From contig JAGAON010000003.1 in the NCBI GenBank assembly GCA_017623655.1, positions 186,001 through 250,000 of the forward strand: a stretch of DNA of 64,000 bases. The letters are read 5' to 3'. This DNA comes from Prevotella sp. Lineage in GTDB: Bacteria > Bacteroidota > Bacteroidia > Bacteroidales > Bacteroidaceae. Each line of letters begins with the position of its first letter. Within the stretch, counting starts at the first letter, position 1. Below the pieces are notes generated by a model. That model saw only the letters and a list, made by a program, of their open reading frames with translations. It was not told the DNA's origin and searched no databases. This document shows, piece by piece, positions 1 through 64,000 of this stretch. The translations under genes and the position numbers were made by a program.

Positions 1-191
1 TTGTATTTGGTGCGCAACATATTGTAGAAGTCATTGACATAGCATGGGTTGGCCTCCCAACCCTCGTGCGTGGCGACACGCTCTACGGGGTAGTTGTCCC
101 ACAGGCCGCCCGCATCCCTGAACGTGGTCAGGCCGCTTTCCACGGACATTCCCGCACCCGTCAGCACCACTATTTTCTTTTTCAGCTTCAT
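1..191 (-). CDS. NAD-dependent protein deacylase, sirtuin (SIR2 family), 5' end only
   Basis: The minus strand encodes the first 63 residues of a sirtuin and runs off the left edge. After a basic start (MKLKKK) comes the Rossmann strand and NAD-binding motif VVLTGAGMSVESG, then TTFRDAGGLWDNY (GAG-S-GI-FR type) and the region containing ATHEGWEANP, all hallmarks of the CobB/SIR2 family. Such enzymes remove acetyl or succinyl groups from lysines using NAD. An in-frame ATG lies upstream at 212, but it would sit at or before the transcription start expected from the -7 element at 215-222, so the ATG at 191 is preferred. The catalytic His and the zinc Cys residues lie outside the window and cannot be checked. 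Confidence 0.9.
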   Translation of the reverse strand, partial: MKLKKKIVVLTGAGMSVESGLTTFRDAGGLWDNYPVERVATHEGWEANPCYVNDFYNMLRTKY

Positions 192-214
192 AATCGGCAG
201 TGTATTTGTCATTG

Positions 215-222
215 CAAAGGTA
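215..222 (-). promoter_or_regulatory. Bacteroidetes -7 promoter element for the sirtuin gene
   Basis: The minus strand reads TACCTTTG, a perfect match to the TAnnTTTG -7 consensus of Bacteroidetes sigma-ABfr. It lies 24 bases upstream of the ATG at 191. Confidence 0.7.
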
Positions 223-329
223 GGTATTTTTCTTGATTTATATTAGGTAAGGGTGCGCTTTTAAGTGTTAGGAAACAAGTCTTAACAATATTTAGCGGTA
301 CTATAAAGCCTTTATTCTAAACTTTTGCT

Positions 330-337
330 TAATTTTG
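330..337 (+). promoter_or_regulatory. -7 promoter element ahead of the FKBP cluster
   Basis: TAATTTTG fits TAnnTTTG and lies 70 bases before the first FKBP start. It probably serves all three FKBP genes, since no equally good element appears between them. Confidence 0.55.
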
Positions 338-407
338 TCGCAATTATGTGCAGCCGGTTCTCGCCGGCTTTATTCAGCAATAAGAAACAAAAAAACGAAT
401 AAACAGG

Positions 408-1010
408 ATGGATAAAGTAAGCTATGCCCTCGGTTTGGGTATCGGTTCCCAGCTGAAAAGCATGGGCGCAGAGTCTCTCTGCATTGATGATTTCGCTCAG
501 GCGATAAAGGATTCACTTGCCGGCAAGGAGCAAATCAAGGCCTCCGAGGCGCAGAAGATAGTTCAGGAATTTTTTGAAGAGCAGGAGAAGGTGCAGCGCG
601 CAAAGGCTGCCGAGAACGGTGCCAAGGCCAAGGCTGCCGGCGAGCAGTATCTGGCCGAGAACGCAAAGAAGGACGGCGTGAAGGTGACTGAGTCCGGATT
701 GCAGTACATTGTGCTCAATGAGGGCACAGGAAAGCAGCCCAAGGCCACTGACAGTGTGGTGTGTCACTACGAGGGTTTCCTCACGGACGGCACCATGTTC
801 GATTCAAGTGTGCAGCGCGGAGCGCCCGCCACATTCCCGCTTAACGGTGTCATTGCGGGATGGACGGAAGGCTTGCAGCTGATGAAGGAGGGTGCGAAGT
901 ACCGTTTCTTCATCCCTTACAACCTCGGATATGGCGAGGCCGGCGCCGCGGGAGCCATCCCTCCGTATGCCGCTCTCATCTTCGACGTGGAGCTGATAGA
1001 AGTGAAGTAA
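408..1010 (+). CDS. FKBP-type peptidyl-prolyl cis-trans isomerase, cytoplasmic type
   Basis: This 200-residue protein has an N-terminal FKBP_N helical region (about 1-90, starting DKVSYALGLGIGSQL), a Lys/Ala/Glu-rich linker, and a C-terminal FKBP catalytic domain (about 112-200). The domain shows VVCHYEGFLTDGTMFDSS, GVIAGWTEGLQLM and YGEAGAAGAIPPYAALIFDVELIEV, the usual FKBP core. It catalyses proline cis-trans isomerisation. There is no signal peptide, so it probably acts in the cytoplasm, unlike the next two genes. It is the first of three tandem paralogues and lies 52 bases upstream of the second. The architecture resembles FkpA/FklB-type FKBPs; I give no symbol because the paralogues cannot be told apart by name. 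Confidence 0.95.
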   Translation: MDKVSYALGLGIGSQLKSMGAESLCIDDFAQAIKDSLAGKEQIKASEAQKIVQEFFEEQEKVQRAKAAENGAKAKAAGEQYLAENAKKDGVKVTESGLQYIVLNEGTGKQPKATDSVVCHYEGFLTDGTMFDSSVQRGAPATFPLNGVIAGWTEGLQLMKEGAKYRFFIPYNLGYGEAGAAGAIPPYAALIFDVELIEVK

Positions 1011-1062
1011 GGCACGGAAGAGTACAGAAAACATAAGAACACATAAAATAACAGAACTAAAA

Positions 1063-1935
1063 ATGAAGAAAGTCACACTTGCAGCAATGGTTGCTATCGC
1101 AGCGGCTGCTTTCACATCTTGCGGTAACGGTACCCCAAGTGCAAACCTGAAAAACGACATTGACACCCTGAGCTATGCCATAGGCGTGGCGCAGTCAGAC
1201 GGTATCAAGGAATATCTTGCCGAGCGTATGGGCATAGACACAGCATACGTGGACGAGTTCCTCAAAGGTGTAACAGAGGGAGCAACGGCCGGTGACGACA
1301 AAAAGAAGGCCGCATACATGGCCGGCTTGCAGATAGGACAGCAGTTCGGAACGCAGATGGTGAAGGGCGCCAACTACGAACTCTTCGGCAATGACAGCAC
1401 GCAGACAATATCATTGAAGAACGTTATCGCCGGTTTCGCCGCCGGAGTGAAGGGCAAGGGCATGCTGATGACCACGGAAGTGGCACGCAAGACGCTTGAC
1501 ACAAAGATGACAGCGATAAAGAAAGCCAGCATGGAAAAGCAGTTCGGCGACTACAAGAAGGAGAACGAGAAGTTCCTTGCCGACAACGCCAAGAAGCCGG
1601 GCGTGCAGACATTGCCAAGCGGCGTACAGTACAAGGTGCTCACAGAGGGCAAGGGAGCGGTAGCTACCGACACCACAAAGCTGAAGGTTCACTATGAGGG
1701 CAAGACCATCGACGGGCAGGTATTCGACTCAAGCTACAAGCGCGGCGAGCCGGTTGAGATGATTCCTACACAGGTTATACCGGGATGGAAGGAAGTGCTC
1801 ACCAAGATGCCGGTAGGCTCAAAGTGGGAGGTTTACATCCCTTCTGACCTCGCTTACGGTCCGGAAGGCCGCGGACAGGTAATCAAGCCTTTCTCAACCC
1901 TCGTGTTTACAATAGAGGTTATCGGCGTTAAATAA
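1063..1935 (+). CDS. FKBP-type peptidyl-prolyl isomerase lipoprotein
   Basis: This 290-residue protein begins with a lipoprotein signal, MKKVTLAAMVAIAAAAFTSC, whose Cys20 would be acylated. A long FKBP_N helical region follows (DTLSYAIGVAQSDGIKEYL and a second AYMAGLQIGQQFG repeat), then a Lys/Glu-rich linker and an FKBP catalytic domain (about 200-290: [59 protein letters not shown]). It probably folds envelope proteins while tethered to a membrane. It is the middle gene of three FKBP paralogues; a 12-bp intercistronic hairpin separates it from the third. Confidence 0.95.
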   Translation: MKKVTLAAMVAIAAAAFTSCGNGTPSANLKNDIDTLSYAIGVAQSDGIKEYLAERMGIDTAYVDEFLKGVTEGATAGDDKKKAAYMAGLQIGQQFGTQMVKGANYELFGNDSTQTISLKNVIAGFAAGVKGKGMLMTTEVARKTLDTKMTAIKKASMEKQFGDYKKENEKFLADNAKKPGVQTLPSGVQYKVLTEGKGAVATDTTKLKVHYEGKTIDGQVFDSSYKRGEPVEMIPTQVIPGWKEVLTKMPVGSKWEVYIPSDLAYGPEGRGQVIKPFSTLVFTIEVIGVK

Positions 1936-1951
1936 GACTAAACAGTATAAG

Positions 1952-2019
1952 TTTTGGGTTGTATGTCCTTCGTATTCGGATGTGATAGCGTCAGAATGCG
2001 GCCGGCCTACAACCCAAAA
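1952..2019. other. Intercistronic hairpin between the second and third FKBP genes
   Basis: Arms TTTTGGGTTGTA and TACAACCCAAAA are perfectly complementary across a loop of about 44 bases. No T-run follows on the plus strand, so it looks more like an mRNA-stability or partial-termination structure than a strong terminator. Confidence 0.5.
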
Positions 2020-2045
2020 TGTTAAATGGACAGATATAAAAAGAA

Positions 2046-3002
2046 ATGAAAAAGTTATTACTTGCATTGTTATGCGTGGCCTCATTCTCTGTGGCCGAGG
2101 CAAAGAAAAAGGCTCCGAAGGAAGCTCCGAAGCCTGTTGTCGAACTGAAAAACGGCAGCGATTCGCTGAGCTATGCCGCCGGATATGCCAACACTCAGGG
2201 GCTTATGCCGTTCTTGCAGCAGCAGTATAAGGTCGATTCCGCGTATATGGCCGACTTCACGCAGGGCTTCAAGGATGCGAAAGAGAAAATCAATGACTCG
2301 CGTTTCCTTGCGTATTCCGCAGGTGCTGAGATAGCCAAACTGGTTGAAAACCGCATGATCAAGGAACTTTCCGACGGTCTGAAAGACTGTCCGGACACCC
2401 TTGTCCGCGACATTTTCTATCAGGGTTTCATCGATGCTCTGGCGCAGGACACGGCAAAGTTCAAGATGGAAGACGCCACAAAACTCTTCCAGACACGCAT
2501 GACGGCCTACCAAAAGGCAAAGACAGACAAGCAGAACGAGGAAACCCGCCTCGCGGGAGAGAAGTTTTTGGAAGAGAACAAGACCAAGGAAGGGGTGCGC
2601 ACCACGGCGAGCGGACTGCAATACAAGGTCATCACCGAGGGCAACGGCCCCATACCGACGGCCGAGCAGGAGGTGAGCGTGAAGTATGAGGGACACCTCA
2701 TCGACGGAACAGAGTTCGATTCAAGCTATAAACGCAAGGACCCCGTGACCAAGTTCCCCGCCAACCGTGTGATAAAGGGATGGACAGAGGCTCTCACCAT
2801 GATGCCGGTCGGCTCAAAATGGGAGCTGTATATACCTTATCAACTGGCTTACGGCGAGCACGCGCAGGGCAAGATAAAGCCATATTCCGCACTCGTCTTC
2901 ACCGTAGAGCTTGTTGGCATAACGCCTGACGAGACGAAGAAGGATGACGCCAAGGTTGTCCCGATGAAGAAACTGACACCGGCCAAGAAGGCGAAAAAGT
3001 AA
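2046..3002 (+). CDS. FKBP-type peptidyl-prolyl isomerase, periplasmic, with basic C-terminal tail
   Basis: This 318-residue protein has a type I signal peptide ([19 protein letters not shown]) with no lipobox. An FKBP_N region follows ([19 protein letters not shown] and [17 protein letters not shown]), then a charged linker and a catalytic FKBP domain (about 210-295: [60 protein letters not shown]). Beyond the domain is a tail of about 25 residues rich in Lys (ending [11 protein letters not shown]) that the two paralogues lack; it could bind lipid A, nucleic acid or acidic clients. It is the third tandem FKBP gene and is followed by an 88-bp repeat array. Confidence 0.95.
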
Positions 3003-3057
3003 GCTCAATATTCCCGGTGAATACTGCCGGAAAGATGGGTGTAAACAACCATCACAG

Positions 3058-3143
3058 TAAAAGGGTGCTGATTACCATGTAATCAGCACCCTTTTATCGT
3101 GTAATCAGCACCTGATTGCAACGTAATCGGCACCCTTTTACGG
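3058..3143. repeat. 88-bp four-unit repeat array, copy 1
   Basis: Four 22-bp units begin at 3058, 3080, 3102 and 3124 (the last about 20 bp). The unit core is the quasi-palindrome GTAATCAGGTGCTGATTAC in either orientation. Units 1 and 2 form a hairpin of about 17 bp with an A-run before and a T-run after (AAAAGGGTGC...GCACCCTTTT), like a bidirectional terminator. It starts 56 bases after the third FKBP stop. Confidence 0.85.
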
Positions 3144-3203
3144 AGGCATTTGTAATGTGTTGAAATATAATGTATTGTGGAAGGGTGCACTGTGGCTGGC
3201 GAT

Positions 3204-3513
3204 GAACCCCGAAGGGGGTGATATAATAAAGCCCAGGGTGTGAACCCTGGGTTTTGTCATGTTGGACGATAAAACGTATTGGCACCCCGCAGCCGGTAGG
3301 CGAGGAGCACGGAGTGCGACGAGGGGGGTAAGCCTTCTTTCTTGTTGTTTTCGCATGATGGGATTCTCATATCCTTGCATCCTTTTCACACCCCTCGTCG
3401 CCTTGCAGGCTCCTCGCCTGCCGGCTGCGGGGTGCCGATACGTTTGGTGTGATGTAAGATCATGTTCCCAGGGTTTACACCCTGGGCTTTATTATGTCAC
3501 CCCTTCGGGGTTC
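3204..3513. repeat. Large nested inverted-repeat element, copy 1
   Basis: A 310-bp element bounded by GAACCCCGAAGGGGGTGA and TCACCCCTTCGGGGTTC. Moving inward, each arm carries a CCCAGGG...CCCTGGG palindrome, then GCACCCCGCAGCCGG facing CCGGCTGCGGGGTGC, then CGACGAGGGG facing CCCCTCGTCG. The arms match each other but differ from the other copies at several paired sites. No convincing protein is encoded. It lies between convergent genes and, with the 22-bp array, fills the 519-base gap. Confidence 0.85.
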
Positions 3514-3521
3514 GCCGGTTT

Positions 3522-6500
3522 TCAATACGCCTTCACTATCTCCGCCCCACGGTAGTAGTGTGCGAGAATGTCATTGTATGCTATGCCTTTCGCGCCCATT
3601 ACGGCGGCTCCTATCTGGCACAATCCTACGCCGTGTCCCCATCCCTTGCCGTTGAGTATGAAGGAAGTGGGGTAGCCGTCGGCGTCCTTGCCGTGTGTGG
3701 CCACGGTAAATGACGAGCTGTAAAGGCAGGTGTCGGACAGTGCCTTGCGTATTTCCAGCTCCTTGCCAATGGTGAATGTCTTGCGTTCGCCTATGATTTT
3801 CAGCAGGGAGATGCGTCCGCTCTTGCCGCGTTCCACTGCTTCAAGTCCCATGATGCGGCCGAAGTCCATCTTCAGTTTGCCGCTGATGAGGCCGGAAAGC
3901 TCTTCCTGTGTGTATGCCACCATCCAGTCATGGAAGTCCGTTGTCTCCTGATCGTAGCCGTTGAGTACCTCCGAGAGTATCTTCCTGTCCTGCGTGTTGC
4001 AGTAAGGGTCGCTTACGGATGTGAGGTATGGCTTTGTGATGTTCTCCCAACAGTAACGATATTCCTCTGTCATGCCGCCGCAGCATTTTGAGAATCGTGT
4101 GTCGCATATCTCGCCTTGGTACGCCATTACCTGCCCGCGGGTAGCTTTCACCGCTCCGACCACGTGCGGATTGGCGGCGTTCGTGATGCCCTGATACCGT
4201 TGGCAGTGGTCGTCGGCGCAGACATCGAATATGGTATGGTCCTCCCTGTCGTACCATCTGATGAGCGTGTCGTCCTTTTTCACGAACGAGAAGAAGCTGT
4301 CCGCGCCGCTCTTGAGCTGTTGCCGGCGTGCCATCTGCGCCAGAAGCCACGACCGTGAGATTACGGCGTGGGCCTTGAGAAGTTCAAGGCTTGACGTGGC
4401 GGCCATCTCACTGGATATGACACTTTCCAGATAACGCTCCACGGGCAGCTCGTTTATGGCGCAAATCTTGCCGCCTTCCACCACAAGGCGCAGCGTGCCG
4501 AGGAATGTCTGCCGTTGTTTCCGCTCCCAATGGAAGTCTATGCCTATGGTGACATCCTCTATCGTAAAGGCGGCATCGGTTGTCTTCGGACGGAAAACCA
4601 GTTCCCTGTACTGTGTGCCTTGCCACAGGATGGTGCCTTCGGAGCAGGTGACAGTTTGCTGTCCGGTGATGTCTCCGCCCTTGGCGGTATATGTTCCGTT
4701 GAGGATGAAGTGCAGTTCGTCGGCGCTTACGATGCCGACTTTCACGTCAGGCTGCTGTGGCAGGGTTATGGTGCGGTTGTTTTCGGCCTGGCTTTGCGGC
4801 TGTTGGCACAGCGCCTCTATTATCTTCTCCGCGTCAGCGGCGGTTATTCCCACCTCACGCAGTATTCCGGCGGCCTTGTCGGCGGTCAGTTTCTCGAAGT
4901 CCTCACGGCGTGGCGTGATGATAAGGCCGCTCATGTCGAGTGCCCCGGGGCTTATCAACAGTTGGCCGTCACCTTGCCCGTAGTAGCAGTCGGGGCGGTG
5001 TTTGCGGCGCGGCAGCACCACTGTCAGCTGCTCGTCGCCCTGCCTCCACGCCACGATGTTCATCATAGGCTCCTCGTCGTTGTCAGCCTTTGTGCCGGAT
5101 GCGGCCTGTACCTGCGCCATGGCACGGTACAGACGGCGGAACAGTTTGCGCTCCGTTTCGGCGTGGCGGCTGCGTATCAGGAATGCCGGGACGACATAGT
5201 CCGTCAGCAGGCTGATGCTTTCCCCGTCGCCGGCGGATGTGATTTCGCGCAAGGTGCGCATCATTCGCGGCATCATCGACTGCAAAGGCGTCTTCCCTGA
5301 GGTGCCGGCTTGCAGGTGTAGATGGTCCGGTGCCGACGCTCCGCACCGCGGACCGTTGTAGAATACCATCAGTTTCGGGTGCTGGTGCAGCAGATGGTGT
5401 ATGGCCTGGAAGTGCGTATAGATGGCCTGAGGCTCATGGCGCAGCAGGGGAATGGTGAAGTGTTGCGGCAGGATGGGGTAGGGATTGACGAGTATTTCCA
5501 TTTCCTGCTCCTCGTTTTTCCAGAACAACGGCTTGCTGATCTGCCGCTCCGGACGGTTCGTCTTGCATAGGAAGCAGGGGCGTTTCGCCAGTGTCTGCCT
5601 GTCGATGCTTGCTCCGGTGGATACTATCCGCGCCGGATTGTACTGCAACCGCAGGTCTCCGACGTCCTTTGTCTGCACGTTTTGCAGGTCGGAGTAACGC
5701 TGCCGCACCTCGTCCCAGCGCTCCAGCTGACGGTTGAAGAACCGTTGCAGGCTGTCGCCTACGGTGAACGGGAGCATTCCTGCGTTCATCTGGCGGCGTG
5801 CTTTCAGCTCCATTGTGCGCAGACGGTCTTTGTACAGGTTGTTGGCGTTTATCTTTTCTATGCTGAGTGCCGCGTCGCTGTTGCCTCCCCACCTGCGGCA
5901 CAGGTACAGTTCGTCATACAGCCGGCCGATGCGGAAGCGTCGGCTGAACGCCAGTCCCAAGGCGTAGTCCTCGCCGTAGCTTGTGTTCGGGAAGCCTATC
6001 TGGCGCAACAGCGGCGTGAAGAAGGCGCGCGGCGCGCCGAGACCGTTTATGCGCAGCGCGTTGTTGGGGCCGTTGGCGTCGGTCCATTCGCGGTGGTCTA
6101 TGATGCCGGGAGGCAGTGTGTTGAGGTCGAAGTCGCACATACGGTACGCTCCTATGACCATAGCCGCCTTCTGACGGTGGAAACAATCCACTATGCGTTG
6201 CAGCGTATCGGGGCCGGAGTAGAGGTCGTCCGAGTCCAACTGCACGGCGAAGCGGCCGCAGCGGTCATCGTTTACGGCCACGTTCCAGCATCCGCCAATG
6301 CCGAGAGGCAACTGCTGGTGAGTGCTGTCACCGTCGTTTTCCGCCGTTCCCGGGTCCGGTATGATGTGTATCAGCCTGCCGGTCTCGCCGTATTCCTCTT
6401 GCAGTTGGCGCAGGATGGCCGTGGTGTTGTCCGTGGAATGGTTGTCAACGACGATGACGTTGTACTCGAAGCTCGCCTTCTGTGACAGCGCGCTGCGCAC

Positions 6501-7244
6501 TGCATCGGCAATGGTTCTCTCGCGGTTGAACACAGGTATCACGACAGTTGCCTCCACCGGGAAAATCTGTTCGTTGAAGTCAGGCGTCAATGCGTTGCCG
6601 GGCTCTATCTTGGCACCTATAGCTTCCAAGTGTTCCGTCGCCACCTGCTCCATCTCTATCTGCCTGCTGCGGTTGCGCGGGTCAACGTAGTCAAACTGTT
6701 TCTCGCCGCTTTTGCGCGTGTCCAGCTCCTCTTCGGTGTAGAGGTATTCGTTGATGTGGAACAGTTCGCCGTGCCGTTGCAGGTAGAGTCGCATCGCATA
6801 GATGCCGGCGTAGGCGTAGTCCGCCTTCTGCTCTTTCACGAAATCCTTGAACAGTGACGCTCTGACGAGCAGCAACTGGCCGAAGTCGAAGTCGTCGCGT
6901 ATGCTGCCTTCCTGATAGTCGATGAGCGGGTGCGCCTGCCGTTCGCCGTCCGTTACGGTGTAATGGTCGGCATATACCATCGCCGCCCCGGTGTCTGTGG
7001 CGACGCGCAAGAGCCTTTCCAGTGCTTGTCTGCCGAGGGTGAACGGCGTGGATTTCTGCGATAGCATGATATAGTCGGCCTTGGCGGCGGCGGATATGTT
7101 GCGCAGCGTGGCCATGGTGAAGATGTTTTCCCCTTCAAGCAGGTGCAGTTTCCTTATGGCTTTCTCCTTTTTCAGCATTTCCGAGGTAGCCTTGAAGTGG
7201 TTGGCGCTGCTGCAAGGGATGAAGATGTCTATTTTCTGAAACAT
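3522..7244 (-). CDS. Glycosyltransferase / DUF4922 / SpoIID-LytB multidomain fusion protein
   Basis: This 1240-residue protein joins at least three modules. Residues 1-about 215 form a GT2-like fold without clear catalytic motifs. Residues about 230-480 are a canonical GT2 glycosyltransferase ([40 protein letters not shown] as the DxD region). Residues about 545-760 look like DUF4922, a HIT/nucleotidyl-phosphorylase-like module with [13 protein letters not shown] and [10 protein letters not shown] (HxHxQ). Residues about 830-1240 are a SpoIID/LytB domain ([40 protein letters not shown]). SpoIID is a peptidoglycan lytic transglycosylase in Bacillus, so a role in envelope sugar metabolism is likely but inferred. 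No signal peptide is visible, which is puzzling for a SpoIID domain. A 22-bp repeat array separates it from the upstream permease gene. Confidence 0.88.
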
Positions 7245-7288
7245 GGGTTTGTAAGTGGTTGTTATTCAATCGGGTTCTGCCGCTATTG

Positions 7289-7376
7289 CAAAAGGGTGCC
7301 GTTTACCGTGTAATCAGCACCTGATTGCATGGTAAACAGCACCCTTTCACACTGTGATTGGCACCTGATTGTTTTA
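7289..7376. repeat. 88-bp four-unit repeat array, copy 2
   Basis: Units begin at 7289, 7311, 7333 and 7355. The first starts CAAAAGGGTGCCG, and units 2-4 carry the GCACC orientation of the core. It lies 25 bases downstream of the permease stop and 44 bases upstream of the fusion-gene start, both on the minus strand. Confidence 0.85.
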
Positions 7377-7401
7377 TGAGTGTTTATTGCCAATAATTTG
7401 G

Positions 7402-8670
7402 TTAGATGACTTTCTTTATCGGATAGAGCACTGACGCGAATCCTACCGCCACCACGGTGAGGAAGATAAGGATTACGTCGGAGTAGTGGACGCTGACGGG
7501 ATAGGCGTCAACGACGAAGGAACCGCTGGACTCTCCCAGTGACACTATGCCGTACTGTTGTTGCAGCAGGCACAGCAGCAGGCCGAGACCTACGCCGAGG
7601 ATGGCGCCGATGATGCTGATGAGCCAGCCTTCGAGAAGGAATATCTGCCTGATAAGGGAGTCGCGTGCGCCGAGGTTGCGCAGGGTGTCGGCATCCTTTT
7701 TCTTGTCGATGATGAGCATGGAAAGCGAGCCGATGATGTTGAAGCAGGCCACGACAAGTATGAAGGTGAGGAAGATGTAGCCCATCAGTTTCTCTATCTT
7801 CATTATGTTGAACGTGTCTTCCTGCTGCTCGTAGCGGTCCATTACGCGGAAACGCTCTCCGCACACGGCCTGCATCTTCTTTTTCACCGTGGCCACGTCG
7901 CATCCCGGTTTCAGCTTTATCTCAAGGGCGGACAGTTCCCCGTCGCACTGGAACAGCATCCGCGCGAAGGCTATGGAGGTTATGATGTGGTTCTTGTCAT
8001 ACTTGCCTTGCTGTACGCAGAAGACCACGCCGGGGGAGAGCAGCGAGTCAACGACAAAGCCGTCGAGCGGGTTGGCCAGATCCACCTGCCCCGTTCTGCG
8101 CGGCGCGTAGATGTGGAGGTAGCCGTCATAGCGTGCCGGCATGCCGAGCGTCTGTGCGAGGCGTATGCCCGGTGTGCCGTATTGTATGTCGGCGGCGTGC
8201 AGCTCAAACAGTCCGTCACCATAGCAGATGTCGTTTATCCGGCTCAGTTGCGTGAAGTTGTCGTCAACTCCCTTTATTACCACCATGGCCTGCTTGTCGC
8301 CGTAAATGGCGAGAGCCTGGTCCTGTACGCACTCTGTCGCGACCTCCACCTCGTCCATCTTGCGTATCTCGACCAATGCGGGGTCGTCGGCGGCGACGGT
8401 CTTTCCTTTGGCGGGAGTTATCTCTATCTGCGGGTCAAAGGCCGTGAAGAAGGTGGCGACAAGGTCGCTGAAACCGTTGAACACGCTGAGTACGACCACC
8501 ATGGCCATGGTGGCCACCATGACACCGATGACGGAGATGGCGGAGATGAGGTTGATGACGTTGGTGCTTTTCTTTGAGAACAGGTAGCGACGGGCAATGA
8601 AAAAGCCGACCCGCAGGTTGCTTTTCCCGCGGGACTGTTGCCTGAGGCTGTTGCAGTTGTCGTTCTCCAT
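7402..8670 (-). CDS. LolC/LolE-type ABC transporter permease
   Basis: This 422-residue protein has the FtsX/MacB layout of lipoprotein-releasing permeases: a cytoplasmic start, FFIARRYLFSKKSTNVINLI, a first membrane segment (VIGVMVATMAMVVVLSVFNG, about 47-70), a large periplasmic domain (about 75-295) and three C-terminal membrane segments (YIFLTFILVVACFNIIGSL; LISIIGAILGVGLGLLLCLL; the last near VILIFLTVVAVGFASVLYP). LolCE extracts lipoproteins from the inner membrane for delivery to the outer membrane; the ATPase partner is not next to it. It follows rbfA by 17 bases and probably shares its transcript. Confidence 0.9.
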   Translation of the reverse strand: MENDNCNSLRQQSRGKSNLRVGFFIARRYLFSKKSTNVINLISAISVIGVMVATMAMVVVLSVFNGFSDLVATFFTAFDPQIEITPAKGKTVAADDPALVEIRKMDEVEVATECVQDQALAIYGDKQAMVVIKGVDDNFTQLSRINDICYGDGLFELHAADIQYGTPGIRLAQTLGMPARYDGYLHIYAPRRTGQVDLANPLDGFVVDSLLSPGVVFCVQQGKYDKNHIITSIAFARMLFQCDGELSALEIKLKPGCDVATVKKKMQAVCGERFRVMDRYEQQEDTFNIMKIEKLMGYIFLTFILVVACFNIIGSLSMLIIDKKKDADTLRNLGARDSLIRQIFLLEGWLISIIGAILGVGLGLLLCLLQQQYGIVSLGESSGSFVVDAYPVSVHYSDVILIFLTVVAVGFASVLYPIKKVI

Positions 8671-8687
8671 GTGTCCTTGTTACTTAC

Positions 8688-9023
8688 TTATTGTTTCAGC
8701 AGGGTGTCGATACGGTCGATGTAGTCAAGCGAATCGTCGATGAAAAAGCGCAGTTCCGGAATGATGCGGAGCTGGTTCCGCACCTTTTGTCCGAGGTCAT
8801 AGCGTATGGTTGCGACGTTGTTGTTGATGTTTTGCAGCAGTTCCTCGCCTCTTTCCGACGGGAAGATGCTGAGGTATGCGGTGCACACGCTGAGGTCAGG
8901 TGATATTTTTGCGCGTGTGACACTGATCATTACACCGCGCATCTGGCGTGTCTGACTCTGGAATATGAGGCTCAGTTCCTTTTGAAGGAGGCGTGCAATG
9001 CGGTTTTGTCTTGTCTCTTGCAT
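8688..9023 (-). CDS. rbfA: Ribosome-binding factor A
   Basis: This 111-residue protein is a full-length RbfA: QNRIARLLQKELSLIFQ at the start, then the KH-type core with VMISVTRAKISPDLSVCTAY and RNQLRIIPELRFFIDDSLDY. RbfA matures the 30S subunit by binding near helix 1 of 16S rRNA. It is tightly packed between the GH25 lysozyme gene (21 bases upstream) and the permease gene (17 bases downstream), which suggests co-transcription. Confidence 0.96.
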   Translation of the reverse strand: MQETRQNRIARLLQKELSLIFQSQTRQMRGVMISVTRAKISPDLSVCTAYLSIFPSERGEELLQNINNNVATIRYDLGQKVRNQLRIIPELRFFIDDSLDYIDRIDTLLKQ

Positions 9024-9044
9024 AGTAGTACTTGGTATTATTGG

Positions 9045-10805
9045 TTATGGAAAATCGAATCCGTTATACACGTTTATATCCACATCACCGTGTATTCCTT
9101 TCACTCTTCCGTCGGGGGAGAGTTGCCAGTAGCTCAGGTTCACGTCCGGTTTGTACTCGCCGTAGCGTGCTATCCATACGTTGTAGTTATTGTGCAGGTC
9201 CGGCGCAAGGGATAGATACTTGTTCACGAAACGCTGGCTGATGTAGAGGATGGGGCGTACCCCATGTGCTTTCTCTACCGTGTTGAGCCACTGACGGGCG
9301 TGGTGGAAGAGATTGTCGATGCCTCCCATTTTCCTTATCTGCGCGTCGGTGGGCTCCAAGTCAAGTACGGGCGGCAGGTCACCCTTGGTGTATCGGCTGT
9401 GGCGCAGGAAGTTTATGGCTTGCTGTCTGCCGGAAGTCTTGGTGGAAAAGAAATGATATGCGCCGGTGCGGTAGCCGTGTTTGCGTGCCGCGGCATAGTC
9501 GGCGGCGAAGTATCTGTTCCTCACCGTCACGCCCTCTGTGGCCTTTATGAACACGAAACGTACGGGATAATCCACCTTTCCGTGTATTATCTTCTTGGAC
9601 TTCTTGCCCAATGAGATGATGCGGAGGTCCTTCCAGTTGATGGAATAACGCTTCTTTCCTTTCTCATGCTGGTGCCGTGAGATGTCGATACCGTATATTC
9701 TCTCCGGCGTATAGGCTATCCTCTCGCCGAGAAACCTGTCGTCTTTCCATTCGCCGAGGCACAGACGCTTGCCCGGTATGATGGAGAAACCGACGCCGGT
9801 GCGCTTTCCGTGCACCCATTCTCCTTCATAGTAGGCTCCGTGGAAGGTCAGTAACCGTCCGTAACCGTGTGGCATTGCCAGCGAGTCGCGGCCTCCCTTG
9901 TATGTGCCTATGCTGTCAACGGCGGATGTCTTTGGGGCTGTTTTGCGTGGACGGAGGCCTTTCAGCAGGGCGGGAGCGTCCTGTTTCTTTGGCAGCCGGC
10001 TTGTCATTCCCGGCTCACCGCATGGCTCTTTCACCGTCAGGTATATCAGACCGCCTTTGGTCTTGACCGGAATGCACTCCGTTCTCCTGCCGGTGCTGTC
10101 GGCGAAGAGATAGTATCTGCGCTCCAGCCGCAATGACAGTGACTTGCTTTTTTGTGCGTTCTTTACCACGTTTGCGGCCTCTGCCAACGCTTTCGCATTC
10201 TGTTCGAGCTTCTTTCCGTAGCGTGCCACGATGTCAAAGCCGTTGTCAAGCACGGTGTGGGTGCGCAAAAAGTATTCTACATCCGCCTGTTGCTCCCTGA
10301 CGTTTGCCTGCTCTTCCGATATGTTCCGTGCCTGTTTGTCAAGCAATGGGGCGATATTTCCCGGCGGGATGCGGCAGATTGAGGCGGTGTCAGGCGCTTC
10401 CGCCGCAAGGTTTCCGCCGTTGTACGGCAAGTATTCCCATCTCCTTACCCACAAAGCGTTTACCGTATCTCTGACGATTGGCTCCTTTTGTGATGCGGAG
10501 GCGTTGCTGATGCCTTCGAGAATGGTGTCCCCCCTTGTCGCGGTGAACGCCAGTATGTCGTTTGTATCGGAGGAGATTATGTATCTTGTTTCGGTTACAA
10601 GACGCGTGGCAGAGTACGCTTTCTCCTCGTCTGACAGCGGATAGAAGTACCATAATGCCCACAACGCCACGGCAATGGCGGACACAAGTGCCGAAAAGGC
10701 GAGGCATCCTCCATGGCGTTTCCCCGCTCCGGTGTTGCGGGAAGGGCGGTAACTGCCCTGCCTGTAACCCGAGTGGCGTCTGCGGAAAATTATCGGTAAC
10801 ATCAT
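9045..10805 (-). CDS. Membrane-anchored GH25 lysozyme-like muramidase with MORN-type repeats
   Basis: This 586-residue protein has a basic N-terminus and one membrane segment (about 33-55, LAFSALVSAIAVALWALWYF). A region of unknown fold follows, then a MORN-like stretch (about 305-355: FHGAYYEGEWVHGKRTGVGF, LGEWKDDRFLGE) and a C-terminal glycoside hydrolase family 25 domain (about 368-586). GH25 signatures are YGIDISRHQ, FVFIKATEG, GAYHFF and PVLDLEP, with the conserved acids in GIDIS and LDLE. The family cleaves the muramic acid-glucosamine bond of peptidoglycan. Fusion with MORN repeats is common in Bacteroidales; the repeats may bind lipid or glycan. It sits between a receptor-like gene and rbfA on one strand. 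Confidence 0.88.
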   Translation of the reverse strand: MMLPIIFRRRHSGYRQGSYRPSRNTGAGKRHGGCLAFSALVSAIAVALWALWYFYPLSDEEKAYSATRLVTETRYIISSDTNDILAFTATRGDTILEGISNASASQKEPIVRDTVNALWVRRWEYLPYNGGNLAAEAPDTASICRIPPGNIAPLLDKQARNISEEQANVREQQADVEYFLRTHTVLDNGFDIVARYGKKLEQNAKALAEAANVVKNAQKSKSLSLRLERRYYLFADSTGRRTECIPVKTKGGLIYLTVKEPCGEPGMTSRLPKKQDAPALLKGLRPRKTAPKTSAVDSIGTYKGGRDSLAMPHGYGRLLTFHGAYYEGEWVHGKRTGVGFSIIPGKRLCLGEWKDDRFLGERIAYTPERIYGIDISRHQHEKGKKRYSINWKDLRIISLGKKSKKIIHGKVDYPVRFVFIKATEGVTVRNRYFAADYAAARKHGYRTGAYHFFSTKTSGRQQAINFLRHSRYTKGDLPPVLDLEPTDAQIRKMGGIDNLFHHARQWLNTVEKAHGVRPILYISQRFVNKYLSLAPDLHNNYNVWIARYGEYKPDVNLSYWQLSPDGRVKGIHGDVDINVYNGFDFP

Positions 10806-10823
10806 AATGCTTTACAAACTCCT

Positions 10824-13097
10824 TTACATTTCGTAGCCTCCCATCGTGTCGGAGTCATCGTCTTCGGCTTGCTGCCGCTCCTGTTTCTTCTTCAATCCGC
10901 TCTGGTTTCCGAAGTTCCAGGTAGCCGTGAAGTTCACCCTGCGGCTGCCTCTGCGGTTCTGTTGGTACCTGTCGAAGGAGTCACTGCTCGTGTAACTCTC
11001 CCATTTACGGCTGTTAAGCACGTCGCGACAGTTGACGGACAGTACCAGCTTCCGGTTGAAAAAGTTTTTCTTTACGCCGAGGTCGAGACCGTAAGATGCC
11101 GGTCTGTGTCCCTGTGTTATGACCCGTCTGGAGTTGTATCTGCCGCTTGCCTGTATGCTGAAGTCGTAAGGCAGTGTCACGGCCGCTATGATTCTGGCGT
11201 TCCATGTGAAGTTGTCCTGCGCCTTTCCCGATACTGTCTGCCCCTCGATGTCATAGTCAAAGGCGTCCAGTTTGTAGTAATAGGCGTTGACATTGGTGGT
11301 AAGGTCGAGCGCTCTTCCTATCTTGCTCTTGCCGGTCAGCTCTATACCGGTGGATGTTGACTTGGCAACGTTCATCGGAGTGCGGTACATCAGGTTGTCG
11401 CTTTGGCTGCGATAGTTGATGCGTTGTATCACGTCTGTGGTCGGACGGTAGTATGCTGACACGAGCAATGAGTGCATATCCCACTGCTTGAGGTAGTTCA
11501 GCGAGAAGGAACTTGAATACTCCGGCGTCAGTTCCGGGTTACCGAAAGAGATTATGGAGGCGTCGCTCGTGTTGCGGAAGCTGTTCAGTTCTCCGCCCCA
11601 AGGCCTGCGCAGGCGGCGTGTGTAGTTGAGTTGCAGCTGCTGTGTCGGCGTGAGTTGGTATGACATGAATACCGACGGGAACAGCTCGAAGTAGTCTTTC
11701 TTGAAGGGACTGTCCTTTGTTGTGGTGCCATGTTCCTGCGCCCAGTTCAGTGACTCCGTCTCTATGCGCCAGTATTCGCCTCGCAATCCGGCCATGAGGC
11801 CGAACTTGTCCTTGTTGTAGGACAGCGTGGTGTATAGCGCATGAACGTTGTTGTCATACGTGAAGCGGTTGAAATAGTCTTGGTCTTCCGCAAGGTTCAT
11901 GCCGTCCCAGTTGTCGGCTTCGTATGAATACTGCGGCGTGTTCTCGCGTGAGAACGAACCGTTGTAGCCGGCTTCCAGCTTCAGATGCTCCGTCAACGGG
12001 TTCTCATAGTCCGCCCTTACCTCCGTCCTGTGGTTGTTTATGTCGAGCGGACGTGACTGATAGCTGCTTGATGACGGCAGCGTTTCGTCCATGTAATGGA
12101 TGTAGTCCTGATAGATGTTGTCGTTGTCAGAACTCCATCTGTTGTGTGATACGATGAAGTCAATGAAATGTTTGTCCGTGAAGTTGTGGCGATAGTTGAA
12201 CTCCACGTTATACATATTCATCGGTCCGCCGGAGTAAGAGTCTCTCTGCCTTATGCGTTCCATTACCTCTCCCGCCGCGGTATATGCGCCATAATAATAA
12301 GGTGTAGATGAGTACCCCTTGTTCTTTCCGGTAAACAGCATTCCGTTTACAGAGAAGTCGTCCTTGTCTGTGGCGTGCCATGTCAGTCCGGTGCGTGCGA
12401 AGAGCATATTGCCCCTTCTCGTCTCCTCGGTGAAATGCCGTTCGTATGACACGGGTATGCCGTTTGCGATGTTGTCCTGAGTGCTCTCGTTGCGCCCCAC
12501 GTTCTCCCTGTGGCGGTAGCCTATGTTGAAATACGCGTCCAGTTTTGAGGAGTTGTAGTTGATGTTGAATGACGTGTTAGCCCCTCCGCGGGTGTCGGCG
12601 CCCGCCTGCATAGAGCCGTAATAGCCGCTTTTCCGTTCCTTTTTCAGCACGATGTTGATTATTCCGGCTGAGCCTTCCGCCGAGAACTTGGCCGATGGGT
12701 TGTCTATCACCTCTATGCGCTCTATGCTCTCGGCCGGCAGCTGTTGCAGAATCTGCGCCCGGTTGTCGCTTGTCAGTCCGCTTGCGCGTCCGTTTATCCA
12801 CACCTCTACGCTTGAGTTGCCGCGCAATGACACGTTGCCGTCGTTGTCAACCTCTATTGACGGTATGTTCTCCAGCACCTCGCTTGCCGTCTGTCCGGCT
12901 GTGGTTATCATGCTCGCGACGTCGAACTCCTTGCGGTCAACTTTCAGTTTCATGGTCGATCTGCGTCCTGTCACCTGAATCTCGCTGAGCACCTGGTCTT
13001 CAATCTTGTTCTTCTTGCCGTCCGCCTTTTGCGCCTGCACCGTGGTGGCGAGGGCGAGAAGCAGGACGATGTGTAGCGTTTTTCCGTGCATATCCAA
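10824..13097 (-). CDS. TonB-dependent receptor-like outer membrane protein
   Basis: This 757-residue protein has a signal peptide (ending TTVQA, about residue 22), a plug domain (about 35-160: VLSEIQVTGRRSTMKLKVDR, ASEVLENIPSIEVDNDGNVS, INIVLKKER) and a long outer-membrane barrel of the OMP_b-brl_3 type. The barrel ends with a basic, Asp-rich tail (about 730-757) after NFTATWNFGNQSG. There is no N-terminal carboxypeptidase-like domain and no SusD partner, so this is a stand-alone receptor of unknown substrate rather than a SusC-type glycan transporter. It lies 18 bases upstream of the GH25 gene. Confidence 0.88.
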   Translation of the reverse strand: MDMHGKTLHIVLLLALATTVQAQKADGKKNKIEDQVLSEIQVTGRRSTMKLKVDRKEFDVASMITTAGQTASEVLENIPSIEVDNDGNVSLRGNSSVEVWINGRASGLTSDNRAQILQQLPAESIERIEVIDNPSAKFSAEGSAGIINIVLKKERKSGYYGSMQAGADTRGGANTSFNINYNSSKLDAYFNIGYRHRENVGRNESTQDNIANGIPVSYERHFTEETRRGNMLFARTGLTWHATDKDDFSVNGMLFTGKNKGYSSTPYYYGAYTAAGEVMERIRQRDSYSGGPMNMYNVEFNYRHNFTDKHFIDFIVSHNRWSSDNDNIYQDYIHYMDETLPSSSSYQSRPLDINNHRTEVRADYENPLTEHLKLEAGYNGSFSRENTPQYSYEADNWDGMNLAEDQDYFNRFTYDNNVHALYTTLSYNKDKFGLMAGLRGEYWRIETESLNWAQEHGTTTKDSPFKKDYFELFPSVFMSYQLTPTQQLQLNYTRRLRRPWGGELNSFRNTSDASIISFGNPELTPEYSSSFSLNYLKQWDMHSLLVSAYYRPTTDVIQRINYRSQSDNLMYRTPMNVAKSTSTGIELTGKSKIGRALDLTTNVNAYYYKLDAFDYDIEGQTVSGKAQDNFTWNARIIAAVTLPYDFSIQASGRYNSRRVITQGHRPASYGLDLGVKKNFFNRKLVLSVNCRDVLNSRKWESYTSSDSFDRYQQNRRGSRRVNFTATWNFGNQSGLKKKQERQQAEDDDSDTMGGYEM

Positions 13098-13148
13098 TCT
13101 TGTGTCTTTCCTTTTGATGTTTGTTCCTGTTTGTGTGTGGCGTGCTGG

Positions 13149-13541
13149 TCAGACGAAAGCGTTGCGTATCTTCTCCGCTATCGCCTGCATCTCCTCCTGC
13201 GGCAGTTGCAGTTTCTCGCGGCGGAAGTCCATGTCTCCCTCGCTGTTCATCGGCATGAGGTGTATGTGTGCGTGCGGCACTTCCAGTCCGAAGACCGACA
13301 CGCCTACCTTCTTGCATGGGAAAGCGGCCTTTATGGCCTTTGCCACACGCTTGGCGAAGATGTGGAAACGTGACAGTTCGTCGTCCTCCATGTCGAAGAT
13401 GTAATCCACCTCACGGCGCGGGATGACCAACACGTGTCCCTTTACGACAGGGTTGATGTCGAGGAAAGCGTAAAACTCTTCGTTTTCCGCACATTTGTAG
13501 CTGGGTATCTCACCCGCTGCTATCTTTGAGAAAATATCCAT
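13149..13541 (-). CDS. HIT family nucleotide-binding protein
   Basis: This 130-residue protein begins MDIFSKIAAGEIPSYK. The frame is open further upstream to 13640, but that extension overlaps no conserved sequence and runs into a repeat array, so the ATG at 13541 is chosen. It shows the Hint-branch layout: EFYAFLDINPVVKGHVLVIP and the histidine triad PHAHIHLMPMN. Relatives hydrolyse purine nucleoside phosphoramidates. The HIT-greA pairing recurs in Bacteroidales. Here the two genes are separated by a 22-bp repeat array. Confidence 0.93.
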   Translation of the reverse strand: MDIFSKIAAGEIPSYKCAENEEFYAFLDINPVVKGHVLVIPRREVDYIFDMEDDELSRFHIFAKRVAKAIKAAFPCKKVGVSVFGLEVPHAHIHLMPMNSEGDMDFRREKLQLPQEEMQAIAEKIRNAFV

Positions 13542-13615
13542 TATCGTAGTGGTTTTTAGTGGGTTGCATATACCTTTGCCCGCCGTTGCGAGGCAAGGGC
13601 GCAGGCATGGGTTTG

Positions 13616-13703
13616 TAAAAGGGTGCTGATTACCTTGCAATCAGGTGCCGATTACACTGTAATCAGGTGCTGATTATGCGGTAATCAGGTGCTGATTGCG
13701 CCG
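13616..13703. repeat. 88-bp four-unit repeat array, copy 3
   Basis: Units start at 13616, 13638, 13660 and 13682. All four carry the same orientation (GGTGC core), so this copy is a clean direct tandem repeat. It lies 48 bases downstream of greA. Confidence 0.85.
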
Positions 13704-13751
13704 CGCCCCCGTTATGCTGCCAAAAGAAAGGGCGGCCGCGGCGCAGGGCAA

Positions 13752-14216
13752 TCAGTATGTAATGTTCTCGATTTTGAGTTTCAGAACGCCGCGCGGAATC
13801 TTCGCTTCCACCTCGTCACCGACCTTGTGGTTCAGCAAAGCCTGTGCGATAGGTGTCTCGATGGAGATTTTCCCCTCGCGCAGGTTGGCCTCGTTGGCGC
13901 TGACGATGGTGTAGGTCATGCGTGCCTTTGTGGCCAGGTTCACCATTTCCACCTTCGACAACAGCTGCACGGCGTCGGTAGATAGGCGGCTCTTATCTAC
14001 TATCTTCGCGTCGGCAATGGTGTTCTTCAACTGGTTTATCTTGTTGGCAAGGTGTGACTGCGCTTCCTTTGCCGCGTCGTACTCAGAGTTTTCTGACAGG
14101 TCACCCTTGTCTCTCGCTTCCGCGATAGCTGCACTGGCCTTGGGCATCTCTATTGCTTCAAGGCGATGTAGTTCTGCCACGAGGTTCTCGTAGCCTTCTT
14201 TTGACATGTATGCCAT
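13752..14216 (-). CDS. greA: Transcription elongation factor GreA
   Basis: This 154-residue protein has the N-terminal coiled coil (about 1-75) with the tip motif RDKGDLSENSEYDAAKE, whose acidic residues enter the RNA polymerase secondary channel, and a C-terminal FKBP-like domain (about 80-154, ending VLKLKIENITY). GreA rescues backtracked polymerase by stimulating transcript cleavage. The nearest good promoter element is 274 bases upstream (14490-14497), and the leader between them can form a large hairpin followed by a T-run, which suggests attenuation or an independent small RNA. Confidence 0.97.
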   Translation of the reverse strand: MAYMSKEGYENLVAELHRLEAIEMPKASAAIAEARDKGDLSENSEYDAAKEAQSHLANKINQLKNTIADAKIVDKSRLSTDAVQLLSKVEMVNLATKARMTYTIVSANEANLREGKISIETPIAQALLNHKVGDEVEAKIPRGVLKLKIENITY

Positions 14217-14271
14217 AATTCCTTTTATTGGTTAAATGTTTGTATTCCGGTTAGTGGGCTTAGACAGATAA

Positions 14272-14484
14272 CAAAAAATAAGAACCCCGACTTGTGCCTA
14301 TACCTTGTAGATGAAGAGTGGCAGCCAAGCCTCGGCTTCTGTCACTCCATACATACAGGGCCTTTATCAGTCGGAATCCCTTGTCTGTTTAATATGTCGT
14401 TAATCCTTTGTCGTAATGCGGCATATACCCAATGCCGGCAGATAAGATTTATCGCCGGCAACTGTTCGTAACGCCGTATTTTCT
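14272..14484 (-). ncRNA. Structured leader or independent small RNA upstream of greA
   Basis: Transcription from the -7 element at 14490-14497 would give an RNA with two strong structures. The first is a 5' hairpin at 14433-14460 with arms TGCCGGC and GCCGGCA and a further GATAA/TTATC pairing. The second is a long rod whose outer stem pairs GGGATTCCGACT (near 14376) with AGTCGGGGTTCT (near 14287), then CCTGTAT with GTATAGG, GAGTG with CACTC, and AGCC with GGCT at the tip. The rod is followed by TTATTTTTTG, like an intrinsic terminator. No ORF is evident. A 6S-type rod RNA is one possibility; a greA attenuator is another. Confidence 0.5.
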
Positions 14485-14489
14485 GTTTG

Positions 14490-14497
14490 CAAAGGTA
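14490..14497 (-). promoter_or_regulatory. -7 element for the greA leader or small RNA
   Basis: The minus strand reads TACCTTTG, an exact consensus match. It diverges from the plus-strand element at 14581-14588, so the two share an intergenic promoter region. Confidence 0.65.
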
Positions 14498-14580
14498 AGT
14501 ATTATTTTATTCATGTGCAAGTTTTTACGGATTTTTCACTCTTTTTCCTGCACAAATTTGGCGGTTTCGTGCAAAATGCT

Positions 14581-14588
14581 TATCTTTG
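14581..14588 (+). promoter_or_regulatory. -7 element for the CoA-transferase gene
   Basis: TATCTTTG matches TAnnTTTG, and a TTTG lies about 20 bases upstream (in AAATTTGG) at the expected -33 distance. The start codon is 53 bases downstream. Confidence 0.7.
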
Positions 14589-14640
14589 CATTCAAAAACA
14601 TAAAAAATTACAATACATACAATAAAAAGAAGTAAAGGTT

Positions 14641-16143
14641 ATGTATAAAACAATCACGGCTGTTGAAGCCGCTTCGTTAATCAAAAATGGTGATTCGTTA
14701 GGGTTGAGTGGGTTCACACCGGCCGGTGTGCCTAAGGCTGTGACCAAGGAATTGGCCAAGATTGCAGTTGAAGAACATGAAAAGGGTAACGAGTTTAAGG
14801 TGAGTTTGTTTACAGGTGCATCGACCGGACAGAGCACAGACGGTGACCTTGCCGCCGCACAGGCTATCAGGTTCCGTGCGCCTTACACCACAAACCCGGA
14901 CTTCCGCTCTCATGTAAACAAGAATGAGATATCATATAACGACCTGCATCTCTCGCACATGGCGCAGGAGTTGCGATACGGCTTCTACGGCACTCTGGAC
15001 TGGGGAATACTCGAAGTCTGCAAGATAGAGGACGCGGGCGACAAGTATCACGTGTATCTCACAGCCGCAGGCGGTATCGCTCCCTCTGTGGCGCGCATGG
15101 CCAAGAACATCATTCTGGAGCTTAACTCGTTCCATAGCGAGGGCGCAGCATTGCTGCATGACGTCTATGAGCCGGCTGACCCGCCGTACCGCCAGCCCAT
15201 AATGATAACCAAGGTGAGCGACCGTATAGGCACGCCATATCTCGAAGTTGACAAGAACAAGGTGGTGGGAGTAGTGGAATGCAACCTACCCGACGAGGCC
15301 CGTGCCTTCAAAGGCTCTGATCCCGTTACCGACCAGATAGGCGCTAACGTGGCGCAGTTCCTCGTAAACGACATGAAACGGGGCATCATACCGGCGGAAT
15401 TCCTGCCGTTGCAGAGCGGCGTGGGCAGCACGGCCAACGCTATTCTCGCCGCATTGGGACAGGACAAGAACGTGCCTGACTTCAACATCTACACCGAAGT
15501 GTTGCAGAATGCCATCGTGGACATGATGCTTGACGGACGTGTAAAGGATGCTTCCACATGCTCCCTGACCGTGGATAACGAGTGCCTGATGAAGGTATAT
15601 GACAACATTGACCACTTCGCGAAGCACCTTACGATACGTCAGTCGGAGATTTCCAACTCTCCGGAGGTGATACGCCGCTTGGGAGTGATTGCCATTAACA
15701 CCGCAATAGAGGTCGATATATACGGCAATGCCAACTCAACACACATCTCGGGAACAAAGATGATGAACGGAATCGGTGGTTCGGGCGACTTCGAGCGCAA
15801 CGCCTTCATCTCCATCTTCACCTGCTCTTCCGTGGCCAAAGGCGGACTTATCTCTTCCATCGTGCCGATGGTAAGCCATCAGGACCATTCGGAACACGAC
15901 GTGAACGTAATCATAACGGAGCAAGGTATAGCCGACCTGCGCGGCAAGTCACCGCTGGAGCGTGCTCACGCCATCATCGAAAACTGCGCGCATCCGGACT
16001 ATCGCCCGTTGCTGAGGGAGTATCTCAGCATAGCGACCGGCGGACATACACACCACAATCTGCCGGCAGCCTTCGCGATGCACGACTCTCTCCGCCGTAA
16101 GGGTGATATGCACCTGACGGACTTTTCGGAATACGTTAAGTAG
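14641..16143 (+). CDS. Succinyl-CoA:acetate CoA-transferase (acetyl-CoA hydrolase/transferase family)
   Basis: This 500-residue protein spans the full acetyl-CoA hydrolase/transferase family. Seen: GLSGFTPAGVPKAV at the start, QSGVGSTANAILAALG, the catalytic-glutamate region FNIYTEVLQ (Glu286) and the glycine loop GIGGSGDFERNAF in the C-terminal half. In this family the glutamate forms an acyl-CoA intermediate. The likely reaction is transfer of CoA between succinyl-CoA and acetate, which fits succinate- and propionate-producing fermentation in Bacteroidales and can yield acetate linked to substrate-level ATP formation. The product name rests on similarity to succinate CoA-transferases; other acyl acceptors are possible. 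Confidence 0.9.
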   Translation: MYKTITAVEAASLIKNGDSLGLSGFTPAGVPKAVTKELAKIAVEEHEKGNEFKVSLFTGASTGQSTDGDLAAAQAIRFRAPYTTNPDFRSHVNKNEISYNDLHLSHMAQELRYGFYGTLDWGILEVCKIEDAGDKYHVYLTAAGGIAPSVARMAKNIILELNSFHSEGAALLHDVYEPADPPYRQPIMITKVSDRIGTPYLEVDKNKVVGVVECNLPDEARAFKGSDPVTDQIGANVAQFLVNDMKRGIIPAEFLPLQSGVGSTANAILAALGQDKNVPDFNIYTEVLQNAIVDMMLDGRVKDASTCSLTVDNECLMKVYDNIDHFAKHLTIRQSEISNSPEVIRRLGVIAINTAIEVDIYGNANSTHISGTKMMNGIGGSGDFERNAFISIFTCSSVAKGGLISSIVPMVSHQDHSEHDVNVIITEQGIADLRGKSPLERAHAIIENCAHPDYRPLLREYLSIATGGHTHHNLPAAFAMHDSLRRKGDMHLTDFSEYVK

Positions 16144-16262
16144 TCGTTTGGCTGTTCATGGGGTTGGTTGTTTTGCTAAATGCGTAAAAATGCCAAGCCC
16201 ACGGACAACCGGACAGCCGACCAACAGAACCAACTAACAATATTAATTAAAACTAAACTACT

Positions 16263-17072
16263 ATGGCAAACTTACAGAACTTCTCCCTTGAGGGAAAGAA
16301 CGCATGGATTACAGGCGCGTCTTACGGCATTGGTTTCAATATAGCCAAGGCTTTCGTCGCTGCCGGTGCGAAGAACATTATCTTCAATGACATTAATGAA
16401 GCCGCCCTTGAACGCGGCCTCGCGAACTATAAAGAGGCAGGAATCACCAACGTAAAAGGTTATGTCTGCGACGTAACCGATGAGGAAGGCGTAAAGGCTC
16501 TCGTTGAGAAAATACATCAGGAGGTAGGTCAGATAGACATACTTGTAAACAACGCCGGCATCATCAAGCGCATACCGATGCACGAAATGAAGCGCGCCGA
16601 GTTCCAGCAGGTGATAGACATCGACCTTGTTGCACCGTATATCTGTTCCGCTGCCGTGCTGCCGGAGATGATGGAACGTAAGGAAGGCAAGATCATCAAC
16701 ATCTGTTCAATGATGTCTGAGCTTGGCCGCGAGACCGTATCGGCATACGCTGCCGCCAAGGGTGGCCTGAAGATGCTCACGCGTAACATCTGCTCTGAGT
16801 ACGGTGAGTACAACATTCAGTGTAACGGCATAGGCCCCGGCTACATCGCTACGCCTCAGACAGCACCTCTGCGTGAGCGTCAGCCGGACGGATCACGCCA
16901 TCCTTTCGACTCGTTTATCTGCGCAAAGACACCTGCCGGACGCTGGCTTGACCCGTCAGAACTCGGCGGTCCTGCCGTGTTCCTCGCTTCAAAGGCATCT
17001 GATGCGGTTAACGGTCACGTGCTTTACGTTGACGGCGGCATCCTTGCCTACATCGGCAAGCAGCCTAAGTAA
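16263..17072 (+). CDS. Short-chain dehydrogenase, gluconate 5-dehydrogenase-like
   Basis: This 269-residue protein is a classical SDR. It has the cofactor motif TGASYGIG (17-24), NNAG (96-99), catalytic Ser149 in NICSMMSE and Tyr162/Lys166 in SAYAAAKGG. Its closest remembered family is gluconate 5-dehydrogenase/KduD, which interconverts ketogluconates and gluconate or acts in uronate breakdown. An extended loop (APLRERQPDGSRHPFDSF, about 202-219) sits in the substrate-binding region. It follows the CoA-transferase by 119 bases without an obvious promoter of its own, and a strong terminator-like hairpin follows. The substrate is inferred. Confidence 0.82.
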   Translation: MANLQNFSLEGKNAWITGASYGIGFNIAKAFVAAGAKNIIFNDINEAALERGLANYKEAGITNVKGYVCDVTDEEGVKALVEKIHQEVGQIDILVNNAGIIKRIPMHEMKRAEFQQVIDIDLVAPYICSAAVLPEMMERKEGKIINICSMMSELGRETVSAYAAAKGGLKMLTRNICSEYGEYNIQCNGIGPGYIATPQTAPLRERQPDGSRHPFDSFICAKTPAGRWLDPSELGGPAVFLASKASDAVNGHVLYVDGGILAYIGKQPK

Positions 17073-17088
17073 ATGCCAGTCATAATAG

Positions 17089-17128
17089 AATCGGGGTGCG
17101 CCAATAACCGTATTGGCGCACCCCGATT
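17089..17128. terminator. Bidirectional terminator-like hairpin
   Basis: Perfect 18-bp arms AATCGGGGTGCGCCAATA and TATTGGCGCACCCCGATT flank a 4-base loop, followed by GCGTTTT. It lies between the convergent SDR and restriction genes. Confidence 0.8.
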
Positions 17129-17183
17129 GCGTTTTATGGTGTCACAAGCTGCGGGAGTGACAATGAAACAGAGCGCAGTCGTT

Positions 17184-17888
17184 TTATAATGCCATTATAG
17201 TATGATACACCTTGTCCATGAAACACTCGTAGTTATTCAGTATTACAGCGTTAGCAAAGTCCTCGTACTCATGCTGTGACAACTCCATCTCAGGACTGAT
17301 TCCCTTGTAATACTCCATGTATTCCTTACGCGTTTGCAACTTTTCGTTGTCGGGAATATGTACAACGTAAATCAGTGTCTTGTTCGGTGTGTGAAAGAAT
17401 ATGTCGGTATTATCATTCGACAGCGTCACATATTTGCTGACATTATGGTCGGTGAAGGTTTCCCATCTCCTTATTCTCTTGTCTTCATCGTAATATGGCA
17501 GTTTGTCAAGTATTATGAAAATCTGGAAATACGGGCAGTTTACAGAGCGTATGTTCGCAGTCTCGCCCAGCATGTTTTCAAAATAATTATTCGAGTTCTG
17601 CGAATAGTTCTGCACGGCAAACTTTACCGCTATTCCGCAAACCGGCTTTCCGTTGTGCTTTATGGTAATATCGACTCTCTTGTTTATGTATCGTCCTTCT
17701 ATGATTGCTTCTTTCCCTTTTCCGTATCCTTGGGAGAAAACAGTGTAGCCATCACCAAGCCGTTCTGCTATATCTTGCGCTATTTCTCCGTGCAACGGCT
17801 TTAACTTTGCCGTGCTTGTTGATGTTCCTGACGCAAGAAATTCCTTAAACGAATTGGAAATGACATTGAGAAACTGTTGGTTGTCCAT
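17184..17888 (-). CDS. Putative type II restriction endonuclease paired with the adjacent methyltransferase
   Basis: This 234-residue protein overlaps the end of the DNA methyltransferase gene by 44 bases, the usual arrangement of a type II restriction-modification pair. A PD-(D/E)XK-like core is suggested by KRVDITIKHNGKPVCGIAVK: Asp73 follows a beta strand and Lys89 ends the next. The position expected to hold Glu or Asp (residue 87) is Ala, so either the family uses a variant site or activity is lost. The conserved-looking QNSNNYFENMLGETANIRS follows. Codon use is AT-richer than in neighbouring housekeeping genes, consistent with acquisition. The recognition sequence cannot be read from the protein. 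Confidence 0.72.
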   Translation of the reverse strand: MDNQQFLNVISNSFKEFLASGTSTSTAKLKPLHGEIAQDIAERLGDGYTVFSQGYGKGKEAIIEGRYINKRVDITIKHNGKPVCGIAVKFAVQNYSQNSNNYFENMLGETANIRSVNCPYFQIFIILDKLPYYDEDKRIRRWETFTDHNVSKYVTLSNDNTDIFFHTPNKTLIYVVHIPDNEKLQTRKEYMEYYKGISPEMELSQHEYEDFANAVILNNYECFMDKVYHTIMAL

Positions 17889-19314
17889 GATGATTTCTGC
17901 TTTTTAGTTTGTAGTTTAGAAATTGCTCCACATCTTTTGAGTTGAACGTATAGTACCCTCCGCTTTTGTATTTCTTAATACATTTGACGTAATCAATAAA
18001 CTCTTCTGTCATCAAAAGCTCCTTTGCAGTGTCAATGTCAATGTCACCTATGATGTAAAGGCCGCTGTATATGCCCTCACCCTTATTGACTTGCTCTATC
18101 TTCAAGTCTGTGGCAGTCCTCACAAGTGTGTTTATCGCTATTTTGTTCTTCCACACATCTCCCAACGCTTGTGTGCGTCCGTACAGGTGCCAGCCGTCAT
18201 ATTCCGTCTTGCCTTTTAGAAGATTGTCTTTTTCTTTGTTGAAATGCTCACTCAAGATTGGGTCGGAGAATATCAGTTTTTTTGGCAAAGGCTTGCCGTT
18301 CTTGTCGTAGGGGAACAGGCCTTTTGTCCATTTCCCCGTTGAGCCTTTGACTATCGGGATGGTTATAAACGTGTCGGGAATGTCGTTGCCGATGAAACTT
18401 TTGTCCGCCAACGTCGCGAAACCGTTTTTTACGCTGACACATTTCCTGTAATTTCCTGCCTTGACTTTTTTCAGCGTCAGCAGGCTTTCCCGTTTTGCTA
18501 TGTAGAAACATGAATCTACAAGAACATCGTCGTAATTTAGCCGCGTTATGAAATCTCGCGTCAGTGTATTGCCGTTGAACACGTAATAGTCGAACTCTTT
18601 CGACCGTGTATCTTTGGAAAACAGTGATATTAGCGTGTATGTTGTTATGTTTCCGAATGGTTGGAAGTGCCCGAGGTCAACCAAAGAGATAAGGTTTTCG
18701 TGCTGCACTATGTAGCTTCTCATGTTTGTCGCGGCTACGCTGTGCAGCCATGACGACGGTGTTATGTAGCACATTCTGCCCGTTTCGTTCAACATCCGGA
18801 AGCCAATCTCGAAGAATACAAGGTACAAGTCTGTCATTCCGCCTTCCGCGAACTTGAAACTTTTCACCTCGTTGTATGTCTCATCCAGATTATGAACCCT
18901 TACATACGGCGGATTTCCTATGACATAGTCCATCTTTCCGTTGTAATCACTTACCGATAAAGCGTCCGTGAGGCGTATGTCCCATGCCACATCGTGCAGG
19001 TTATGTTTCGCTGCGAGGCCGTTGAGGTTTGCCAGACAATTCTTTATCGCCGCTTCATCTGTGTCAATGCCGTGGATATATGTTTCCAGTCCGGAGCGTA
19101 TTTCCTTGTCGGAACAACCGTTCTTCATGCCGGCTTGTATGTATCGCTCTACTATCTGCATCAGAAAAGCCCCGTCACCGCAGCTGTTCTCCATGACATG
19201 TTTCCCTATAATGTCGTTTTCTGCTGTGTAACCGGTATAATCCAGCATTTCATGCACAATGAAATCCGGTGTGAATACTTGGCCGATATGTTTTTCTTTC
19301 TTCTTGGTTGGCAT
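17845..19314 (-). CDS. Type II N6-adenine DNA methyltransferase (Eco57I-like)
   Basis: This 489-residue protein carries the gamma-class adenine methyltransferase motifs: GQVFTPDFIV near the start (motif X region), AdoMet motif I as MENSCGDGAF (41-50), and catalytic motif IV as NPPY (134-137) in DYVIGNPPYVRV. The C-terminal half (about 290-489) is likely the target-recognition domain. It methylates adenine in the site cut by its partner nuclease, protecting the chromosome. The gene leads the pair and has its own promoter element 26 bases upstream of the start. Composition is AT-richer than the flanks, suggesting transfer. Confidence 0.9.
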   Translation of the reverse strand: MPTKKKEKHIGQVFTPDFIVHEMLDYTGYTAENDIIGKHVMENSCGDGAFLMQIVERYIQAGMKNGCSDKEIRSGLETYIHGIDTDEAAIKNCLANLNGLAAKHNLHDVAWDIRLTDALSVSDYNGKMDYVIGNPPYVRVHNLDETYNEVKSFKFAEGGMTDLYLVFFEIGFRMLNETGRMCYITPSSWLHSVAATNMRSYIVQHENLISLVDLGHFQPFGNITTYTLISLFSKDTRSKEFDYYVFNGNTLTRDFITRLNYDDVLVDSCFYIAKRESLLTLKKVKAGNYRKCVSVKNGFATLADKSFIGNDIPDTFITIPIVKGSTGKWTKGLFPYDKNGKPLPKKLIFSDPILSEHFNKEKDNLLKGKTEYDGWHLYGRTQALGDVWKNKIAINTLVRTATDLKIEQVNKGEGIYSGLYIIGDIDIDTAKELLMTEEFIDYVKCIKKYKSGGYYTFNSKDVEQFLNYKLKSRNHHGQPTVSQCHFQFV

Positions 19315-19340
19315 TTACTTATGGTAGTGGTTTAGGCTTA

Positions 19341-19348
19341 CAAAATTA
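19341..19348 (-). promoter_or_regulatory. -7 element for the restriction-modification pair
   Basis: The minus strand reads TAATTTTG, a TAnnTTTG match 26 bases before the methyltransferase start, leaving a very short leader. Confidence 0.5.
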
Positions 19349-19436
19349 TAACAAATTCTTGATTTGACAAAATAAAAACCGATATTTCTATTAGGTTGGC
19401 AAGTGTCTCCGGCAACGGCTGCGGCTGCATGAAAAG

Positions 19437-19524
19437 TAAAAGGGTGCAGATTACCTTGCAATCAGCACCTGATTACAGTGTAAAAGAGGCCTGTTTACAG
19501 TGTAATCGGCACCCTTTTGCAAAA
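19437..19524. repeat. 88-bp four-unit repeat array, copy 4
   Basis: Units begin at 19437, 19459, 19481 and 19503. The outer ends are inverted relative to each other (TAAAAGGGTGC at the left, GCACCCTTTTGC at the right). It sits between divergent genes, upstream of the methyltransferase. The following 200 bases up to the promoter at 19730 show nothing I can name. Confidence 0.85.
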
Positions 19525-19729
19525 CCATGGTAAACAGCCGTCTGCCGGAGGGTGATGTGCCGGCAGGACATTCCCTTGTTTTCCTGTGGCGGAAAAGTCT
19601 TGATACAGAGCCGGATTAAGGCGTGTGTCATGCGCTTTCGGATTTGTAAACGTAACTTAAAAAAGCCCTTTTTGCTCATAATTTGTATAATTAAATAAGA
19701 AAAACGTGCGATTTTCAAGATTTTATGAT

Positions 19730-19737
19730 TAATTTTG
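19730..19737 (+). promoter_or_regulatory. -7 element for the envelope operon
   Basis: TAATTTTG matches TAnnTTTG, 73 bases before the lipoprotein start at 19810. It is the likely main promoter of the DUF6242-to-murI gene run. Confidence 0.6.
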
Positions 19738-19809
19738 CAGATGGTTTATAATTTAATTGTATAATATGGTAGCATGGCCGCATGGCCTCTTCCTGATAAC
19801 AACAGACTG

Positions 19810-21255
19810 ATGACATTGAAAACATATTTATCGGCTGTCATGCTTGCCGTGGCATTTCTGTGTACCTCCTGTCTCAACAGTGACGATGAGGTGGTGACAT
19901 ACGAGGACACCGCCGTGACGGCTTTCACGCTGGGGACGGTGAAGTGTTACCGCACCGTGAAGACTGCCGCGGGCAAGGACAGCACGTACTCATACACTTA
20001 TTCCGCCTCAACGCTGCCTGTCTATATAGACCAGATAAACAACCGTATTTACAATGAGGATTCGCTCACGGTGGGCACGGACGTGTCACGCGTGCTGACA
20101 TCCATCTCTACGAAGAACAATGGCGTGGCGCTGCTGAAGAATCTTACGGACGATAACTGGACTTTATACTCTTCAAGCGACTCCCTTGACTATTCGCAGC
20201 AGCGCACATTGCGTGTCGTTTCGAGTGACGGACAGCATGCGAAGGACTATATTGTGGATATCCGCGTGCACAACGAGTATGCCGATTCCTTCTCGTGGAG
20301 CCGTATGCCGGCAGACGCTGCCATAGCTTCCTTCACGGAGGTTAAGGCCGTGCAGGCCGGACAGGTGATGTATCTCATGGGCACTGACGCCGCAGGAGAC
20401 ATCAAGTTGCTGGCTTCCGCTGACGGAAATGCGTGGAACGAGGTGGCGTTGCCGGATGGCGTGACACGGGCAGGCGTGTCCGTTGCCGCATGGGGAGACA
20501 CCTGCGCCGTGTATGACGGTAGCGCGATACACATCACTGACGATGCCGCCACATGGGGGATTACCGTTCCCGACGTGGCGCTGACCTCCCTCTTGGGCGG
20601 AGGAAACGGGGAAATCTATGCCTTGAATGCCGAGGGAAAGATAATGATTTCAAAGAACCATGGCGAGACATGGGAGCAGGATGCCATGGAAGACGATACG
20701 TATGTTGACAATAGCCCATACGTTCCGGCTTCTGACATCAGCGTCATAACGTCCGCAACCAAGACCAACGCCAATGTCACGCGTGCCACAATGATAGGCA
20801 ACAAGGCCGTGGGCGGTGAGGGAGACGGTGACTTCAAGACCGCCGTAGTGTGGAACAAGGTGGTGGATAAGGATGCTCCGCAGGCGTGGATATATACAAA
20901 CGTGGCGTGGAATAATTACAACTACACGCTTCCGCGCATGAAAGGCGTGGTGGCTGTGGCATACGCTGACGGCATACTCGCCATTGGCGGGACACCTGTC
21001 AACAACGCTGCCGCGCCGTATTCCACCATGTATTACTCTCCCGACTGCGGCGCAACGTGGCACACGCAGGCGAGCATGAACGTGCCGGAGGGCTTCTCCG
21101 CGTCAAGGAATGCCACCATGGTTGCAGACGGAAAGGGCAGCGTCTTCCTTATAGGGGTTAACCCCGATGCGGAAGATGAGGCCGGCAAGTGCCTTATATG
21201 GCGCGGAAAACAGAACAAGGTGATGTGGAAGACACCGGAAAAGTATTACGAATAA
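19810..21255 (+). CDS. DUF6242-like lipoprotein with Asp-box repeats
   Basis: The start at 19810 gives a 481-residue protein with a clean lipoprotein signal, MTLKTYLSAVMLAVAFLCTSC (Cys21); the longer open frame from 19774 would only add a non-signal extension. The N-terminal region (about 30-165) resembles DUF6242, a Bacteroidales family. The rest looks like a sialidase-type beta propeller, judged from Asp-box-like turns SKNHGETW, SPDCGATW and TDDAATWG. The function is unknown. Its place at the head of the uppS-bamA-ompH cluster suggests an outer-membrane or surface role. Confidence 0.8.
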   Translation: MTLKTYLSAVMLAVAFLCTSCLNSDDEVVTYEDTAVTAFTLGTVKCYRTVKTAAGKDSTYSYTYSASTLPVYIDQINNRIYNEDSLTVGTDVSRVLTSISTKNNGVALLKNLTDDNWTLYSSSDSLDYSQQRTLRVVSSDGQHAKDYIVDIRVHNEYADSFSWSRMPADAAIASFTEVKAVQAGQVMYLMGTDAAGDIKLLASADGNAWNEVALPDGVTRAGVSVAAWGDTCAVYDGSAIHITDDAATWGITVPDVALTSLLGGGNGEIYALNAEGKIMISKNHGETWEQDAMEDDTYVDNSPYVPASDISVITSATKTNANVTRATMIGNKAVGGEGDGDFKTAVVWNKVVDKDAPQAWIYTNVAWNNYNYTLPRMKGVVAVAYADGILAIGGTPVNNAAAPYSTMYYSPDCGATWHTQASMNVPEGFSASRNATMVADGKGSVFLIGVNPDAEDEAGKCLIWRGKQNKVMWKTPEKYYE

Positions 21256-21271
21256 TGAGCTGAAACCTCAC

Positions 21272-22018
21272 GTGCGCATACATTATATATATATAAGGCT
21301 TACGCTGATGGCGTTGATTCTCCTCGCTGTTGCCCCGAAGGCAGCGGCACAGGACGATGTGGAATACCGCATGGAGATAGGTGCGGGAGTCGGGATGACG
21401 GCCTATCAGGGTGACTTCAACGACGGTTTGTTCAAGGGAATGCAGCCGTCCGGAGCGTTGGTGTTCCGTGCTATCGTCAATCCTTACATGGCAGTAAGGG
21501 TGTCGGCCATGTATGCACAGGTGAAAGGAGATATAGGTGGCGTGACGACTGTATATCCCGCGCTGCTCGAAAACGGCGGCTACTCATTCAAAAACACCCT
21601 CGGTGACTTGTCCGCTACATACGAGTACAACTTCCTTCCGTATGGCACGGGCCATGAATACCGTGGCGCACAGCGCATCACGCCGTTCATATCCCTCGGC
21701 TTCGGCATGACATACGTGAAGTGCAAGGACGGGAAATGGGATTATTCCTCGCCCTCGCCTTACAGTTCTTCCAAGAGTGTCGTCACGGCGAATGTGCCGA
21801 TCGGCGTGGGCGTGAAATGCAAGATAGCGGACCGCCTGAACCTGTCGCTCGACTGGCAGATGCACTTCTCGCTCAGCGACTACATCGACGGGGTGAAAGA
21901 CCCGTACCGGATCAGCAGCTCGGGATTGTTCAAGAACACCGACTGCTACTCTACTTTAATGCTGGCGCTGACATACAGTTTTTCGCCAAAATGTCCTGAT
22001 TGTCAAAAAGAAAGATAA
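21272..22018 (+). CDS. Outer membrane beta-barrel protein, DUF6089-like
   Basis: This 248-residue protein has a signal peptide (cleavage near APKAAAQDD) and alternating aromatic/glycine strands (MEIGAGVGMTAYQGDFN; ITPFISLGFGMTYVKC; VPIGVGVKCKIADRLNLSL) typical of a small porin-like barrel. It ends in a Cys-containing tail (KCPDCQKER). The family is restricted to Bacteroidetes and its role is not known to me. The stop codon abuts the uppS ATG (TAAATG), indicating translational coupling. Confidence 0.8.
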   Translation: MRIHYIYIRLTLMALILLAVAPKAAAQDDVEYRMEIGAGVGMTAYQGDFNDGLFKGMQPSGALVFRAIVNPYMAVRVSAMYAQVKGDIGGVTTVYPALLENGGYSFKNTLGDLSATYEYNFLPYGTGHEYRGAQRITPFISLGFGMTYVKCKDGKWDYSSPSPYSSSKSVVTANVPIGVGVKCKIADRLNLSLDWQMHFSLSDYIDGVKDPYRISSSGLFKNTDCYSTLMLALTYSFSPKCPDCQKER

Positions 22019-22765
22019 ATGATAGATCCTAACCGCATACCGCAGCATATCGCCATCATTATGGATGGCAACGGCCGATGGGCCATGGAGCGTGGCAAAC
22101 CACGTAGTTACGGACACTCAGCCGGTACCGACACCATACGCAGAGTTACCGCCGACTGCGTCAGACTCGGCGTGAAATACCTCACCCTGTACGCTTTCTC
22201 CACCGAGAACTGGAACCGTCCGCCGGAGGAGGTGGCCGCACTGATGGACTTGGTGCTCACGCAACTGACGACGGAACTGTTCGACAAGAACAACGTTCGC
22301 TTCCGTGTCATAGGCGACCGCTCACGTATGCCGGAGGCGGTTCAGAAGAGATTGCGCGACACGGAGGAGCATACCGCGTCATATACCCGCATGACCGTTG
22401 TCGTGGCCTTGAGCTATTCGTCAAGGTGGGAGATAACGAACGCCGTGAAACTGATGGCGCAAAAGGTGAAGGACGGTGCGCTGGAGGTGCAGGACATCAA
22501 CGAGAATACGGTGTCGGAGCATCTCAACACCTGCTTCATGCCCGACCCGGACCTGCTCATTCGCACCGGGGGCGAGCAGCGAATATCCAACTATCTGCTC
22601 TGGCAGATAGCATACTCGGAACTCTATTTCACCGGTGTCTATTGGCCGGACTTCAATAATGACCACCTGTTGGAGGCCGTGGAGTATTACCAGTCAAAGC
22701 AAAGACGCTTCGGAAAGACAGAGGCTCAGATAGAAGCCGAGCAATCAGAACAAAACAATAAGTGA
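22019..22765 (+). CDS. uppS: Isoprenyl transferase (undecaprenyl diphosphate synthase)
   Basis: This 248-residue protein is a full-length cis-prenyltransferase: IIMDGNGRWA with the catalytic Asp16, GHSAGTDTIR, YAFSTENWNRP and LLIRTGGEQRISNYLLWQ with YFTGVYWPDF near the end. It condenses isopentenyl diphosphate units onto farnesyl diphosphate to make the C55 carrier lipid for peptidoglycan and O-antigen. It starts on the base after the preceding stop codon and lies 4 bases before bamA. Confidence 0.97.
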   Translation: MIDPNRIPQHIAIIMDGNGRWAMERGKPRSYGHSAGTDTIRRVTADCVRLGVKYLTLYAFSTENWNRPPEEVAALMDLVLTQLTTELFDKNNVRFRVIGDRSRMPEAVQKRLRDTEEHTASYTRMTVVVALSYSSRWEITNAVKLMAQKVKDGALEVQDINENTVSEHLNTCFMPDPDLLIRTGGEQRISNYLLWQIAYSELYFTGVYWPDFNNDHLLEAVEYYQSKQRRFGKTEAQIEAEQSEQNNK

Positions 22766-22769
22766 TTAT

Positions 22770-25391
22770 ATGTTGCCAAAAAGAAATGCCTTCCTGACAC
22801 TCGTGCTGCTGTTTTCCGCCGCAATCACGATGGCTCAGGACAAGATAATAAACCCTGACATATCATATACGGCAAAGGTTCGCCTGTGTACCATCGCCGG
22901 AATAGCCGTCAGCGGGGTTGAAGAATACAAGGACTATATGCTTACCGGCATATCCGGATTGTCCGTCGGGCAGGAGATAAGCGTGCCCGGAACGGAGATA
23001 ACGGATGCCGTCAAGCGTTATTGGAAGCACGGATTGTTCTCCGAAGTGCGCATAGCGGCGGACTCGATAGTGGCGGATTCCATCTATCTGCATATCTATT
23101 TGAAGACAAGGCCGCGCGTAAGCGCAATCAATTATTATGGAGTCACGAAGAAATCGGAGCGTAATGACCTTGAACAGAAACTCGGATTGCTGAAAGGTTC
23201 GCAGATAACGCCCAACATGATAGCGCGCGCCAAGATTCTCGCGCAGAACTATTATGAGGGCAAGGGCTTCAAGAACGCCGAGGTAACGATAATGCAGCGT
23301 GATGACGTCACGCAGAAAAACCACGTCATTCTCGATGTGGATGTCGATAAAAAGCAGAAGACCAAGGTAAAGAACATCATCATAGAAGGCAACAAGGAAG
23401 TCTCCACAAAACAGCTGAAAGGCGGTATGTTCTCCAAGGGAGCGTTGCAGAACATACACGAAGTAAACAAGTTCAGGAACATATTTAAGAAAAAGAAGTT
23501 CACGCCGGAGCGTTACGAGGAAGACAAGGCCAACCTTATCGCCAAGTATAACGAGCTTGGTTACCGTGACGCCATCATCCTTGAAGACAGCGTTTCATAC
23601 TATGACGAGAAGCATGTGAACGTTTATATCAAGGTGTTTGAGGGGCAGAAATACTACATTCGCAACATAACATGGGCGGGAAACACCGTCTATCAGACTG
23701 ATGTCCTTGCCTCGATGCTCGGCATGAAGAAGGGAGATGTCTATAACCAGACGCTGCTTCAGAAGCGTATCAAGGAAGACGAGGATGCCGTTGGCAACGC
23801 ATATTGGGACCATGGCTATATCTTTTACGACCTGACACCGGTGGAAATAAACGTCGTGGGGGACAGCATCGACCTTGAAATGCGTATCAGGGAGGGTGTG
23901 CAGGCGCACATATCACACGTCCGCATCAACGGAAATACCCGACTTTATGAAAAGGTTGTGCGCAGGGAACTGCGTACAAAGCCGGGCGATTTGTTCTCAA
24001 AGTCAGCGGTAATGCGTTCCGCCAGAGAGATAATGTCAATGGGACACTTCGACCAAGAGAAGGTGGAACCGGACATAAGGCCTAACGGTGAGGACGGAAC
24101 AGTCGATATATCGTGGAACTTGGAGCAGAAGTCCAACGACCAGATAGAGTTCTCTCTCGGTTGGGGACAGACCGGTGTGATAGGTCGTATAGGCCTGAAG
24201 CTAAACAATTTCTCCATGGCCAACCTCTTCAACAAGAACAAGGAGCACAGGGGAATAATGCCGGTAGGTGACGGAGAGGTACTCTCTGTCGGCGCGCAGA
24301 CCAACGGAACGTATTACCAGTCATACAACCTGTCATACTCCACAGCGTGGTTTGGCGGCAAGAGACCTATCCAGTTCAGCGTCGGAGTGTTCTATTCCAA
24401 GCAGACAGACGTTAACTCCAACTACTATAACTCAAACTGGTACAACAATTACAGCTACTATTACGGAGGCTACGGGTCATCATATAACAATTATTCTTAC
24501 GAGAACTACTACGACCCGGACAAGTCAGTCCAGCTGTTGGGAGGCTCCATCGGCTGGGGCAAACGCCTGCGTTGGCCGGACGATTTCTTCACCCTTATGG
24601 CGAATTTGTCCTACACTCGCTATATGTTGAAGAACTGGAACTACTTTCTTGTGACCAACGGCAACTGTAACAACCTTAACATCGGACTGACACTGGCCCG
24701 CACTTCCACCGACAACCAGATGTTCCCGCGCAGCGGTTCCACCTTCGAACTGTCGGTTACGGCCACTCCGCCATGGTCACTTTTCAGCAACAAGGACTAC
24801 GAACACCTTGCCACCGACCCGTATTCCGCCACATACGCCGCGGAGCAACAGGAGAAATACCGCTGGATAGAGTACCATAAGTGGAAGTTCAAGAGCAAGA
24901 CCTACACAGCGTTGTCAAGCGCGCAGAAATGCTTTGTGCTTATGACAAGGGCGGAAATTGGCCTCCTCGGCTCTTACAACAGATACAACAAGTCGCCTTT
25001 CGAGACCTTCTACATGGGCGGTGACGGTATGTCCGGCTATTCAAGCAGCTACGCAGAGGAGACCATCGGACTGCGAGGCTACGAAAACGGAGCACTCACC
25101 CCTTACGGCGCTTCGGGCTACGCATACGACCGTTTCTCCGTGGAACTGCGCTATCCGTTCATGCTTGGCAACACGACCATCTACGGTCTCGGCTTTGCGG
25201 AAGCCGGAAACGCATGGAGCGACACCAAGGATTTCAACCCGTTCGACATGAAACGCTCCGCCGGTCTGGGCGTGCGTCTCTTCCTGCCTATGGTCGGTCT
25301 CATGGGACTTGACTGGGCATACGGCTTTGACAAGGTGTATGGCACCAAGGGCGGAAGCAACTTCCACTTCATCCTCGGACAGGAATTCTAA
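22770..25391 (+). CDS. bamA: Outer membrane protein assembly factor BamA
   Basis: This 873-residue protein has a signal peptide (ending AITMA), serial POTRA domains (about 30-440; for example AINYYGVTKKSERNDLEQKL, VKNIIIEGNKEVSTKQLKG, IRNITWAGNTVYQTDVLAS, HISHVRINGNTRLYEKVVRR) and a 16-strand-type C-terminal barrel ending FHFILGQEF. The motif YPFMLGN and late glycine-rich strands fit the BamA/Omp85 family, which inserts barrel proteins into the outer membrane. A Tyr/Asn/Ser-rich stretch of about 35 residues (about 548-585) lies in the barrel and is probably an extended surface loop. The following Skp/OmpH genes act in the same pathway. Confidence 0.96.
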   Translation: MLPKRNAFLTLVLLFSAAITMAQDKIINPDISYTAKVRLCTIAGIAVSGVEEYKDYMLTGISGLSVGQEISVPGTEITDAVKRYWKHGLFSEVRIAADSIVADSIYLHIYLKTRPRVSAINYYGVTKKSERNDLEQKLGLLKGSQITPNMIARAKILAQNYYEGKGFKNAEVTIMQRDDVTQKNHVILDVDVDKKQKTKVKNIIIEGNKEVSTKQLKGGMFSKGALQNIHEVNKFRNIFKKKKFTPERYEEDKANLIAKYNELGYRDAIILEDSVSYYDEKHVNVYIKVFEGQKYYIRNITWAGNTVYQTDVLASMLGMKKGDVYNQTLLQKRIKEDEDAVGNAYWDHGYIFYDLTPVEINVVGDSIDLEMRIREGVQAHISHVRINGNTRLYEKVVRRELRTKPGDLFSKSAVMRSAREIMSMGHFDQEKVEPDIRPNGEDGTVDISWNLEQKSNDQIEFSLGWGQTGVIGRIGLKLNNFSMANLFNKNKEHRGIMPVGDGEVLSVGAQTNGTYYQSYNLSYSTAWFGGKRPIQFSVGVFYSKQTDVNSNYYNSNWYNNYSYYYGGYGSSYNNYSYENYYDPDKSVQLLGGSIGWGKRLRWPDDFFTLMANLSYTRYMLKNWNYFLVTNGNCNNLNIGLTLARTSTDNQMFPRSGSTFELSVTATPPWSLFSNKDYEHLATDPYSATYAAEQQEKYRWIEYHKWKFKSKTYTALSSAQKCFVLMTRAEIGLLGSYNRYNKSPFETFYMGGDGMSGYSSSYAEETIGLRGYENGALTPYGASGYAYDRFSVELRYPFMLGNTTIYGLGFAEAGNAWSDTKDFNPFDMKRSAGLGVRLFLPMVGLMGLDWAYGFDKVYGTKGGSNFHFILGQEF

Positions 25392-25421
25392 CGTAAAACA
25401 ACATTAACAACTGCGTGAAAT

Positions 25422-25928
25422 ATGAAAAAAGCACTCTTCACACTGGTCATACTGTGCGCCGCACTCACTGCAAGCGCGCAGAAATATGCGCTCATCGACA
25501 TGGAGTACATATTGAAAAGCATCCCCGCCTACGAGCGTGCCAATGAACAGTTGGCGCAGGTTTCAAAGCGCTGGCAGGCCGAAGTGGAGGCTCTCAACAC
25601 AGAAGCCGCCACGATGTATAAGAACTATCAGAACGAGGTCGTCTTCCTTTCGCAGGAGCAGAAGCAGAAAAAGCAGGACGCAATAATGCAAAAGGAGAAG
25701 GAGGCCGCCGACTTAAAGAAGAAATACTTTGGCCCGGAAGGAGAACTGTTCAAGAAGCGTGAGAGTCTCATGTCGCCCATACAGGACGAGATATACAACG
25801 CTGTCAAGGAGGTAGCGGAACTGAGGGGCTACCAGCTTGTGCTCGACCGGGCCTCCGACAACGGCATCATCTTCGCTTCGCCGCGGATAGACATCTCCAA
25901 CGAGGTGTTGCAGAAGTTAGGCTACTAA
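25422..25928 (+). CDS. OmpH/Skp family periplasmic chaperone (first of three)
   Basis: This 168-residue protein has a signal peptide (MKKALFTLVILCAALTASA) followed by YALIDMEYILKSIPAYERAN, the conserved OmpH start, and a long charged coiled coil (about 45-125) rich in Gln, Lys and Glu. Skp forms a trimer with tentacle-like helices that holds unfolded outer-membrane proteins on the way to BamA. It sits 30 bases after bamA and is one of three consecutive paralogues. Confidence 0.94.
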   Translation: MKKALFTLVILCAALTASAQKYALIDMEYILKSIPAYERANEQLAQVSKRWQAEVEALNTEAATMYKNYQNEVVFLSQEQKQKKQDAIMQKEKEAADLKKKYFGPEGELFKKRESLMSPIQDEIYNAVKEVAELRGYQLVLDRASDNGIIFASPRIDISNEVLQKLGY

Positions 25929-25978
25929 CCGTCGCCAGTGAAATTATTAACAACAAAAAACAATAGAACAACAAAAAG

Positions 25979-26479
25979 ATGAAAAAGATTATCATTGCAC
26001 TCGTTGCCGTGTTTGCGGTTGCGCTCAGTGCAGACGCACAGAAATTCGGCCATGTTGACACACAGTCCATCATGCAGAGCCTTCCCGAACTCACCAAGGT
26101 CAACGGCGAGTTGCAGGCCATAGCACAGCAGTATGACAACGACATCAAGGCCATGCAGGAAGAGTTGCAGCGCAAGGCTGAGGAGTACGAGAAGAACAAG
26201 GCTACCATGAGTGCCACTGCCCAGCAGGAGCAGGAGAAGACCTTGCAGGACATGTACACCAAGATACAGCAGACAGCCCAGCAGAACCAGCAGGAGTTCC
26301 AGAAGCAGCAGGCGGAGAAGATGCAGCCGATACAGCAGAAGATCGTCACCGCCATACAGAACGTCGGCAAGGCCGGACAATACACATACATCTTCGAGCA
26401 GGGGGCGGCACTGTATATCGGCACCGGCTCAAAGGACGTAACGTCAGAAGTCAAGGCTGAAATCAACAAGCTGAAATAA
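25979..26479 (+). CDS. OmpH/Skp family periplasmic chaperone (second of three)
   Basis: This 166-residue protein has a signal peptide (MKKIIIALVAVFAVALSADA), FGHVDTQSIMQSLPELTKVN, and a very Gln-rich coiled coil (about 45-130). It is closest in length and form to the first paralogue, but the third helix region is unusually Gln-rich, giving strong shadow open frames that I disregard. It probably holds outer-membrane proteins for BamA. A 14-bp intercistronic hairpin follows. Confidence 0.94.
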   Translation: MKKIIIALVAVFAVALSADAQKFGHVDTQSIMQSLPELTKVNGELQAIAQQYDNDIKAMQEELQRKAEEYEKNKATMSATAQQEQEKTLQDMYTKIQQTAQQNQQEFQKQQAEKMQPIQQKIVTAIQNVGKAGQYTYIFEQGAALYIGTGSKDVTSEVKAEINKLK

Positions 26480-26496
26480 TACGGTCGCACGGTAAG

Positions 26497-26556
26497 TTGT
26501 GGGTTGTGGGGTTACAGACCGCCCGTGTTGCGGGTGATATGTCCCGCAACCCACAA
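26497..26556. other. Intercistronic hairpin between the second and third ompH genes
   Basis: Arms TTGTGGGTTGTGGG and CCCGCAACCCACAA pair along 14 positions with one G-U wobble. There is no T-run, so it may tune mRNA stability or attenuate read-through into the third ompH and murI. Confidence 0.5.
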
Positions 26557-26629
26557 TTTCCTTTTCGGCCGTTTGCGCCACGAGTGTCCCAATATACAAT
26601 AATCCCAAACCACAGTTATGCCATTTATT

Positions 26630-27136
26630 ATGAAGAAAGCAATCTTTACCATGGTTCTCCTTCTTCTCACCTCTGTCACCGTCAGTGCGCAGAATGTCAA
26701 GATAGGCTATTTCAGTTACAAGGCAATCCTTATGTCGATGCCCGCCTATTCCACAGCCATGACCGACATGGACAAGCTGCGCAAGCAGTATGCCGACGAA
26801 CTGGACGCCGCACAAAAGGAGTTCAACGAGAAGTACGAACTGTTCCTCAGCCAGCAGGCGCAGCTCGCGGAGTCAATAAGACAGAAGCGGCAGGCGGACT
26901 TGCAGACGCTCCTTGAGCGCAACGAACAGTTCAGGAAAGAAGCGGAACGCCTGTTGGCGCAGGCCGAAAAGGACGTCATGGCGCCCTTGCACGAGAAGAT
27001 AAGGAACGCCGTCGCCAAGGTAGGACTGCAGGGCAGCTATGCCGTGATAGTCAATACCGACAGCGAAGCCTGCCCGTACCTCTCCCCGGAATTGTCAGTT
27101 GACGTTACCTCAACCATCTCAGACTTGTTGAAATGA
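26630..27136 (+). CDS. OmpH/Skp family periplasmic chaperone (third of three)
   Basis: Starting at 26630 gives a 168-residue protein with a standard signal peptide (MKKAIFTMVLLLLTSVTVSA); an ATG four codons upstream (26618) is also possible. KIGYFSYKAILMSMPAYSTA and a charged coiled coil (about 40-125, richer in Arg and Ala than the others) follow. Its stop overlaps the murI start (ATGA), so chaperone and racemase are translationally coupled. The three paralogues diverge mainly in coiled-coil surface, suggesting mixed trimers or different client sets. Confidence 0.92.
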   Translation: MKKAIFTMVLLLLTSVTVSAQNVKIGYFSYKAILMSMPAYSTAMTDMDKLRKQYADELDAAQKEFNEKYELFLSQQAQLAESIRQKRQADLQTLLERNEQFRKEAERLLAQAEKDVMAPLHEKIRNAVAKVGLQGSYAVIVNTDSEACPYLSPELSVDVTSTISDLLK

Positions 27137-27993
27137 CCTCACCCATCGGCGTATTCGATTCCGGCTATGGCGGTCTGACCATCCTTCAGCAGTTGCGCAG
27201 GCGGCTGCCGGAGCACGACTTCATATACCTTGGCGACAACGCCCGCGCTCCCTACGGTCCGCGCTCCTTCGATGTCGTCTATGACTTCACGCGTCAGGCC
27301 GTGCTCAAACTCTTCGACATGGGGTGCCATCTCGTCATCCTCGGCTGCAACACCGCATCGGCAAAGGCGTTGAGAACCATCCAGCTGAACGACCTCCCTA
27401 TATATAATAAGGAGAAATTCGGTATCACCTCCCCGTCGGAAACACCGTGGGGCGGCAACAGGGTGCTCGGCGTGATACGCCCTACGGTAGAGGTCGTGGG
27501 CGGACTCACCACCTCCCGCCACGTCGGCATAGTGGCCACGGAGGGCACTGTGCGCTCCGAGAGCTATACATTGGAGATAGCCAAGTTCCACCCCGACATC
27601 GTTGTCACCGGCCAGGCCTGCCCGCTTTGGGCGGCGATAGTGGAGGCCGGCGAGGCAGAAAGCGAGGGAGCGGAGTTCTTTGTGCGCAAACGCATCACCC
27701 AACTGCTGGAGAAAGACCCCTTGATAGACACCATCATCCTCGGCTGCACGCACTATCCGCTGCTTATGAACGCCATCCGCAAGGTCACGCCTCCGGGCAT
27801 ACACATCGTGGCGCAAGGCGAATACGTCGCCTCGTCGCTTGCCGACTATCTCGTGCGCCATCCCGACATGGCGCGGCACTGCAGCATGAACGGCCGCACG
27901 GAGTATTACACCACCGAGTCGCCCGACCGCTTCAAGGAGTGCGCCGCCATGTTCCTGCATGAGGAGGTGGCTGTACGCCACATAGACCTCTGA
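27133..27993 (+). CDS. murI: Glutamate racemase
   Basis: This 286-residue protein converts L- to D-glutamate for peptidoglycan. It shows GVFDSGYGGLTIL (Asp9, Ser10), YLGDNARAPYG, the first catalytic cysteine in ILGCNTASA (Cys72) and the second in GCTHYPLL (Cys205). Compared with the core family there is an added loop (about 88-112, IYNKEKFGITSPSETPWGG) ahead of the second half, as I recall for other Bacteroidales enzymes. It overlaps the last ompH gene by 4 bases and closes the operon before a strong terminator. Confidence 0.96.
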   Translation: MTSPIGVFDSGYGGLTILQQLRRRLPEHDFIYLGDNARAPYGPRSFDVVYDFTRQAVLKLFDMGCHLVILGCNTASAKALRTIQLNDLPIYNKEKFGITSPSETPWGGNRVLGVIRPTVEVVGGLTTSRHVGIVATEGTVRSESYTLEIAKFHPDIVVTGQACPLWAAIVEAGEAESEGAEFFVRKRITQLLEKDPLIDTIILGCTHYPLLMNAIRKVTPPGIHIVAQGEYVASSLADYLVRHPDMARHCSMNGRTEYYTTESPDRFKECAAMFLHEEVAVRHIDL

Positions 27994-28020
27994 CGCATAC
28001 CGTAAGGCGAAGAGCCATAA

Positions 28021-28054
28021 CGCCGCACCGGAACACGGATGTTCCGGTGCGGCG
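28021..28054 (+). terminator. Intrinsic terminator after murI
   Basis: Perfect 14-bp arms CGCCGCACCGGAAC and GTTCCGGTGCGGCG with a 6-base loop are followed by TTGTTTTTCC, 27 bases after the murI stop. Confidence 0.85.
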
Positions 28055-28094
28055 TTGTTTTTCCTTCATCCCAAACGATGATATAGAACCGGCT

Positions 28095-28171
28095 TTGTAG
28101 GGACGCACCTTGGTGCGTCCGAATTACCGTGTTTCCCGTACAGGCGGACGCACCAAGGTGCGTCCCTACAA
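28095..28171. repeat. GGACGCACC palindrome pair, copy 1
   Basis: A 77-bp element. The left arm TTGTAGGGACGCACC/TTGGTGCGTCC and the right arm GGACGCACCAAGGTGCGTCC/CTACAA are each palindromic and also complementary to each other, around a variable centre of about 23 bp. Similar copies lie at 34275, 36821, 49668 and 53159, with single arms at 33815, 52434 and 52645. Confidence 0.85.
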
Positions 28172-28205
28172 GGCGTTGCAAAACAATGCGTTACCAAGGC
28201 TGTCG

Positions 28206-28293
28206 CAAAAGGGTGCTGATTACACTGTAATCAGCACCCTTTTACGTTGTGATTTGCCGCTGATTACACGGTAATCAGGCGCTGATTGCGGAG
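28206..28293. repeat. 88-bp four-unit repeat array, copy 5
   Basis: Units begin at 28206, 28228, 28250 and 28272. Units 1 and 2 form AAAAGGGTGCTGATTA...TAATCAGCACCCTTTT, a 16-bp hairpin with flanking A- and T-runs. Confidence 0.85.
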
Positions 28294-28422
28294 CCTTCGC
28301 CTGTCATGCCATTGGCAACAGGCAAGCCACTGCCGGATAATGCCGCCCTTGCGATAGGAAAACGCGATACCGACATTCGTTTTTTCCGTTGGCAATCGCT
28401 TGCAGGTGACGGCGGAAATACC

Positions 28423-28430
28423 TACCTTTG
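28423..28430 (+). promoter_or_regulatory. -7 element for the LysR regulator gene
   Basis: TACCTTTG is an exact consensus match, with TTG (in CGCTTGCAGG) about 20 bases upstream. The regulator ATG follows 45 bases downstream. Confidence 0.7.
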
Positions 28431-28475
28431 CACCGGCAAACAAGAATAAGGACGCTACAAATTTCAAATCAGACA

Positions 28476-29384
28476 ATGGAACTTAGACAACTGCGGGCTT
28501 TCGTAAAAGCAGCCGAGACACTTAACTTCACAGAGGCGGCCAAAGCATTGTGCGTTACGCAAAGCTCTTTCTCTCAATCCATAAAATCCCTTGAGGAGGA
28601 ACTTGACGTGACGCTTTTCCACCGTAACAGCCATGAGGTGACGCTGTCGCAGGCCGGGACGGAGCTGCTGCCCTTTGCGCGGCAGACGTTGCAACAGGCC
28701 GACAACTGCGTCAACCGCATGAACGACCTGCTGAATCTGCGTGCCGGAACGCTTAATATCGGCGTGACACATTCTTTCAGTCTTCTGATGAACGAGACCA
28801 TCATGCTGTTCCTCAAAACATACCCCGGCATAAAGCTCAACATCTTCTACAAGACAATGGGAGAGTTGATGGATATGCTTGTCAAGCGGGAACTGGACTT
28901 TGCGCTTTCCTTCAAGCCCACCGTGAGCTATCCGCAGATAGAGTCGCACATGCTGTTTGACGACTGCCTGTCGGCCATAGTGACGAAAGACCATCCCCTC
29001 GCGCGGCATTCCAGCGTCACGATACGCCGTCTGGCGGAATATCCGATAGTCCTTCCGTCCAAGGGATTGCAGGCGAGAAACACCCTTGACGCAATACTCT
29101 GCCGGAGTAATATGGAGATAACGGCACTGATGGAGATGAACTCCGTCAACCCCTTGCTGCGCCTTGTGCGTAACTCCAAGTTCGTGACGGTGCTGTCAAG
29201 CGCATCCATCGAGACATATCCCGAACTGTGTGCCATACCTATCGACGAGCCGGAGGCCACGATGACAGGCTCCTTCCACATATTGAAAGAGTCGTACAAG
29301 AAGGAGGCCACCAAGGAGTTCATACGTATGTTGTGCGAGACCAACGCCATCAAGGACAAGCTGCACTCGTGGATTGACGGTTAA
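28476..29384 (+). CDS. LysR family transcriptional regulator
   Basis: The start at 28476 (MELRQLRAFV) gives 302 residues and aligns with the family N-terminus; the frame is open upstream to 28428 but that extension overlaps the promoter. The winged helix-turn-helix spans about 1-60 (NFTEAAKALCVTQSSFSQSI, SLEEELDVTLFHR), and the effector-binding domain about 90-300 (LNIGVTHSFSLLMNETIMLF; LDFALSFKP). LysR proteins bind DNA as tetramers and respond to small metabolites. The target is unknown; the following small membrane protein and ThrE-type exporter genes on the same strand are the nearest candidates. Confidence 0.93.
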   Translation: MELRQLRAFVKAAETLNFTEAAKALCVTQSSFSQSIKSLEEELDVTLFHRNSHEVTLSQAGTELLPFARQTLQQADNCVNRMNDLLNLRAGTLNIGVTHSFSLLMNETIMLFLKTYPGIKLNIFYKTMGELMDMLVKRELDFALSFKPTVSYPQIESHMLFDDCLSAIVTKDHPLARHSSVTIRRLAEYPIVLPSKGLQARNTLDAILCRSNMEITALMEMNSVNPLLRLVRNSKFVTVLSSASIETYPELCAIPIDEPEATMTGSFHILKESYKKEATKEFIRMLCETNAIKDKLHSWIDG

Positions 29385-29424
29385 TACTGACGGAAGCATT
29401 ACCTTAACATAATAACCTGCGACT

Positions 29425-29652
29425 ATGATTACTCTGTTTACAACCGCCGCACAGGCCACTGCGGCGTCTCCCGCCATCTCCAAAGAATGGCTTGTCTGGC
29501 TCTGTGTGGGCGTTACGCTCTTCCTTGCCTTTGGCGTCACCCTGCTGAAAAAGGCCTTGCGCTACAACAGGAAGCACCATATCATCGGATGGGATGAAGG
29601 CCGGGAGATTACTATCGAGTGGAAAGAATACAGTGACACGCGCCATGACTGA
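29425..29652 (+). CDS. Small single-pass membrane protein
   Basis: This 75-residue protein has one membrane segment (about 22-42, EWLVWLCVGVTLFLAFGVTL) and a hydrophilic C-terminal tail with Trp and acidic residues. I do not recognise a family. Its stop overlaps the start of the downstream ThrE gene by 8 bases and it lies 40 bases after the regulator gene, so it is probably translated with the exporter. It could be an accessory subunit of the exporter; that is inference from position. Confidence 0.65.
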   Translation: MITLFTTAAQATAASPAISKEWLVWLCVGVTLFLAFGVTLLKKALRYNRKHHIIGWDEGREITIEWKEYSDTRHD

Positions 29653-30427
29653 CGACAATACCCGCCGGCGGCTGAAGGAAGTGGCCCTGTTCCTCTCGCG
29701 CTATGCTGCGTCTCTGCTTGCCTGCGGCGCCACAACAATCCGCGTAGAGAAAAATGTGGAGCGCATGGCCGGGGCTTACGCCACTACCGCCGAGGTCACA
29801 ATCTTCCCGCTTCACATAATGATGACCGTGTGGGACAGTGAGCATAACCACTCATATACCAACAGCGAGCGCATCAGCGGGAGCGGTATCGACTTCGCGC
29901 TCAATACCGCTCTCAGCACCCTCAGCTGGCGTATAGCCGACCGTAGGCTGCCGTTGCCGGTCGCCATGCGTATGTTCGGGAGGCTTATGGGCCGTCCCCG
30001 CCTCAATGCGCAGCTTGTACTGCTGCTCGTGGGACTGGCCAACGCCTCTTTCTGCCGCCTGTTCGGCGGTGATGCCGTGGCCATGCTGATAGTCTTCGTG
30101 GCCACTGTTGACGGCTTTTATATGAAGAACAAGCTGCGCTCTATGCGCTGTGATATACGCATAGCCACCGTCGTTGCCGCCTGTTTCTCGGCCGTCATCG
30201 CCTGCTCGGGCTTTGTGTTCGGATGGGGAGACACTCCCGATGTGGCCCTCGCCACAAGCGTGTTGTACCTTGTGCCGGGCATACCCTACATCAATGCCGT
30301 CAGCGACATGATACACGGGCACTATATTTGCAGTGTCTGCCGCTTCATAACGGCTTTCATTCTCACCGCCTGCCTTGCCCTCGGGCTGTGCCTTGCCATT
30401 ATATTGATGGACATACAGTTTTTCTAA
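29645..30427 (+). CDS. Threonine/serine exporter ThrE, N-terminal-domain protein
   Basis: The start at 29645 (MTDDNTRRRLKEVALFLSRY) gives 260 residues. It has the cytoplasmic N-terminal part typical of ThrE (LLACGATTIRVEKNVERMAG; AEVTIFPLHIMM) and five membrane segments in the C-terminal half. In actinobacteria ThrE is one long protein exporting threonine and serine; here the function is split, with the second half in the next gene. The frame is open upstream to 29594, but the chosen ATG overlaps the small upstream gene and fits the family N-terminus. Confidence 0.88.
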   Translation: MTDDNTRRRLKEVALFLSRYAASLLACGATTIRVEKNVERMAGAYATTAEVTIFPLHIMMTVWDSEHNHSYTNSERISGSGIDFALNTALSTLSWRIADRRLPLPVAMRMFGRLMGRPRLNAQLVLLLVGLANASFCRLFGGDAVAMLIVFVATVDGFYMKNKLRSMRCDIRIATVVAACFSAVIACSGFVFGWGDTPDVALATSVLYLVPGIPYINAVSDMIHGHYICSVCRFITAFILTACLALGLCLAIILMDIQFF

Positions 30428-30440
30428 ACACATACATATC

Positions 30441-30935
30441 ATGTCAGTTCCCGACCTTTTTCAGGATGGATTCTTCGCCGCAGTGGCCGCCATTGGCTTC
30501 GGCAGCATCAGCAATGTGCCCGTCAAAGCCTTCTCCGGTTGTGCGCTCTTGGCGGCCGTGGGGCACGTTACCCGCTTTGTCTTGATGGACTGCGTGTCGT
30601 GGTCGATAGTCCTTGCCTCCTTTGTCGCCTCCCTTGTGATAGGAATAGCGTCCGTGTCATGCGCCAAATGGTGGCGCTGTCCGGCGGAATCACTGTCCTT
30701 TCCCGCTCTGTTGCCCATGATTCCGGGCATGTACGCCTACCGCATGATGGAGTCACTCGTGCGCTGTCTGACGGACATACCGGAGGAGGAGTTCCACCAT
30801 TACAACTATTTGCTCTGCTATAACTGTATGATGTGCCTCGCCATCATCATCGTGCTGGTCATCGGGGTGACCATACCTCTGTTCCTGTTTGGCAACGCTC
30901 CTTATGAGGTTACAAGGAGAAAGCGGTGCAGGTGA
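30441..30935 (+). CDS. Threonine/serine exporter ThrE_2-domain protein
   Basis: This 164-residue protein has about five membrane segments (for example AAVAAIGFGSISNVPVKAF, SWSIVLASFVASLVIGIAS, MCLAIIIVLVIGVTIPLFLF) with the conserved LLPMIPGMYAYRMM motif. It is the second half of a two-part ThrE exporter and starts 13 bases after the first. The pair probably exports small amino acids or related metabolites. Confidence 0.88.
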   Translation: MSVPDLFQDGFFAAVAAIGFGSISNVPVKAFSGCALLAAVGHVTRFVLMDCVSWSIVLASFVASLVIGIASVSCAKWWRCPAESLSFPALLPMIPGMYAYRMMESLVRCLTDIPEEEFHHYNYLLCYNCMMCLAIIIVLVIGVTIPLFLFGNAPYEVTRRKRCR

Positions 30936-31056
30936 CGGTCTTACACCTTATTATATATAGCCGCCTGCACGGTCTTTATATAGCCGCAAAGCGTTAATTA
31001 ATATGAAATATGCGGACAAAAGCGACGGTATGTTGCCCCGTTTTAGACTATATTTG

Positions 31057-31064
31057 TATATTTG
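31057..31064 (+). promoter_or_regulatory. -7 element for the secreted hydrolase gene
   Basis: TATATTTG matches TAnnTTTG; a second identical octamer lies just upstream at 31049-31056. Either could serve the gene starting at 31118. Confidence 0.5.
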
Positions 31065-31117
31065 CACAATGTATCGGCGTTTGCCGCCGGTAGCTATTAC
31101 ATAAGAAACAGATATAC

Positions 31118-32266
31118 ATGATAATGAGAAAGACATTGCTTTTGTTGTTCTCCCTTGCCCTTTCGGTGCAGGGAATGGCACAGTCCGGACGCTATGGGAC
31201 GGAAAAGGATATGCCGGTGTTCTACCAACAGTTGAAGGAACAGCTCACTTATCCGTGGGCATGGCAGAAGAAACGCGGCACGATGACATTCGACGAATGG
31301 CGCAAGGAGGCCCGCAAACAGGTGGAAGCCACCATGCAGCTGGCGCCGCCCGCACCCCTGTCGCATGACTATGAGGTCGTTGCCCGTGAGCAACGCGACG
31401 GCTATGAGGCGCAGAAGATACTCTTCAACATCAACAAGTGGGAGAGGGTGGAGGCCTATCTGCTCGTGCCCAAGGTGAAAAAAGCCCCCGCGCTCCTCAT
31501 GCTTCACGACCACGGGGCGCATTTTTCCATAGGGAAGGAGAAGATGGTGCGCCCCTTCGGTGTTGATTCCACGCTCCTTGCCGATGCCGAGGACTGGGCT
31601 GTCAGGTGCTATGACGGCGTGTATGTGGGTGACGAACTGGCCAAGGCCGGTTACGTTGTGCTGTCTATCGACGCGCTGTTCTGGGGCGACCGCGGCAGAA
31701 AGGAGGGCGTGCGCTACGACTCCCAGCAGGCTTTGGCCGCCAATATGATGCAGATGGGAGCGTCATGGGGTGCTTGGATCACGTGGGACGATATGCGTGC
31801 GGCGGACTTTCTGGCGCATCTGCCGATGGTGGATGCCGCCCGCATAGGCTGCCTCGGCTTCTCCATGGGCTCTTACCGCTCATGGATGCTGGCCGCAATG
31901 AGCGATGTGGTGAAGGCGGGAGCGGCCGTATGCTGGATGAACGACACCGAACACCTCATGTCCCTGACCAACAACCAGAACAAGGGAGGCTCGGCTTACT
32001 CCATGCTCATACCCGGAATACGCAACCTTATGGACTATCCTCATGTGGCGTCAATGGCCTGTCCCAAGCCGATGCTGTTCTTCAACGGCGACAGGGACAA
32101 GCTGTTTCCCGTGCCGGGAGTGCAGGCCGCCTACGGCATCATGCGCGAGGTATGGAGCGGACAGGGGGCGGACGGCAGGCTCGTGACAAAGATATGGCCG
32201 GAAAAACACTTCTTCAGCCGTGCCATGCAGGCCGAGGTAAAGGCGTTCTTCGATAAGAACCTTTGA
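31118..32266 (+). CDS. Secreted alpha/beta hydrolase, dienelactone-hydrolase-like
   Basis: This 382-residue protein has a signal peptide (LLLLFSLALSVQGMAQ) and an alpha/beta hydrolase core. The nucleophile elbow is GFSMG (Ser249), the oxyanion region is LLMLHDHGAHF, the acid probably lies in FNGDRDKLFP and the histidine in EKHFFS. A helical N-terminal region (about 28-80) precedes the core, as in large secreted esterases of Bacteroidales. It probably cleaves an ester on a carbohydrate or lipid in the periplasm; the substrate cannot be read. A second start two codons in (31124) would equally give a signal peptide. No polysaccharide-utilisation genes accompany it. Confidence 0.82.
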   Translation: MIMRKTLLLLFSLALSVQGMAQSGRYGTEKDMPVFYQQLKEQLTYPWAWQKKRGTMTFDEWRKEARKQVEATMQLAPPAPLSHDYEVVAREQRDGYEAQKILFNINKWERVEAYLLVPKVKKAPALLMLHDHGAHFSIGKEKMVRPFGVDSTLLADAEDWAVRCYDGVYVGDELAKAGYVVLSIDALFWGDRGRKEGVRYDSQQALAANMMQMGASWGAWITWDDMRAADFLAHLPMVDAARIGCLGFSMGSYRSWMLAAMSDVVKAGAAVCWMNDTEHLMSLTNNQNKGGSAYSMLIPGIRNLMDYPHVASMACPKPMLFFNGDRDKLFPVPGVQAAYGIMREVWSGQGADGRLVTKIWPEKHFFSRAMQAEVKAFFDKNL

Positions 32267-32345
32267 GGCATGACGCGTTGCACTGGCTGCCGTCAGTATG
32301 CCGTTACACTCCGGCCGGCGCCTGCGTTTGCAAAGCGCAGGTAGC

Positions 32346-32381
32346 AAAATGTCGTAAATAACGTGCCGGTAACGACATTTT
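32346..32381. other. Inverted repeat upstream of the aldolase promoter
   Basis: AAAATGTCGT and ACGACATTTT are perfect 10-base arms around a 16-base loop, 36 bases upstream of the aldolase -7 element. It could be an operator or the end of the upstream transcript. Confidence 0.4.
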
Positions 32382-32416
32382 GAACTAAAAAATTTGTCCG
32401 TATTAAAAGAAAACAC

Positions 32417-32424
32417 TAACTTTG
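32417..32424 (+). promoter_or_regulatory. -33/-7 promoter for the aldolase gene
   Basis: TAACTTTG at 32417-32424 has TTTG at 32393-32396, 20 bases upstream, the expected Bacteroidetes spacing. The leader to the ATG is about 65 bases. Confidence 0.75.
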
Positions 32425-32493
32425 CAATGTCTTAAACAGACAAATGTCAGAAAAGGATTATTTAGTTATAAACAATAAAAAACAAACAAACCA

Positions 32494-33492
32494 ATGGTAA
32501 ATTACAAAGATCTCGGCCTCGTAAACACCCGTGAGATGTTCAAGCGCGCCGTTGCCGGTGGTTATGCCATCCCGGCTTTCAACTTCAATACAATGGAGCA
32601 GATGCAGGCTATCGTCATGGCGGCGGTAGAAACCAAGTCACCGGTCATCATGCAGGTGTCAAAGGGTGCGCGCAACTATGCCAACGGAACAATCCTCCGT
32701 TACATGGCTGAGGGTGCCGTGGCATACGCCAAGGAGCTTGGATGCGAGCATCCGGAGATAGTGCTTCACCTTGACCACGGCGACAGCTTTGAGCTTTGCA
32801 AGAACTGTATCGACATGGGCTTCTCATCTGTCATGATCGACGGTTCAAGCCTTCCGTATGAGGAGAACGTGGCACTCGCAAAGAAAGTAGTTGACTACGC
32901 ACACCAGTTCGACGTAACGGTAGAGGCTGAGCTCGGCGTCCTCGCAGGCGTTGAGGACGAGGTTTGCGCTGCCGAGTCACACTATACAAAGCCGGAAGAG
33001 GTGATAGACTTCGCCACACGCACAGGCTGTGACTCTCTCGCAATATCCATAGGCACCTCTCACGGAGCCCACAAGTTCACACCGGAGCAGTGCACCCTCG
33101 TCAACGGAGTGCTCGTTCCGCCACCGCTCGCGTTCGACATCCTCGCCGAGATAGAGCAGAAGCTCCCCGGATTCCCAATCGTTCTCCACGGCTCTTCATC
33201 CGTTCCTATGGACGAGGTGAACACCATCAACCAGTTTGGCGGACACCTTGAAGCCGCCATCGGCATACCGGAGGACCAGCTGCGTCAGGCATCCAAGTCT
33301 GCCGTTTGCAAGATAAACATCGACTCTGACTCACGTCTTGCAATGACAGCAGCCATCCGCAAGCACCTTGCAGAGCACCCCGGAGACTTCGATCCGCGCC
33401 AGTATCTCAAGCCGGCACGTGAGAATATGAAGAAGATGTATATCCACAAGATTGTGAATGTACTCGGTTCTGACGGCAAACTTGCACAATAG
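32494..33492 (+). CDS. Class II fructose-bisphosphate aldolase
   Basis: This 332-residue protein starts VNYKDLGLVNTREMFKRAV and carries the class II signatures: FNFNTMEQMQAI, the metal/catalytic motif LHLDHGDSFE (Asp95, His96), EAELGVLAGVEDE, SIGTSHGAHKF and LHGSSSVP, with NIDSDSRLAMTAAIR for phosphate binding. It splits fructose-1,6-bisphosphate with Zn2+ in glycolysis. A strong promoter and a terminator frame it as a single gene. Confidence 0.96.
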   Translation: MVNYKDLGLVNTREMFKRAVAGGYAIPAFNFNTMEQMQAIVMAAVETKSPVIMQVSKGARNYANGTILRYMAEGAVAYAKELGCEHPEIVLHLDHGDSFELCKNCIDMGFSSVMIDGSSLPYEENVALAKKVVDYAHQFDVTVEAELGVLAGVEDEVCAAESHYTKPEEVIDFATRTGCDSLAISIGTSHGAHKFTPEQCTLVNGVLVPPPLAFDILAEIEQKLPGFPIVLHGSSSVPMDEVNTINQFGGHLEAAIGIPEDQLRQASKSAVCKINIDSDSRLAMTAAIRKHLAEHPGDFDPRQYLKPARENMKKMYIHKIVNVLGSDGKLAQ

Positions 33493-33516
33493 TGCGTAAT
33501 ATTTCATAAGCTGACA

Positions 33517-33552
33517 GAGGGGGAAAGGTTGCGTTATGCACCTTTCCCCCTC
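33517..33552. terminator. Terminator-like hairpin after the aldolase gene
   Basis: GAGGGGGAAAGG pairs with CCTTTCCCCCTC over 12 bases, 24 bases after the stop. A short T-rich stretch follows (GCCGTTTAT). Confidence 0.7.
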
Positions 33553-33630
33553 GCCGTTTATGCCGGCAAGCAGGCACGACATCCTGCCGTGCGGTCACCT
33601 TATATGCTTATGCGTTGTCGTACCCGCGGT

Positions 33631-33710
33631 GTAGAGACGATGTATTACATCGTCTCGATAGGCGTCACACGGTATTGGCAGGGAGACGATGTGGTACATC
33701 GTCTCTACAA
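33631..33710. repeat. GAGACGATG palindrome pair
   Basis: GAGACGATGTATTACATCGTCTC and a second near-identical palindrome (GAGACGATGTGG...) lie in tandem with a 24-bp spacer. Related copies are at 51217, 52510, 52566 and 53088. They occur next to the GGACGCACC family. Confidence 0.75.
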
Positions 33711-33814
33711 TGTTGGCGGCTCTTCGCTCACTGCACGGCATTCCGCCGTGCCTACTTCTTTATCATGTGGCATGATAGGAGCGGGTTTGGACGTATGTTT
33801 TCTAAGGCAATGTT

Positions 33815-33841
33815 TTGTAGGGACGCACCTTGGTGCGTCCG
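33815..33841. repeat. GGACGCACC palindrome, single arm
   Basis: TTGTAGGGACGCACC with its complement GGTGCGTCC forms one palindromic arm. The partner arm is missing; the spacing to the large element at 33913 suggests an eroded or interrupted copy. Confidence 0.7.
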
Positions 33842-33912
33842 TTTTTGTTTGCCGGCGCGTCCGGATTGTAACGTATTCCCGCGTGTTTACAATCTCGTTA
33901 AACGCCGGCGTC

Positions 33913-34225
33913 GAACCCCGAAGGGGTGACATAATACAGCACAGGGTGTTAACCCTGTGTTTATATGGCATACCTGCAAAACGTATCGGGAACCCCGAAG
34001 CCGTCAGGTGAGGCGGAGTATGCCGCCGAGGGGTGATATATCCATCGCATATCATACGCCATGGCACATCGTTTCAAGATGTTTCCCCATGATTTTGTGT
34101 CACCCCTCGTCGCACGTCGTGCTCCTCGCCTGCCGGCTTCGGGGTTTCCAATACCATTTACACCCATCCGAACGGTAACACAGGGCTTACACCCTGTGCT
34201 GTAATATGTCACCCCTTCGGGGTTC
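33913..34225. repeat. Large nested inverted-repeat element, copy 2
   Basis: A 313-bp element with the same plan as copy 1: GAACCCCGAAGGGGTGA...TCACCCCTTCGGGGTTC ends, CACAGGG palindromes, AACCCCGAAGCCG facing CGGCTTCGGGGTT, and CCGAGGGGTGA facing TCACCCCTCG. The spacer after the outer palindrome reads ATAATACAGC on the left and its near-complement on the right, unlike copy 1. Confidence 0.85.
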
Positions 34226-34274
34226 AACGCATCATGTCGCGACGATGTTTGCTATGCTTTTGAATGGCGATGTT

Positions 34275-34351
34275 TTGTAGGGACGCACCTTGGTGCGTCC
34301 GAATTTACACATCCCACGCACAGGCGGACGCACCAAGGTGCGTCCCTACAA
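34275..34351. repeat. GGACGCACC palindrome pair, copy 2
   Basis: 77 bp, with both arms intact (TTGTAGGGACGCACC left, GGTGCGTCCCTACAA right). The arms equal those of the copy at 28095; the centre differs. Confidence 0.85.
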
Positions 34352-34398
34352 CGTTGTTTGTAATCATCATGCAGGGAGACCGCCATCGGCGCAAATTG

Positions 34399-34486
34399 TA
34401 AAAGGGTGCAGATTACCTTGTAAATAGGTGCAGATTACGTTGTAATCAGGTGCTGATTGCGATGTAAACAGGTGCTGATTACATCC
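34399..34486. repeat. 88-bp four-unit repeat array, copy 6
   Basis: Units start at 34399, 34421, 34443 and 34465, all in the GGTGC orientation with AGATTAC or TGATTAC variants. About 20 bases beyond the fourth unit (CCGTGCCCTTTATCCGTTGA) also match the sequence after copy 9. Confidence 0.85.
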
Positions 34487-34626
34487 GTGCCCTTTATCCG
34501 TTGATTATTCGCCGGTTGGCGGTCACAGCCTGATACAAACCGCTTCCGTAAAGGGGAAAAACACACTAATTTGCTGCAAAAGGCAAAAAAATGCCGAAAA
34601 AACTTGCAGGTTCCGGAAAAAGGTTG

Positions 34627-34634
34627 TACCTTTG
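34627..34634 (+). promoter_or_regulatory. -7 element for the tRNA-Val pair
   Basis: TACCTTTG, with TTG about 22 bases upstream in CTTGCAGG, lies 48 bases before the first tRNA. Confidence 0.75.
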
Positions 34635-34681
34635 CACCGCAAATAAGAAATTATTGCACACCGGGTGCTTGTTCTTCTCCC

Positions 34682-34756
34682 GGGCGTTTAGCTCAGCTGG
34701 TTCAGAGCGTCTGCCTTACAAGCAGAGGGTCGGCGGTTCGAATCCGTCAACGCCCA
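34682..34756 (+). tRNA. tRNA-Val (anticodon TAC)
   Basis: A 75-base cloverleaf: acceptor GGGCGTT pairs with AACGCCC, the D-arm is GCTCAGCTGG-TTCAGAGC, the anticodon stem TCTGC/GCAGA holds loop CTTACAA with anticodon TAC at 34717-34719, and the T-arm is GTCGGCGGTTCGAATCCGTC. The CCA end is not encoded beyond CCCA. It is identical to the next copy. Confidence 0.97.
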
Positions 34757-34789
34757 CAAGATAGCACATCAAAGAAGGGAATACCCGGA

Positions 34790-34864
34790 GGGCGTTTAGC
34801 TCAGCTGGTTCAGAGCGTCTGCCTTACAAGCAGAGGGTCGGCGGTTCGAATCCGTCAACGCCCA
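34790..34864 (+). tRNA. tRNA-Val (anticodon TAC), second copy
   Basis: Identical in sequence to the tRNA at 34682 and 33 bases downstream of it, so both come from one transcript. A CT-rich tail with a TTTTT run and a weak hairpin (34888-34921) follow and probably end the transcript. Confidence 0.97.
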
Positions 34865-34887
34865 CTTCTCTCTCTCTAACTCTTTTT

Positions 34888-34921
34888 AATCCCGTGGCCG
34901 AGTAACATTGGTTGCGGGATT
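34888..34921 (+). terminator. Possible terminator after the tRNA pair
   Basis: AATCCCG and CGGGATT pair around a GC-containing inner stem; the T-run lies before rather than after the hairpin, so the call is weak. Confidence 0.35.
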
Positions 34922-34997
34922 ATACGTTTATGACCGTCCGGGTCACTGAAAACGAAAAAATACAATCCTTTTTCTTCGTTTTCTCGATTTTTATTCA

Positions 34998-35005
34998 TAA
35001 CTTTG
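34998..35005 (+). promoter_or_regulatory. -7 element for metY
   Basis: TAACTTTG matches TAnnTTTG, 59 bases before the ATG at 35064. Confidence 0.65.
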
Positions 35006-35063
35006 CACGGAAAAAGAAATGCGGAATAACAGGCATTATAATACAATATAAATATACAGACAC

Positions 35064-36344
35064 ATGAAAAGAAACCTCGAAACCATCTGTATCCACGGAG
35101 GATGGAAGCCTCAGAAGGGTGAGCCGCAGCAGCTGCCGATCTATCAGAGTACCACGTTCAAATATGACACCAGCGAGCAAATGGCACGCCTGTTCGACCT
35201 GAAGGACTCCGGATATTTCTATACACGCCTCGCCAACCCTACCAACGACGCGGTGGCAAAGAAGATTGCCGCGCTTGAAGGAGGCGTGGGGGCGATGCTC
35301 ACAAGCAGCGGACAGGCGGCTAACTTCTACGCCGTGTTCAACATCTGCGAGGCGGGCGACCACTTCATAACGAGCAACACCATCTACGGCGGGACATTCA
35401 ACCTCTTCGGAGTGACAATGAAGAAACTCGGGATTGAATGCACCTTCATCGACCCTGACTGGGATGACGAGCGCATAGAGCAGGCCTTCCGCCCGAACAC
35501 CAAGTGCTTCTTCGGAGAGACAGTCTCCAATCCCGGAGGCAATATCTTCGACATCGAGCGCTTCGCGGCCATGGCTCACAGGCACGGGGTGCCCCTTATC
35601 GTTGACAACACCTTCGCCACGCCAATCAACTGCCGCCCGTTCGAGTGGGGATGTGACATCGTAACACACTCGACAACGAAATACATGGACGGACACGCGA
35701 CGCAGGTGGGCGGCGTAATCGTGGATAGCGGAAACTTCGACTGGGATGCGCACGCCGACAAGTTCCCCGGCCTGACAACGCCGGACGAGTCTTACCACGG
35801 CCTGACATACACCAAGGCATTCGGCAAGATGGCCTACATGACAAAGCTGATAAGCCAGCTGATGCGTGACCTCGGCAGCATACCGGCGCCGCAAAACTCG
35901 TTCCTGCTCAACCTCGGACTCGAAACTCTCCATCTGCGTATGCGCCAGCACTGCGCCAATGCGCAGCAGGTGGCAGAATGGCTTGAAAGCAACGACAACG
36001 TGGCATGGGTCAATTACGCCGGCCTGAAGTCAAACAAATACCACGCCTTGGCACAAAAATATATGCCTCAGGGCATCTGCGGCGTGATAGCCTTCGGCCT
36101 GAAAGGCACGCGTGAGGACGCCATAAAGTTCATGGACAATCTTGACTTCATATCCATTGTCACTCATGTGGCCGACGCACGCACCTGTGTCCTCCATCCG
36201 GCGAGCCACACACACCGCCAGCTTTCCGATGAACAACTGCGTGAGGCGGGCGTGGCCCCTGACCTCATACGTCTCTCTGTCGGCATAGAGAACGCCGAGG
36301 ACATCATCGCCGACCTGCAACAGGCAATGGAGAAGATGAAGTAA
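35064..36344 (+). CDS. metY: O-acetylhomoserine sulfhydrylase (Cys/Met metabolism PLP enzyme)
   Basis: This 426-residue protein is a full-length trans-sulfuration-family enzyme. Seen: [20 protein letters not shown] at the start, the [12 protein letters not shown] substrate region, [20 protein letters not shown] and the PLP lysine in [11 protein letters not shown] (Lys206), with the arginine of [14 protein letters not shown] near the end. Family members of this length (about 420-430) that contain a [17 protein letters not shown] segment make homocysteine directly from O-acetylhomoserine and sulfide. Methionine gamma-lyase is the main alternative and cannot be fully excluded from sequence alone. 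No S-box or other methionine riboswitch is evident in the short leader. Confidence 0.87.
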
Positions 36345-36395
36345 GGCCGCCTTTTTCCGCATCGTAATACAGCGGCATACATACCGCCATAATGC

Positions 36396-36425
36396 AATGC
36401 CGCACTCCATACGGAGTGCGGCATT
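36396..36425 (+). terminator. Intrinsic terminator after metY
   Basis: Perfect 13-bp arms AATGCCGCACTCC and GGAGTGCGGCATT around a 4-base loop, followed by TTACTTG, 51 bases after the stop. Confidence 0.8.
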
Positions 36426-36457
36426 TTACTTGTAAACAAAATCACTCTGCCGTCGTC

Positions 36458-36771
36458 GAACCCCGAAGGGGTGAAATATCCAAGCACAGGGTGTAAGCCC
36501 TGTGTAAAGGTGGTATATCCGCAAAACGTATTGGAAACCTCGAAGCCGGCAGGCGAGGCGGGAGTATGCCGCCGAGGGGTGACATATCCATCGCATATTA
36601 TATACCATGACATAAATTTATGGTGATTATTTCACACGATTTTATTCCACCCCTCGTCGCACTTCGTGCTCCTCGCCTGCCGGCTTCGGGGTTTCCGATA
36701 CCATTTATCTCGTCCGAATGATAACACAGGGTTGACACCCTGTGCTTGGATATTTCACCCCTTCGGGGTTC
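36458..36771. repeat. Large nested inverted-repeat element, copy 3
   Basis: A 314-bp element with ends GAACCCCGAAGGGGTGAAATA and TATTTCACCCCTTCGGGGTTC. The left spacer ATATCCAAGC and the right GCTTGGATAT are exact complements and differ from the other copies. The inner arms are AACCTCGAAGCCGG facing CCGGCTTCGGGGTT. Confidence 0.85.
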
Positions 36772-36820
36772 GTAACACTATGTCGCGGCGGTGTCTGCAA
36801 CGTTTTTGAATGGCGATATT

Positions 36821-36919
36821 TTGTAGGGACACACCTTGGTGTGTCCGGTTTCGTTTGCCGGTACGTCCGAACCACCGTGTTTCCCCATGTCGGCGGACGC
36901 ACCAAGGTACGTCCCTACA
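36821..36919. repeat. GGACGCACC palindrome pair, copy 3
   Basis: A 99-bp copy with arms GGGACACACCTTGGTGTGTCC (left) and GGACGCACCAAGGTACGTCC (right). Each arm has changed separately while keeping most of its own palindrome. Confidence 0.75.
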
Positions 36920-37018
36920 TCATTATCGTGGGGGAATATCGTTACCTTTTCGTAATGTGTTATTATTAAAAGAATGTTAAAAACGATGCAATTTGCATAC
37001 TGTTTTACAAAAAATATG

Positions 37019-37026
37019 TATCTTTG
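37019..37026 (+). promoter_or_regulatory. -7 element for the secreted-protein gene
   Basis: TATCTTTG matches TAnnTTTG; the leader to the ATG at 37134 is about 100 bases and AT-rich. Confidence 0.65.
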
Positions 37027-37133
37027 CATAAAAATTATGTGCGCCCATGCGTGAACATAACGGCAATAGGCGTGGAATAAAAGTATAGCAGCGGCTTTTA
37101 CTAATACATAAAATAATAACTAACTTATAACAA

Positions 37134-39170
37134 ATGAAAAGATTATTACAGTTTTTTACACTGCTCGCCTTGGCACTTGTTGGGGGGGCACAAACGGCAT
37201 TGGCGGAAGAAACAACCGAATGGTTAACCGTTAAAAGTTGGAATCTAAAAACTCTAAGTTGGACAAAAGAGACAGGATTCGGAACCAATACAATTACAAT
37301 TAATAAAGTAGCTTGCACCTATTGTACAGGTGCATTGGAGGGGCTGGCTCTACAAGGAGGGACTGGAACAAGTTGGACAGTAAATTCTAGTGGTTTAACA
37401 CAGGGTAATGGAGGCAGAAATATTGCAATTCTTGACTTGAAAGCTGGAGACGTTGTTAATATATCTACAGCGACAACTCTATCAAGTATTGTTAATGGTA
37501 CAGGAGAAACATATACAGGAGATTGTTCTTTTACTGTAACGCTAGATGGAGCATTTGGTTTTAATACAACTCGAGGTGCTTACATATCAAAGATAGAGGT
37601 TATTAGGGAAAAGAAAGCTGGAGTATGTGAAAAACCTGGATATAACCTTTCGGCAGCTGGTACATCCCGTAAGTTTACTTTATCCTGCATGACAGGGGAT
37701 GCTGTGATATATTATTCAGAAACAGAACTTGCCGTCGGAGATGATGGCTGGAAAGTATATACCTCAGAGGTTACAACAGAAGCAGAAAACATCTATGCTT
37801 ATGCAAAGACAGCAGATGCAACATCAGAGGTTATAAGTTTTAAGACTGGTGCAGGTGCTGCAATAAAGTTGAATGCTCCTGTAATTAGCAGGGATTCTTA
37901 TTCTGGCGGCAATTATATTGTATCATTTTCTTCAACACAGACAGATTTGTCAGTGGTACCTTCTTCGGTAGCTTATTCTTACAGCATTGATGGAGGTGAA
38001 TTTCAAACAGGGGCAAATGCAAAGGTAGCAGAAGGTTCTACAATAACTGTAGTTGCAACATCTGATGGCTATGATAATTCAGAGAAGGTGGCCTGGACTT
38101 CAAAGTCGCGTCCGACAGATTTGACACAAATATGGAAACAAGATTATACAAACCTTACATCTGTTACGGGTGATGGTGCGTATGGTGTAGTTTTGTCTTC
38201 TGATGCAGCTTTCTCCTGCAATGATAAGGATTTTTATAATATAACAGGTTATAATGGAGGAAATGGTAATATTGATGTTGTGGTAAATGATAATGTCGGA
38301 CTGAATACAAGTGAAAATTTTTATCTTCGTTGTAACGGAAACAACTCTGGTATTTTACAAAATAAAAAAACAGGTTATTTAGGAATTAAAAATCTTTTAC
38401 CGGGGCAGACAATAATTATAACAGTAAGTAATGTACCGCTAAGGGCAGATTATGGAGTAACTCTTGAAGAGGGTATGTCAACTTCATCAGAATATTATTT
38501 TACTGCTACAGGCACAACGGCTTCTATCGTTGTTCCAAATGGTACATATAACTATGTTAAAACTATTGAGGTAAAGGGTAAAACAGAAACAATCACTCTT
38601 CCCGCCGACTACACTTATTCTACATTCTGCTCTACAAAAGCGCTTGACTTTACCGACAATTCAGACGTAGAGGCTTACATTGCACAGGTGGAGAATGATG
38701 GTGTTACCGTTACTCTTACAAAAGTTGAGCAGGTTCCTGCCGGTGAGGGCGTGATATTGAAGAAGACAGGCGATAACACTACCGCTGCAGTTAAGGTATT
38801 GGCAAGTGCCGAGGCATTAAGCAACAATGCTCTTGTAGGTGTAACGGAGGCTAATACCGTTTCATTGGAGACATTGGCAGCAGCAGGCAACGCATACGTG
38901 CTTGTTAGTGACGAGAAGTTCAGCAAGGTGTCAGAGGGCGCAAGCGGTTACATTTCTGCCGGAAAGGCTTATCTGGAATACATACCGGTTGCCGGTGCGT
39001 CTGTAAACAGCCTGAGAATTTCTTTCGGCGAGCCAACGGCTGTGGCTGACGTGGAGGCTAAACAGGAGACGGGGGATAACGCAATATATAATGTACAGGG
39101 CATCCGTGTTAGTAAGCCAACAGCACCGGGTATGTATATCATGAACGGTAAGGCGTTTATCGTGAAGTAA
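37134..39170 (+). CDS. Large secreted protein with a chitobiase-C-terminal-like domain
   Basis: This 678-residue protein has a signal peptide ending ALVGGAQTALA. An N-terminal beta-rich region (about 30-160) is followed by a segment like the chitobiase/beta-hexosaminidase C-terminal domain (about 172-240: FTLSCMTGDAVIYYSETELA, IYAYAKTADATSEVI), another Ig-like region (about 250-325), a carbohydrate-binding-like beta region (about 330-485) and a C-terminal region with TYSTFCSTKALDFTD (about 488-640). It ends with a Bacteroidales-type tail IYNVQGIRVSKPT...MYIMNG. The middle (about 37200-38590) is visibly AT-richer than the C-terminal part, suggesting a composite origin. The ligand is unknown; the tail may direct surface attachment or type IX-like secretion. 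Confidence 0.78.
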   Translation: MKRLLQFFTLLALALVGGAQTALAEETTEWLTVKSWNLKTLSWTKETGFGTNTITINKVACTYCTGALEGLALQGGTGTSWTVNSSGLTQGNGGRNIAILDLKAGDVVNISTATTLSSIVNGTGETYTGDCSFTVTLDGAFGFNTTRGAYISKIEVIREKKAGVCEKPGYNLSAAGTSRKFTLSCMTGDAVIYYSETELAVGDDGWKVYTSEVTTEAENIYAYAKTADATSEVISFKTGAGAAIKLNAPVISRDSYSGGNYIVSFSSTQTDLSVVPSSVAYSYSIDGGEFQTGANAKVAEGSTITVVATSDGYDNSEKVAWTSKSRPTDLTQIWKQDYTNLTSVTGDGAYGVVLSSDAAFSCNDKDFYNITGYNGGNGNIDVVVNDNVGLNTSENFYLRCNGNNSGILQNKKTGYLGIKNLLPGQTIIITVSNVPLRADYGVTLEEGMSTSSEYYFTATGTTASIVVPNGTYNYVKTIEVKGKTETITLPADYTYSTFCSTKALDFTDNSDVEAYIAQVENDGVTVTLTKVEQVPAGEGVILKKTGDNTTAAVKVLASAEALSNNALVGVTEANTVSLETLAAAGNAYVLVSDEKFSKVSEGASGYISAGKAYLEYIPVAGASVNSLRISFGEPTAVADVEAKQETGDNAIYNVQGIRVSKPTAPGMYIMNGKAFIVK

Positions 39171-39207
39171 TCTATGTTTCATCAGTAAAAACAAGAATAT
39201 AGCAACT

Positions 39208-39372
39208 ATGAAGAAGAATTATATAGCACCGGCAGTAGAGGTGTATGAGATGGAGTCTGACGTAATGCAGTGGACGATTAGCGGTAGTTTCACAGGTACA
39301 GATGCCGATGTCCGTTCAATAAAGAGTGATTTTGTCTTTGAGGATGAGGACGAGGATGATTATAAGTGGTAA
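39208..39372 (+). CDS. Small acidic protein of the MKKxYxxP type (54 residues)
   Basis: The frame at 39208-39372 encodes 54 residues beginning MKKNYIAPAVEVYEMESDVM, a pattern I associate with a family of short Bacteroidales proteins of unknown function. Then come a Ser/Gly/Thr middle and a very acidic end (FEDEDEDDYKW). It starts 37 bases after the secreted-protein stop, has no promoter of its own and is followed by a strong terminator, so the two genes probably share a transcript. There is no signal peptide or membrane segment. The length falls below common ORF cut-offs. Confidence 0.7.
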   Translation: MKKNYIAPAVEVYEMESDVMQWTISGSFTGTDADVRSIKSDFVFEDEDEDDYKW

Positions 39373-39407
39373 TAAGCGCAGGGCGTGATAGCCTTGGTGC
39401 ATATAGT

Positions 39408-39443
39408 AACAGCCACCATTCCTATTATGGAATGGTGGCTGTT
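39408..39443. terminator. Intrinsic terminator after the small acidic protein
   Basis: Perfect 15-bp arms AACAGCCACCATTCC and GGAATGGTGGCTGTT with a 6-base loop, 35 bases after the small-gene stop; TGTAGTTGTTG follows. Confidence 0.8.
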
Positions 39444-39522
39444 GTAGTTGTTGTAGGATATTGTGCCGCCTGTTATACATATCTCTATACATATAGATGT
39501 TGCATATCTTTGGCTCATGTAT

Positions 39523-39530
39523 TACCTTTG
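39523..39530 (+). promoter_or_regulatory. Orphan -7 element pointing into the end of mutL
   Basis: TACCTTTG on the plus strand has no plus-strand gene behind it; mutL ends at 39634 on the other strand. It could start a small RNA antisense to mutL or be a leftover. Confidence 0.35.
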
Positions 39531-39633
39531 CAGAACTTTTGGCGGGGATGGGCTGACGCTTCACCTATTATATATAATATAAGCGGTGACCCATAACCTA
39601 AAACCCATAACCTTTAACCTTCCAATCTCGCAC

Positions 39634-41553
39634 TCACTTGAACCGCTTTACGATTTCGTCGTGTGTTATGATGGTGATAATGCGTTTTCCGTCGGCGGTA
39701 TATTTCTGTGTCTTACACGCGAAGAGTTGCTTCAGCAGATTCTCCATGTCTTCGTTGGAGAGGAACTCTCCGTAGGGTGTGGCCGCTTTCCGTGCCAGTC
39801 CGCCGGCCAGTATGTTGTGTATCTTCTCTGTTGCGGTGACGTCTGTATCCATGGCTTCCGTCACAAGGTCGCTGACAAGGCGCACGGTGTCAAGCCCTCC
39901 GAGTCCTGCCGGTATGCCGGCGATGGCATAACTGCCGCCTCCGAGGTCTGTTATCTCGAAGCCGAGTGTGCGCAACTCGTCGAGTATGACGGCGATGGTA
40001 GGGACGCAGGATGGCGGGAACTGCACCATCTCGGGGAAGAGAACCTTCTGCGTGTGGGCGTTGCGCGTCTCCAATATGTTCATGTACTGTTCAAATAGGA
40101 TGCGCTGGCTGGCACGGTTTTGGTCGGTTATCATCAGTCCTGACTGTACCTGTGTCACGATGTAAGAGCCGCGCAGCTGGTAATGTTCCGTGGCTCGCCC
40201 TGCGTTGACGGCCTGCATATCGGTGTCTGTGGTGTCTGCTGACGGCTTGCCGCTGTCGTAATCTTGCCATGACAGGCGTGAACTGAACAGTGTGTCGTTG
40301 CCTTTCTCCTTATTTATATGTGACGTGTTGTCGTCCTCCGGTGTGCCGAACAGTTCTTCCCAACCCTTGGCTGCCTTGCGTTGCGGGGTGTAATCCGCGG
40401 TATGCGGCTTCCCGTTGGCGGGTGTGCTGTTGGTGTGTGCCGGTGTGTGGAAGGGGTTATACTGCGGGTTGAAGTCGATGCGTGGCGCCTCTATTGGGTC
40501 GGCTGACGGGTTGAACACGGGTATGTCGGGCTTGCCTTCCGTGTCAAAGTCGAGTGTAGTGATGTCAGAGAACTTGCCTATGGCGTCGCGTACGGCGGCC
40601 ATGAGTATCTGCCAGATGTCCCGTTCGTTGTCGAACTTTATCTCTGTCTTCACCGGGTGTATGTTGACATCTATGTCTTGCGGGTCAACGGTAAGGTAGA
40701 TGAAGTATGATACCTGTTCTCCGTTGGGCACCAGACGGTCGAAAGCTGTCATCACGGCCTTGTGGAAGTAGGGGTGCTTCATATATCGTCCGTTGACGAA
40801 GAAGAACTGCTGGAAGCCTTTTTTCTTTGCCGACTCGGGCTTGCCGACGAAGCCGGTGATATTGCATAGCGTGGTTTCTGCATTGACGGGCAGCAGTTCT
40901 TGGTTGATGCGCTTGCCGAATATGTCTATTATGCGTTGGCGTGTGGTTGTGGCGCGCAGTTGCTTCATCTCCGTCCCGTTGCTGTAAACGGAGAAGTTGA
41001 TGTCCGGATAGACGAGTGCTATGCGTTCAAACGCCTGCATGATGTTGTTCATCTCGGTGGCGTTTGTTTTCAGGAATTTCCGTCTTGCGGGGATGTTGAA
41101 GAATAGGTTTTCGACGAGGAAGTTGGCTCCTACGGGGCATGATACCACCTCCTGCTCTATGAAATGCGAGCCGGAGATGACTATCCGAGTGCCTGTATCG
41201 CTGTCTTTGGTTCGTGTTTGCAGTGTTACCTGTGCCACTGCGGCTATTGATGCCAGTGCTTCTCCGCGGAATCCCATGGTGCGGAGGCTGAAAAGGTCTT
41301 GTGCCTGTCGTATCTTTGATGTGGCATGACGCTCGAAGGAGAGCCTTGCGTCGGTGTCGGACATGCCTTTCCCGTTGTCGATAATCTGTATGGATGCCTT
41401 TCCTGCGTCGCATACAAGGATGTTAATCTCGGTAGCTTCGGCGTCGATGGCGTTCTCAACCAGTTCCTTTATCACTGACGCGGGACGCTGTATCACCTCG
41501 CCTGCGGCTATCTGGTTGGCCACGGAGTCGGGCAGCAGTTGTATGATGTCCAT
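39634..41553 (-). CDS. mutL: DNA mismatch repair protein MutL
   Basis: This 639-residue protein has the GHKL ATPase domain (about 1-330) with IAAGEVIQRPASVIKELVEN, DNGKGM (59-64) and GFRGEALASIAAV (94-106), a Pro/Asn-rich linker (about 345-445) and a MutL C-terminal dimerisation domain (about 450-639). The endonuclease motif DQHAxxExxxxE seen in many MutL proteins reads DQNRASQRILFE here, with the His and the first Glu replaced, and no C-terminal CPHGRP-like motif is visible, so it may not nick DNA itself. It is the last gene of the guaB-led run, 36 bases after the OstA-like gene. Confidence 0.95.
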   Translation of the reverse strand: MDIIQLLPDSVANQIAAGEVIQRPASVIKELVENAIDAEATEINILVCDAGKASIQIIDNGKGMSDTDARLSFERHATSKIRQAQDLFSLRTMGFRGEALASIAAVAQVTLQTRTKDSDTGTRIVISGSHFIEQEVVSCPVGANFLVENLFFNIPARRKFLKTNATEMNNIMQAFERIALVYPDINFSVYSNGTEMKQLRATTTRQRIIDIFGKRINQELLPVNAETTLCNITGFVGKPESAKKKGFQQFFFVNGRYMKHPYFHKAVMTAFDRLVPNGEQVSYFIYLTVDPQDIDVNIHPVKTEIKFDNERDIWQILMAAVRDAIGKFSDITTLDFDTEGKPDIPVFNPSADPIEAPRIDFNPQYNPFHTPAHTNSTPANGKPHTADYTPQRKAAKGWEELFGTPEDDNTSHINKEKGNDTLFSSRLSWQDYDSGKPSADTTDTDMQAVNAGRATEHYQLRGSYIVTQVQSGLMITDQNRASQRILFEQYMNILETRNAHTQKVLFPEMVQFPPSCVPTIAVILDELRTLGFEITDLGGGSYAIAGIPAGLGGLDTVRLVSDLVTEAMDTDVTATEKIHNILAGGLARKAATPYGEFLSNEDMENLLKQLFACKTQKYTADGKRIITIITHDEIVKRFK

Positions 41554-41589
41554 AGGGTTTGGTCGTTTTTGTAGGGTTGTTGTTACGCG

Positions 41590-43341
41590 TTAGCTGTCTT
41601 GATTCTCCTTTGCCGGCTCCGCATTATCCGTTGTTTCGGTCGTCTTGGCGGGCTGCGGAGCGGTTAGGTTTATCTTCCTTCTCGGTGCTTCACGCCGCTT
41701 TTCCTCTTTCAACTCCATTCCTGCGGTTTTTGGTTTCCACACGAAAATGTCGTCTTTTGACGTGGGACGCATATAGCCGAACCATGCGAAATTGGGCAGT
41801 TTGTGCTTGTCCGGCGGCGTTTGTGTCAGCGGGTACAACGTTCCAGTGTTGGCACACATCCATATTCTGTCGAGTGTCCTGTCGGGCTTGATATACATTT
41901 TCATGGTGTCCGTCTCCGTGTAGTTAAGCCCGATGATGGTGGAGTCGGCGTCATCGATGGGGTAATACACCACTTTCACGTTTGAAACGGCCCAGTTTTC
42001 ACGCAGTTGTCCGTCCTTGAAGTAGGCCCGCATATCTCTTGACGCCACTTGGTTGTAATGTATTGAGTCGTCCATCATCTGTACGGAGAGGGCTTGCGAG
42101 AGCACTTCCGCATAGCGTATGGTGGAATCGTTCATATAGACCTTTATCTTTTCGCCGAGCAGTTGGTTGCCCATGTTCCACACAATGGGGTCCTTATACA
42201 TCGTCATGCACGAGTCTTCGGTGTGATATACAAGCGAGTCACATACCGCTTGCAGGTCATTTCGGAACGCCCTGACGTGGTTGTAGCAGTATATCTCGCG
42301 CCGGACGCTGTCGGTGTTGATGTCTATGGTGTGTATCTTTATCGTGTCTCCGTGCATCCATAGCGTGTCTTTCTGTGAGTAATCCACCGCCACGGCACGC
42401 TTTGTGGCATATCCGTCGCCTGTGTGCTTTTCGTAATATACATGATTCCCGAGCAGCATATTCCTGTTTACGGTATCGACATATATTGCGTTCCCGAAGC
42501 CTTCGTTGATGCCTGTCTTGTCATTGCTGTACAGAGTGTCGGCCGTTATGGTCTTTGCCCCGTTGTAAACGGTGGAGCGCGAGAACAGTTCCGAGTTGTC
42601 GGTGCCGGTATTGTAGAAACCGTTGGTGGTGTGAACAATGCTGCCTTGTGACTTGATTACGGATGGTCCGGTGACGTGTGCCAATGATGTCTTGTCGTAA
42701 TAATATAGCGTGTCGGTGTCAATCCGCAACCCTTTGTCGTTTGTCAGCACGACGTTGAAGTAGAACTCCGAATGCCTTGTGTCGGTATAGTGTCTTCCCC
42801 AGTCAGCTGTCAGCACGTCCTTGCCTTTTGTCAGCTTTATGCCTGCCGCCCCGTAAGCGTCGGCAAAGGAATAGATACGGTCGTAGTCGAGTGTGTCGCA
42901 GTACAGTTTTGACTTGCGGTGTGTGAGTATCACGTTCTCCCATGCGTGTGCAACCTCGGCGTTTCCGTCGTAATACCCCTTGTCGCTGGTCAGTGTCAGC
43001 GTGTCCCCCTGCCACATCCTGACGTGTCCGAAGGCGCGGAACGAGTTGCTGCTTTCATAGAAATACGCGCTGTCACAGGTGAGATACATTCCTTTGTGCA
43101 GGAACTTCACATTGCCACGCAGGAACTGTGCGTCGGGGGTAGGGCCGTAAATGTCGTATGACAGCGTGTCGGCATGTTGCAGATACACCTTTGTGTCAAC
43201 CTTGTTCTCTTTCCTTGCGGTGTTTGTCCGCTTGCCCTTCGGCCTGCCGGAGAGTACTGCGGTAAAGGCAAAAAGACACAGAACCATTAATGTCATGATT
43301 CTGTGTCGGCGGTATTGTGTGTTAAGACGCTTTCCGTTCAC
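41590..43341 (-). CDS. OstA/LptA-like periplasmic protein
   Basis: This 583-residue protein has a signal-anchor-like start (RIMTLMVLCLFAFTAVLSG) and repeated OstA-type beta-strand units: FLRGNVKFLHKGMYLTCDSA, NSFRAFGHVRMWQGDTLTLT and DTLYYYDKTSLAHVTGPSVI are examples. LptA-type repeats form a beta-jellyroll bridge that carries lipopolysaccharide across the periplasm. It is longer than E. coli LptA and has a basic/Pro-rich C-terminal tail (about 530-583), as in the Bacteroidales OstA-like family. It lies between surA-type and mutL genes. Confidence 0.87.
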   Translation of the reverse strand: MNGKRLNTQYRRHRIMTLMVLCLFAFTAVLSGRPKGKRTNTARKENKVDTKVYLQHADTLSYDIYGPTPDAQFLRGNVKFLHKGMYLTCDSAYFYESSNSFRAFGHVRMWQGDTLTLTSDKGYYDGNAEVAHAWENVILTHRKSKLYCDTLDYDRIYSFADAYGAAGIKLTKGKDVLTADWGRHYTDTRHSEFYFNVVLTNDKGLRIDTDTLYYYDKTSLAHVTGPSVIKSQGSIVHTTNGFYNTGTDNSELFSRSTVYNGAKTITADTLYSNDKTGINEGFGNAIYVDTVNRNMLLGNHVYYEKHTGDGYATKRAVAVDYSQKDTLWMHGDTIKIHTIDINTDSVRREIYCYNHVRAFRNDLQAVCDSLVYHTEDSCMTMYKDPIVWNMGNQLLGEKIKVYMNDSTIRYAEVLSQALSVQMMDDSIHYNQVASRDMRAYFKDGQLRENWAVSNVKVVYYPIDDADSTIIGLNYTETDTMKMYIKPDRTLDRIWMCANTGTLYPLTQTPPDKHKLPNFAWFGYMRPTSKDDIFVWKPKTAGMELKEEKRREAPRRKINLTAPQPAKTTETTDNAEPAKENQDS

Positions 43342-43367
43342 GTTCTTTTACAGTAGTTATTCGTTCC

Positions 43368-44840
43368 TTATCTGAACCACCCCTCATACTCAAAGTCGCA
43401 GCCTTTGAATCTGTCGTCAATCCTGACGTAGGTGTTCCTAATCTTTTTCTGTATCCAGTCTTTCACCTTCTTCTCGCGCATTTTTTCGAGAACCATGTCG
43501 CTCATTACCTGGAAGTCTTCCGTTATCTTGGCCTTGTGCCCCTCAGTGCGGCTTTTCAGCTTTATGACTGCACACACGGTTTTACCCTGTCTGTTTACCA
43601 TGGAGAATGCCTTTGACACCTGTCCCACTTTCAATGTATCGACAATTCGTGCCACTTCCGTCGGCAAATCCTTCATTTCGAAGCGTGAAGTGTGGCTCAG
43701 CCCGTCTTCGGTGGGCTTCGCCATCAGTCCCCTGTTGTTCTTTGTCTCTTTGTCATCGGATATTACCGTGGCTCCGTCCTCGAATGTAAACACGTTGTTC
43801 CGCAGGTCATCGCCAATGGAGTCCATTCTTGCCAGCGCCTTGTCGATAGCCGCTTGCGGCACGCGTGGCTTCCGCAGGATGTGGCGGCAGTTTATTTTGT
43901 CACCGCGTTTGTCTATCAGCTGTATGATATGGTAGCCGAATTCCGATTCCACTATCTTTGACACTTTCTTCGGATCGCTAAGGTTGAACGCCACTTGTGC
44001 GAACGCAGGGTCTAACGTTCCGCGTCCGGTGAAGCCCAGTTCGCCACCCATTCGTGCCGAGCCTTCATCCTCTGAGTACAGGCGTGCCAGTGTAGCGAAA
44101 GACGTTGAGCCTGCCTGCACACGGTTGGTGTAGTCACGCAGCTCGTTCTTTATCTTGTTGATTTCCTCGATAGGGATGCGCGGTTGGTTGGTGATTATCT
44201 GCACTTCCACCGTTGTCGGGACGAAAGGAATGCTGTCTTCCGGCATCTTTCTGAAATATTCCCTCACTTCCGCCGGTGTAACCTTCACGTCTTGCATCAG
44301 CTTCATCCTCATGCGTTGTGTCAGTTCGCGGTTCTTGAAGTCGTCATGCAGGCTTTCCTTTATCTGCGTGATGCTCATCTTGCGGTATTCTTCCAGCTTC
44401 TCCTGCGAGCCTATCATCTGTATCCATCCGTTGACCTGCTGCTCCACACCTTGTGCTATCTCTGCCTCCGTCACCTCTATACTGTCCAGTGCGGCCTGAT
44501 TCAGAAACAGTTTCTGCACAGCTATCTGCTCAGGAATGCGGCAGTCCGGATTCCCGTCCCATGTCACACCTTCCTGTTCCGCTTGCAGGCGCATCATTTC
44601 TATGTCCGACAGCAGTATAGCCTCATCTCCCACAACCCATACTACCTCGTCTATGTAGTTCGGGTTGGTGATTTTATCGCTTATGCTGTCTGCCGTTACA
44701 GCGGTACTGTCCGCCTCCGACTGTTGCGCATTGTTGCCTTCGGTCATCATCGAGCGTGATGCCGTGGCAGACATTGCAACGAGCATCAAAGCCGCCGCAC
44801 CGCAGACCAACTTATTTGTTTTAACTGTCATAAGTAGCAA
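43368..44840 (-). CDS. SurA-type periplasmic peptidyl-prolyl isomerase
   Basis: This 490-residue protein has a signal peptide (LVCGAAALMLVAMSATAS), a SurA N-terminal chaperone region (about 60-215: EVVWVVGDEAILLSDIEMMR; ALDSIEVTEAEIAQGVEQQV) and two parvulin domains (about 215-325 with YSEDEGSARMGGELGFTGRG and GYHIIQLIDKRGDKI; the second near 330-440, less conserved). SurA guides outer-membrane proteins to BamA. It is one of two consecutive parvulin-type genes in this operon and lies 26 bases before the OstA-like gene. Confidence 0.9.
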   Translation of the reverse strand: MLLMTVKTNKLVCGAAALMLVAMSATASRSMMTEGNNAQQSEADSTAVTADSISDKITNPNYIDEVVWVVGDEAILLSDIEMMRLQAEQEGVTWDGNPDCRIPEQIAVQKLFLNQAALDSIEVTEAEIAQGVEQQVNGWIQMIGSQEKLEEYRKMSITQIKESLHDDFKNRELTQRMRMKLMQDVKVTPAEVREYFRKMPEDSIPFVPTTVEVQIITNQPRIPIEEINKIKNELRDYTNRVQAGSTSFATLARLYSEDEGSARMGGELGFTGRGTLDPAFAQVAFNLSDPKKVSKIVESEFGYHIIQLIDKRGDKINCRHILRKPRVPQAAIDKALARMDSIGDDLRNNVFTFEDGATVISDDKETKNNRGLMAKPTEDGLSHTSRFEMKDLPTEVARIVDTLKVGQVSKAFSMVNRQGKTVCAVIKLKSRTEGHKAKITEDFQVMSDMVLEKMREKKVKDWIQKKIRNTYVRIDDRFKGCDFEYEGWFR

Positions 44841-44885
44841 TTTATGGGGATTATACAGTGGAAGTGCATTGGTGTGTCTTGCCTT

Positions 44886-46325
44886 TTACTTTTCTTTTGG
44901 CTTCACGGTCTTCAACACCTCTTGGTTAACCTCGGCAGGATATTTCGCTGCAAGGGTCTTTAGCCATTCCTTTTCCATCATTTCCTGATAGTCAGCCACA
45001 ACGAGAGCTTTCACGTCCGAGAACTCTTCCGGTGTCTTTATTATCTTTCCGAAGGTCGCTACGTTCGGGAAATCCTTTACCTCCTTCACTTTGGCATCGG
45101 CCACTCCGAATTCGTTTCGGTCAACAAGTCCGTTGTCACCTTTCTTGAATATACCCTTTTCCACACGTATCCGGAGCACGGAGTCGTTGTTGAATGTGGT
45201 GCGCAGTATCTGTGCCCAGTCGTCAAAGTCCTTGCCTTTCACGCTTTTCTTCACCGCTTCCACATCGGCAACCTCGCGTGTATGGTATGATATACCCTTG
45301 AATCGCGGCTCGTCCCAAGTGTATTTCTTACGGTTCTTCTTAAAGAACTTCGCCAGTCCGGCCTCGTCTTTCGCCGCTTTCTCCCACACTTCACGGTTGC
45401 TTATCTCAAACAGCAGCAGGCCGTCATGGTATTCTTGTATCAGGTACTTCATGTCAGAGTCAATGGCGGAGATGGAGTCTGCCCTGTTATCCATAACCTG
45501 TTCTTCCGTCATCCCTTTTGTTTCGGCTATGGATTTCAGCCTGTTCTTGGCCATTGCCTCGCGTATTCCGCGTTTTTCTATGAAGTTGTGTATGTCCGTG
45601 CGCAGTGAGTCGTATGGCTCAAGCTGCTTGCGTCCCTTAATCTTAATAATGTGATACCCCACTTCCGACAGTACAGGCTTTGACACCTCTCCGTCTTTCA
45701 GGGCGAAAGCTGTCTCTTCAAACTTTGGCAACGTCTGTCCGTGCTGTATCCATCCAATCTCGCCTCCCCGCCGTGCGCTGCCCGGATCCTGGCTGTGTGT
45801 GGCGGCAAGGATGTTGAAGTCCGCCCCGTTTACGATGGCGTTGTATATGGAGTCCGCCCTCTGTCCGGCCTTCTGTTTCACCGCCTCGTCATCATTCTGC
45901 CCGACGCGGATCAGTATGTGCTGCGGATTTATGAGGCCGTTAGGCCCTATGCGGTCTTTGGTGTCCCTGTAAATCTTCTGCGCCTCCCGCTCCACATCGG
46001 CCGCATTGATGAGTGTCGGCGTCACCTGCTGGTCACGATACTGCCGGAATTCCTTTCTGTAACTGGTCAAGGTGTCATATTTCGCGTCCAGAGCCGCCTC
46101 CACCTTACGTTTATAGTTAATGAAAAGTTCCACGTATTCCTCGACCGTCTTGTGGTCAATGACATCCGCACCGTTGTTCTTGTTGTAGGAATATTCAAAT
46201 TCCGAGCGCAGGATAGGCTTTCCGTTTATCGTCATTATGACCGGATCCTCGTCCGCGGCTTGTATGGCAGACACGGCCGCACACAGCATGACCATGGCGG
46301 AAGCCAGAAGCGTTTTCTTGTTCAT
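44886..46325 (-). CDS. Parvulin-type (PpiC/SurA) peptidyl-prolyl isomerase
   Basis: This 479-residue protein has a signal peptide (ending MLCAAVSAIQA), a SurA-like N-terminal region and a clear first parvulin domain (about 130-250: NPQHILIRVGQNDDEAVKQK; HSQDPGSARRGGEIGWIQHG; SEVGYHIIKIKGRKQL), followed by a charged region resembling a degenerate second domain (about 330-440). It is expected to assist folding of envelope proteins. It lies 32 bases after guaB and 45 bases before the SurA-type gene. Confidence 0.9.
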   Translation of the reverse strand: MNKKTLLASAMVMLCAAVSAIQAADEDPVIMTINGKPILRSEFEYSYNKNNGADVIDHKTVEEYVELFINYKRKVEAALDAKYDTLTSYRKEFRQYRDQQVTPTLINAADVEREAQKIYRDTKDRIGPNGLINPQHILIRVGQNDDEAVKQKAGQRADSIYNAIVNGADFNILAATHSQDPGSARRGGEIGWIQHGQTLPKFEETAFALKDGEVSKPVLSEVGYHIIKIKGRKQLEPYDSLRTDIHNFIEKRGIREAMAKNRLKSIAETKGMTEEQVMDNRADSISAIDSDMKYLIQEYHDGLLLFEISNREVWEKAAKDEAGLAKFFKKNRKKYTWDEPRFKGISYHTREVADVEAVKKSVKGKDFDDWAQILRTTFNNDSVLRIRVEKGIFKKGDNGLVDRNEFGVADAKVKEVKDFPNVATFGKIIKTPEEFSDVKALVVADYQEMMEKEWLKTLAAKYPAEVNQEVLKTVKPKEK

Positions 46326-46357
46326 CGGGTCAGTTTTGGGTTTTCAGATATTGAATA

Positions 46358-47935
<1,578 letters not shown>

Positions 47936-47983
47936 TTAACCATTGGCGCAATGGCGGTTCTTGCCTGTGTCAGAATTAATTTG

Positions 47984-47991
47984 TACTTTTG
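47984..47991 (+). promoter_or_regulatory. -7 element for mlaE-mlaF
   Basis: TACTTTTG matches TAnnTTTG with TTG about 20 bases upstream (in TCTTGCC); the start codon is 43 bases downstream. Confidence 0.65.
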
Positions 47992-48033
47992 TACGCACTA
48001 TTTAATCAGGTCATAATTTACAGTGAATAAAAA

Positions 48034-48780
48034 ATGTTTCCGTTAAAACAACTGCATACATTAGGCTCCTACCTTACGCTGATGGGGCGTTGCATAGCCG
48101 TGCCTGACCGCTGGCGTATGTTCATGAAACAGTACGTCAAGGAGATGTCTCAGCTTGGTGTCGATTCCATAGGCATAGTGTTGCTTATCTCGTTCTTCAT
48201 CGGGGCGGTAATCTGCATACAGATAAAGCTCAACATACAGTCGCCGTGGATGCCGCGGTGGGTGTCGGGATATACCACGCGTGAAATCATGCTGCTGGAG
48301 TTCTCCTCGTCAATCATGTGCCTCATACTGGCGGGAAAGGTGGGCAGTAACATCGCCTCGGAGCTGGGCACCATGCGTGTGACGCAGCAGATAGACGCCC
48401 TTGACATAATGGGTGTCAACTCCGCCAACTATCTTGTCACCCCGAAAATACTCGGACTGATGACGCTTATGCCCTTCCTCGTGATTTTCTCCGACCTGAC
48501 AGGCATAATAGGGGCGTACGCCACAGCGTATATCGGGCATATACTTTCGCCTGGCGACCTCACTATGGGCTTGCAGCACTCCTTCAACCCGTGGTTTGTG
48601 TGGATGTCAATCATCAAGAGTGTCGTCTTCGCCTTTATCATCGCCAGTGTCTCCTCCTACTGCGGGTACAGCGTTGAAGGCGGTTCGGTGGAGGTAGGCA
48701 AGGCCAGTACGGCGGCCGTCGTAAACAGCAGTATCATCATTCTATTCACGGACGTGTTCCTAACTCATTTGCTCTCATGA
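48034..48780 (+). CDS. mlaE: ABC transporter permease, MlaE family
   Basis: This 248-residue protein has about five membrane segments (for example IGIVLLISFFIGAVICIQI, IMLLEFSSSIMCLILAGKVG, LMTLMPFLVIFSDLTGIIGA, ending IIILFTDVFLTHLL) and the MlaE motif GSNIASELGTMRVTQQIDAL. MlaE is the permease of the Mla phospholipid-trafficking system that maintains outer-membrane asymmetry. It overlaps mlaF by 4 bases. No MCE-domain (MlaD) gene follows here, so the partner lies elsewhere. Confidence 0.93.
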   Translation: MFPLKQLHTLGSYLTLMGRCIAVPDRWRMFMKQYVKEMSQLGVDSIGIVLLISFFIGAVICIQIKLNIQSPWMPRWVSGYTTREIMLLEFSSSIMCLILAGKVGSNIASELGTMRVTQQIDALDIMGVNSANYLVTPKILGLMTLMPFLVIFSDLTGIIGAYATAYIGHILSPGDLTMGLQHSFNPWFVWMSIIKSVVFAFIIASVSSYCGYSVEGGSVEVGKASTAAVVNSSIIILFTDVFLTHLLS

Positions 48781-49553
48781 TAGAAGTAAAGAACCTTTAT
48801 AAGTCATTCGACGGCAGGGATGTGCTGATAGACATCAACGCCACGTTTAGGGACGGGCGGACAAACCTCATCATCGGACAGTCCGGGTCGGGAAAGACGG
48901 TACTGATGAAGAACCTTGTGGGGCTGTTCATACCCACAAGCGGGCAGATACTGTATGACGGGCGCGACTTTGTGCAGATGACAAAGCAGGAACGCATAGC
49001 CATGCGCCGCGAGATGGGCATGATATTCCAGTCCGCCGCGCTCTTTGACTCGCTCTCCGTATTGGAGAACGTGATGTTCCCGCTGGATATGTTCTCCAGC
49101 ATGACGCTGCGCGAACGTCAGCGGCGTGCGCAGGAATGTCTTGACCGCGTGAACCTTACCGACGCGGGAGCGAAGTTCCCGGGGGAGATTTCCGGCGGAA
49201 TGCAGAAGCGTGTGGCCATAGCGCGTGCCATCGCCTTGAATCCGAAATACCTGTTCTGTGACGAGCCGAACTCTGGACTTGACCCTAAGACAAGCCTTGT
49301 GATAGACCAGCTGTTGCACGGCATTACGGAGGAGTTTGGCATAACGACGATAATAAACACCCATGACATGAATTCCGTCATGGGGATAGGCGACAGCATT
49401 ATCTTCATCAGCAAGGGAAGGAAAGAGTGGGAAGGTGACAAGACAATGGTCATGTCCGCCACCAACGAGGACCTCAACGACCTCGTTTTCGCGTCAGAGT
49501 TGTTCAAAAAAGTCAAGGCGGTGGAAATGAGCAAGGCACAACCCGCACGGTAA
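48777..49553 (+). CDS. mlaF: ABC transporter ATP-binding protein, MlaF family
   Basis: This 258-residue ATPase has Walker A GQSGSGKT (34-41), the Q-loop in MGMIFQSAALFDSLS, the signature ISGGMQKRVAIARAI, Walker B YLFCDEPNSGLDP and the switch His in NTHDMNSV. It pairs with MlaE. Its TAA stop codon (49551-49553) is formed by the first three bases of a 22-bp repeat unit, so insertion or decay of the array has shaped the gene's end. Confidence 0.95.
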   Translation: MIEVKNLYKSFDGRDVLIDINATFRDGRTNLIIGQSGSGKTVLMKNLVGLFIPTSGQILYDGRDFVQMTKQERIAMRREMGMIFQSAALFDSLSVLENVMFPLDMFSSMTLRERQRRAQECLDRVNLTDAGAKFPGEISGGMQKRVAIARAIALNPKYLFCDEPNSGLDPKTSLVIDQLLHGITEEFGITTIINTHDMNSVMGIGDSIIFISKGRKEWEGDKTMVMSATNEDLNDLVFASELFKKVKAVEMSKAQPAR

Positions 49554-49638
49554 AAGGGTGCTGATTATATTGCAAACAGGTGCTGATTATACAGTAAAAG
49601 GGCGCTGATTACAGTGTAATCAGCGCCCTTTTACTGTG
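49551..49638. repeat. 88-bp four-unit repeat array, copy 7
   Basis: Units begin at 49551, 49573, 49595 and 49617. Units 3 and 4 form a hairpin with a paired change, GGGCGCTGATTAC facing GTAATCAGCGCCC, where other copies have GGGTGC facing GCACCC. Its first three bases are the mlaF stop codon. Confidence 0.88.
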
Positions 49639-49667
49639 GCTTTGGTAACGTATTGAATTATAATGTG

Positions 49668-49766
49668 TTGTAGGGACGCATCTTGGTGCGTCCGGAATTT
49701 CATACTGCTGCGCCCGAATCGCCGTGTTTCCCGCATTGGCGGACGCACCAAGGTGCGTCCCTACAA
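49668..49766. repeat. GGACGCACC palindrome pair, copy 4
   Basis: A 99-bp copy: left arm TTGTAGGGACGCATCTTGGTGCGTCC, right arm GGACGCACCAAGGTGCGTCC with CTACAA, around a longer centre. It sits between convergent mlaF and folB. Confidence 0.85.
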
Positions 49767-49836
49767 CTGCGTTTTAATCATCGGGGCGGTTGCCTGTATG
49801 TTATGTCTTCGTCTTAACCCACGCGTAAGGCATGGC

Positions 49837-50199
49837 CTACAAGGTGTCCAATGTCAGCGTGACACCGGCCGCGGTGCAGTCGGCGGGCATTGGCGGAGCC
49901 ACTTTGCGGATGTCCGCCGTTACGGCGGTGGCCTGCGGAAACCGTGCCTTTATGGCTCGGCAGATGCGGTAGGCCACGTGTTCAAGCAGGTTGGAACTTA
50001 CGGCCATCTCCTGTTTTACCACTTCCGCGGCGTCGGCGTAGCTCATGGTGTCGGCCACGTTGTCCGTCAGGCACGCCGTGTCTATCGGGTAATCCACGGT
50101 AAGGTTGATGATGTAGTCGTTGCCTACCTCACGCTCTTGCGGCAGCACGCCGTGGAAGGCACGCAGCCGTATGTCCTGTATGTATATCTTTCCCTGCAT
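49837..50199 (-). CDS. folB: Dihydroneopterin aldolase
   Basis: This 120-residue protein has the FolB fold: GKIYIQDIRLRAFHGVLPQE with the conserved HGV, TMSYADAAEVVKQEM, LLEHVAYRICRAI (catalytic Glu and His region) and IRKVAPPMPADC with the conserved Lys. It converts 7,8-dihydroneopterin in folate synthesis. It follows the rhaM gene by 22 bases on the same strand. Confidence 0.93.
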   Translation of the reverse strand: MQGKIYIQDIRLRAFHGVLPQEREVGNDYIINLTVDYPIDTACLTDNVADTMSYADAAEVVKQEMAVSSNLLEHVAYRICRAIKARFPQATAVTADIRKVAPPMPADCTAAGVTLTLDTL

Positions 50200-50221
50200 G
50201 GTTACTGCCGCACGGGTTGTG

Positions 50222-50542
50222 TCAGTCGAGGTGGAAAACCTCTTTTACGGGTATTGTGACGGGTGAGTTGTCCGGGTTCACCTCCATGATGTCGGCCATC
50301 ATGTCCCACCATTTCTGTGTGATGGGGTCAACGCCGTTGGTGGTGTCCTGACTGTTTGTCTCGCTGCTGCACTCTTGGTAGCCGAAGAGGATGTTGGTGT
50401 CTTTGTCCCAGTATATACTGTAATTGCTGACGCCGGAGTCCTTAATCATCTTTACCAGCTCGGGCCAGATGGCGGCATGGCGTTTCTGATACTCTTCCTC
50501 GCAGCCCGGTTTGAGGAACATCTTGAATGCGAATCGTGTCAT
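50222..50542 (-). CDS. rhaM: L-rhamnose mutarotase
   Basis: This 106-residue protein matches the rhamnose mutarotase family: RFAFKMFLKPGCEEEYQKRH, IWPELVKMIKDSGVSNYSIY, QKWWDMMADIM and PVKEVFHLD, with the His and Trp residues characteristic of the DUF718/RhaM fold. It interconverts alpha and beta anomers of L-rhamnose. No other rhamnose gene is in the window, so it stands alone next to folB. Confidence 0.9.
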   Translation of the reverse strand: MTRFAFKMFLKPGCEEEYQKRHAAIWPELVKMIKDSGVSNYSIYWDKDTNILFGYQECSSETNSQDTTNGVDPITQKWWDMMADIMEVNPDNSPVTIPVKEVFHLD

Positions 50543-50599
50543 AGTGATTAGTAGTTGTTTGGTCTTTTAGTTATTTTTTGTTGTTTGTTTGATTGTTTA

Positions 50600-50662
50600 G
50601 TGGTCTGGCAGGCTTGTTGTGCGGTTTATGGTATTAACCGGACAACAAGCCTGCCAAACCAC
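50600..50662. terminator. Long hairpin between DUF3467 and rhaM genes
   Basis: Arms GTGGTCTGGCAGGCTTGTTG and CAACAAGCCTGCCAAACCAC pair almost completely (one mismatch) and extend into GCGGTT/AACCGG. It lies 12 bases after the DUF3467 stop, on the minus strand. Confidence 0.65.
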
Positions 50663-50673
50663 TGAATCACGAA

Positions 50674-51003
50674 CTATGCCTCCCCTCCGTTGCCGAACGG
50701 ATTGGCCGTGCGTGGCGGTACAGGCGCGTTCTTGGGATTTTCGAGTTGTATCTTGCCGAACTCCTGTTCGTATCGCATTATGTTGTCCTGCAAGGCGAGG
50801 GCGAGACGCTTGGCGTGTTCCGGTGCAAGCACAACGCGGCTTACCACCTGTGCCTTGGGTGTTCCGGGGAGGGTGGAGGCGAGATCCACGATGAACTCGG
50901 CGTGGGAGTGGGAGATTATGGCGAAGTTGCTATATACGCCTTGTGCTATCTCCGGTTTGATGTCAATCTGGAGCTGCTGCCCCTGCTGTTGTTTGTTGTC
51001 CAT
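50674..51003 (-). CDS. DUF3467 family protein
   Basis: The start at 51003 (MDNKQQQGQQLQIDIKPEIA) gives 109 residues; the open frame runs further upstream but there lacks conserved sequence and passes the promoter. The core IDIKPEIAQGVYSNFAIISH, FIVDLASTLPG, KAQVVSRVVLAPEHAKRLA and NIMRYEQEFGKI matches DUF3467, a widespread small family of unknown function. It is highly conserved in Bacteroidales. It has its own promoter 78 bases upstream. Confidence 0.88.
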   Translation of the reverse strand: MDNKQQQGQQLQIDIKPEIAQGVYSNFAIISHSHAEFIVDLASTLPGTPKAQVVSRVVLAPEHAKRLALALQDNIMRYEQEFGKIQLENPKNAPVPPRTANPFGNGGEA

Positions 51004-51080
51004 GTTTGTTGTTTGGGTTATTTGTTTTTGGTTTAAGGTTATATGTGGCGTGGCTTCTGTCACGCTGTCGTTTCGTGCCT

Positions 51081-51088
51081 CAAAGTTA
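51081..51088 (-). promoter_or_regulatory. -7 element for the DUF3467 gene
   Basis: The minus strand reads TAACTTTG 78 bases before the start at 51003, supporting that start over the longer frame. Confidence 0.7.
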
Positions 51089-51216
51089 CAATCTTTTCCT
51101 GATACGGCCAAATAAATAATGTTTTTTAACCCCGCCGCAGGCGCGGCATACTGACGTGCAACCGCCGTATGCCCCCGCATTATCGCCGGTTCTTGCCGTA
51201 TAGTCGTCGCGCAAGT

Positions 51217-51241
51217 TGAGACGATGAACCTCATCGTCTCA
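51217..51241. repeat. GAGACGATG palindrome
   Basis: A single TGAGACGATGAAC...CATCGTCTCA palindrome, 30 bases after the HAD-gene stop. Related copies lie at 33631, 52510, 52566 and 53088. Confidence 0.7.
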
Positions 51242-51270
51242 ATGCCTTACACGTTTTTGTCGTTCGGACT

Positions 51271-52089
51271 TCACCGTATTATGCCGAAATGCAGCAGTGC
51301 CTTGGCTATGCCGTTGGCCTCGTTGGTGTCCGTGGTATAGTCGGCCACGGCCTTTACGGCCTCCTCGGCGTTGCCCATGGCGATGCCGATGCCGGCTATC
51401 TGTATCATGGTGATGTCGTTGTAACTGTCGCCGAACGCCATCATGTTGCCCGGCTCCATGCCGATGTGCCGCATTACTTGGGACAGTGCGTGCCCCTTGT
51501 CGATGCCCGGCGGCAGCAGTTCGATGAAGTAGGGCGTGGAGCGGCAGATGTTCATGCGGCCTTCCATCTCGCGCTGCATGGTCTTCTCCCATTGTGGCAC
51601 GAGCTCGGGACTGCCCACCATGAGGCATTTGTTTAGCGGGCGCGGGGTGTCGCGGATGAAGTTCTCAACGTGGCGGACGGCCATCTTGTTGTTGCGTGAG
51701 GACTGTTGCACGTATGGGTCGCCGGGGTGTTCGGTGTATATGTGGCTCTCGTGGTATGTCATGAGGGTCATTCCGGAACGTTGCTGGAAACCGTGCAGAT
51801 GTGGGAGAAGGGCAGGGGAGAGCGGTTTCTCCACCAATACCTCCCCCGTTTGGCAGTCTTCCACGTGCCCGCCGTTGTAGCACAGCAGTATGCCGCCATA
51901 CCGTTTCATTTGCAGTTGCTCGGCCAATGGCCGCATACCGTATGGCGGGCGGCCGGAGGAGAGGCACAGTCTGATGCCCTGTCGTTGCGCTTTCATTAGC
52001 GCATCGAGGGTAACGGGCGTTATCTCTTTCCGCTCGTTGGTGAGTGTGCCGTCGAGGTCGAGGGCTATCAGGCGTATGTCGTGTGTCAT
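51271..52089 (-). CDS. Cof-type HAD-superfamily phosphatase
   Basis: The start at 52089 (MTHDIRLIALDLDGTLTNER) gives 272 residues and places the HAD nucleophile motif DLDGT near the N-terminus as in the family. Motif II is in LCLSSGRPPYGM, and motifs III/IV in IDKGHALSQVMRHIGM and MAFGDSYNDITMIQIAG. Cof-type phosphatases act on small phosphorylated metabolites such as sugar phosphates or cofactor precursors; the substrate is not predictable. The promoter lies about 266 bases upstream, so the leader includes a 22-bp repeat array. Confidence 0.92.
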   Translation of the reverse strand: MTHDIRLIALDLDGTLTNERKEITPVTLDALMKAQRQGIRLCLSSGRPPYGMRPLAEQLQMKRYGGILLCYNGGHVEDCQTGEVLVEKPLSPALLPHLHGFQQRSGMTLMTYHESHIYTEHPGDPYVQQSSRNNKMAVRHVENFIRDTPRPLNKCLMVGSPELVPQWEKTMQREMEGRMNICRSTPYFIELLPPGIDKGHALSQVMRHIGMEPGNMMAFGDSYNDITMIQIAGIGIAMGNAEEAVKAVADYTTDTNEANGIAKALLHFGIIR

Positions 52090-52230
52090 CTGTGCTGTCG
52101 GTTTGCTGTGGTTGTGGGTGGTATGTGCTGTAATCCAATCGGTTTTCCTTGCCAAAGCCAACGTGAGTTCGGCAATGTTAGATGTGCGGTTTTCAACACC
52201 TTAATAAACAGGTGGTTAGAAGTGTTGTTG

Positions 52231-52318
52231 TAATCGGCACCTGATTACCGTGTAATTTGGTGCTGATTACATTGTGATTTGTACCTGATTACACGGTGAT
52301 TTGCACCTGATTGCCGTG
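52231..52318. repeat. 88-bp four-unit repeat array, copy 8
   Basis: Units begin at 52231, 52253, 52275 and 52297, with mixed orientation (GCACC in 1 and 4, GTACC in 3, GGTGC in 2). It lies inside the predicted 5' leader of the HAD gene, between promoter and start codon. Confidence 0.85.
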
Positions 52319-52354
52319 GAGGCCGATGTCGCTGTGATTTCGTTGAATCAGCGC

Positions 52355-52362
52355 CAAAGTTA
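52355..52362 (-). promoter_or_regulatory. -7 element for the HAD phosphatase gene
   Basis: The minus strand reads TAACTTTG. It is the nearest good match upstream of the start at 52089 and predicts a long repeat-containing leader. Confidence 0.55.
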
Positions 52363-52433
52363 CTGCTTTTTTGCCAAACGGGCAACTTTTGTGGCGGATT
52401 ATTTTTGGTCCATTCCACATTTGCGTGTATATT

Positions 52434-52459
52434 CGGACGCACCAAGGTACGTCCCTACA
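52434..52459. repeat. GGACGCACC palindrome, single arm
   Basis: CGGACGCACCAAGGTACGTCC followed by CTACA forms one right-hand arm without its partner. Confidence 0.65.
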
Positions 52460-52509
52460 CCGATGTTTGTAATTACCGTGTTTGAAATCACCGATATATC
52501 GCCGCCTTG

Positions 52510-52590
52510 TAGAGACGAGGTACTACCTCGTCTCAATGCCCCACGCAATGTAATTCGGTCGCGGAGCCGATGTAATACATCGTCTCTATA
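52510..52590. repeat. GAGACGATG-family palindromes, two copies
   Basis: TAGAGACGAGGTA/TACCTCGTCTC at about 52511-52536 and an eroded GATGTAATACATCGTCTC at about 52568-52587. Both resemble the pair at 33631. Confidence 0.6.
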
Positions 52591-52644
52591 TGCGGGTAAT
52601 ACCCCCGTTGCACCGATGTTTGCACCACGTTTGTATGGCGATGT

Positions 52645-52671
52645 TTGTAGGAACACACCTTGGTGTGTCCG
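52645..52671. repeat. GGACGCACC-family palindrome, single left arm
   Basis: TTGTAGGAACACACCTTGGTGTGTCC is one arm of the family with the ACACACC variant; no right arm follows before the large element at 52743. Confidence 0.65.
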
Positions 52672-52742
52672 CATTTCGTTCGCCGATGTGTCCGAATTAC
52701 CATGTTTCCCGCGTATTTGAATGCCGTTAATATGCCGCCATA

Positions 52743-53033
52743 GAACCCCGAAGGGGTGACATATACAAGCACAGGGTGTAAACCCTGTGTTAGGTGATAC
52801 ACCCGTACAACGTATTGGAAACCCCGAAGCCGGTAGGCGAGGCGGGCATTGTCCGCCGAGGGGTGATATATTCGCCGCATATCGTACGCCATGGGATATT
52901 TTTTGTGTCACCCCTCGTCGCACGTTGTGCTCCTCGCCTACCGGCTTCGGGGTTCCCGGTACCATATCCCCGCACACCAATGACAACACAGGGTTTACAC
53001 CCTGTGCTTGTATATGTCACCCCTGCGGGGGTC
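52743..53033. repeat. Large nested inverted-repeat element, copy 4
   Basis: A 291-bp copy. Its left arm GGGGTGACATATACAAGCAC and the right GTGCTTGTATATGTCACCCC are exact complements, and CACAGGGTGTAAACCCTGTG recurs on both sides. The right end has decayed (CCCTGCGGGGGTC). Confidence 0.85.
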
Positions 53034-53087
53034 GACGCATCATGTTTCGGAGATTGTTCGCAACACGTTTATCTCGTGATTCGGCTA

Positions 53088-53115
53088 TTGGGACGATGTA
53101 ATACATCGTCTCTAC
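53088..53115. repeat. GAGACGATG-family palindrome
   Basis: GGGACGATGTAATACATCGTCTC with CTACA following, an eroded member of the family. Confidence 0.6.
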
Positions 53116-53158
53116 ATGCGGATAACAATCCCATTGCAACGCGTTTGTAGGGCGATGT

Positions 53159-53238
53159 TTGTAGGGACACACCTTGGTGTGTCCGCATTACCGCGCATTT
53201 CTGGGTATATTCGGACGCACCAAGGTACGTTCCTACAA
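53159..53238. repeat. GGACGCACC palindrome pair, copy 5
   Basis: The left arm has the ACACACC/GGTGTGT variant and the right arm GGACGCACCAAGGTACGT with CTACAA. The two arms have drifted independently. Confidence 0.7.
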
Positions 53239-53338
53239 CGCTGTTTGTTATTATTGTGTTGAAATCAGCGGTTTATCACCGCCTTGTTGGTGCTGTGTCA
53301 AAATATGTGCACCACCTTTTCACACTATATTATAATAC

Positions 53339-53390
53339 AAAGAGGGTGTGTCAAAATTAGCAGGAATCCGCATTTTGACACACCCTCTTT
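53339..53390. terminator. Bidirectional terminator-like hairpin after the small lipoprotein gene
   Basis: Arms AAAGAGGGTGTGTCAAAAT and ATTTTGACACACCCTCTTT are perfectly complementary over 19 bases with a 14-base loop. It lies 89 bases beyond the lipoprotein stop on the minus strand. Confidence 0.8.
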
Positions 53391-53479
53391 TCTTATATTA
53401 TGATTGTGAAAAGCTTTTACATCTTGGTCTAACTTACAATGTGATTCTCATCTGATTGTTTCGCGTAGCATATAATTTG

Positions 53480-53956
53480 TTATTTCGTCATACATTTTGT
53501 TGTTGATGTTGTGGTTGTACCGCCTTCACCCGTGGCTTGACATTTTACATAGTATGTTGTTTTCCGTTTCAATCCTGCTTTTTCTGCCCAAATAGTGTTT
53601 CCACTAATATGACCGTTTACACTCGAATGTGGATTACTGGTTTCGCCGAAGTATATTTTCGCCTTAGTGACTTTTGCTTTTTGGCTGTTGTTTATTTTAT
53701 AATCTACATGTAAAATTGTATTCTTTGCTGCGACACGAAAGAAACTAATATCAGGTTTTTCAGCCTTCGTATTGTTTCCGGATCCATTACCATTGTTATC
53801 TTCACCGGAGGTATTTTGGTCTTGGTCTGTTTGGGATGTGTTTTGATTATTATCCCATTGATAATCATCATCATCATCGTCTGATGAGCATGCAGCGAAG
53901 TTTACACACATTACTACGGCAAAAATGGCTATGCCTATATATCTTAAAGTCTTCAT
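53480..53956 (-). CDS. Putative lipoprotein with low-complexity linker and Ig-like domain
   Basis: This 158-residue protein has a lipoprotein signal (IFAVVMCVNFAAC, Cys23), then SSDDDDDD and a low-complexity Asn/Asp/Gln/Gly linker (about 30-68), and a beta-rich C-terminal domain (about 70-158: ISFFRVAAKNTILHVDYKIN; KAKIYFGETSNPH; TYYVKCQATGEGG) resembling a fibronectin type III-like fold. I do not recognise the family. The SSDDDD start matches exported surface lipoproteins of Bacteroidetes. AT-richer than neighbours. Confidence 0.75.
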   Translation of the reverse strand: MKTLRYIGIAIFAVVMCVNFAACSSDDDDDDYQWDNNQNTSQTDQDQNTSGEDNNGNGSGNNTKAEKPDISFFRVAAKNTILHVDYKINNSQKAKVTKAKIYFGETSNPHSSVNGHISGNTIWAEKAGLKRKTTYYVKCQATGEGGTTTTSTTKCMTK

Positions 53957-54028
53957 TTTTGTTGATTTTTTGTTGTTTTGATGTTATGATAGATAATAAG
54001 TCCGGTTGCTGGGGTGAGACAATAAAAA

Positions 54029-54175
54029 GCGTGGACTAATAACTTCATATACGCTTATCGAGGTATCGCCAAACACCGTTGCACACATATACGAGTAAAA
54101 AGCCCACGCCATATAGGCATGAGCATTAACCATTACTCTTGTGTACTTATTTTAATTTGGCGAATTTCGATAAGC
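54029..54175. other. Structured intergenic element of unknown kind
   Basis: GCTTATCGAGGTATCGCCAA (54053) is complementary to TTGGCGAATTTCGATAAGC (54157) with three mismatches, and GCGTGGAC (54029) to GCCCACGC (54102) with one. The two foldings are alternatives. On the minus strand T-runs follow GCGTGGGC and GTCCACGC, as after terminator stems. No ORF. It may be a switch-like leader of the small lipoprotein gene. Confidence 0.45.
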
Positions 54176-54274
54176 AAGAATAAAGCTAACGCTTATTTAT
54201 CTTTATGTCTTTGACTGTTTATTTTATCATAGGCATTTCTGTTTGCGGTTTGTAAGAACTTGTGTATGGAACCT

Positions 54275-55303
54275 TTATTGGTTCAGATATTGTTGCTCGG
54301 CGGTTATCGCTGCGGCTTGCAAGTCGTTATAGAGAGCTGGCGGGAGGTTGTAGCCGGGGGCGGAAACATATTCCGCATATCCGCTTTCTATGCCATACAA
54401 CTCTGATTTGGGCAGCTTCCCTGTGCCTATCCATTGGTTGACGTATAGCATGATGAGGCGGTCCGTGTGTTTTACGCAGCTGCCTATTATTTTGGAGCAG
54501 AGTGGAGACTGGTCCAAGTCTGTGCCGGACAGTAGCGGGGAGTTTGCGGGATGTTCGTTGCTCCAGCGGTATATGCCGAGGTTGGAGCCGCCGGCGATGG
54601 GGAAGATGAAGTCATACGTGTTGCTCCAATTATCCATTTTGGCGTATGCTTCGTCCGCCATGATGTAGCTTTCTGCGCCTTCTCCAAGGTATTCCGTGTC
54701 TATCGTGCGGTTGTTGGCATGGGTACTGCTGTTGAAACCATACTTGAATCCGTCACCAAAGGTTTTCACCGCCATGTCTGTTTGGTTGGCGAGAAGCACC
54801 AATATGTTGCGTGTGAGGTCTTTTGTGAGGTATGCGGCTGCACCGCCTGTTATGTATGATGTGCCGAAACTGGATATGAAGAACGTTGAAACGCCGTCCG
54901 GTAGTGGTTTGGTCGGGTCAGACTCAAAGATGAGTATGGATTTGTTCGTCGGGAGTTTGCTGGTGACATACTTGCTGATGAGTGCCTTATAGTCGCTGCC
55001 TGCAAGGATGAACAGTTCCTTGTTTGTGGCGGTTCTCTCAACCCATTGCTTGAAAGTCTGTTCCGCCATTGCCGCTGTTGTTGGCTTGTGGACGCTTACA
55101 TTTACATCTCTATTGTTGTTGGCGATGGTTGTTATTGCGCTTGCGGCAAGGTCACTGTAACCGCCATCGTCCCAATCGTTTACCGAGAATAGATAGTCTA
55201 TGGATGGTTTTATGGTCGTCTGCTCCTCTTTGTCGCCGTCGCAGCAGGCTGTGAGGCATACGGAGAGGAGTGCAAGCAGGATGAGGTGGTATATGCGTTT
55301 CAT
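54275..55303 (-). CDS. BMP-family (PnrA-like) substrate-binding lipoprotein
   Basis: This 342-residue protein has a lipoprotein signal (LILLALLSVCLTAC, Cys19) and a periplasmic binding fold of the BMP/PnrA type: DWDDGGYSDLAASAI near the start, LFILAGSDYKALI, FFISSFGTSYITGGAAAYLT and NILVLLANQTDMAVKTFGDG. The family normally binds purine nucleosides for ABC uptake, but no permease or ATPase gene is adjacent, so it may work with an unlinked transporter or have another binding role. Confidence 0.82.
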   Translation of the reverse strand: MKRIYHLILLALLSVCLTACCDGDKEEQTTIKPSIDYLFSVNDWDDGGYSDLAASAITTIANNNRDVNVSVHKPTTAAMAEQTFKQWVERTATNKELFILAGSDYKALISKYVTSKLPTNKSILIFESDPTKPLPDGVSTFFISSFGTSYITGGAAAYLTKDLTRNILVLLANQTDMAVKTFGDGFKYGFNSSTHANNRTIDTEYLGEGAESYIMADEAYAKMDNWSNTYDFIFPIAGGSNLGIYRWSNEHPANSPLLSGTDLDQSPLCSKIIGSCVKHTDRLIMLYVNQWIGTGKLPKSELYGIESGYAEYVSAPGYNLPPALYNDLQAAAITAEQQYLNQ

Positions 55304-55337
55304 TGTTGTAAGTGTATGTTGTTCTCTAAATATGTTT

Positions 55338-55403
55338 ATACCCCAAACTCAACAGTAACGGATATTCCTCTTGGGTAGGGCGTTATTGTTGGGTTTGGGG
55401 TAT
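55338..55403. terminator. Terminator-like hairpin after the TPR gene
   Basis: ATACCCCAAACTCAACAGTAAC pairs with its partner GTTATTGTTGGGTTTGGGGTAT in 20 of 22 positions. It lies 17 bases beyond the TPR-gene stop on the minus strand and probably ends the exbB-TPR operon. Confidence 0.75.
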
Positions 55404-55419
55404 GGAGTGGTTCTGTATT

Positions 55420-56871
55420 TTATTCGCCTGTACCTACAATAGCCTTTGCACTGGCGTTCTCCGAGTCGAGTTGCAACAGCTTTTGGGCGTGTTGCTTTGC
55501 CGTCTCCATGTCGTCCATGCAGTGCACGTAGTATGCGCATACAGCGCTGTATGCGTTAATCAGGAGTTTTGTCTCGCCTTCGCTGCGGTCTTTGCTGGCT
55601 TCAAGGATGTTTGCGAGGGTAAGGTAGTGCGGGCCTGCCATCTTGAGTTTCTCCATGTCGGTTGCCTCAAGGGCGAATGGTAACTTGGCACGCTTGCTGG
55701 CGATGTAGGCGGCGTTGGTTGGGTATTTCTCTGCCAACTGTGCGTAGATTTCGTCTGCCTTGGCGTATGCTTCCTTCTTGCGCTCCGGCGTTGTCTTGTC
55801 GTCCATCAGTTCGTCTGCGAAGAGAGTGGCAAGGGTTTCGTCAAGACTGAAGGATGATTGTGTCTGCGCTTTGAGATATTTGTCGAGATATTCGCCGGCT
55901 TTGTTGTAGTTGCTGAGCTTCTTGTAGCAGTCAGAGATGTCCTTGTTCTTCTCTGCAACGGTTGCGGCGTCGATGTCCTCGAGTTGCTGTATCTTTTCGT
56001 AGCTCTTGATGGCTTCCTCGTACTTCTGCGCTCCTTTGAGGGCGGTAGCGTAGTAGTTGTAGTCGTAAGCGGTGATCTTTGCTGAGTCTGATGCGTTGAA
56101 GAGGTTGTTGCCTGCGGCTATGGCTGCGTCGTAATTCTTGTTGGATGTCTCGTTGAACATGATGAGACGGTTCATTGAGGCGTTGCGCGGCCACTTCTGA
56201 TGTCCGTAGTTGGCTACTTCAAGAGACTTGGCATAGTCTTGCGAGAGGAAGAGGTTGGTGGAGTAGTCGGAAACCTGATAGTCCTTCATCTTGTCGAGGC
56301 TGACCTTTGAGTAGTATTCATTGGCCTGCTTCATCTTGCCGCTGCTTGAGTATATCTCCGCTGCGATGAGGTCAACGGGATAGTCGGGACGGTGCTTGCG
56401 CAAGTCTTCCAGTGTCTGCACTGCGCCGTTAGGGTCTGTCTTGCTCATGATTTGCGCATAGCGGCGGTAACCGTCCGGGTTCTGCGGGTCGCCATAGATG
56501 GCTTGCTGGAACCATTGTGCGGCTGCGCCACCGTCATCTTCCGCCACGGCGATGTTGCCGAGAAGAACGAATGTCGCACCCTTTTCCTCTGCGGTGCCTT
56601 TCTTGTTTACAAGCTCAAGGGCTTTGTTTGCATATTCCTTTGCGTTGGCTTTGTCGTTGGCTGCAAGGTATGCTTTGGCGATACTTACCAAGGCAAGGGC
56701 GTTCTTCTTGTTTTCTTTCGCTATGTCCTCTATCTGGTCTTTTGCGTCATCAGTGTTGCTTTTGATGAGGGCAGATACCTTTGTCATGATTTCGTCTGGC
56801 TGGGATTGAGCCATGGCAGGAGCACCGATGATAATCATCATGGCTCCGATAATGAGTTTCTTTGTTATCAT
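55420..56871 (-). CDS. Tetratricopeptide-repeat periplasmic protein
   Basis: This 483-residue protein has a signal peptide (LIIGAMMIIIGAPAMAQ) and about nine TPR-like helical repeats (for example ALVSIAKAYLAANDKANAKE, GATFVLLGNIAVAEDDGGAA, YYATALKGAQKYEEAIKSYE). TPR arrays mediate protein-protein contacts. It is the last gene of the exbB-exbD-exbD-tonB-pstS run, 55 bases after pstS, so it may organise the TonB energising complex or its cargo. Confidence 0.88.
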   Translation of the reverse strand: MITKKLIIGAMMIIIGAPAMAQSQPDEIMTKVSALIKSNTDDAKDQIEDIAKENKKNALALVSIAKAYLAANDKANAKEYANKALELVNKKGTAEEKGATFVLLGNIAVAEDDGGAAAQWFQQAIYGDPQNPDGYRRYAQIMSKTDPNGAVQTLEDLRKHRPDYPVDLIAAEIYSSSGKMKQANEYYSKVSLDKMKDYQVSDYSTNLFLSQDYAKSLEVANYGHQKWPRNASMNRLIMFNETSNKNYDAAIAAGNNLFNASDSAKITAYDYNYYATALKGAQKYEEAIKSYEKIQQLEDIDAATVAEKNKDISDCYKKLSNYNKAGEYLDKYLKAQTQSSFSLDETLATLFADELMDDKTTPERKKEAYAKADEIYAQLAEKYPTNAAYIASKRAKLPFALEATDMEKLKMAGPHYLTLANILEASKDRSEGETKLLINAYSAVCAYYVHCMDDMETAKQHAQKLLQLDSENASAKAIVGTGE

Positions 56872-56926
56872 TTGTTCTATGTTTTTATTTTTGTTGTATT
56901 GTTAGTCGTTGAAGGCTACCGTGTAT

Positions 56927-57883
56927 TCAGTCTGTCACGTGTATGTTGCGCACCGTGAGGTTACCGTATGCAGGCAACAGTCCGGCTTTCAATATTACTA
57001 TCTGGCCGCGGTCTTGGGATATTATGAAGTTCTTGAATCCGGTAGGCAGACCCATGTGGGTGTCGTTAAGTAAGATGTAGATGGTGCGCACGAATGGGTA
57101 GTTGCCGTTGTAGAAGTAGTATTGGTATGGTTTCCAAGAGTTCCTTACGTTGGCGACATCGAGTTTTGATACAGCCATCGGGCGCACTTCCTTGCGGAAA
57201 GTGAGGTTGGTGCTGTCACGCTGGTCGTTCAGCCAGTTGCTGCCGATAATGCCGATGGCTCCCTTGTGCTTCTCTACATAAGTGACCACGTCGGCTGTCT
57301 TGTTTACCGCAAAGACATTGGGGCTTGTTATAGGCTTGCCGCCAAGGATGCTGTCTTCCACATAGTGTACGGTGGAGGAGCGGCGGTTGTCAAAGACTAC
57401 GGTGATTTCTCCCTTGTCGGAACCGGGGTATATCTGGTTCCAGTGTGTCACCTCGCCTGTCAGTATTTTCTTTATATCTTTTACACTGATGCAGGAATCA
57501 GTGTTTGCAGTGTTCTGAATCAGGGCCAGTCCGTCGTATCCTATTCTGACGGAGATGGGGAATTGCTTGCGGTCTTTGAGACTTTGAAGTTCCGCAGGCT
57601 TGAAGTCACGCGCGGTGACGGCCATGCTCACCTTGCCTTGCAGCAACAGGTTGATGGCTTCCGACTCGCTGGTGTATATCGGGGTAAGCTTTGCGAGCGG
57701 GTATAACGCTTCGAAGAGCGAACGCTCCTCATCGATGATGGGGCTAAAACTTTCGTCAGAGGCGAAAGAAATCGCCCCTGACGAGTAAGTGTCTGTACGG
57801 CCGCTTTTGTTCTTGTGACCACAAGAACAAAAGCCTGCCATAAGTGTTAATCCTACTATTATGTAAGATATGGTTTTACGCAT
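56927..57883 (-). CDS. PstS-like phosphate-binding lipoprotein
   Basis: This 318-residue protein has a lipoprotein signal (IVGLTLMAGFCSC, Cys21) and a PBP_like_2 fold: SGAISFASDESFSPIIDEER, EGE-like clamp regions, VFDNRRSSTVHYVEDSIL and GIIGSNWLND. PstS proteins bind phosphate for ABC uptake, but here the gene lies between tonB and a TPR gene rather than with pstCAB. It starts 25 bases after tonB, so a TonB-linked role is likely; the true ligand is not certain. Confidence 0.8.
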   Translation of the reverse strand: MRKTISYIIVGLTLMAGFCSCGHKNKSGRTDTYSSGAISFASDESFSPIIDEERSLFEALYPLAKLTPIYTSESEAINLLLQGKVSMAVTARDFKPAELQSLKDRKQFPISVRIGYDGLALIQNTANTDSCISVKDIKKILTGEVTHWNQIYPGSDKGEITVVFDNRRSSTVHYVEDSILGGKPITSPNVFAVNKTADVVTYVEKHKGAIGIIGSNWLNDQRDSTNLTFRKEVRPMAVSKLDVANVRNSWKPYQYYFYNGNYPFVRTIYILLNDTHMGLPTGFKNFIISQDRGQIVILKAGLLPAYGNLTVRNIHVTD

Positions 57884-57908
57884 TTTACAAATTTTGTGAT
57901 GAAAGGGA

Positions 57909-58751
57909 TTATTGGAGACGGAATGTCACAGGCAGGGTGTATTTCACACGTACTGCTGAGCCATTCTGCTTACCGGGAATCCAATGTGGCATTGACTTGA
58001 TGACACGCATTGCCTCCTTGTCGAGTGACGGGTCAACAGACTTTGCTACACGCACGTCTGTGATAGAACCGTCACGCTCTACGACGAAGGTACATATCAC
58101 GCGTCCTTGGATGCCGTTCTCTTCCGCTATCACCGGATAATGAATGTTTTTGTTGAGGTATTGCATCAGTGCACCCATACCGCCGGGATAAGAAGGCATC
58201 TGTTCAACAACGTCGAACACCTTGTTCTCTTCTTCCTTTGGCTTGACAGGCTCTTGTGCTATGACCTCCTTGGCTTTCAGCACTTCACCGCTTTCGTCGT
58301 TACCGACCACATCGAATGAACCGATTGCGGCGCTGCTCTTCATAATCTCATCCTGTGATTTCAACTCGTCCTCAGGCTTCACTTCATCATCTTTCTTGAT
58401 GACAGGGGCGGTGAACTTAACGGAGCTCTTTACCTTCTCCACTACTTTCTGAACTTCCTCCTGCTTCACAAGCTGCTTACGCTCTACCTTCGGTTCCTTC
58501 TTCTTCTGCTGTGTAAGAGCAGAGAGTTCGGTCACTTGGTTCATAGCTGCTCTTTTTGCTGCTGCCTCATCCGCAATGTTCTTGAGGGTAAGACCGATCT
58601 GACATGCGATAGCGAGCAAGATAACAGCCACAATAGCCACTACATTACGGCGGCCGGTACTCTTACGGAGGGCGTAGGCGCCATAAGCCTGGTTACGGTC
58701 CGCAAAGACTATGTCGGTCCATTCACCAGATATTAGATCTATTTTTGACAT
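57909..58751 (-). CDS. TonB family protein
   Basis: This 280-residue protein has a cytoplasmic start with NQAYGAYALRKSTGRRNVVA, one membrane segment (about 37-57, VVAIVAVILLAIACQIGLTL), a Lys/Glu-rich spacer (about 70-185) and a TonB C-terminal domain (about 200-280: SYPGGMGALMQYLNKNIHYP; QGRVICTFVVERDGSITDVR). It transmits proton-motive energy from ExbB/ExbD to outer-membrane receptors. It begins 48 bases after the second ExbD gene. Confidence 0.93.
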   Translation of the reverse strand: MSKIDLISGEWTDIVFADRNQAYGAYALRKSTGRRNVVAIVAVILLAIACQIGLTLKNIADEAAAKRAAMNQVTELSALTQQKKKEPKVERKQLVKQEEVQKVVEKVKSSVKFTAPVIKKDDEVKPEDELKSQDEIMKSSAAIGSFDVVGNDESGEVLKAKEVIAQEPVKPKEEENKVFDVVEQMPSYPGGMGALMQYLNKNIHYPVIAEENGIQGRVICTFVVERDGSITDVRVAKSVDPSLDKEAMRVIKSMPHWIPGKQNGSAVRVKYTLPVTFRLQ

Positions 58752-58799
58752 TGTAATTATCTTTTTGATTGTTAATACTGATCCTTGCCTTACGACGGA

Positions 58800-59432
58800 C
58801 TATTTTACTCCTTTCTCTTCAAGGAGCTTTTTGTCCTGATCGTTGATTTTGTCAAGGACGTACTTGCCAATGCTGCATATCTGCATCTCGTCAAGGGCGT
58901 CAACTACGTTCTTGTAAGTGGAAGCGTCTGTTGCCTTTATGATGATGGTCATGGTTTGAATCTTCTCGCCATTGATAACGCCACCCTTAATTTTTGAAAG
59001 CTCTGCGGAGTATTCTGCTTCCGTCATCTTGTCTTTCTGTTCGTCAAGTTTGGCCTTGGCCATCATTACCTGAAGTACAGGCTGTGTGCCATCCTCTGTC
59101 ACGTGTTTCTGGAGAACCTTGCGTATGCCGTTCTTGCCCCATGTCGTTTCTTTAAGGCAGGAAGGGTCGTCATACTTTGGCTGTCCTTCCACATAGTAGA
59201 GTTTGTTGTTTGAGGCAACATACATGGTGATGGTATATGAAGCCTTTGTCACTGACTTGTCATTATCTTCAAGGTTCTTGTCGTTTGACGGCATACTCAG
59301 TTCCATTGACTGAGGTTTTGCCAGAGAGGTACAGAGCATGAAGAAAGTGATAAGAAGCATCATCATATCAACCATCGGCGTGAAGTCCACGCGGACGTTC
59401 ATTTTCTTTTGCTTTTCTTGTTTCTTTGCCAT
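58800..59432 (-). CDS. ExbD/TolR biopolymer transport protein (second)
   Basis: This 210-residue protein has MNVRVDFTPMVDMMMLLITF, the ExbD transmembrane motif with the conserved Asp, a single N-terminal membrane segment (about 16-37) and a periplasmic domain with a longer middle insert than E. coli ExbD. It works with ExbB in the proton channel. It lies 3 bases after the first ExbD gene, indicating coupling. Confidence 0.93.
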   Translation of the reverse strand: MAKKQEKQKKMNVRVDFTPMVDMMMLLITFFMLCTSLAKPQSMELSMPSNDKNLEDNDKSVTKASYTITMYVASNNKLYYVEGQPKYDDPSCLKETTWGKNGIRKVLQKHVTEDGTQPVLQVMMAKAKLDEQKDKMTEAEYSAELSKIKGGVINGEKIQTMTIIIKATDASTYKNVVDALDEMQICSIGKYVLDKINDQDKKLLEEKGVK

Positions 59433-59435
59433 TTA

Positions 59436-60053
59436 TTAATCCTCCCCTGTCTTTAAAGATGTGATAAGGTAGTAACGGTTCTGATCCATATCCTGAAGCT
59501 CAGACATAATTTTCTTGATGTTGGCATACGGAGTGTCAGAGTCTGCCTTGATGGCAATCTTGATGTCCTCTGTATTTTCAACGACAGAAGTTACCCATTC
59601 CTGAAACTCGCTCTTTCCGTTGTTTATGGAGTCGGTAGGTATGCCGGCTTCCTTGCCTGTGATGGCTTCCGTCATCTTGTCGTTTGGAAGAGAGAGATAT
59701 GTTTTCAGCAGTGACAGGCTCATGCCCCACATTGGGTCGGTCTGAAACTTCTTCATTTCCTGGGCAGTCAGTTGCAGGTCAAACTTGGAATCCATGTCCT
59801 GGATTACAGTCATCATGTCGTTCTGATTGTCCATACTCATAAATACCTTGCCGCTTTTATCGACAATGATATTAAGGACGTCTTTCTCCGGAATCTTGAT
59901 CTCCGATACGGACATCGGCTGGTTTACCTTTACCGGCTCATTCTTCACGAACGTTGACGTGAGCATGAAGAATGTCAGCAAAAGCACCATCACGTCCGAC
60001 ATAGGAGTCATGTCAATCCAGACGTCGCTTTTCTTAATTTTTAACTTACCCAT
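59436..60053 (-). CDS. ExbD/TolR biopolymer transport protein (first)
   Basis: This 205-residue protein begins MGKLKIKKSDVWIDMTPMSD, the ExbD signature, with a membrane segment (about 17-37) and a periplasmic domain. Two different ExbD proteins in one operon are usual in Bacteroidetes and may form a mixed channel. It lies 32 bases after exbB. Confidence 0.93.
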   Translation of the reverse strand: MGKLKIKKSDVWIDMTPMSDVMVLLLTFFMLTSTFVKNEPVKVNQPMSVSEIKIPEKDVLNIIVDKSGKVFMSMDNQNDMMTVIQDMDSKFDLQLTAQEMKKFQTDPMWGMSLSLLKTYLSLPNDKMTEAITGKEAGIPTDSINNGKSEFQEWVTSVVENTEDIKIAIKADSDTPYANIKKIMSELQDMDQNRYYLITSLKTGED

Positions 60054-60085
60054 AACTGAATAAAATTTAAAGGGTTAGCAAAAAA

Positions 60086-60910
60086 TTAAGCTTCTGGGTG
60101 CTTGTCTTCGTATGTATGAGCGATTGTGTAACCAATCTCGTCCATTGCAAATGTAAGCTTGTCGATCTTGTTTGTGAAGTAGTTGTAAGCAACTACGGAA
60201 ACCCAAGAGGTAGCGATACCAGAAGCGGTGTTCACAAGGGCCTCGGAGATACCGGTAGAAAGTGCCATGGAGTCAGCGCCGCCACCAGCTGCAAGAGCTG
60301 CGAATGAACGTATCATACCAAGCACGGTACCGAAGAGGGCGGTAAGAGTACCAAGTGTTACGATGGTTGCGATGATAGGAAGGTTCATCGTCATTGTAGG
60401 CATCTCAAGTGCACTTGCCTCTTCGTGAGCGTTCTGGATGGCTGCAACCTTCTCTTTGAGCTTGATAGGAGCGGTTTCCATTTCCTTGTAAGCCTTGAGG
60501 TCTGCGAGGACAACGTTAGCGACAGAACCCTTCTGCTTGTTGCAGAGCTCTTCCGCCTTTGCGATGTCTCCGTCCTTGAGAGCTTTCTTTACGTTCTCGG
60601 TGAACTTTGTTACGTTGCCCTTACCTGCGCAAGCTGAGATGGCGATGATACGCTCGACAGACATTGCGATGACAGTGCAGAGAAGACCGAGGATGATAGG
60701 AACGACCCAACCACCTTTATACACTGTTCCGAGCATGTTCAGAGGGTGACCTTCCGGATCGCCGTTAGCGAAGTTGCTTGGGTTACCGAGGAAGAAGAGG
60801 TAGAAGCAAACACCCACTGCGAAAGCAAGGATAATGATGATGATTGCGTGTCTTACACCCTGGAAGCCTGCTGACTTCTTAGGTGCGGCTGTTTTTTTTG
60901 TAGCTGCCAT
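60086..60910 (-). CDS. ExbB/TolQ/MotA-type proton channel protein
   Basis: This 274-residue protein has an extra N-terminal region ahead of a first membrane segment (about 22-44), a second (about 70-90), a cytoplasmic helical region (about 100-170) and the TolQ/ExbB core (MNLPIIATIVTLGTLTALFG; TGISEALVNTASGIATSWVS). It forms the pentameric proton channel that powers TonB. It leads the six-gene operon and has a promoter 118 bases upstream. Confidence 0.93.
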   Translation of the reverse strand: MAATKKTAAPKKSAGFQGVRHAIIIIILAFAVGVCFYLFFLGNPSNFANGDPEGHPLNMLGTVYKGGWVVPIILGLLCTVIAMSVERIIAISACAGKGNVTKFTENVKKALKDGDIAKAEELCNKQKGSVANVVLADLKAYKEMETAPIKLKEKVAAIQNAHEEASALEMPTMTMNLPIIATIVTLGTLTALFGTVLGMIRSFAALAAGGGADSMALSTGISEALVNTASGIATSWVSVVAYNYFTNKIDKLTFAMDEIGYTIAHTYEDKHPEA

Positions 60911-61027
60911 AATTGTTTGATTAGTTTTAAATTATTAATTAATTAAATTGATTATAGTATTAATTTCGTGTTTTGTTTTAAGGCGGTTTAAGGTCAGTGA
61001 TGATATGCGTCCGCACGTTTTCAAACA

Positions 61028-61035
61028 CAAAGTTA
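61028..61035 (-). promoter_or_regulatory. -7 element for the exbB-TPR operon
   Basis: The minus strand reads TAACTTTG; the AT-rich leader to the exbB start is about 110 bases. Confidence 0.7.
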
Positions 61036-61111
61036 GCAAATAAAATAGAACTACGGCAAGGATTTAGAACTTTTAACAAAAAAAAGTTGGTCTCACCCGT
61101 TTATTGCGCGT

Positions 61112-61140
61112 AAAAAGGAGACCTGACAAGTCTCCTTTTT
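61112..61140. terminator. Bidirectional terminator between exbB and aspC regions
   Basis: AAAAAGGAGAC pairs with GTCTCCTTTTT (11 bp, 7-base loop). It lies downstream of aspC beyond the repeat array and upstream of the exbB promoter, insulating the two units. Confidence 0.75.
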
Positions 61141-61234
61141 ACATATTGTGTTTCTGCATTGTCATTATCGCATATAGGGCGGTAATCCTGTCCTGCGTGA
61201 GTCCTGTAAAGCCTGCCGGTGCCGGTGCTCCTGA

Positions 61235-61322
61235 CAAAAGGGTGCAGATTACCTTGTAATCAAGTGCAGATTGCATTGTAATCAGGTGCTGTTTGCGCTA
61301 TAATCAGGCGCTAATTACATCC
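61235..61322. repeat. 88-bp four-unit repeat array, copy 9
   Basis: Units begin at 61235, 61257, 61279 and 61301, all in the same orientation. About 20 bases beyond (CCGTGTCCTTTTGCCGTTGA) match the extension of copy 6. It lies 80 bases after the aspC stop. Confidence 0.85.
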
Positions 61323-61402
61323 GTGTCCTTTTGCCGTTGATTATCAGGCGGTTTGCTTTCTGGTTTCTCTCTGACCCTACATTGTTAATATATAGGCCGT
61401 CA

Positions 61403-62596
61403 TTATTTCAGTTTCGCGAGGCATTCCTTTATCCTGCGCATAGCTTCGCGGATGTTGTCATCGCTTGTGGCGTAGCTCATGCGGAAGCACTCCGGGTCTC
61501 CGAAGGCGTCACCGCCCACTGTGGCCACGTGTCCTACCTCCAGAAGGTACATCGCGAAGTCGTTGGTGTCGTTGATGACACGTTCGCCGTCTGTCTTCCC
61601 AAGGTAGCTTACGCATTTGGGGAATACGTAGAATGCGCCGTCCGGAACGTTCACTTCCAATCCCGGAATTTCCTTTACGAGGTCAACGATGAGGTTGCGT
61701 CTGCGCTCAAATGCCTTGCGCATATCTTCCACGCACTGCTGGTCTGCCGTGTAAGCGACCATTGCTGTCTTCTGGCTTACGGAACATGGGCCTGACGTGT
61801 ATTGTCCTTGCAGCTTGTTGCATCCCTTTATTATCCATTCCGGTGCGGCCATATAGCCTATGCGCCATCCTGTCATGGCATACGCCTTGCTGACGCCGTT
61901 GATTATGATGGCCTGCTCTTTCATGCCGGGGAACTGGGCTATGCTTTCGTGCTTGCCCACATAGTTGATGTGCTCATAGATTTCATCCGCAAGCACATAC
62001 ATGTCCGGATGCTTCTTTATCACGTTGGCAAGTCCCTCCAGCTCATCCTTTGAATACACTGAACCGGTAGGGTTGCTTGGCGAGCAGAGAATCAGCATGC
62101 GTGTCTTTGGCGTGATGGCAGCCTCCAGCTGCTCCGGCGTGATCTTGAAGTTCTGTTCGAATCCGGCCGGGATATGCACGGGCTTGCCGCCTGCCAGCAG
62201 TACCATCTGCGGGTAGCTTACCCAATAAGGAGTCGGTATGATGACTTCTTCACCGTCATCCACGAGTGCCATGATGGCGTTGCACACAGCCTGTTTCGCG
62301 CCGTTGCTGACAGAAATCTCGCCCGGCTTATAGTCAAGTCCGTTTTCTTCCTTCAACTTTTTGGCCACAGCCTCACGCAAGTCTGCATAGCCTGCCACCG
62401 GAGAATATTTTGACCAGTTGGCATCCACGGCCTTCTTGGCAGCCTCTTTGATGTGGTCTGGCGTATTGAAGTCCGGTTCTCCCACGCTGAGGTTAATCAC
62501 GTCAATGCCCTGCGCCTTCATCTCGCTGCTCTTTTGTGACATGGCGAGTGTTGCTGAAGGAGCCAATCTGTTCAATCTGCTGGATAAACGTCCCAT
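61403..62596 (-). CDS. Pyridoxal-phosphate aminotransferase, aspartate aminotransferase type
   Basis: This 397-residue protein is a class I aminotransferase of the thermophile-type AspC subgroup: VINLSVGEPDFNTPDHIKEA, YSPVAGYADLREAVAKKL, NGAKQAVCNAIMAL, SPSNPTGSVYS, LADEIYEHINY, and the PLP lysine in INGVSKAYAMTGWRIGY (Lys237), with FRMSYATSDDNI carrying the arginine near the end. It probably interconverts aspartate and oxaloacetate with 2-oxoglutarate; other substrates cannot be excluded. Confidence 0.92.
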   Translation of the reverse strand: MGRLSSRLNRLAPSATLAMSQKSSEMKAQGIDVINLSVGEPDFNTPDHIKEAAKKAVDANWSKYSPVAGYADLREAVAKKLKEENGLDYKPGEISVSNGAKQAVCNAIMALVDDGEEVIIPTPYWVSYPQMVLLAGGKPVHIPAGFEQNFKITPEQLEAAITPKTRMLILCSPSNPTGSVYSKDELEGLANVIKKHPDMYVLADEIYEHINYVGKHESIAQFPGMKEQAIIINGVSKAYAMTGWRIGYMAAPEWIIKGCNKLQGQYTSGPCSVSQKTAMVAYTADQQCVEDMRKAFERRRNLIVDLVKEIPGLEVNVPDGAFYVFPKCVSYLGKTDGERVINDTNDFAMYLLEVGHVATVGGDAFGDPECFRMSYATSDDNIREAMRRIKECLAKLK

Positions 62597-62707
62597 GTAA
62601 TTAGTCTTTTTGTTTATTGGTTGTTTCGTCGCTTCGTTGTTTTATTGCGTGGCGCAATGTATGGAACAACGTGTCACAACATTACTGAATGTGTTGGTTT
62701 TCGGGTG

Positions 62708-62715
62708 CAAAGTTA
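62708..62715 (-). promoter_or_regulatory. -7 element for the aminotransferase gene
   Basis: The minus strand reads TAACTTTG 112 bases upstream of the start at 62596. Confidence 0.65.
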
Positions 62716-62766
62716 ATACAATTCTTCCGAAAAGGAAAACTTTTGTCTTTATTTTTGCCTTTTTCC

Positions 62767-64000
62767 TTACATTTTGTCTGCTATTCTGCCTATTATCTGC
62801 TCGTTGAGACGGTAAATCTGTTTGAGGTCTCTGTATAGACGAAGACGGAAAATACACATTCTTATATATAGTATTATGCCCAGTGGCAGGATTATGGCTG
62901 CCGCTATGTTCAGCCATTTACGGTCGAAAGGCCTTGTGTGCGCCTTCTCTGACAGGACCGGATACTTGTTTATGTACGACATGATGTATTTGTCGCGCGT
63001 ATTTCCCAGGTCTTCTATCACTTCCTCCAGCTGCGTCGCTATCCTCTCTATCTCGTGGTCATCCTGATAAGTGAAGAAAACTTTTATCGGGTTAGGCAGC
63101 TTCATAAGGTTGTGCTCGTGCGAGTATTGCGCCAACTCTCCGTTCATGTCCGTGAGCTGTCGGGCGTCCAAGGCGTAGTCGGGGTCGTGTATAATCACCT
63201 CTTTCGCCATTATGCTTCGTTTCAGTCTTATTCCGAACAACTTTGTGAAGAACAGGCGGTATGCGTCCATGTTGAACACCACCGAGTCCTTGTTGGCCTT
63301 GTAGGTGATGAAGACCGCCAGCGGAATCAACACTGCGGGAGCCAGTCCCTTGCCGAACCATATTGCCCAGGCTCCCTGTCTGGCCATGCGAAAGCCCGTG
63401 TTGTCAAGAATGTAGAATATGATGAATACCAGCACGGATATGATAACCGGCACTCCAAGGCCGCCTTTCCTGATGATGGCGCCAAGGGACGCGCCGATGA
63501 AGAAGAAGACAATGCAGGTCAATGACAGCGAGAACTTGTTTATCATCTCCAACTTGTACTCCCTCTCCATTTGGTTGTAGTGGTCCGCCACGTTCGCCCT
63601 GAATTCCATGTCGTATGCCACCATCCTCACACTGTTTCCCGTTGTCTGCATCACCCGCCGCTGTTTCTCTGGCGTCATGTGAGCGAATATGGAGTCATAA
63701 CTGAACGTTCCTTTTGCGACCTTAGCCATAGCCTTCGCCGAGTCCGCCTTATTCACCTCCGGCGTGTGGAACACTCCGCTGCGGAACGTCTCCGCCACCT
63801 GCCGTCCTATGCTGTCGCCGGTATGCCTTACGGAATCAGTTTTCACCAAAAGTTGCGGCAGGCTCTGCGCCGTTGCCGACTGGGATATGCCCGATGCCTC
63901 AGCAAGGTTGAAGCCATTGTCAAAGTCTAACAGTATCACTTTGTGCGAGAACGACTCCCGCCTGTACGGAACGTTGGCCGTACTCATTATCTCCTGCGAC
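62767..64000 (-). CDS. LptF/LptG-like (YjgP/YjgQ) permease, C-terminal part
   Basis: The frame is open through the right edge: the first ATG in the window is at 63987, but codons for Ser-Gln-Glu-Ile precede it without a stop, so the true start lies outside. The visible 410 or so residues contain membrane segments typical of the YjgP/YjgQ family (FSLSLTCIVFFFIGASLGAI; VPVIISVLVFIIFYILDNTG; LAPAVLIPLAVFITYKANK) with the KGGLGVPV loop, and a C-terminal extension ending in another hydrophobic stretch (LNIAAAIILPLGIILYI). LptF/LptG drive lipopolysaccharide out of the inner membrane with LptB. The extension beyond the usual end is normal for Bacteroidales members as I recall. Confidence 0.85.
   Translation of the reverse strand, partial: SQEIMSTANVPYRRESFSHKVILLDFDNGFNLAEASGISQSATAQSLPQLLVKTDSVRHTGDSIGRQVAETFRSGVFHTPEVNKADSAKAMAKVAKGTFSYDSIFAHMTPEKQRRVMQTTGNSVRMVAYDMEFRANVADHYNQMEREYKLEMINKFSLSLTCIVFFFIGASLGAIIRKGGLGVPVIISVLVFIIFYILDNTGFRMARQGAWAIWFGKGLAPAVLIPLAVFITYKANKDSVVFNMDAYRLFFTKLFGIRLKRSIMAKEVIIHDPDYALDARQLTDMNGELAQYSHEHNLMKLPNPIKVFFTYQDDHEIERIATQLEEVIEDLGNTRDKYIMSYINKYPVLSEKAHTRPFDRKWLNIAAAIILPLGIILYIRMCIFRLRLYRDLKQIYRLNEQIIGRIADKM

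Follow-up and report, generated by a model that had tools for sequence, protein, structure and literature searches.

Nine copies of a short array of palindromic 22-bp units occur within 64 kb of a Prevotella genome, which raises the question of what kind of element they represent and what reads it. The DNA analysed, hereafter the window, is the 64,000-nt stretch at positions 186,001-250,000 of the forward strand of contig JAGAON010000003.1 (Prevotella sp., GCA_017623655.1). The genome, here called the host, is a metagenome-assembled genome (MAG) of 60% completeness, and its genes were called with the authors' own script.

Nine four-unit arrays in the window

All nine arrays placed by a first-pass annotation were recovered, each as a chain of four units with every interval equal to 22 bp (Table 1). 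By the independent gene calls all nine are intergenic, as annotated, one of them sharing 4 bp with a stop codon. Apart from the arrays, the only unit match in the window is isolated and weak, at 19658, and 60 windows simulated with a Markov-1 model contained no chain of at least two units. A de novo scan of the window at periods of 19-27 returned nine palindromic four-unit arrays at 22 and none at other periods; two of the nine were called in the junction register. Rfam, applied to the window at the gathering threshold, placed no family on the arrays.

Table 1. Arrays and neighbouring REP-type repeats in the 64,000-nt window
Feature	Position	Strand	Description
Array 1	3057..3141	+	Four 22-bp units; both outermost half-sites of AAAAGG type
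Array 2	7288..7372	+	Four units; downstream of FtsX/MacB-domain (LolC-like) gene; site empty in G273 and G021
Array 3	13615..13699	+	Four units; 3' of greA; orthologous site occupied in G021 and G273
Array 4	19436..19520	+	Four units; flanking genes divergent
Array 5	28205..28289	+	Four units; 35 bp beyond a REP-type palindrome
Array 6	34398..34482	+	Four units; 48 bp beyond a REP-type palindrome
Array 7	49550..49634	+	Four units; begins at stop codon of ABC transporter gene
Array 8	52230..52314	-	Four units
Array 9	61234..61318	+	Four units; orthologous gap in G001 162 bp shorter, without array
REP-type repeat, two copies (GTAG + GGACGCACC WW GGTGCGTCC)	28101..28166	.	Beside array 5, separate from it
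REP-type repeat, two copies of the same GTAG-type family	34281..34346	.	Beside array 6, separate from it

The host genome contains 347 matches to the 22-bp unit; its total number of arrays is estimated at about 220 from unit counts and at 270-300 from density. Arrays were studied in a host sample of 464 kb, made up of the window and 20 stretches of 20 kb picked around unit matches, and in 400 contiguous kb of another genome, G016, chosen independently of unit matches. The R1 profile, aligned from 51 of the 61 four-unit host arrays and one array of G016, spans four units and is blind to shorter arrays.

Unit number, period and half-sites

Four units per array is a strong mode in the host, not a law. 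The constant number of four noted at first pass is seen in all nine window arrays and in 61 of the 71 non-edge arrays of the host sample (two units in 4, three in 3 and five in 3, with two edge arrays omitted from the tally), whereas most arrays of G016 have five or more (16 with four units, 19 with five and 5 with six). The 22-bp period is exact: across all loci analysed, some of which overlap, 506 of 506 unit intervals equal 22 where 20-24 were permitted. De novo matches at other periods, all outside the host, comprised one at 20, one at 21 and two at 23 in G003, one at 20 in G016, one at 21 in G026, and four at 21 in G009, where simple repeats are listed at that period.

The element is 85 bp long, with linkers of 3 nt between units. 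Because the palindrome is as strong at unit junctions as at unit centres (host, G016, G102 and G210; the palindrome profile omits 5 of 40 divergent arrays, L160, L166, L173, L179 and L182, because of a contig edge, additional units or a poor frame), the repeat is better described as a row of eight half-sites that alternate in orientation every 11 bp, the outermost of which are special. The ends are built: half-sites of AAAAGG type make up 68 of 122 at the outermost positions and 4, 8 and 9 of 122 in the three inner position classes. Units occur in either orientation, as had been proposed, and the geometry fits a putative protein that reads its sites from a single DNA face. Core positions carry 1.75 bits and spacer positions 0.54 bits. 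Half-sites within a unit are negatively coupled (odds ratio 0.37, p 7e-4), of which fixed unit polarity may be the cause, and this coupling is not used here as proof of selection.

Even spacing along the chromosome

The arrays are evenly spaced in the host sample. After merging of matches less than 120-150 bp apart, its 72 arrays in 464 kb gave 58 gaps with a mean of 6002 bp, a minimum of 2393 bp and a coefficient of variation (CV) of 0.44. None of the 58 gaps is shorter than 2 kb; placement on random intergenic bases predicts 22.3 such gaps (lowest of 3000 runs, 13), and placement of one array per intergenic region predicts 12.6 (lowest run, 4). By contrast, two further repeat families cluster in this host DNA, gaps below 2 kb numbering 14 of 26 in one (CV 1.23) and 8 of 14 in the other (CV 1.43).

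The 40 arrays in the 400 kb of G016 are likewise even, with a mean gap of 8.7 kb and a CV of 0.40; a single gap, of 1582 bp, is shorter than 2 kb, and one of its partners is a weak match. Without two arrays that lie in genes, the remaining 38 have no gap below 2 kb and a CV of 0.49. Of the two G016 nulls, each run 2000 times, one gave a CV of 1.15 (minimum 0.70) and predicts 10.4 gaps below 2 kb (minimum 2); the other gave a CV of 0.93 (minimum 0.50) and predicts 4.4 such gaps (minimum 0). Under the one-per-region null the short-gap count of G016 alone is unexceptional, and only the CV is exceptional.

Even spacing holds in the host and G016 and is not displayed by the data for G001, in which 21 arrays in 20 stretches left five gaps inside blocks: four measure 14-28 kb and the fifth 66 bp. 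One pair of arrays in G021 is only 264 bp apart.

Gene context and the form in which the arrays are read

Of 73 host arrays, 66 are intergenic, two overlap a called gene end by about 15 bp and five at stretch edges are unclassed; in G016 the midpoints of 2 of 40 arrays fall inside called genes. The first-pass remark that arrays lie just 3' of a gene survives as a weak bias, the 3' end being nearer in 28 of 42 tandem cases in the host and 12 of 18 in G016. Convergent gaps contain 16 of the 66 intergenic host arrays (they make up 21 of 133 gaps in the background) and 14 of 37 in G016 (23 of 121), and divergent gaps contain 8 of 66 (23 of 133) and 5 of 37 (23 of 121), respectively.

Intergenic placement, dimer-type half-sites and one-face geometry would suit a genome-wide set of operators for one transcription regulator with the neighbouring genes as its targets. 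Such a set is nevertheless improbable: divergent promoter-promoter gaps are preferred in neither the host nor G016, the 3' end of the upstream gene is more often nearer than the 5' end of the next gene, and even spacing is not predicted for operators.

The same weak 3' bias, the somewhat favoured convergent gaps and the possibility of folding each unit could also suggest an RNA-level element, the hairpins of which end transcription or protect mRNA 3' ends. In 244 units, however, arm pairing is no more frequent than composition predicts, G-T mismatches are not commoner than A-C mismatches, sense strand included, and positive covariation of the arms is absent in every register tested. The arrays thus appear to be read as double-stranded DNA; an RNA-level reading is disfavoured as very improbable, and single-strand hairpins were rejected on the same ground.

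Distribution, gain and loss among relatives

Arrays were found in 43 of 249 genomes of the genus, the host counted, and in 14 of 399 genomes of the family, 3 of these 14 being weak and outside the genus. Other species have the same geometry in different letters; the 40 divergent arrays compared for letters rank with the best matches to the profile in their respective genomes. De novo scanning of G004 (100 kb), G024 (60 kb) and three further genomes (60 kb) yielded no period-22 array.

Individual array sites are dispensable. The intergenic region at the LolC-like site measures 157 bp in the host versus 41 bp in G273 and G021, both of which lack the array, and an array was accepted there in 1 of 20 other genomes. 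The greA site carried an accepted array in 2 of the 19 other genomes retrieved, with one more borderline (G016, score 2.86 against a null maximum of 2.79, scored absent) and one truncated (G260, a sequence of only 362 bp). The set of relatives' loci that includes the G001 ortholog of array 9 was mostly retrieved for holding a unit, so that this comparison favours presence.

Array content turns over as well, having been found overwritten at fixed orthologous sites. Core positions stay alike at orthologous sites and spacers randomise; this likeness need not reflect selection at each site, as it can also result when other family members overwrite the sequence. Four host arrays are 94-98% identical across exactly 85 bp, with flanks at background save one shared right flank. 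In the ortholog pair L056/G021, core and spacer positions diverged equally fast, which would fit neutral, decaying repeats with an architecture due to chance. That explanation is hardly credible, and is disfavoured, in view of the exact intervals, the built ends, the higher information of core than of spacer positions and the even spacing in two species.

The idea that arrays border a horizontally exchanged 4-kb block (L058 against L038, 96% identical) was abandoned because the block continues beyond the array on its left as far as the contig edge. A model in which arrays insert at the middle of an existing palindrome was discarded, their own left and right flanks being no more symmetric than shuffled pairs. 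A weak host flank motif centred 33 bp outside the end units is not constant, and in some copies it overlaps a linker shared with REP-type repeats. Plasmids and phages, queried with one array each, gave no match, and viral contigs with the 18-mer (11 stretches) contain isolated units and no arrays.

Comparison with known repeat systems

A literature search, with most subscription journals outside its reach, found no description of such arrays. The first-pass view that they match no described family holds for CRISPR, BrickBuilt and GTAG-type REP, none of which fits. CRISPR arrays also consist of short regular repeats but have unique spacers; the Prevotella arrays, as already recognised, have no spacers beyond their 3-nt linkers, and are dispersed over a few hundred places.

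Porphyromonas gingivalis, another member of the Bacteroidales, carries the BrickBuilt MITE. As described, BrickBuilt resembles the arrays in being intergenic and built of spacerless tandem units, and comprises a 23-nt direct repeat of widely varying number, a leader and a tail, and IS5-type inverted ends, with 19 copies in ATCC 33277 (PMC4596501). Compared with that account, the arrays differ in their 22-bp palindromic units, mostly four in number.

REP/BIME sequences with RAYT are described as intergenic alternating palindromes with more than 100 species-specific copies, for which mobilisation by RAYT has been proposed (PMC2817692), and BIME-2 is bound by DNA gyrase (PMC2817692, PMC6379681). 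The arrays are similarly extragenic and exceed 100 copies (66 of 68 classed host arrays are intergenic and 2 touch gene ends). REP palindromes of the RAYT type have a GTAG-type tetranucleotide at their base, whereas GTAG or GGAG stands beside 0 of 244 array units, and they are kept by complementary mutations, which the array arms lack; the exact 22-bp period, the usual unit number and the even chromosomal spacing also distinguish the arrays from REP/BIME. A separate GTAG-type family in the same host genome clusters, unlike the arrays. The only Y1 transposase found in the host, an incomplete MAG, is IS200-like by length and sequence; an array of three units lies about 600 bp upstream of it, and the locus lacks REP-type palindromes. 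A RAYT as mobiliser of the arrays was considered on this evidence and not adopted.

Transposons of the Tn7/Mu type have repeated transposase sites of about 22 bp at their ends and avoid nearby copies through target immunity. Unlike them, the arrays have palindromic rather than direct sites, and no ends or cargo were seen. A close, if tentative, rival to the docking-site reading presented below is that the arrays are non-autonomous mobile repeats, MITE- or REP-like, with half-sites recognised by a trans-acting transposase or recombinase and a spacing set by short-range target immunity. As in MITEs, the element is short, non-coding and dispersed, and is present or absent at orthologous sites: close kin lack it at the LolC-like site and at the G001 ortholog of window position 61235. 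The near-identity of four host arrays over exactly 85 bp, one geometry with species-specific letters and the restriction mostly to one genus point the same way, and target immunity would also give even spacing. However, neither inspection by eye nor flank comparison revealed a target-site duplication, or any terminal inverted repeat outside the array, the outermost half-sites themselves being inverted and the empty-site kin too diverged to place the junction. Neither the host Y1 locus nor the plasmid and phage queries favour mobility, and content turnover at fixed sites would additionally need ectopic copying among resident arrays.

A candidate docking site for a multimeric protein

The preferred reading, given a probability of about 0.4, is that the arrays, propagated by copying, offer a multimeric protein docking sites at even intervals and most likely serve as nucleoid anchors. 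Each array would be a double-stranded docking site for one sequence-specific protein, the nature and stoichiometry of which are putative. Its eight alternately inverted half-sites, 11 bp or one helical turn apart, would provide four dimer sites on one DNA face, and the distinct outermost half-sites would cap the complex, so that the unit number would normally be four in this species.

An Lrp/AsnC octamer offers a parallel, since DNA wrapped around its four dimers could show four palindromic sites whose dyads fall on units as well as on junctions. Lrp/AsnC loci were aligned in 17 of 20 cases. The recognition helix of the first paralogue is identical in G004, G010, G016, G024, G026, G089 and G102 despite several half-site types, and those of the host and G273 depart from it at about three residues. 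Lrp/AsnC was rejected as the binder because recognition helices do not track half-site letters.

Under the docking-site reading, sites every ~6-9 kb between genes would act as even anchors that organise or insulate the nucleoid as loops or supercoil domains. New copies would arise by copying into fresh intergenic places and existing sites would be homogenised with each other, so that letters would differ by species while geometry and spacing persist. A bolder and rather doubtful extension is a sequence-encoded chromosome ruler, in which a fast-evolving multimeric protein and the 85-bp arrays would partition the nucleoid of many Prevotella into ~6-9 kb loops or supercoil domains, with specificity and arrays re-lettered together in each species by gene conversion.

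Even spacing and re-lettered geometry point to an undescribed chromosome-organising or self-spreading element. The repeat is over-dispersed, with fixed geometry and built ends, in two species with different letters, and two other host repeats cluster. If transposition immunity is responsible instead, such immunity would be efficient and of short range, in an element without recognised ends. The arrays would allow a direct test of the idea that bacterial loop or supercoil-domain boundaries are encoded in sequence. If true, the re-lettering of hundreds of sites in concert would be a striking co-evolution of binder and site.

Array anatomy and distribution in the host

All nine arrays that the first-pass annotation had reported in the window were recovered at the same starts, and each was, as claimed, a chain of four units at 22-bp intervals under a position matrix trained on the arrays, which found one lone weak match besides these chains and no chain of even two units in 60 Markov-1 simulated windows. 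When periods from 19 to 27 were scanned de novo for runs of four similar palindromic units, nine arrays emerged in the window at period 22 and none at any other period. The host, a Prevotella MAG of 1.93 Mb and 60% completeness, contains 347 unit matches with at most two mismatches; a reversed control pattern has no match in this genome. Among 38 named stretches bearing an exact 18-mer, 33 belong to Prevotella or Prevotellaceae. The proposed constant count of four applies to 61 of 71 non-edge arrays in the host sample (464 kb: the window plus 20 stretches picked around unit matches), the rest having other counts.

Each of the 61 four-unit arrays used to build the logo measures exactly 85 bp, and the unit interval is 22 in 506 of 506 cases (chains of at least three units at all loci examined, relatives included), with 20 to 24 permitted and some arrays counted twice owing to overlapping loci. 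The unit comprises 19 bp, G-Y-A-A...T-T-R-C, followed by a 3-nt linker whose letters are nearly free. Because self-complementarity is as strong at inter-unit junctions as at unit centres (host and the relatives G016, G102 and G210), an array is most simply described as eight half-sites, alternately inverted, one per 11 bp. The outermost half-sites are of the AAAAGG type in 68 of 122 cases and those further in in 4, 8 and 9 of 122 (genomic orientation); the array ends are built in.

Arrays were said to be wholly intergenic and mostly 3' of genes. With genes called by a custom script, 66 of 68 classed host arrays lie between genes and the other two touch a gene end; 3' ends are favoured, though mildly, as are convergent gaps in the host (16/66 arrays versus 21/133 gaps) and in G016 (14/37 versus 23/121). 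Two of 40 array midpoints in G016 fall inside called genes, and these two may be false.

Chromosomal spacing

The 72 arrays in the host sample define 58 gaps inside contiguous blocks, with a mean of 6002 bp, a minimum of 2393 bp, and a coefficient of variation (CV) of 0.44; none is shorter than 2 kb. Were arrays placed uniformly over intergenic bases, 22.3 such short gaps would be expected (lowest of 3000 runs, 13), and one array per intergenic region would give 12.6 (lowest 4). Two further repeat families of this DNA have the opposite pattern, with 14/26 and 8/14 gaps under 2 kb. In a G016 stretch that was not picked by array matches, 40 arrays have a mean gap of 8.7 kb, a CV of 0.40 and one gap of 1582 bp; when the two arrays in called genes are removed, no gap is under 2 kb and the CV is 0.49. 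The corresponding nulls give 10.4 (lowest 2) and 4.4 (lowest 0) short gaps; their CVs are 1.15 and 0.93, never falling below 0.70 and 0.50 in 2000 runs. Even spacing was not seen in the five within-block gaps of G001, and G021 has one close pair.

Arrays in related genomes

The exact unit is frequent in three of 36 same-genus genomes, host included, with one match each in two more. With a profile built from 52 arrays, matches came from 43 of the 249 genus genomes, the host among them, when no more than 18 candidates were scored in each, and from 14 of the 399 family genomes, with 11 scored in each; three of these 14 lie outside the genus and are weak. Forty arrays from six profile-matching genomes have different half-site letters in an unchanged 19+3 frame and are mostly four-unit (exceptions include loci L166 and L179). 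In G016, a contiguous 400 kb contains 16 four-unit, 19 five-unit and five six-unit arrays. G010 has AAAAGG-type arrays that the profile missed, and no period-22 array turned up de novo in the smaller stretches scanned from G004, G024 and three further genomes. Other Prevotella genomes carry further 21-23 bp tandem arrays with very different letters, among them AAGAGACGCCCTCTTTG-like units with a 22-bp period in G003 and G026; such arrays might belong to the class as additional recoded forms.

Features and half-site letters
Feature	Location	Positions or letters
REP-type family copies	window	28101, 28146, 33821, 34281, 34326, 49741
Acido-Lenti-1 (Rfam), seven matches	window	3205-3251, 3467-3512, 33914-33959, 34179-34224, 36459-36504, 36725-36770, 52744-52789
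Two tandem tRNA-Val(TAC) genes	window	34682-34865
Half-site letters	G016	TAATYTG
Half-site letters	G102 and G089	TAAAAGG
Half-site letters	G210	TAAACAA or TAAAAGG
Further tandem arrays, 21-23 bp	other Prevotella loci	L107:3189, L108:1979, L120:13824, L136:950, L121:18111, L142:13754
Closely similar array pair	G016:C1	1002143, 1009389
Unrelated segment in near-identical block	L058 (versus L038)	6905-7772

Gain, loss and overwriting

The site 3' of greA bears an array in the host, G021 and G273; in the 17 other genomes compared, no candidate was accepted, G016 being borderline and the G260 locus incomplete. The site downstream of the LolC-like gene bears one in the host and, with other letters, in G199, and none in 19 others of 20 genomes, including the much closer G273 and G021, where the intergenic gap is 41 bp versus 157 in the host. 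Four host arrays share 94-98% identity across exactly 85 bp, with unrelated flanks except for one common right flank. For two of them the corresponding locus of G021 (87% identity) or G273 (80-82%) also carries an array, one less similar than the host paralogues are (96%). Nine comparisons at seven orthologous loci give identities of 0.61-0.87; at three of these loci the value does not exceed the median for randomly paired host arrays (mean 0.695). Arrays thus appear or vanish at sites and have their content overwritten in situ, which is most simply explained by ectopic copying from one array to another.

Two closely similar G016 arrays, 7 kb apart with a common right-hand flank, are a candidate recent duplication. 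Separately, about 870 bp are unrelated between two Prevotella genomes inside a block otherwise mostly 94-100% identical, which suggests a swapped gene cassette.

Comparison with known repeats

No published description of the arrays was found in the literature searched, which mostly excluded subscription journals. BrickBuilt elements, as presented in PMC4596501, differ in period, palindromy, number and ends. REP/BIME elements are the closest kind in life style, judging from PMC2817692; however, their GTAG signature accompanies none of 244 array units, and the arrays lack their arm covariation. The host also has a REP-type family, GTAG followed by GGACGCACC WW GGTGCGTCC, with GTAG on 35 of 35 exact palindromes in the 464 kb. 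This family clusters along host DNA; of 38 broader matches to it, 6 stand at a distance of exactly 35 bp from an array, the linker between them being homologous. The Acido-Lenti-1 matches, whose family name points to Acidobacteria and Lentisphaerae, are a third dispersed repeat in the window, with a CCCCTTCGGGG hairpin.

Proposed binding and role

The two arms of a unit show no covariation over the 244 units: Watson-Crick pairing between them does not exceed expectation, and G-T mismatches do not outnumber A-C ones, sense strand included; half-sites have no positive coupling beyond noise in any pairing register. The missing covariation and register coupling count against RNA or single-strand structure and favour recognition of double-stranded DNA, one half-site at a time. 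Linker letters are nearly free while the spacing is exact, as expected of cooperative binding along one face of the DNA, and we infer that a protein binds the arrays.

The Lrp/AsnC family, an attractive candidate binder because it forms four dimers according to PMC8481266, has two paralogues in each of ten genomes searched. Of 20 loci, 17 could be aligned: the recognition helix of the first paralogue is identical across seven species whose half-sites are of several types, and about three of its residues are changed in the host and G273; it fails to track half-site letters, and the family was rejected as binder.

The arrays are tentatively read, at a probability of about 40%, as sites placed evenly along the chromosome where a multimeric protein (most simply four dimers) would dock to organise or insulate the nucleoid. 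A close rival, only slightly less probable, is a non-autonomous transposon with an enzyme that recognises the half-sites and steers clear of copies already present. The docking-site and transposon readings can both be true together.
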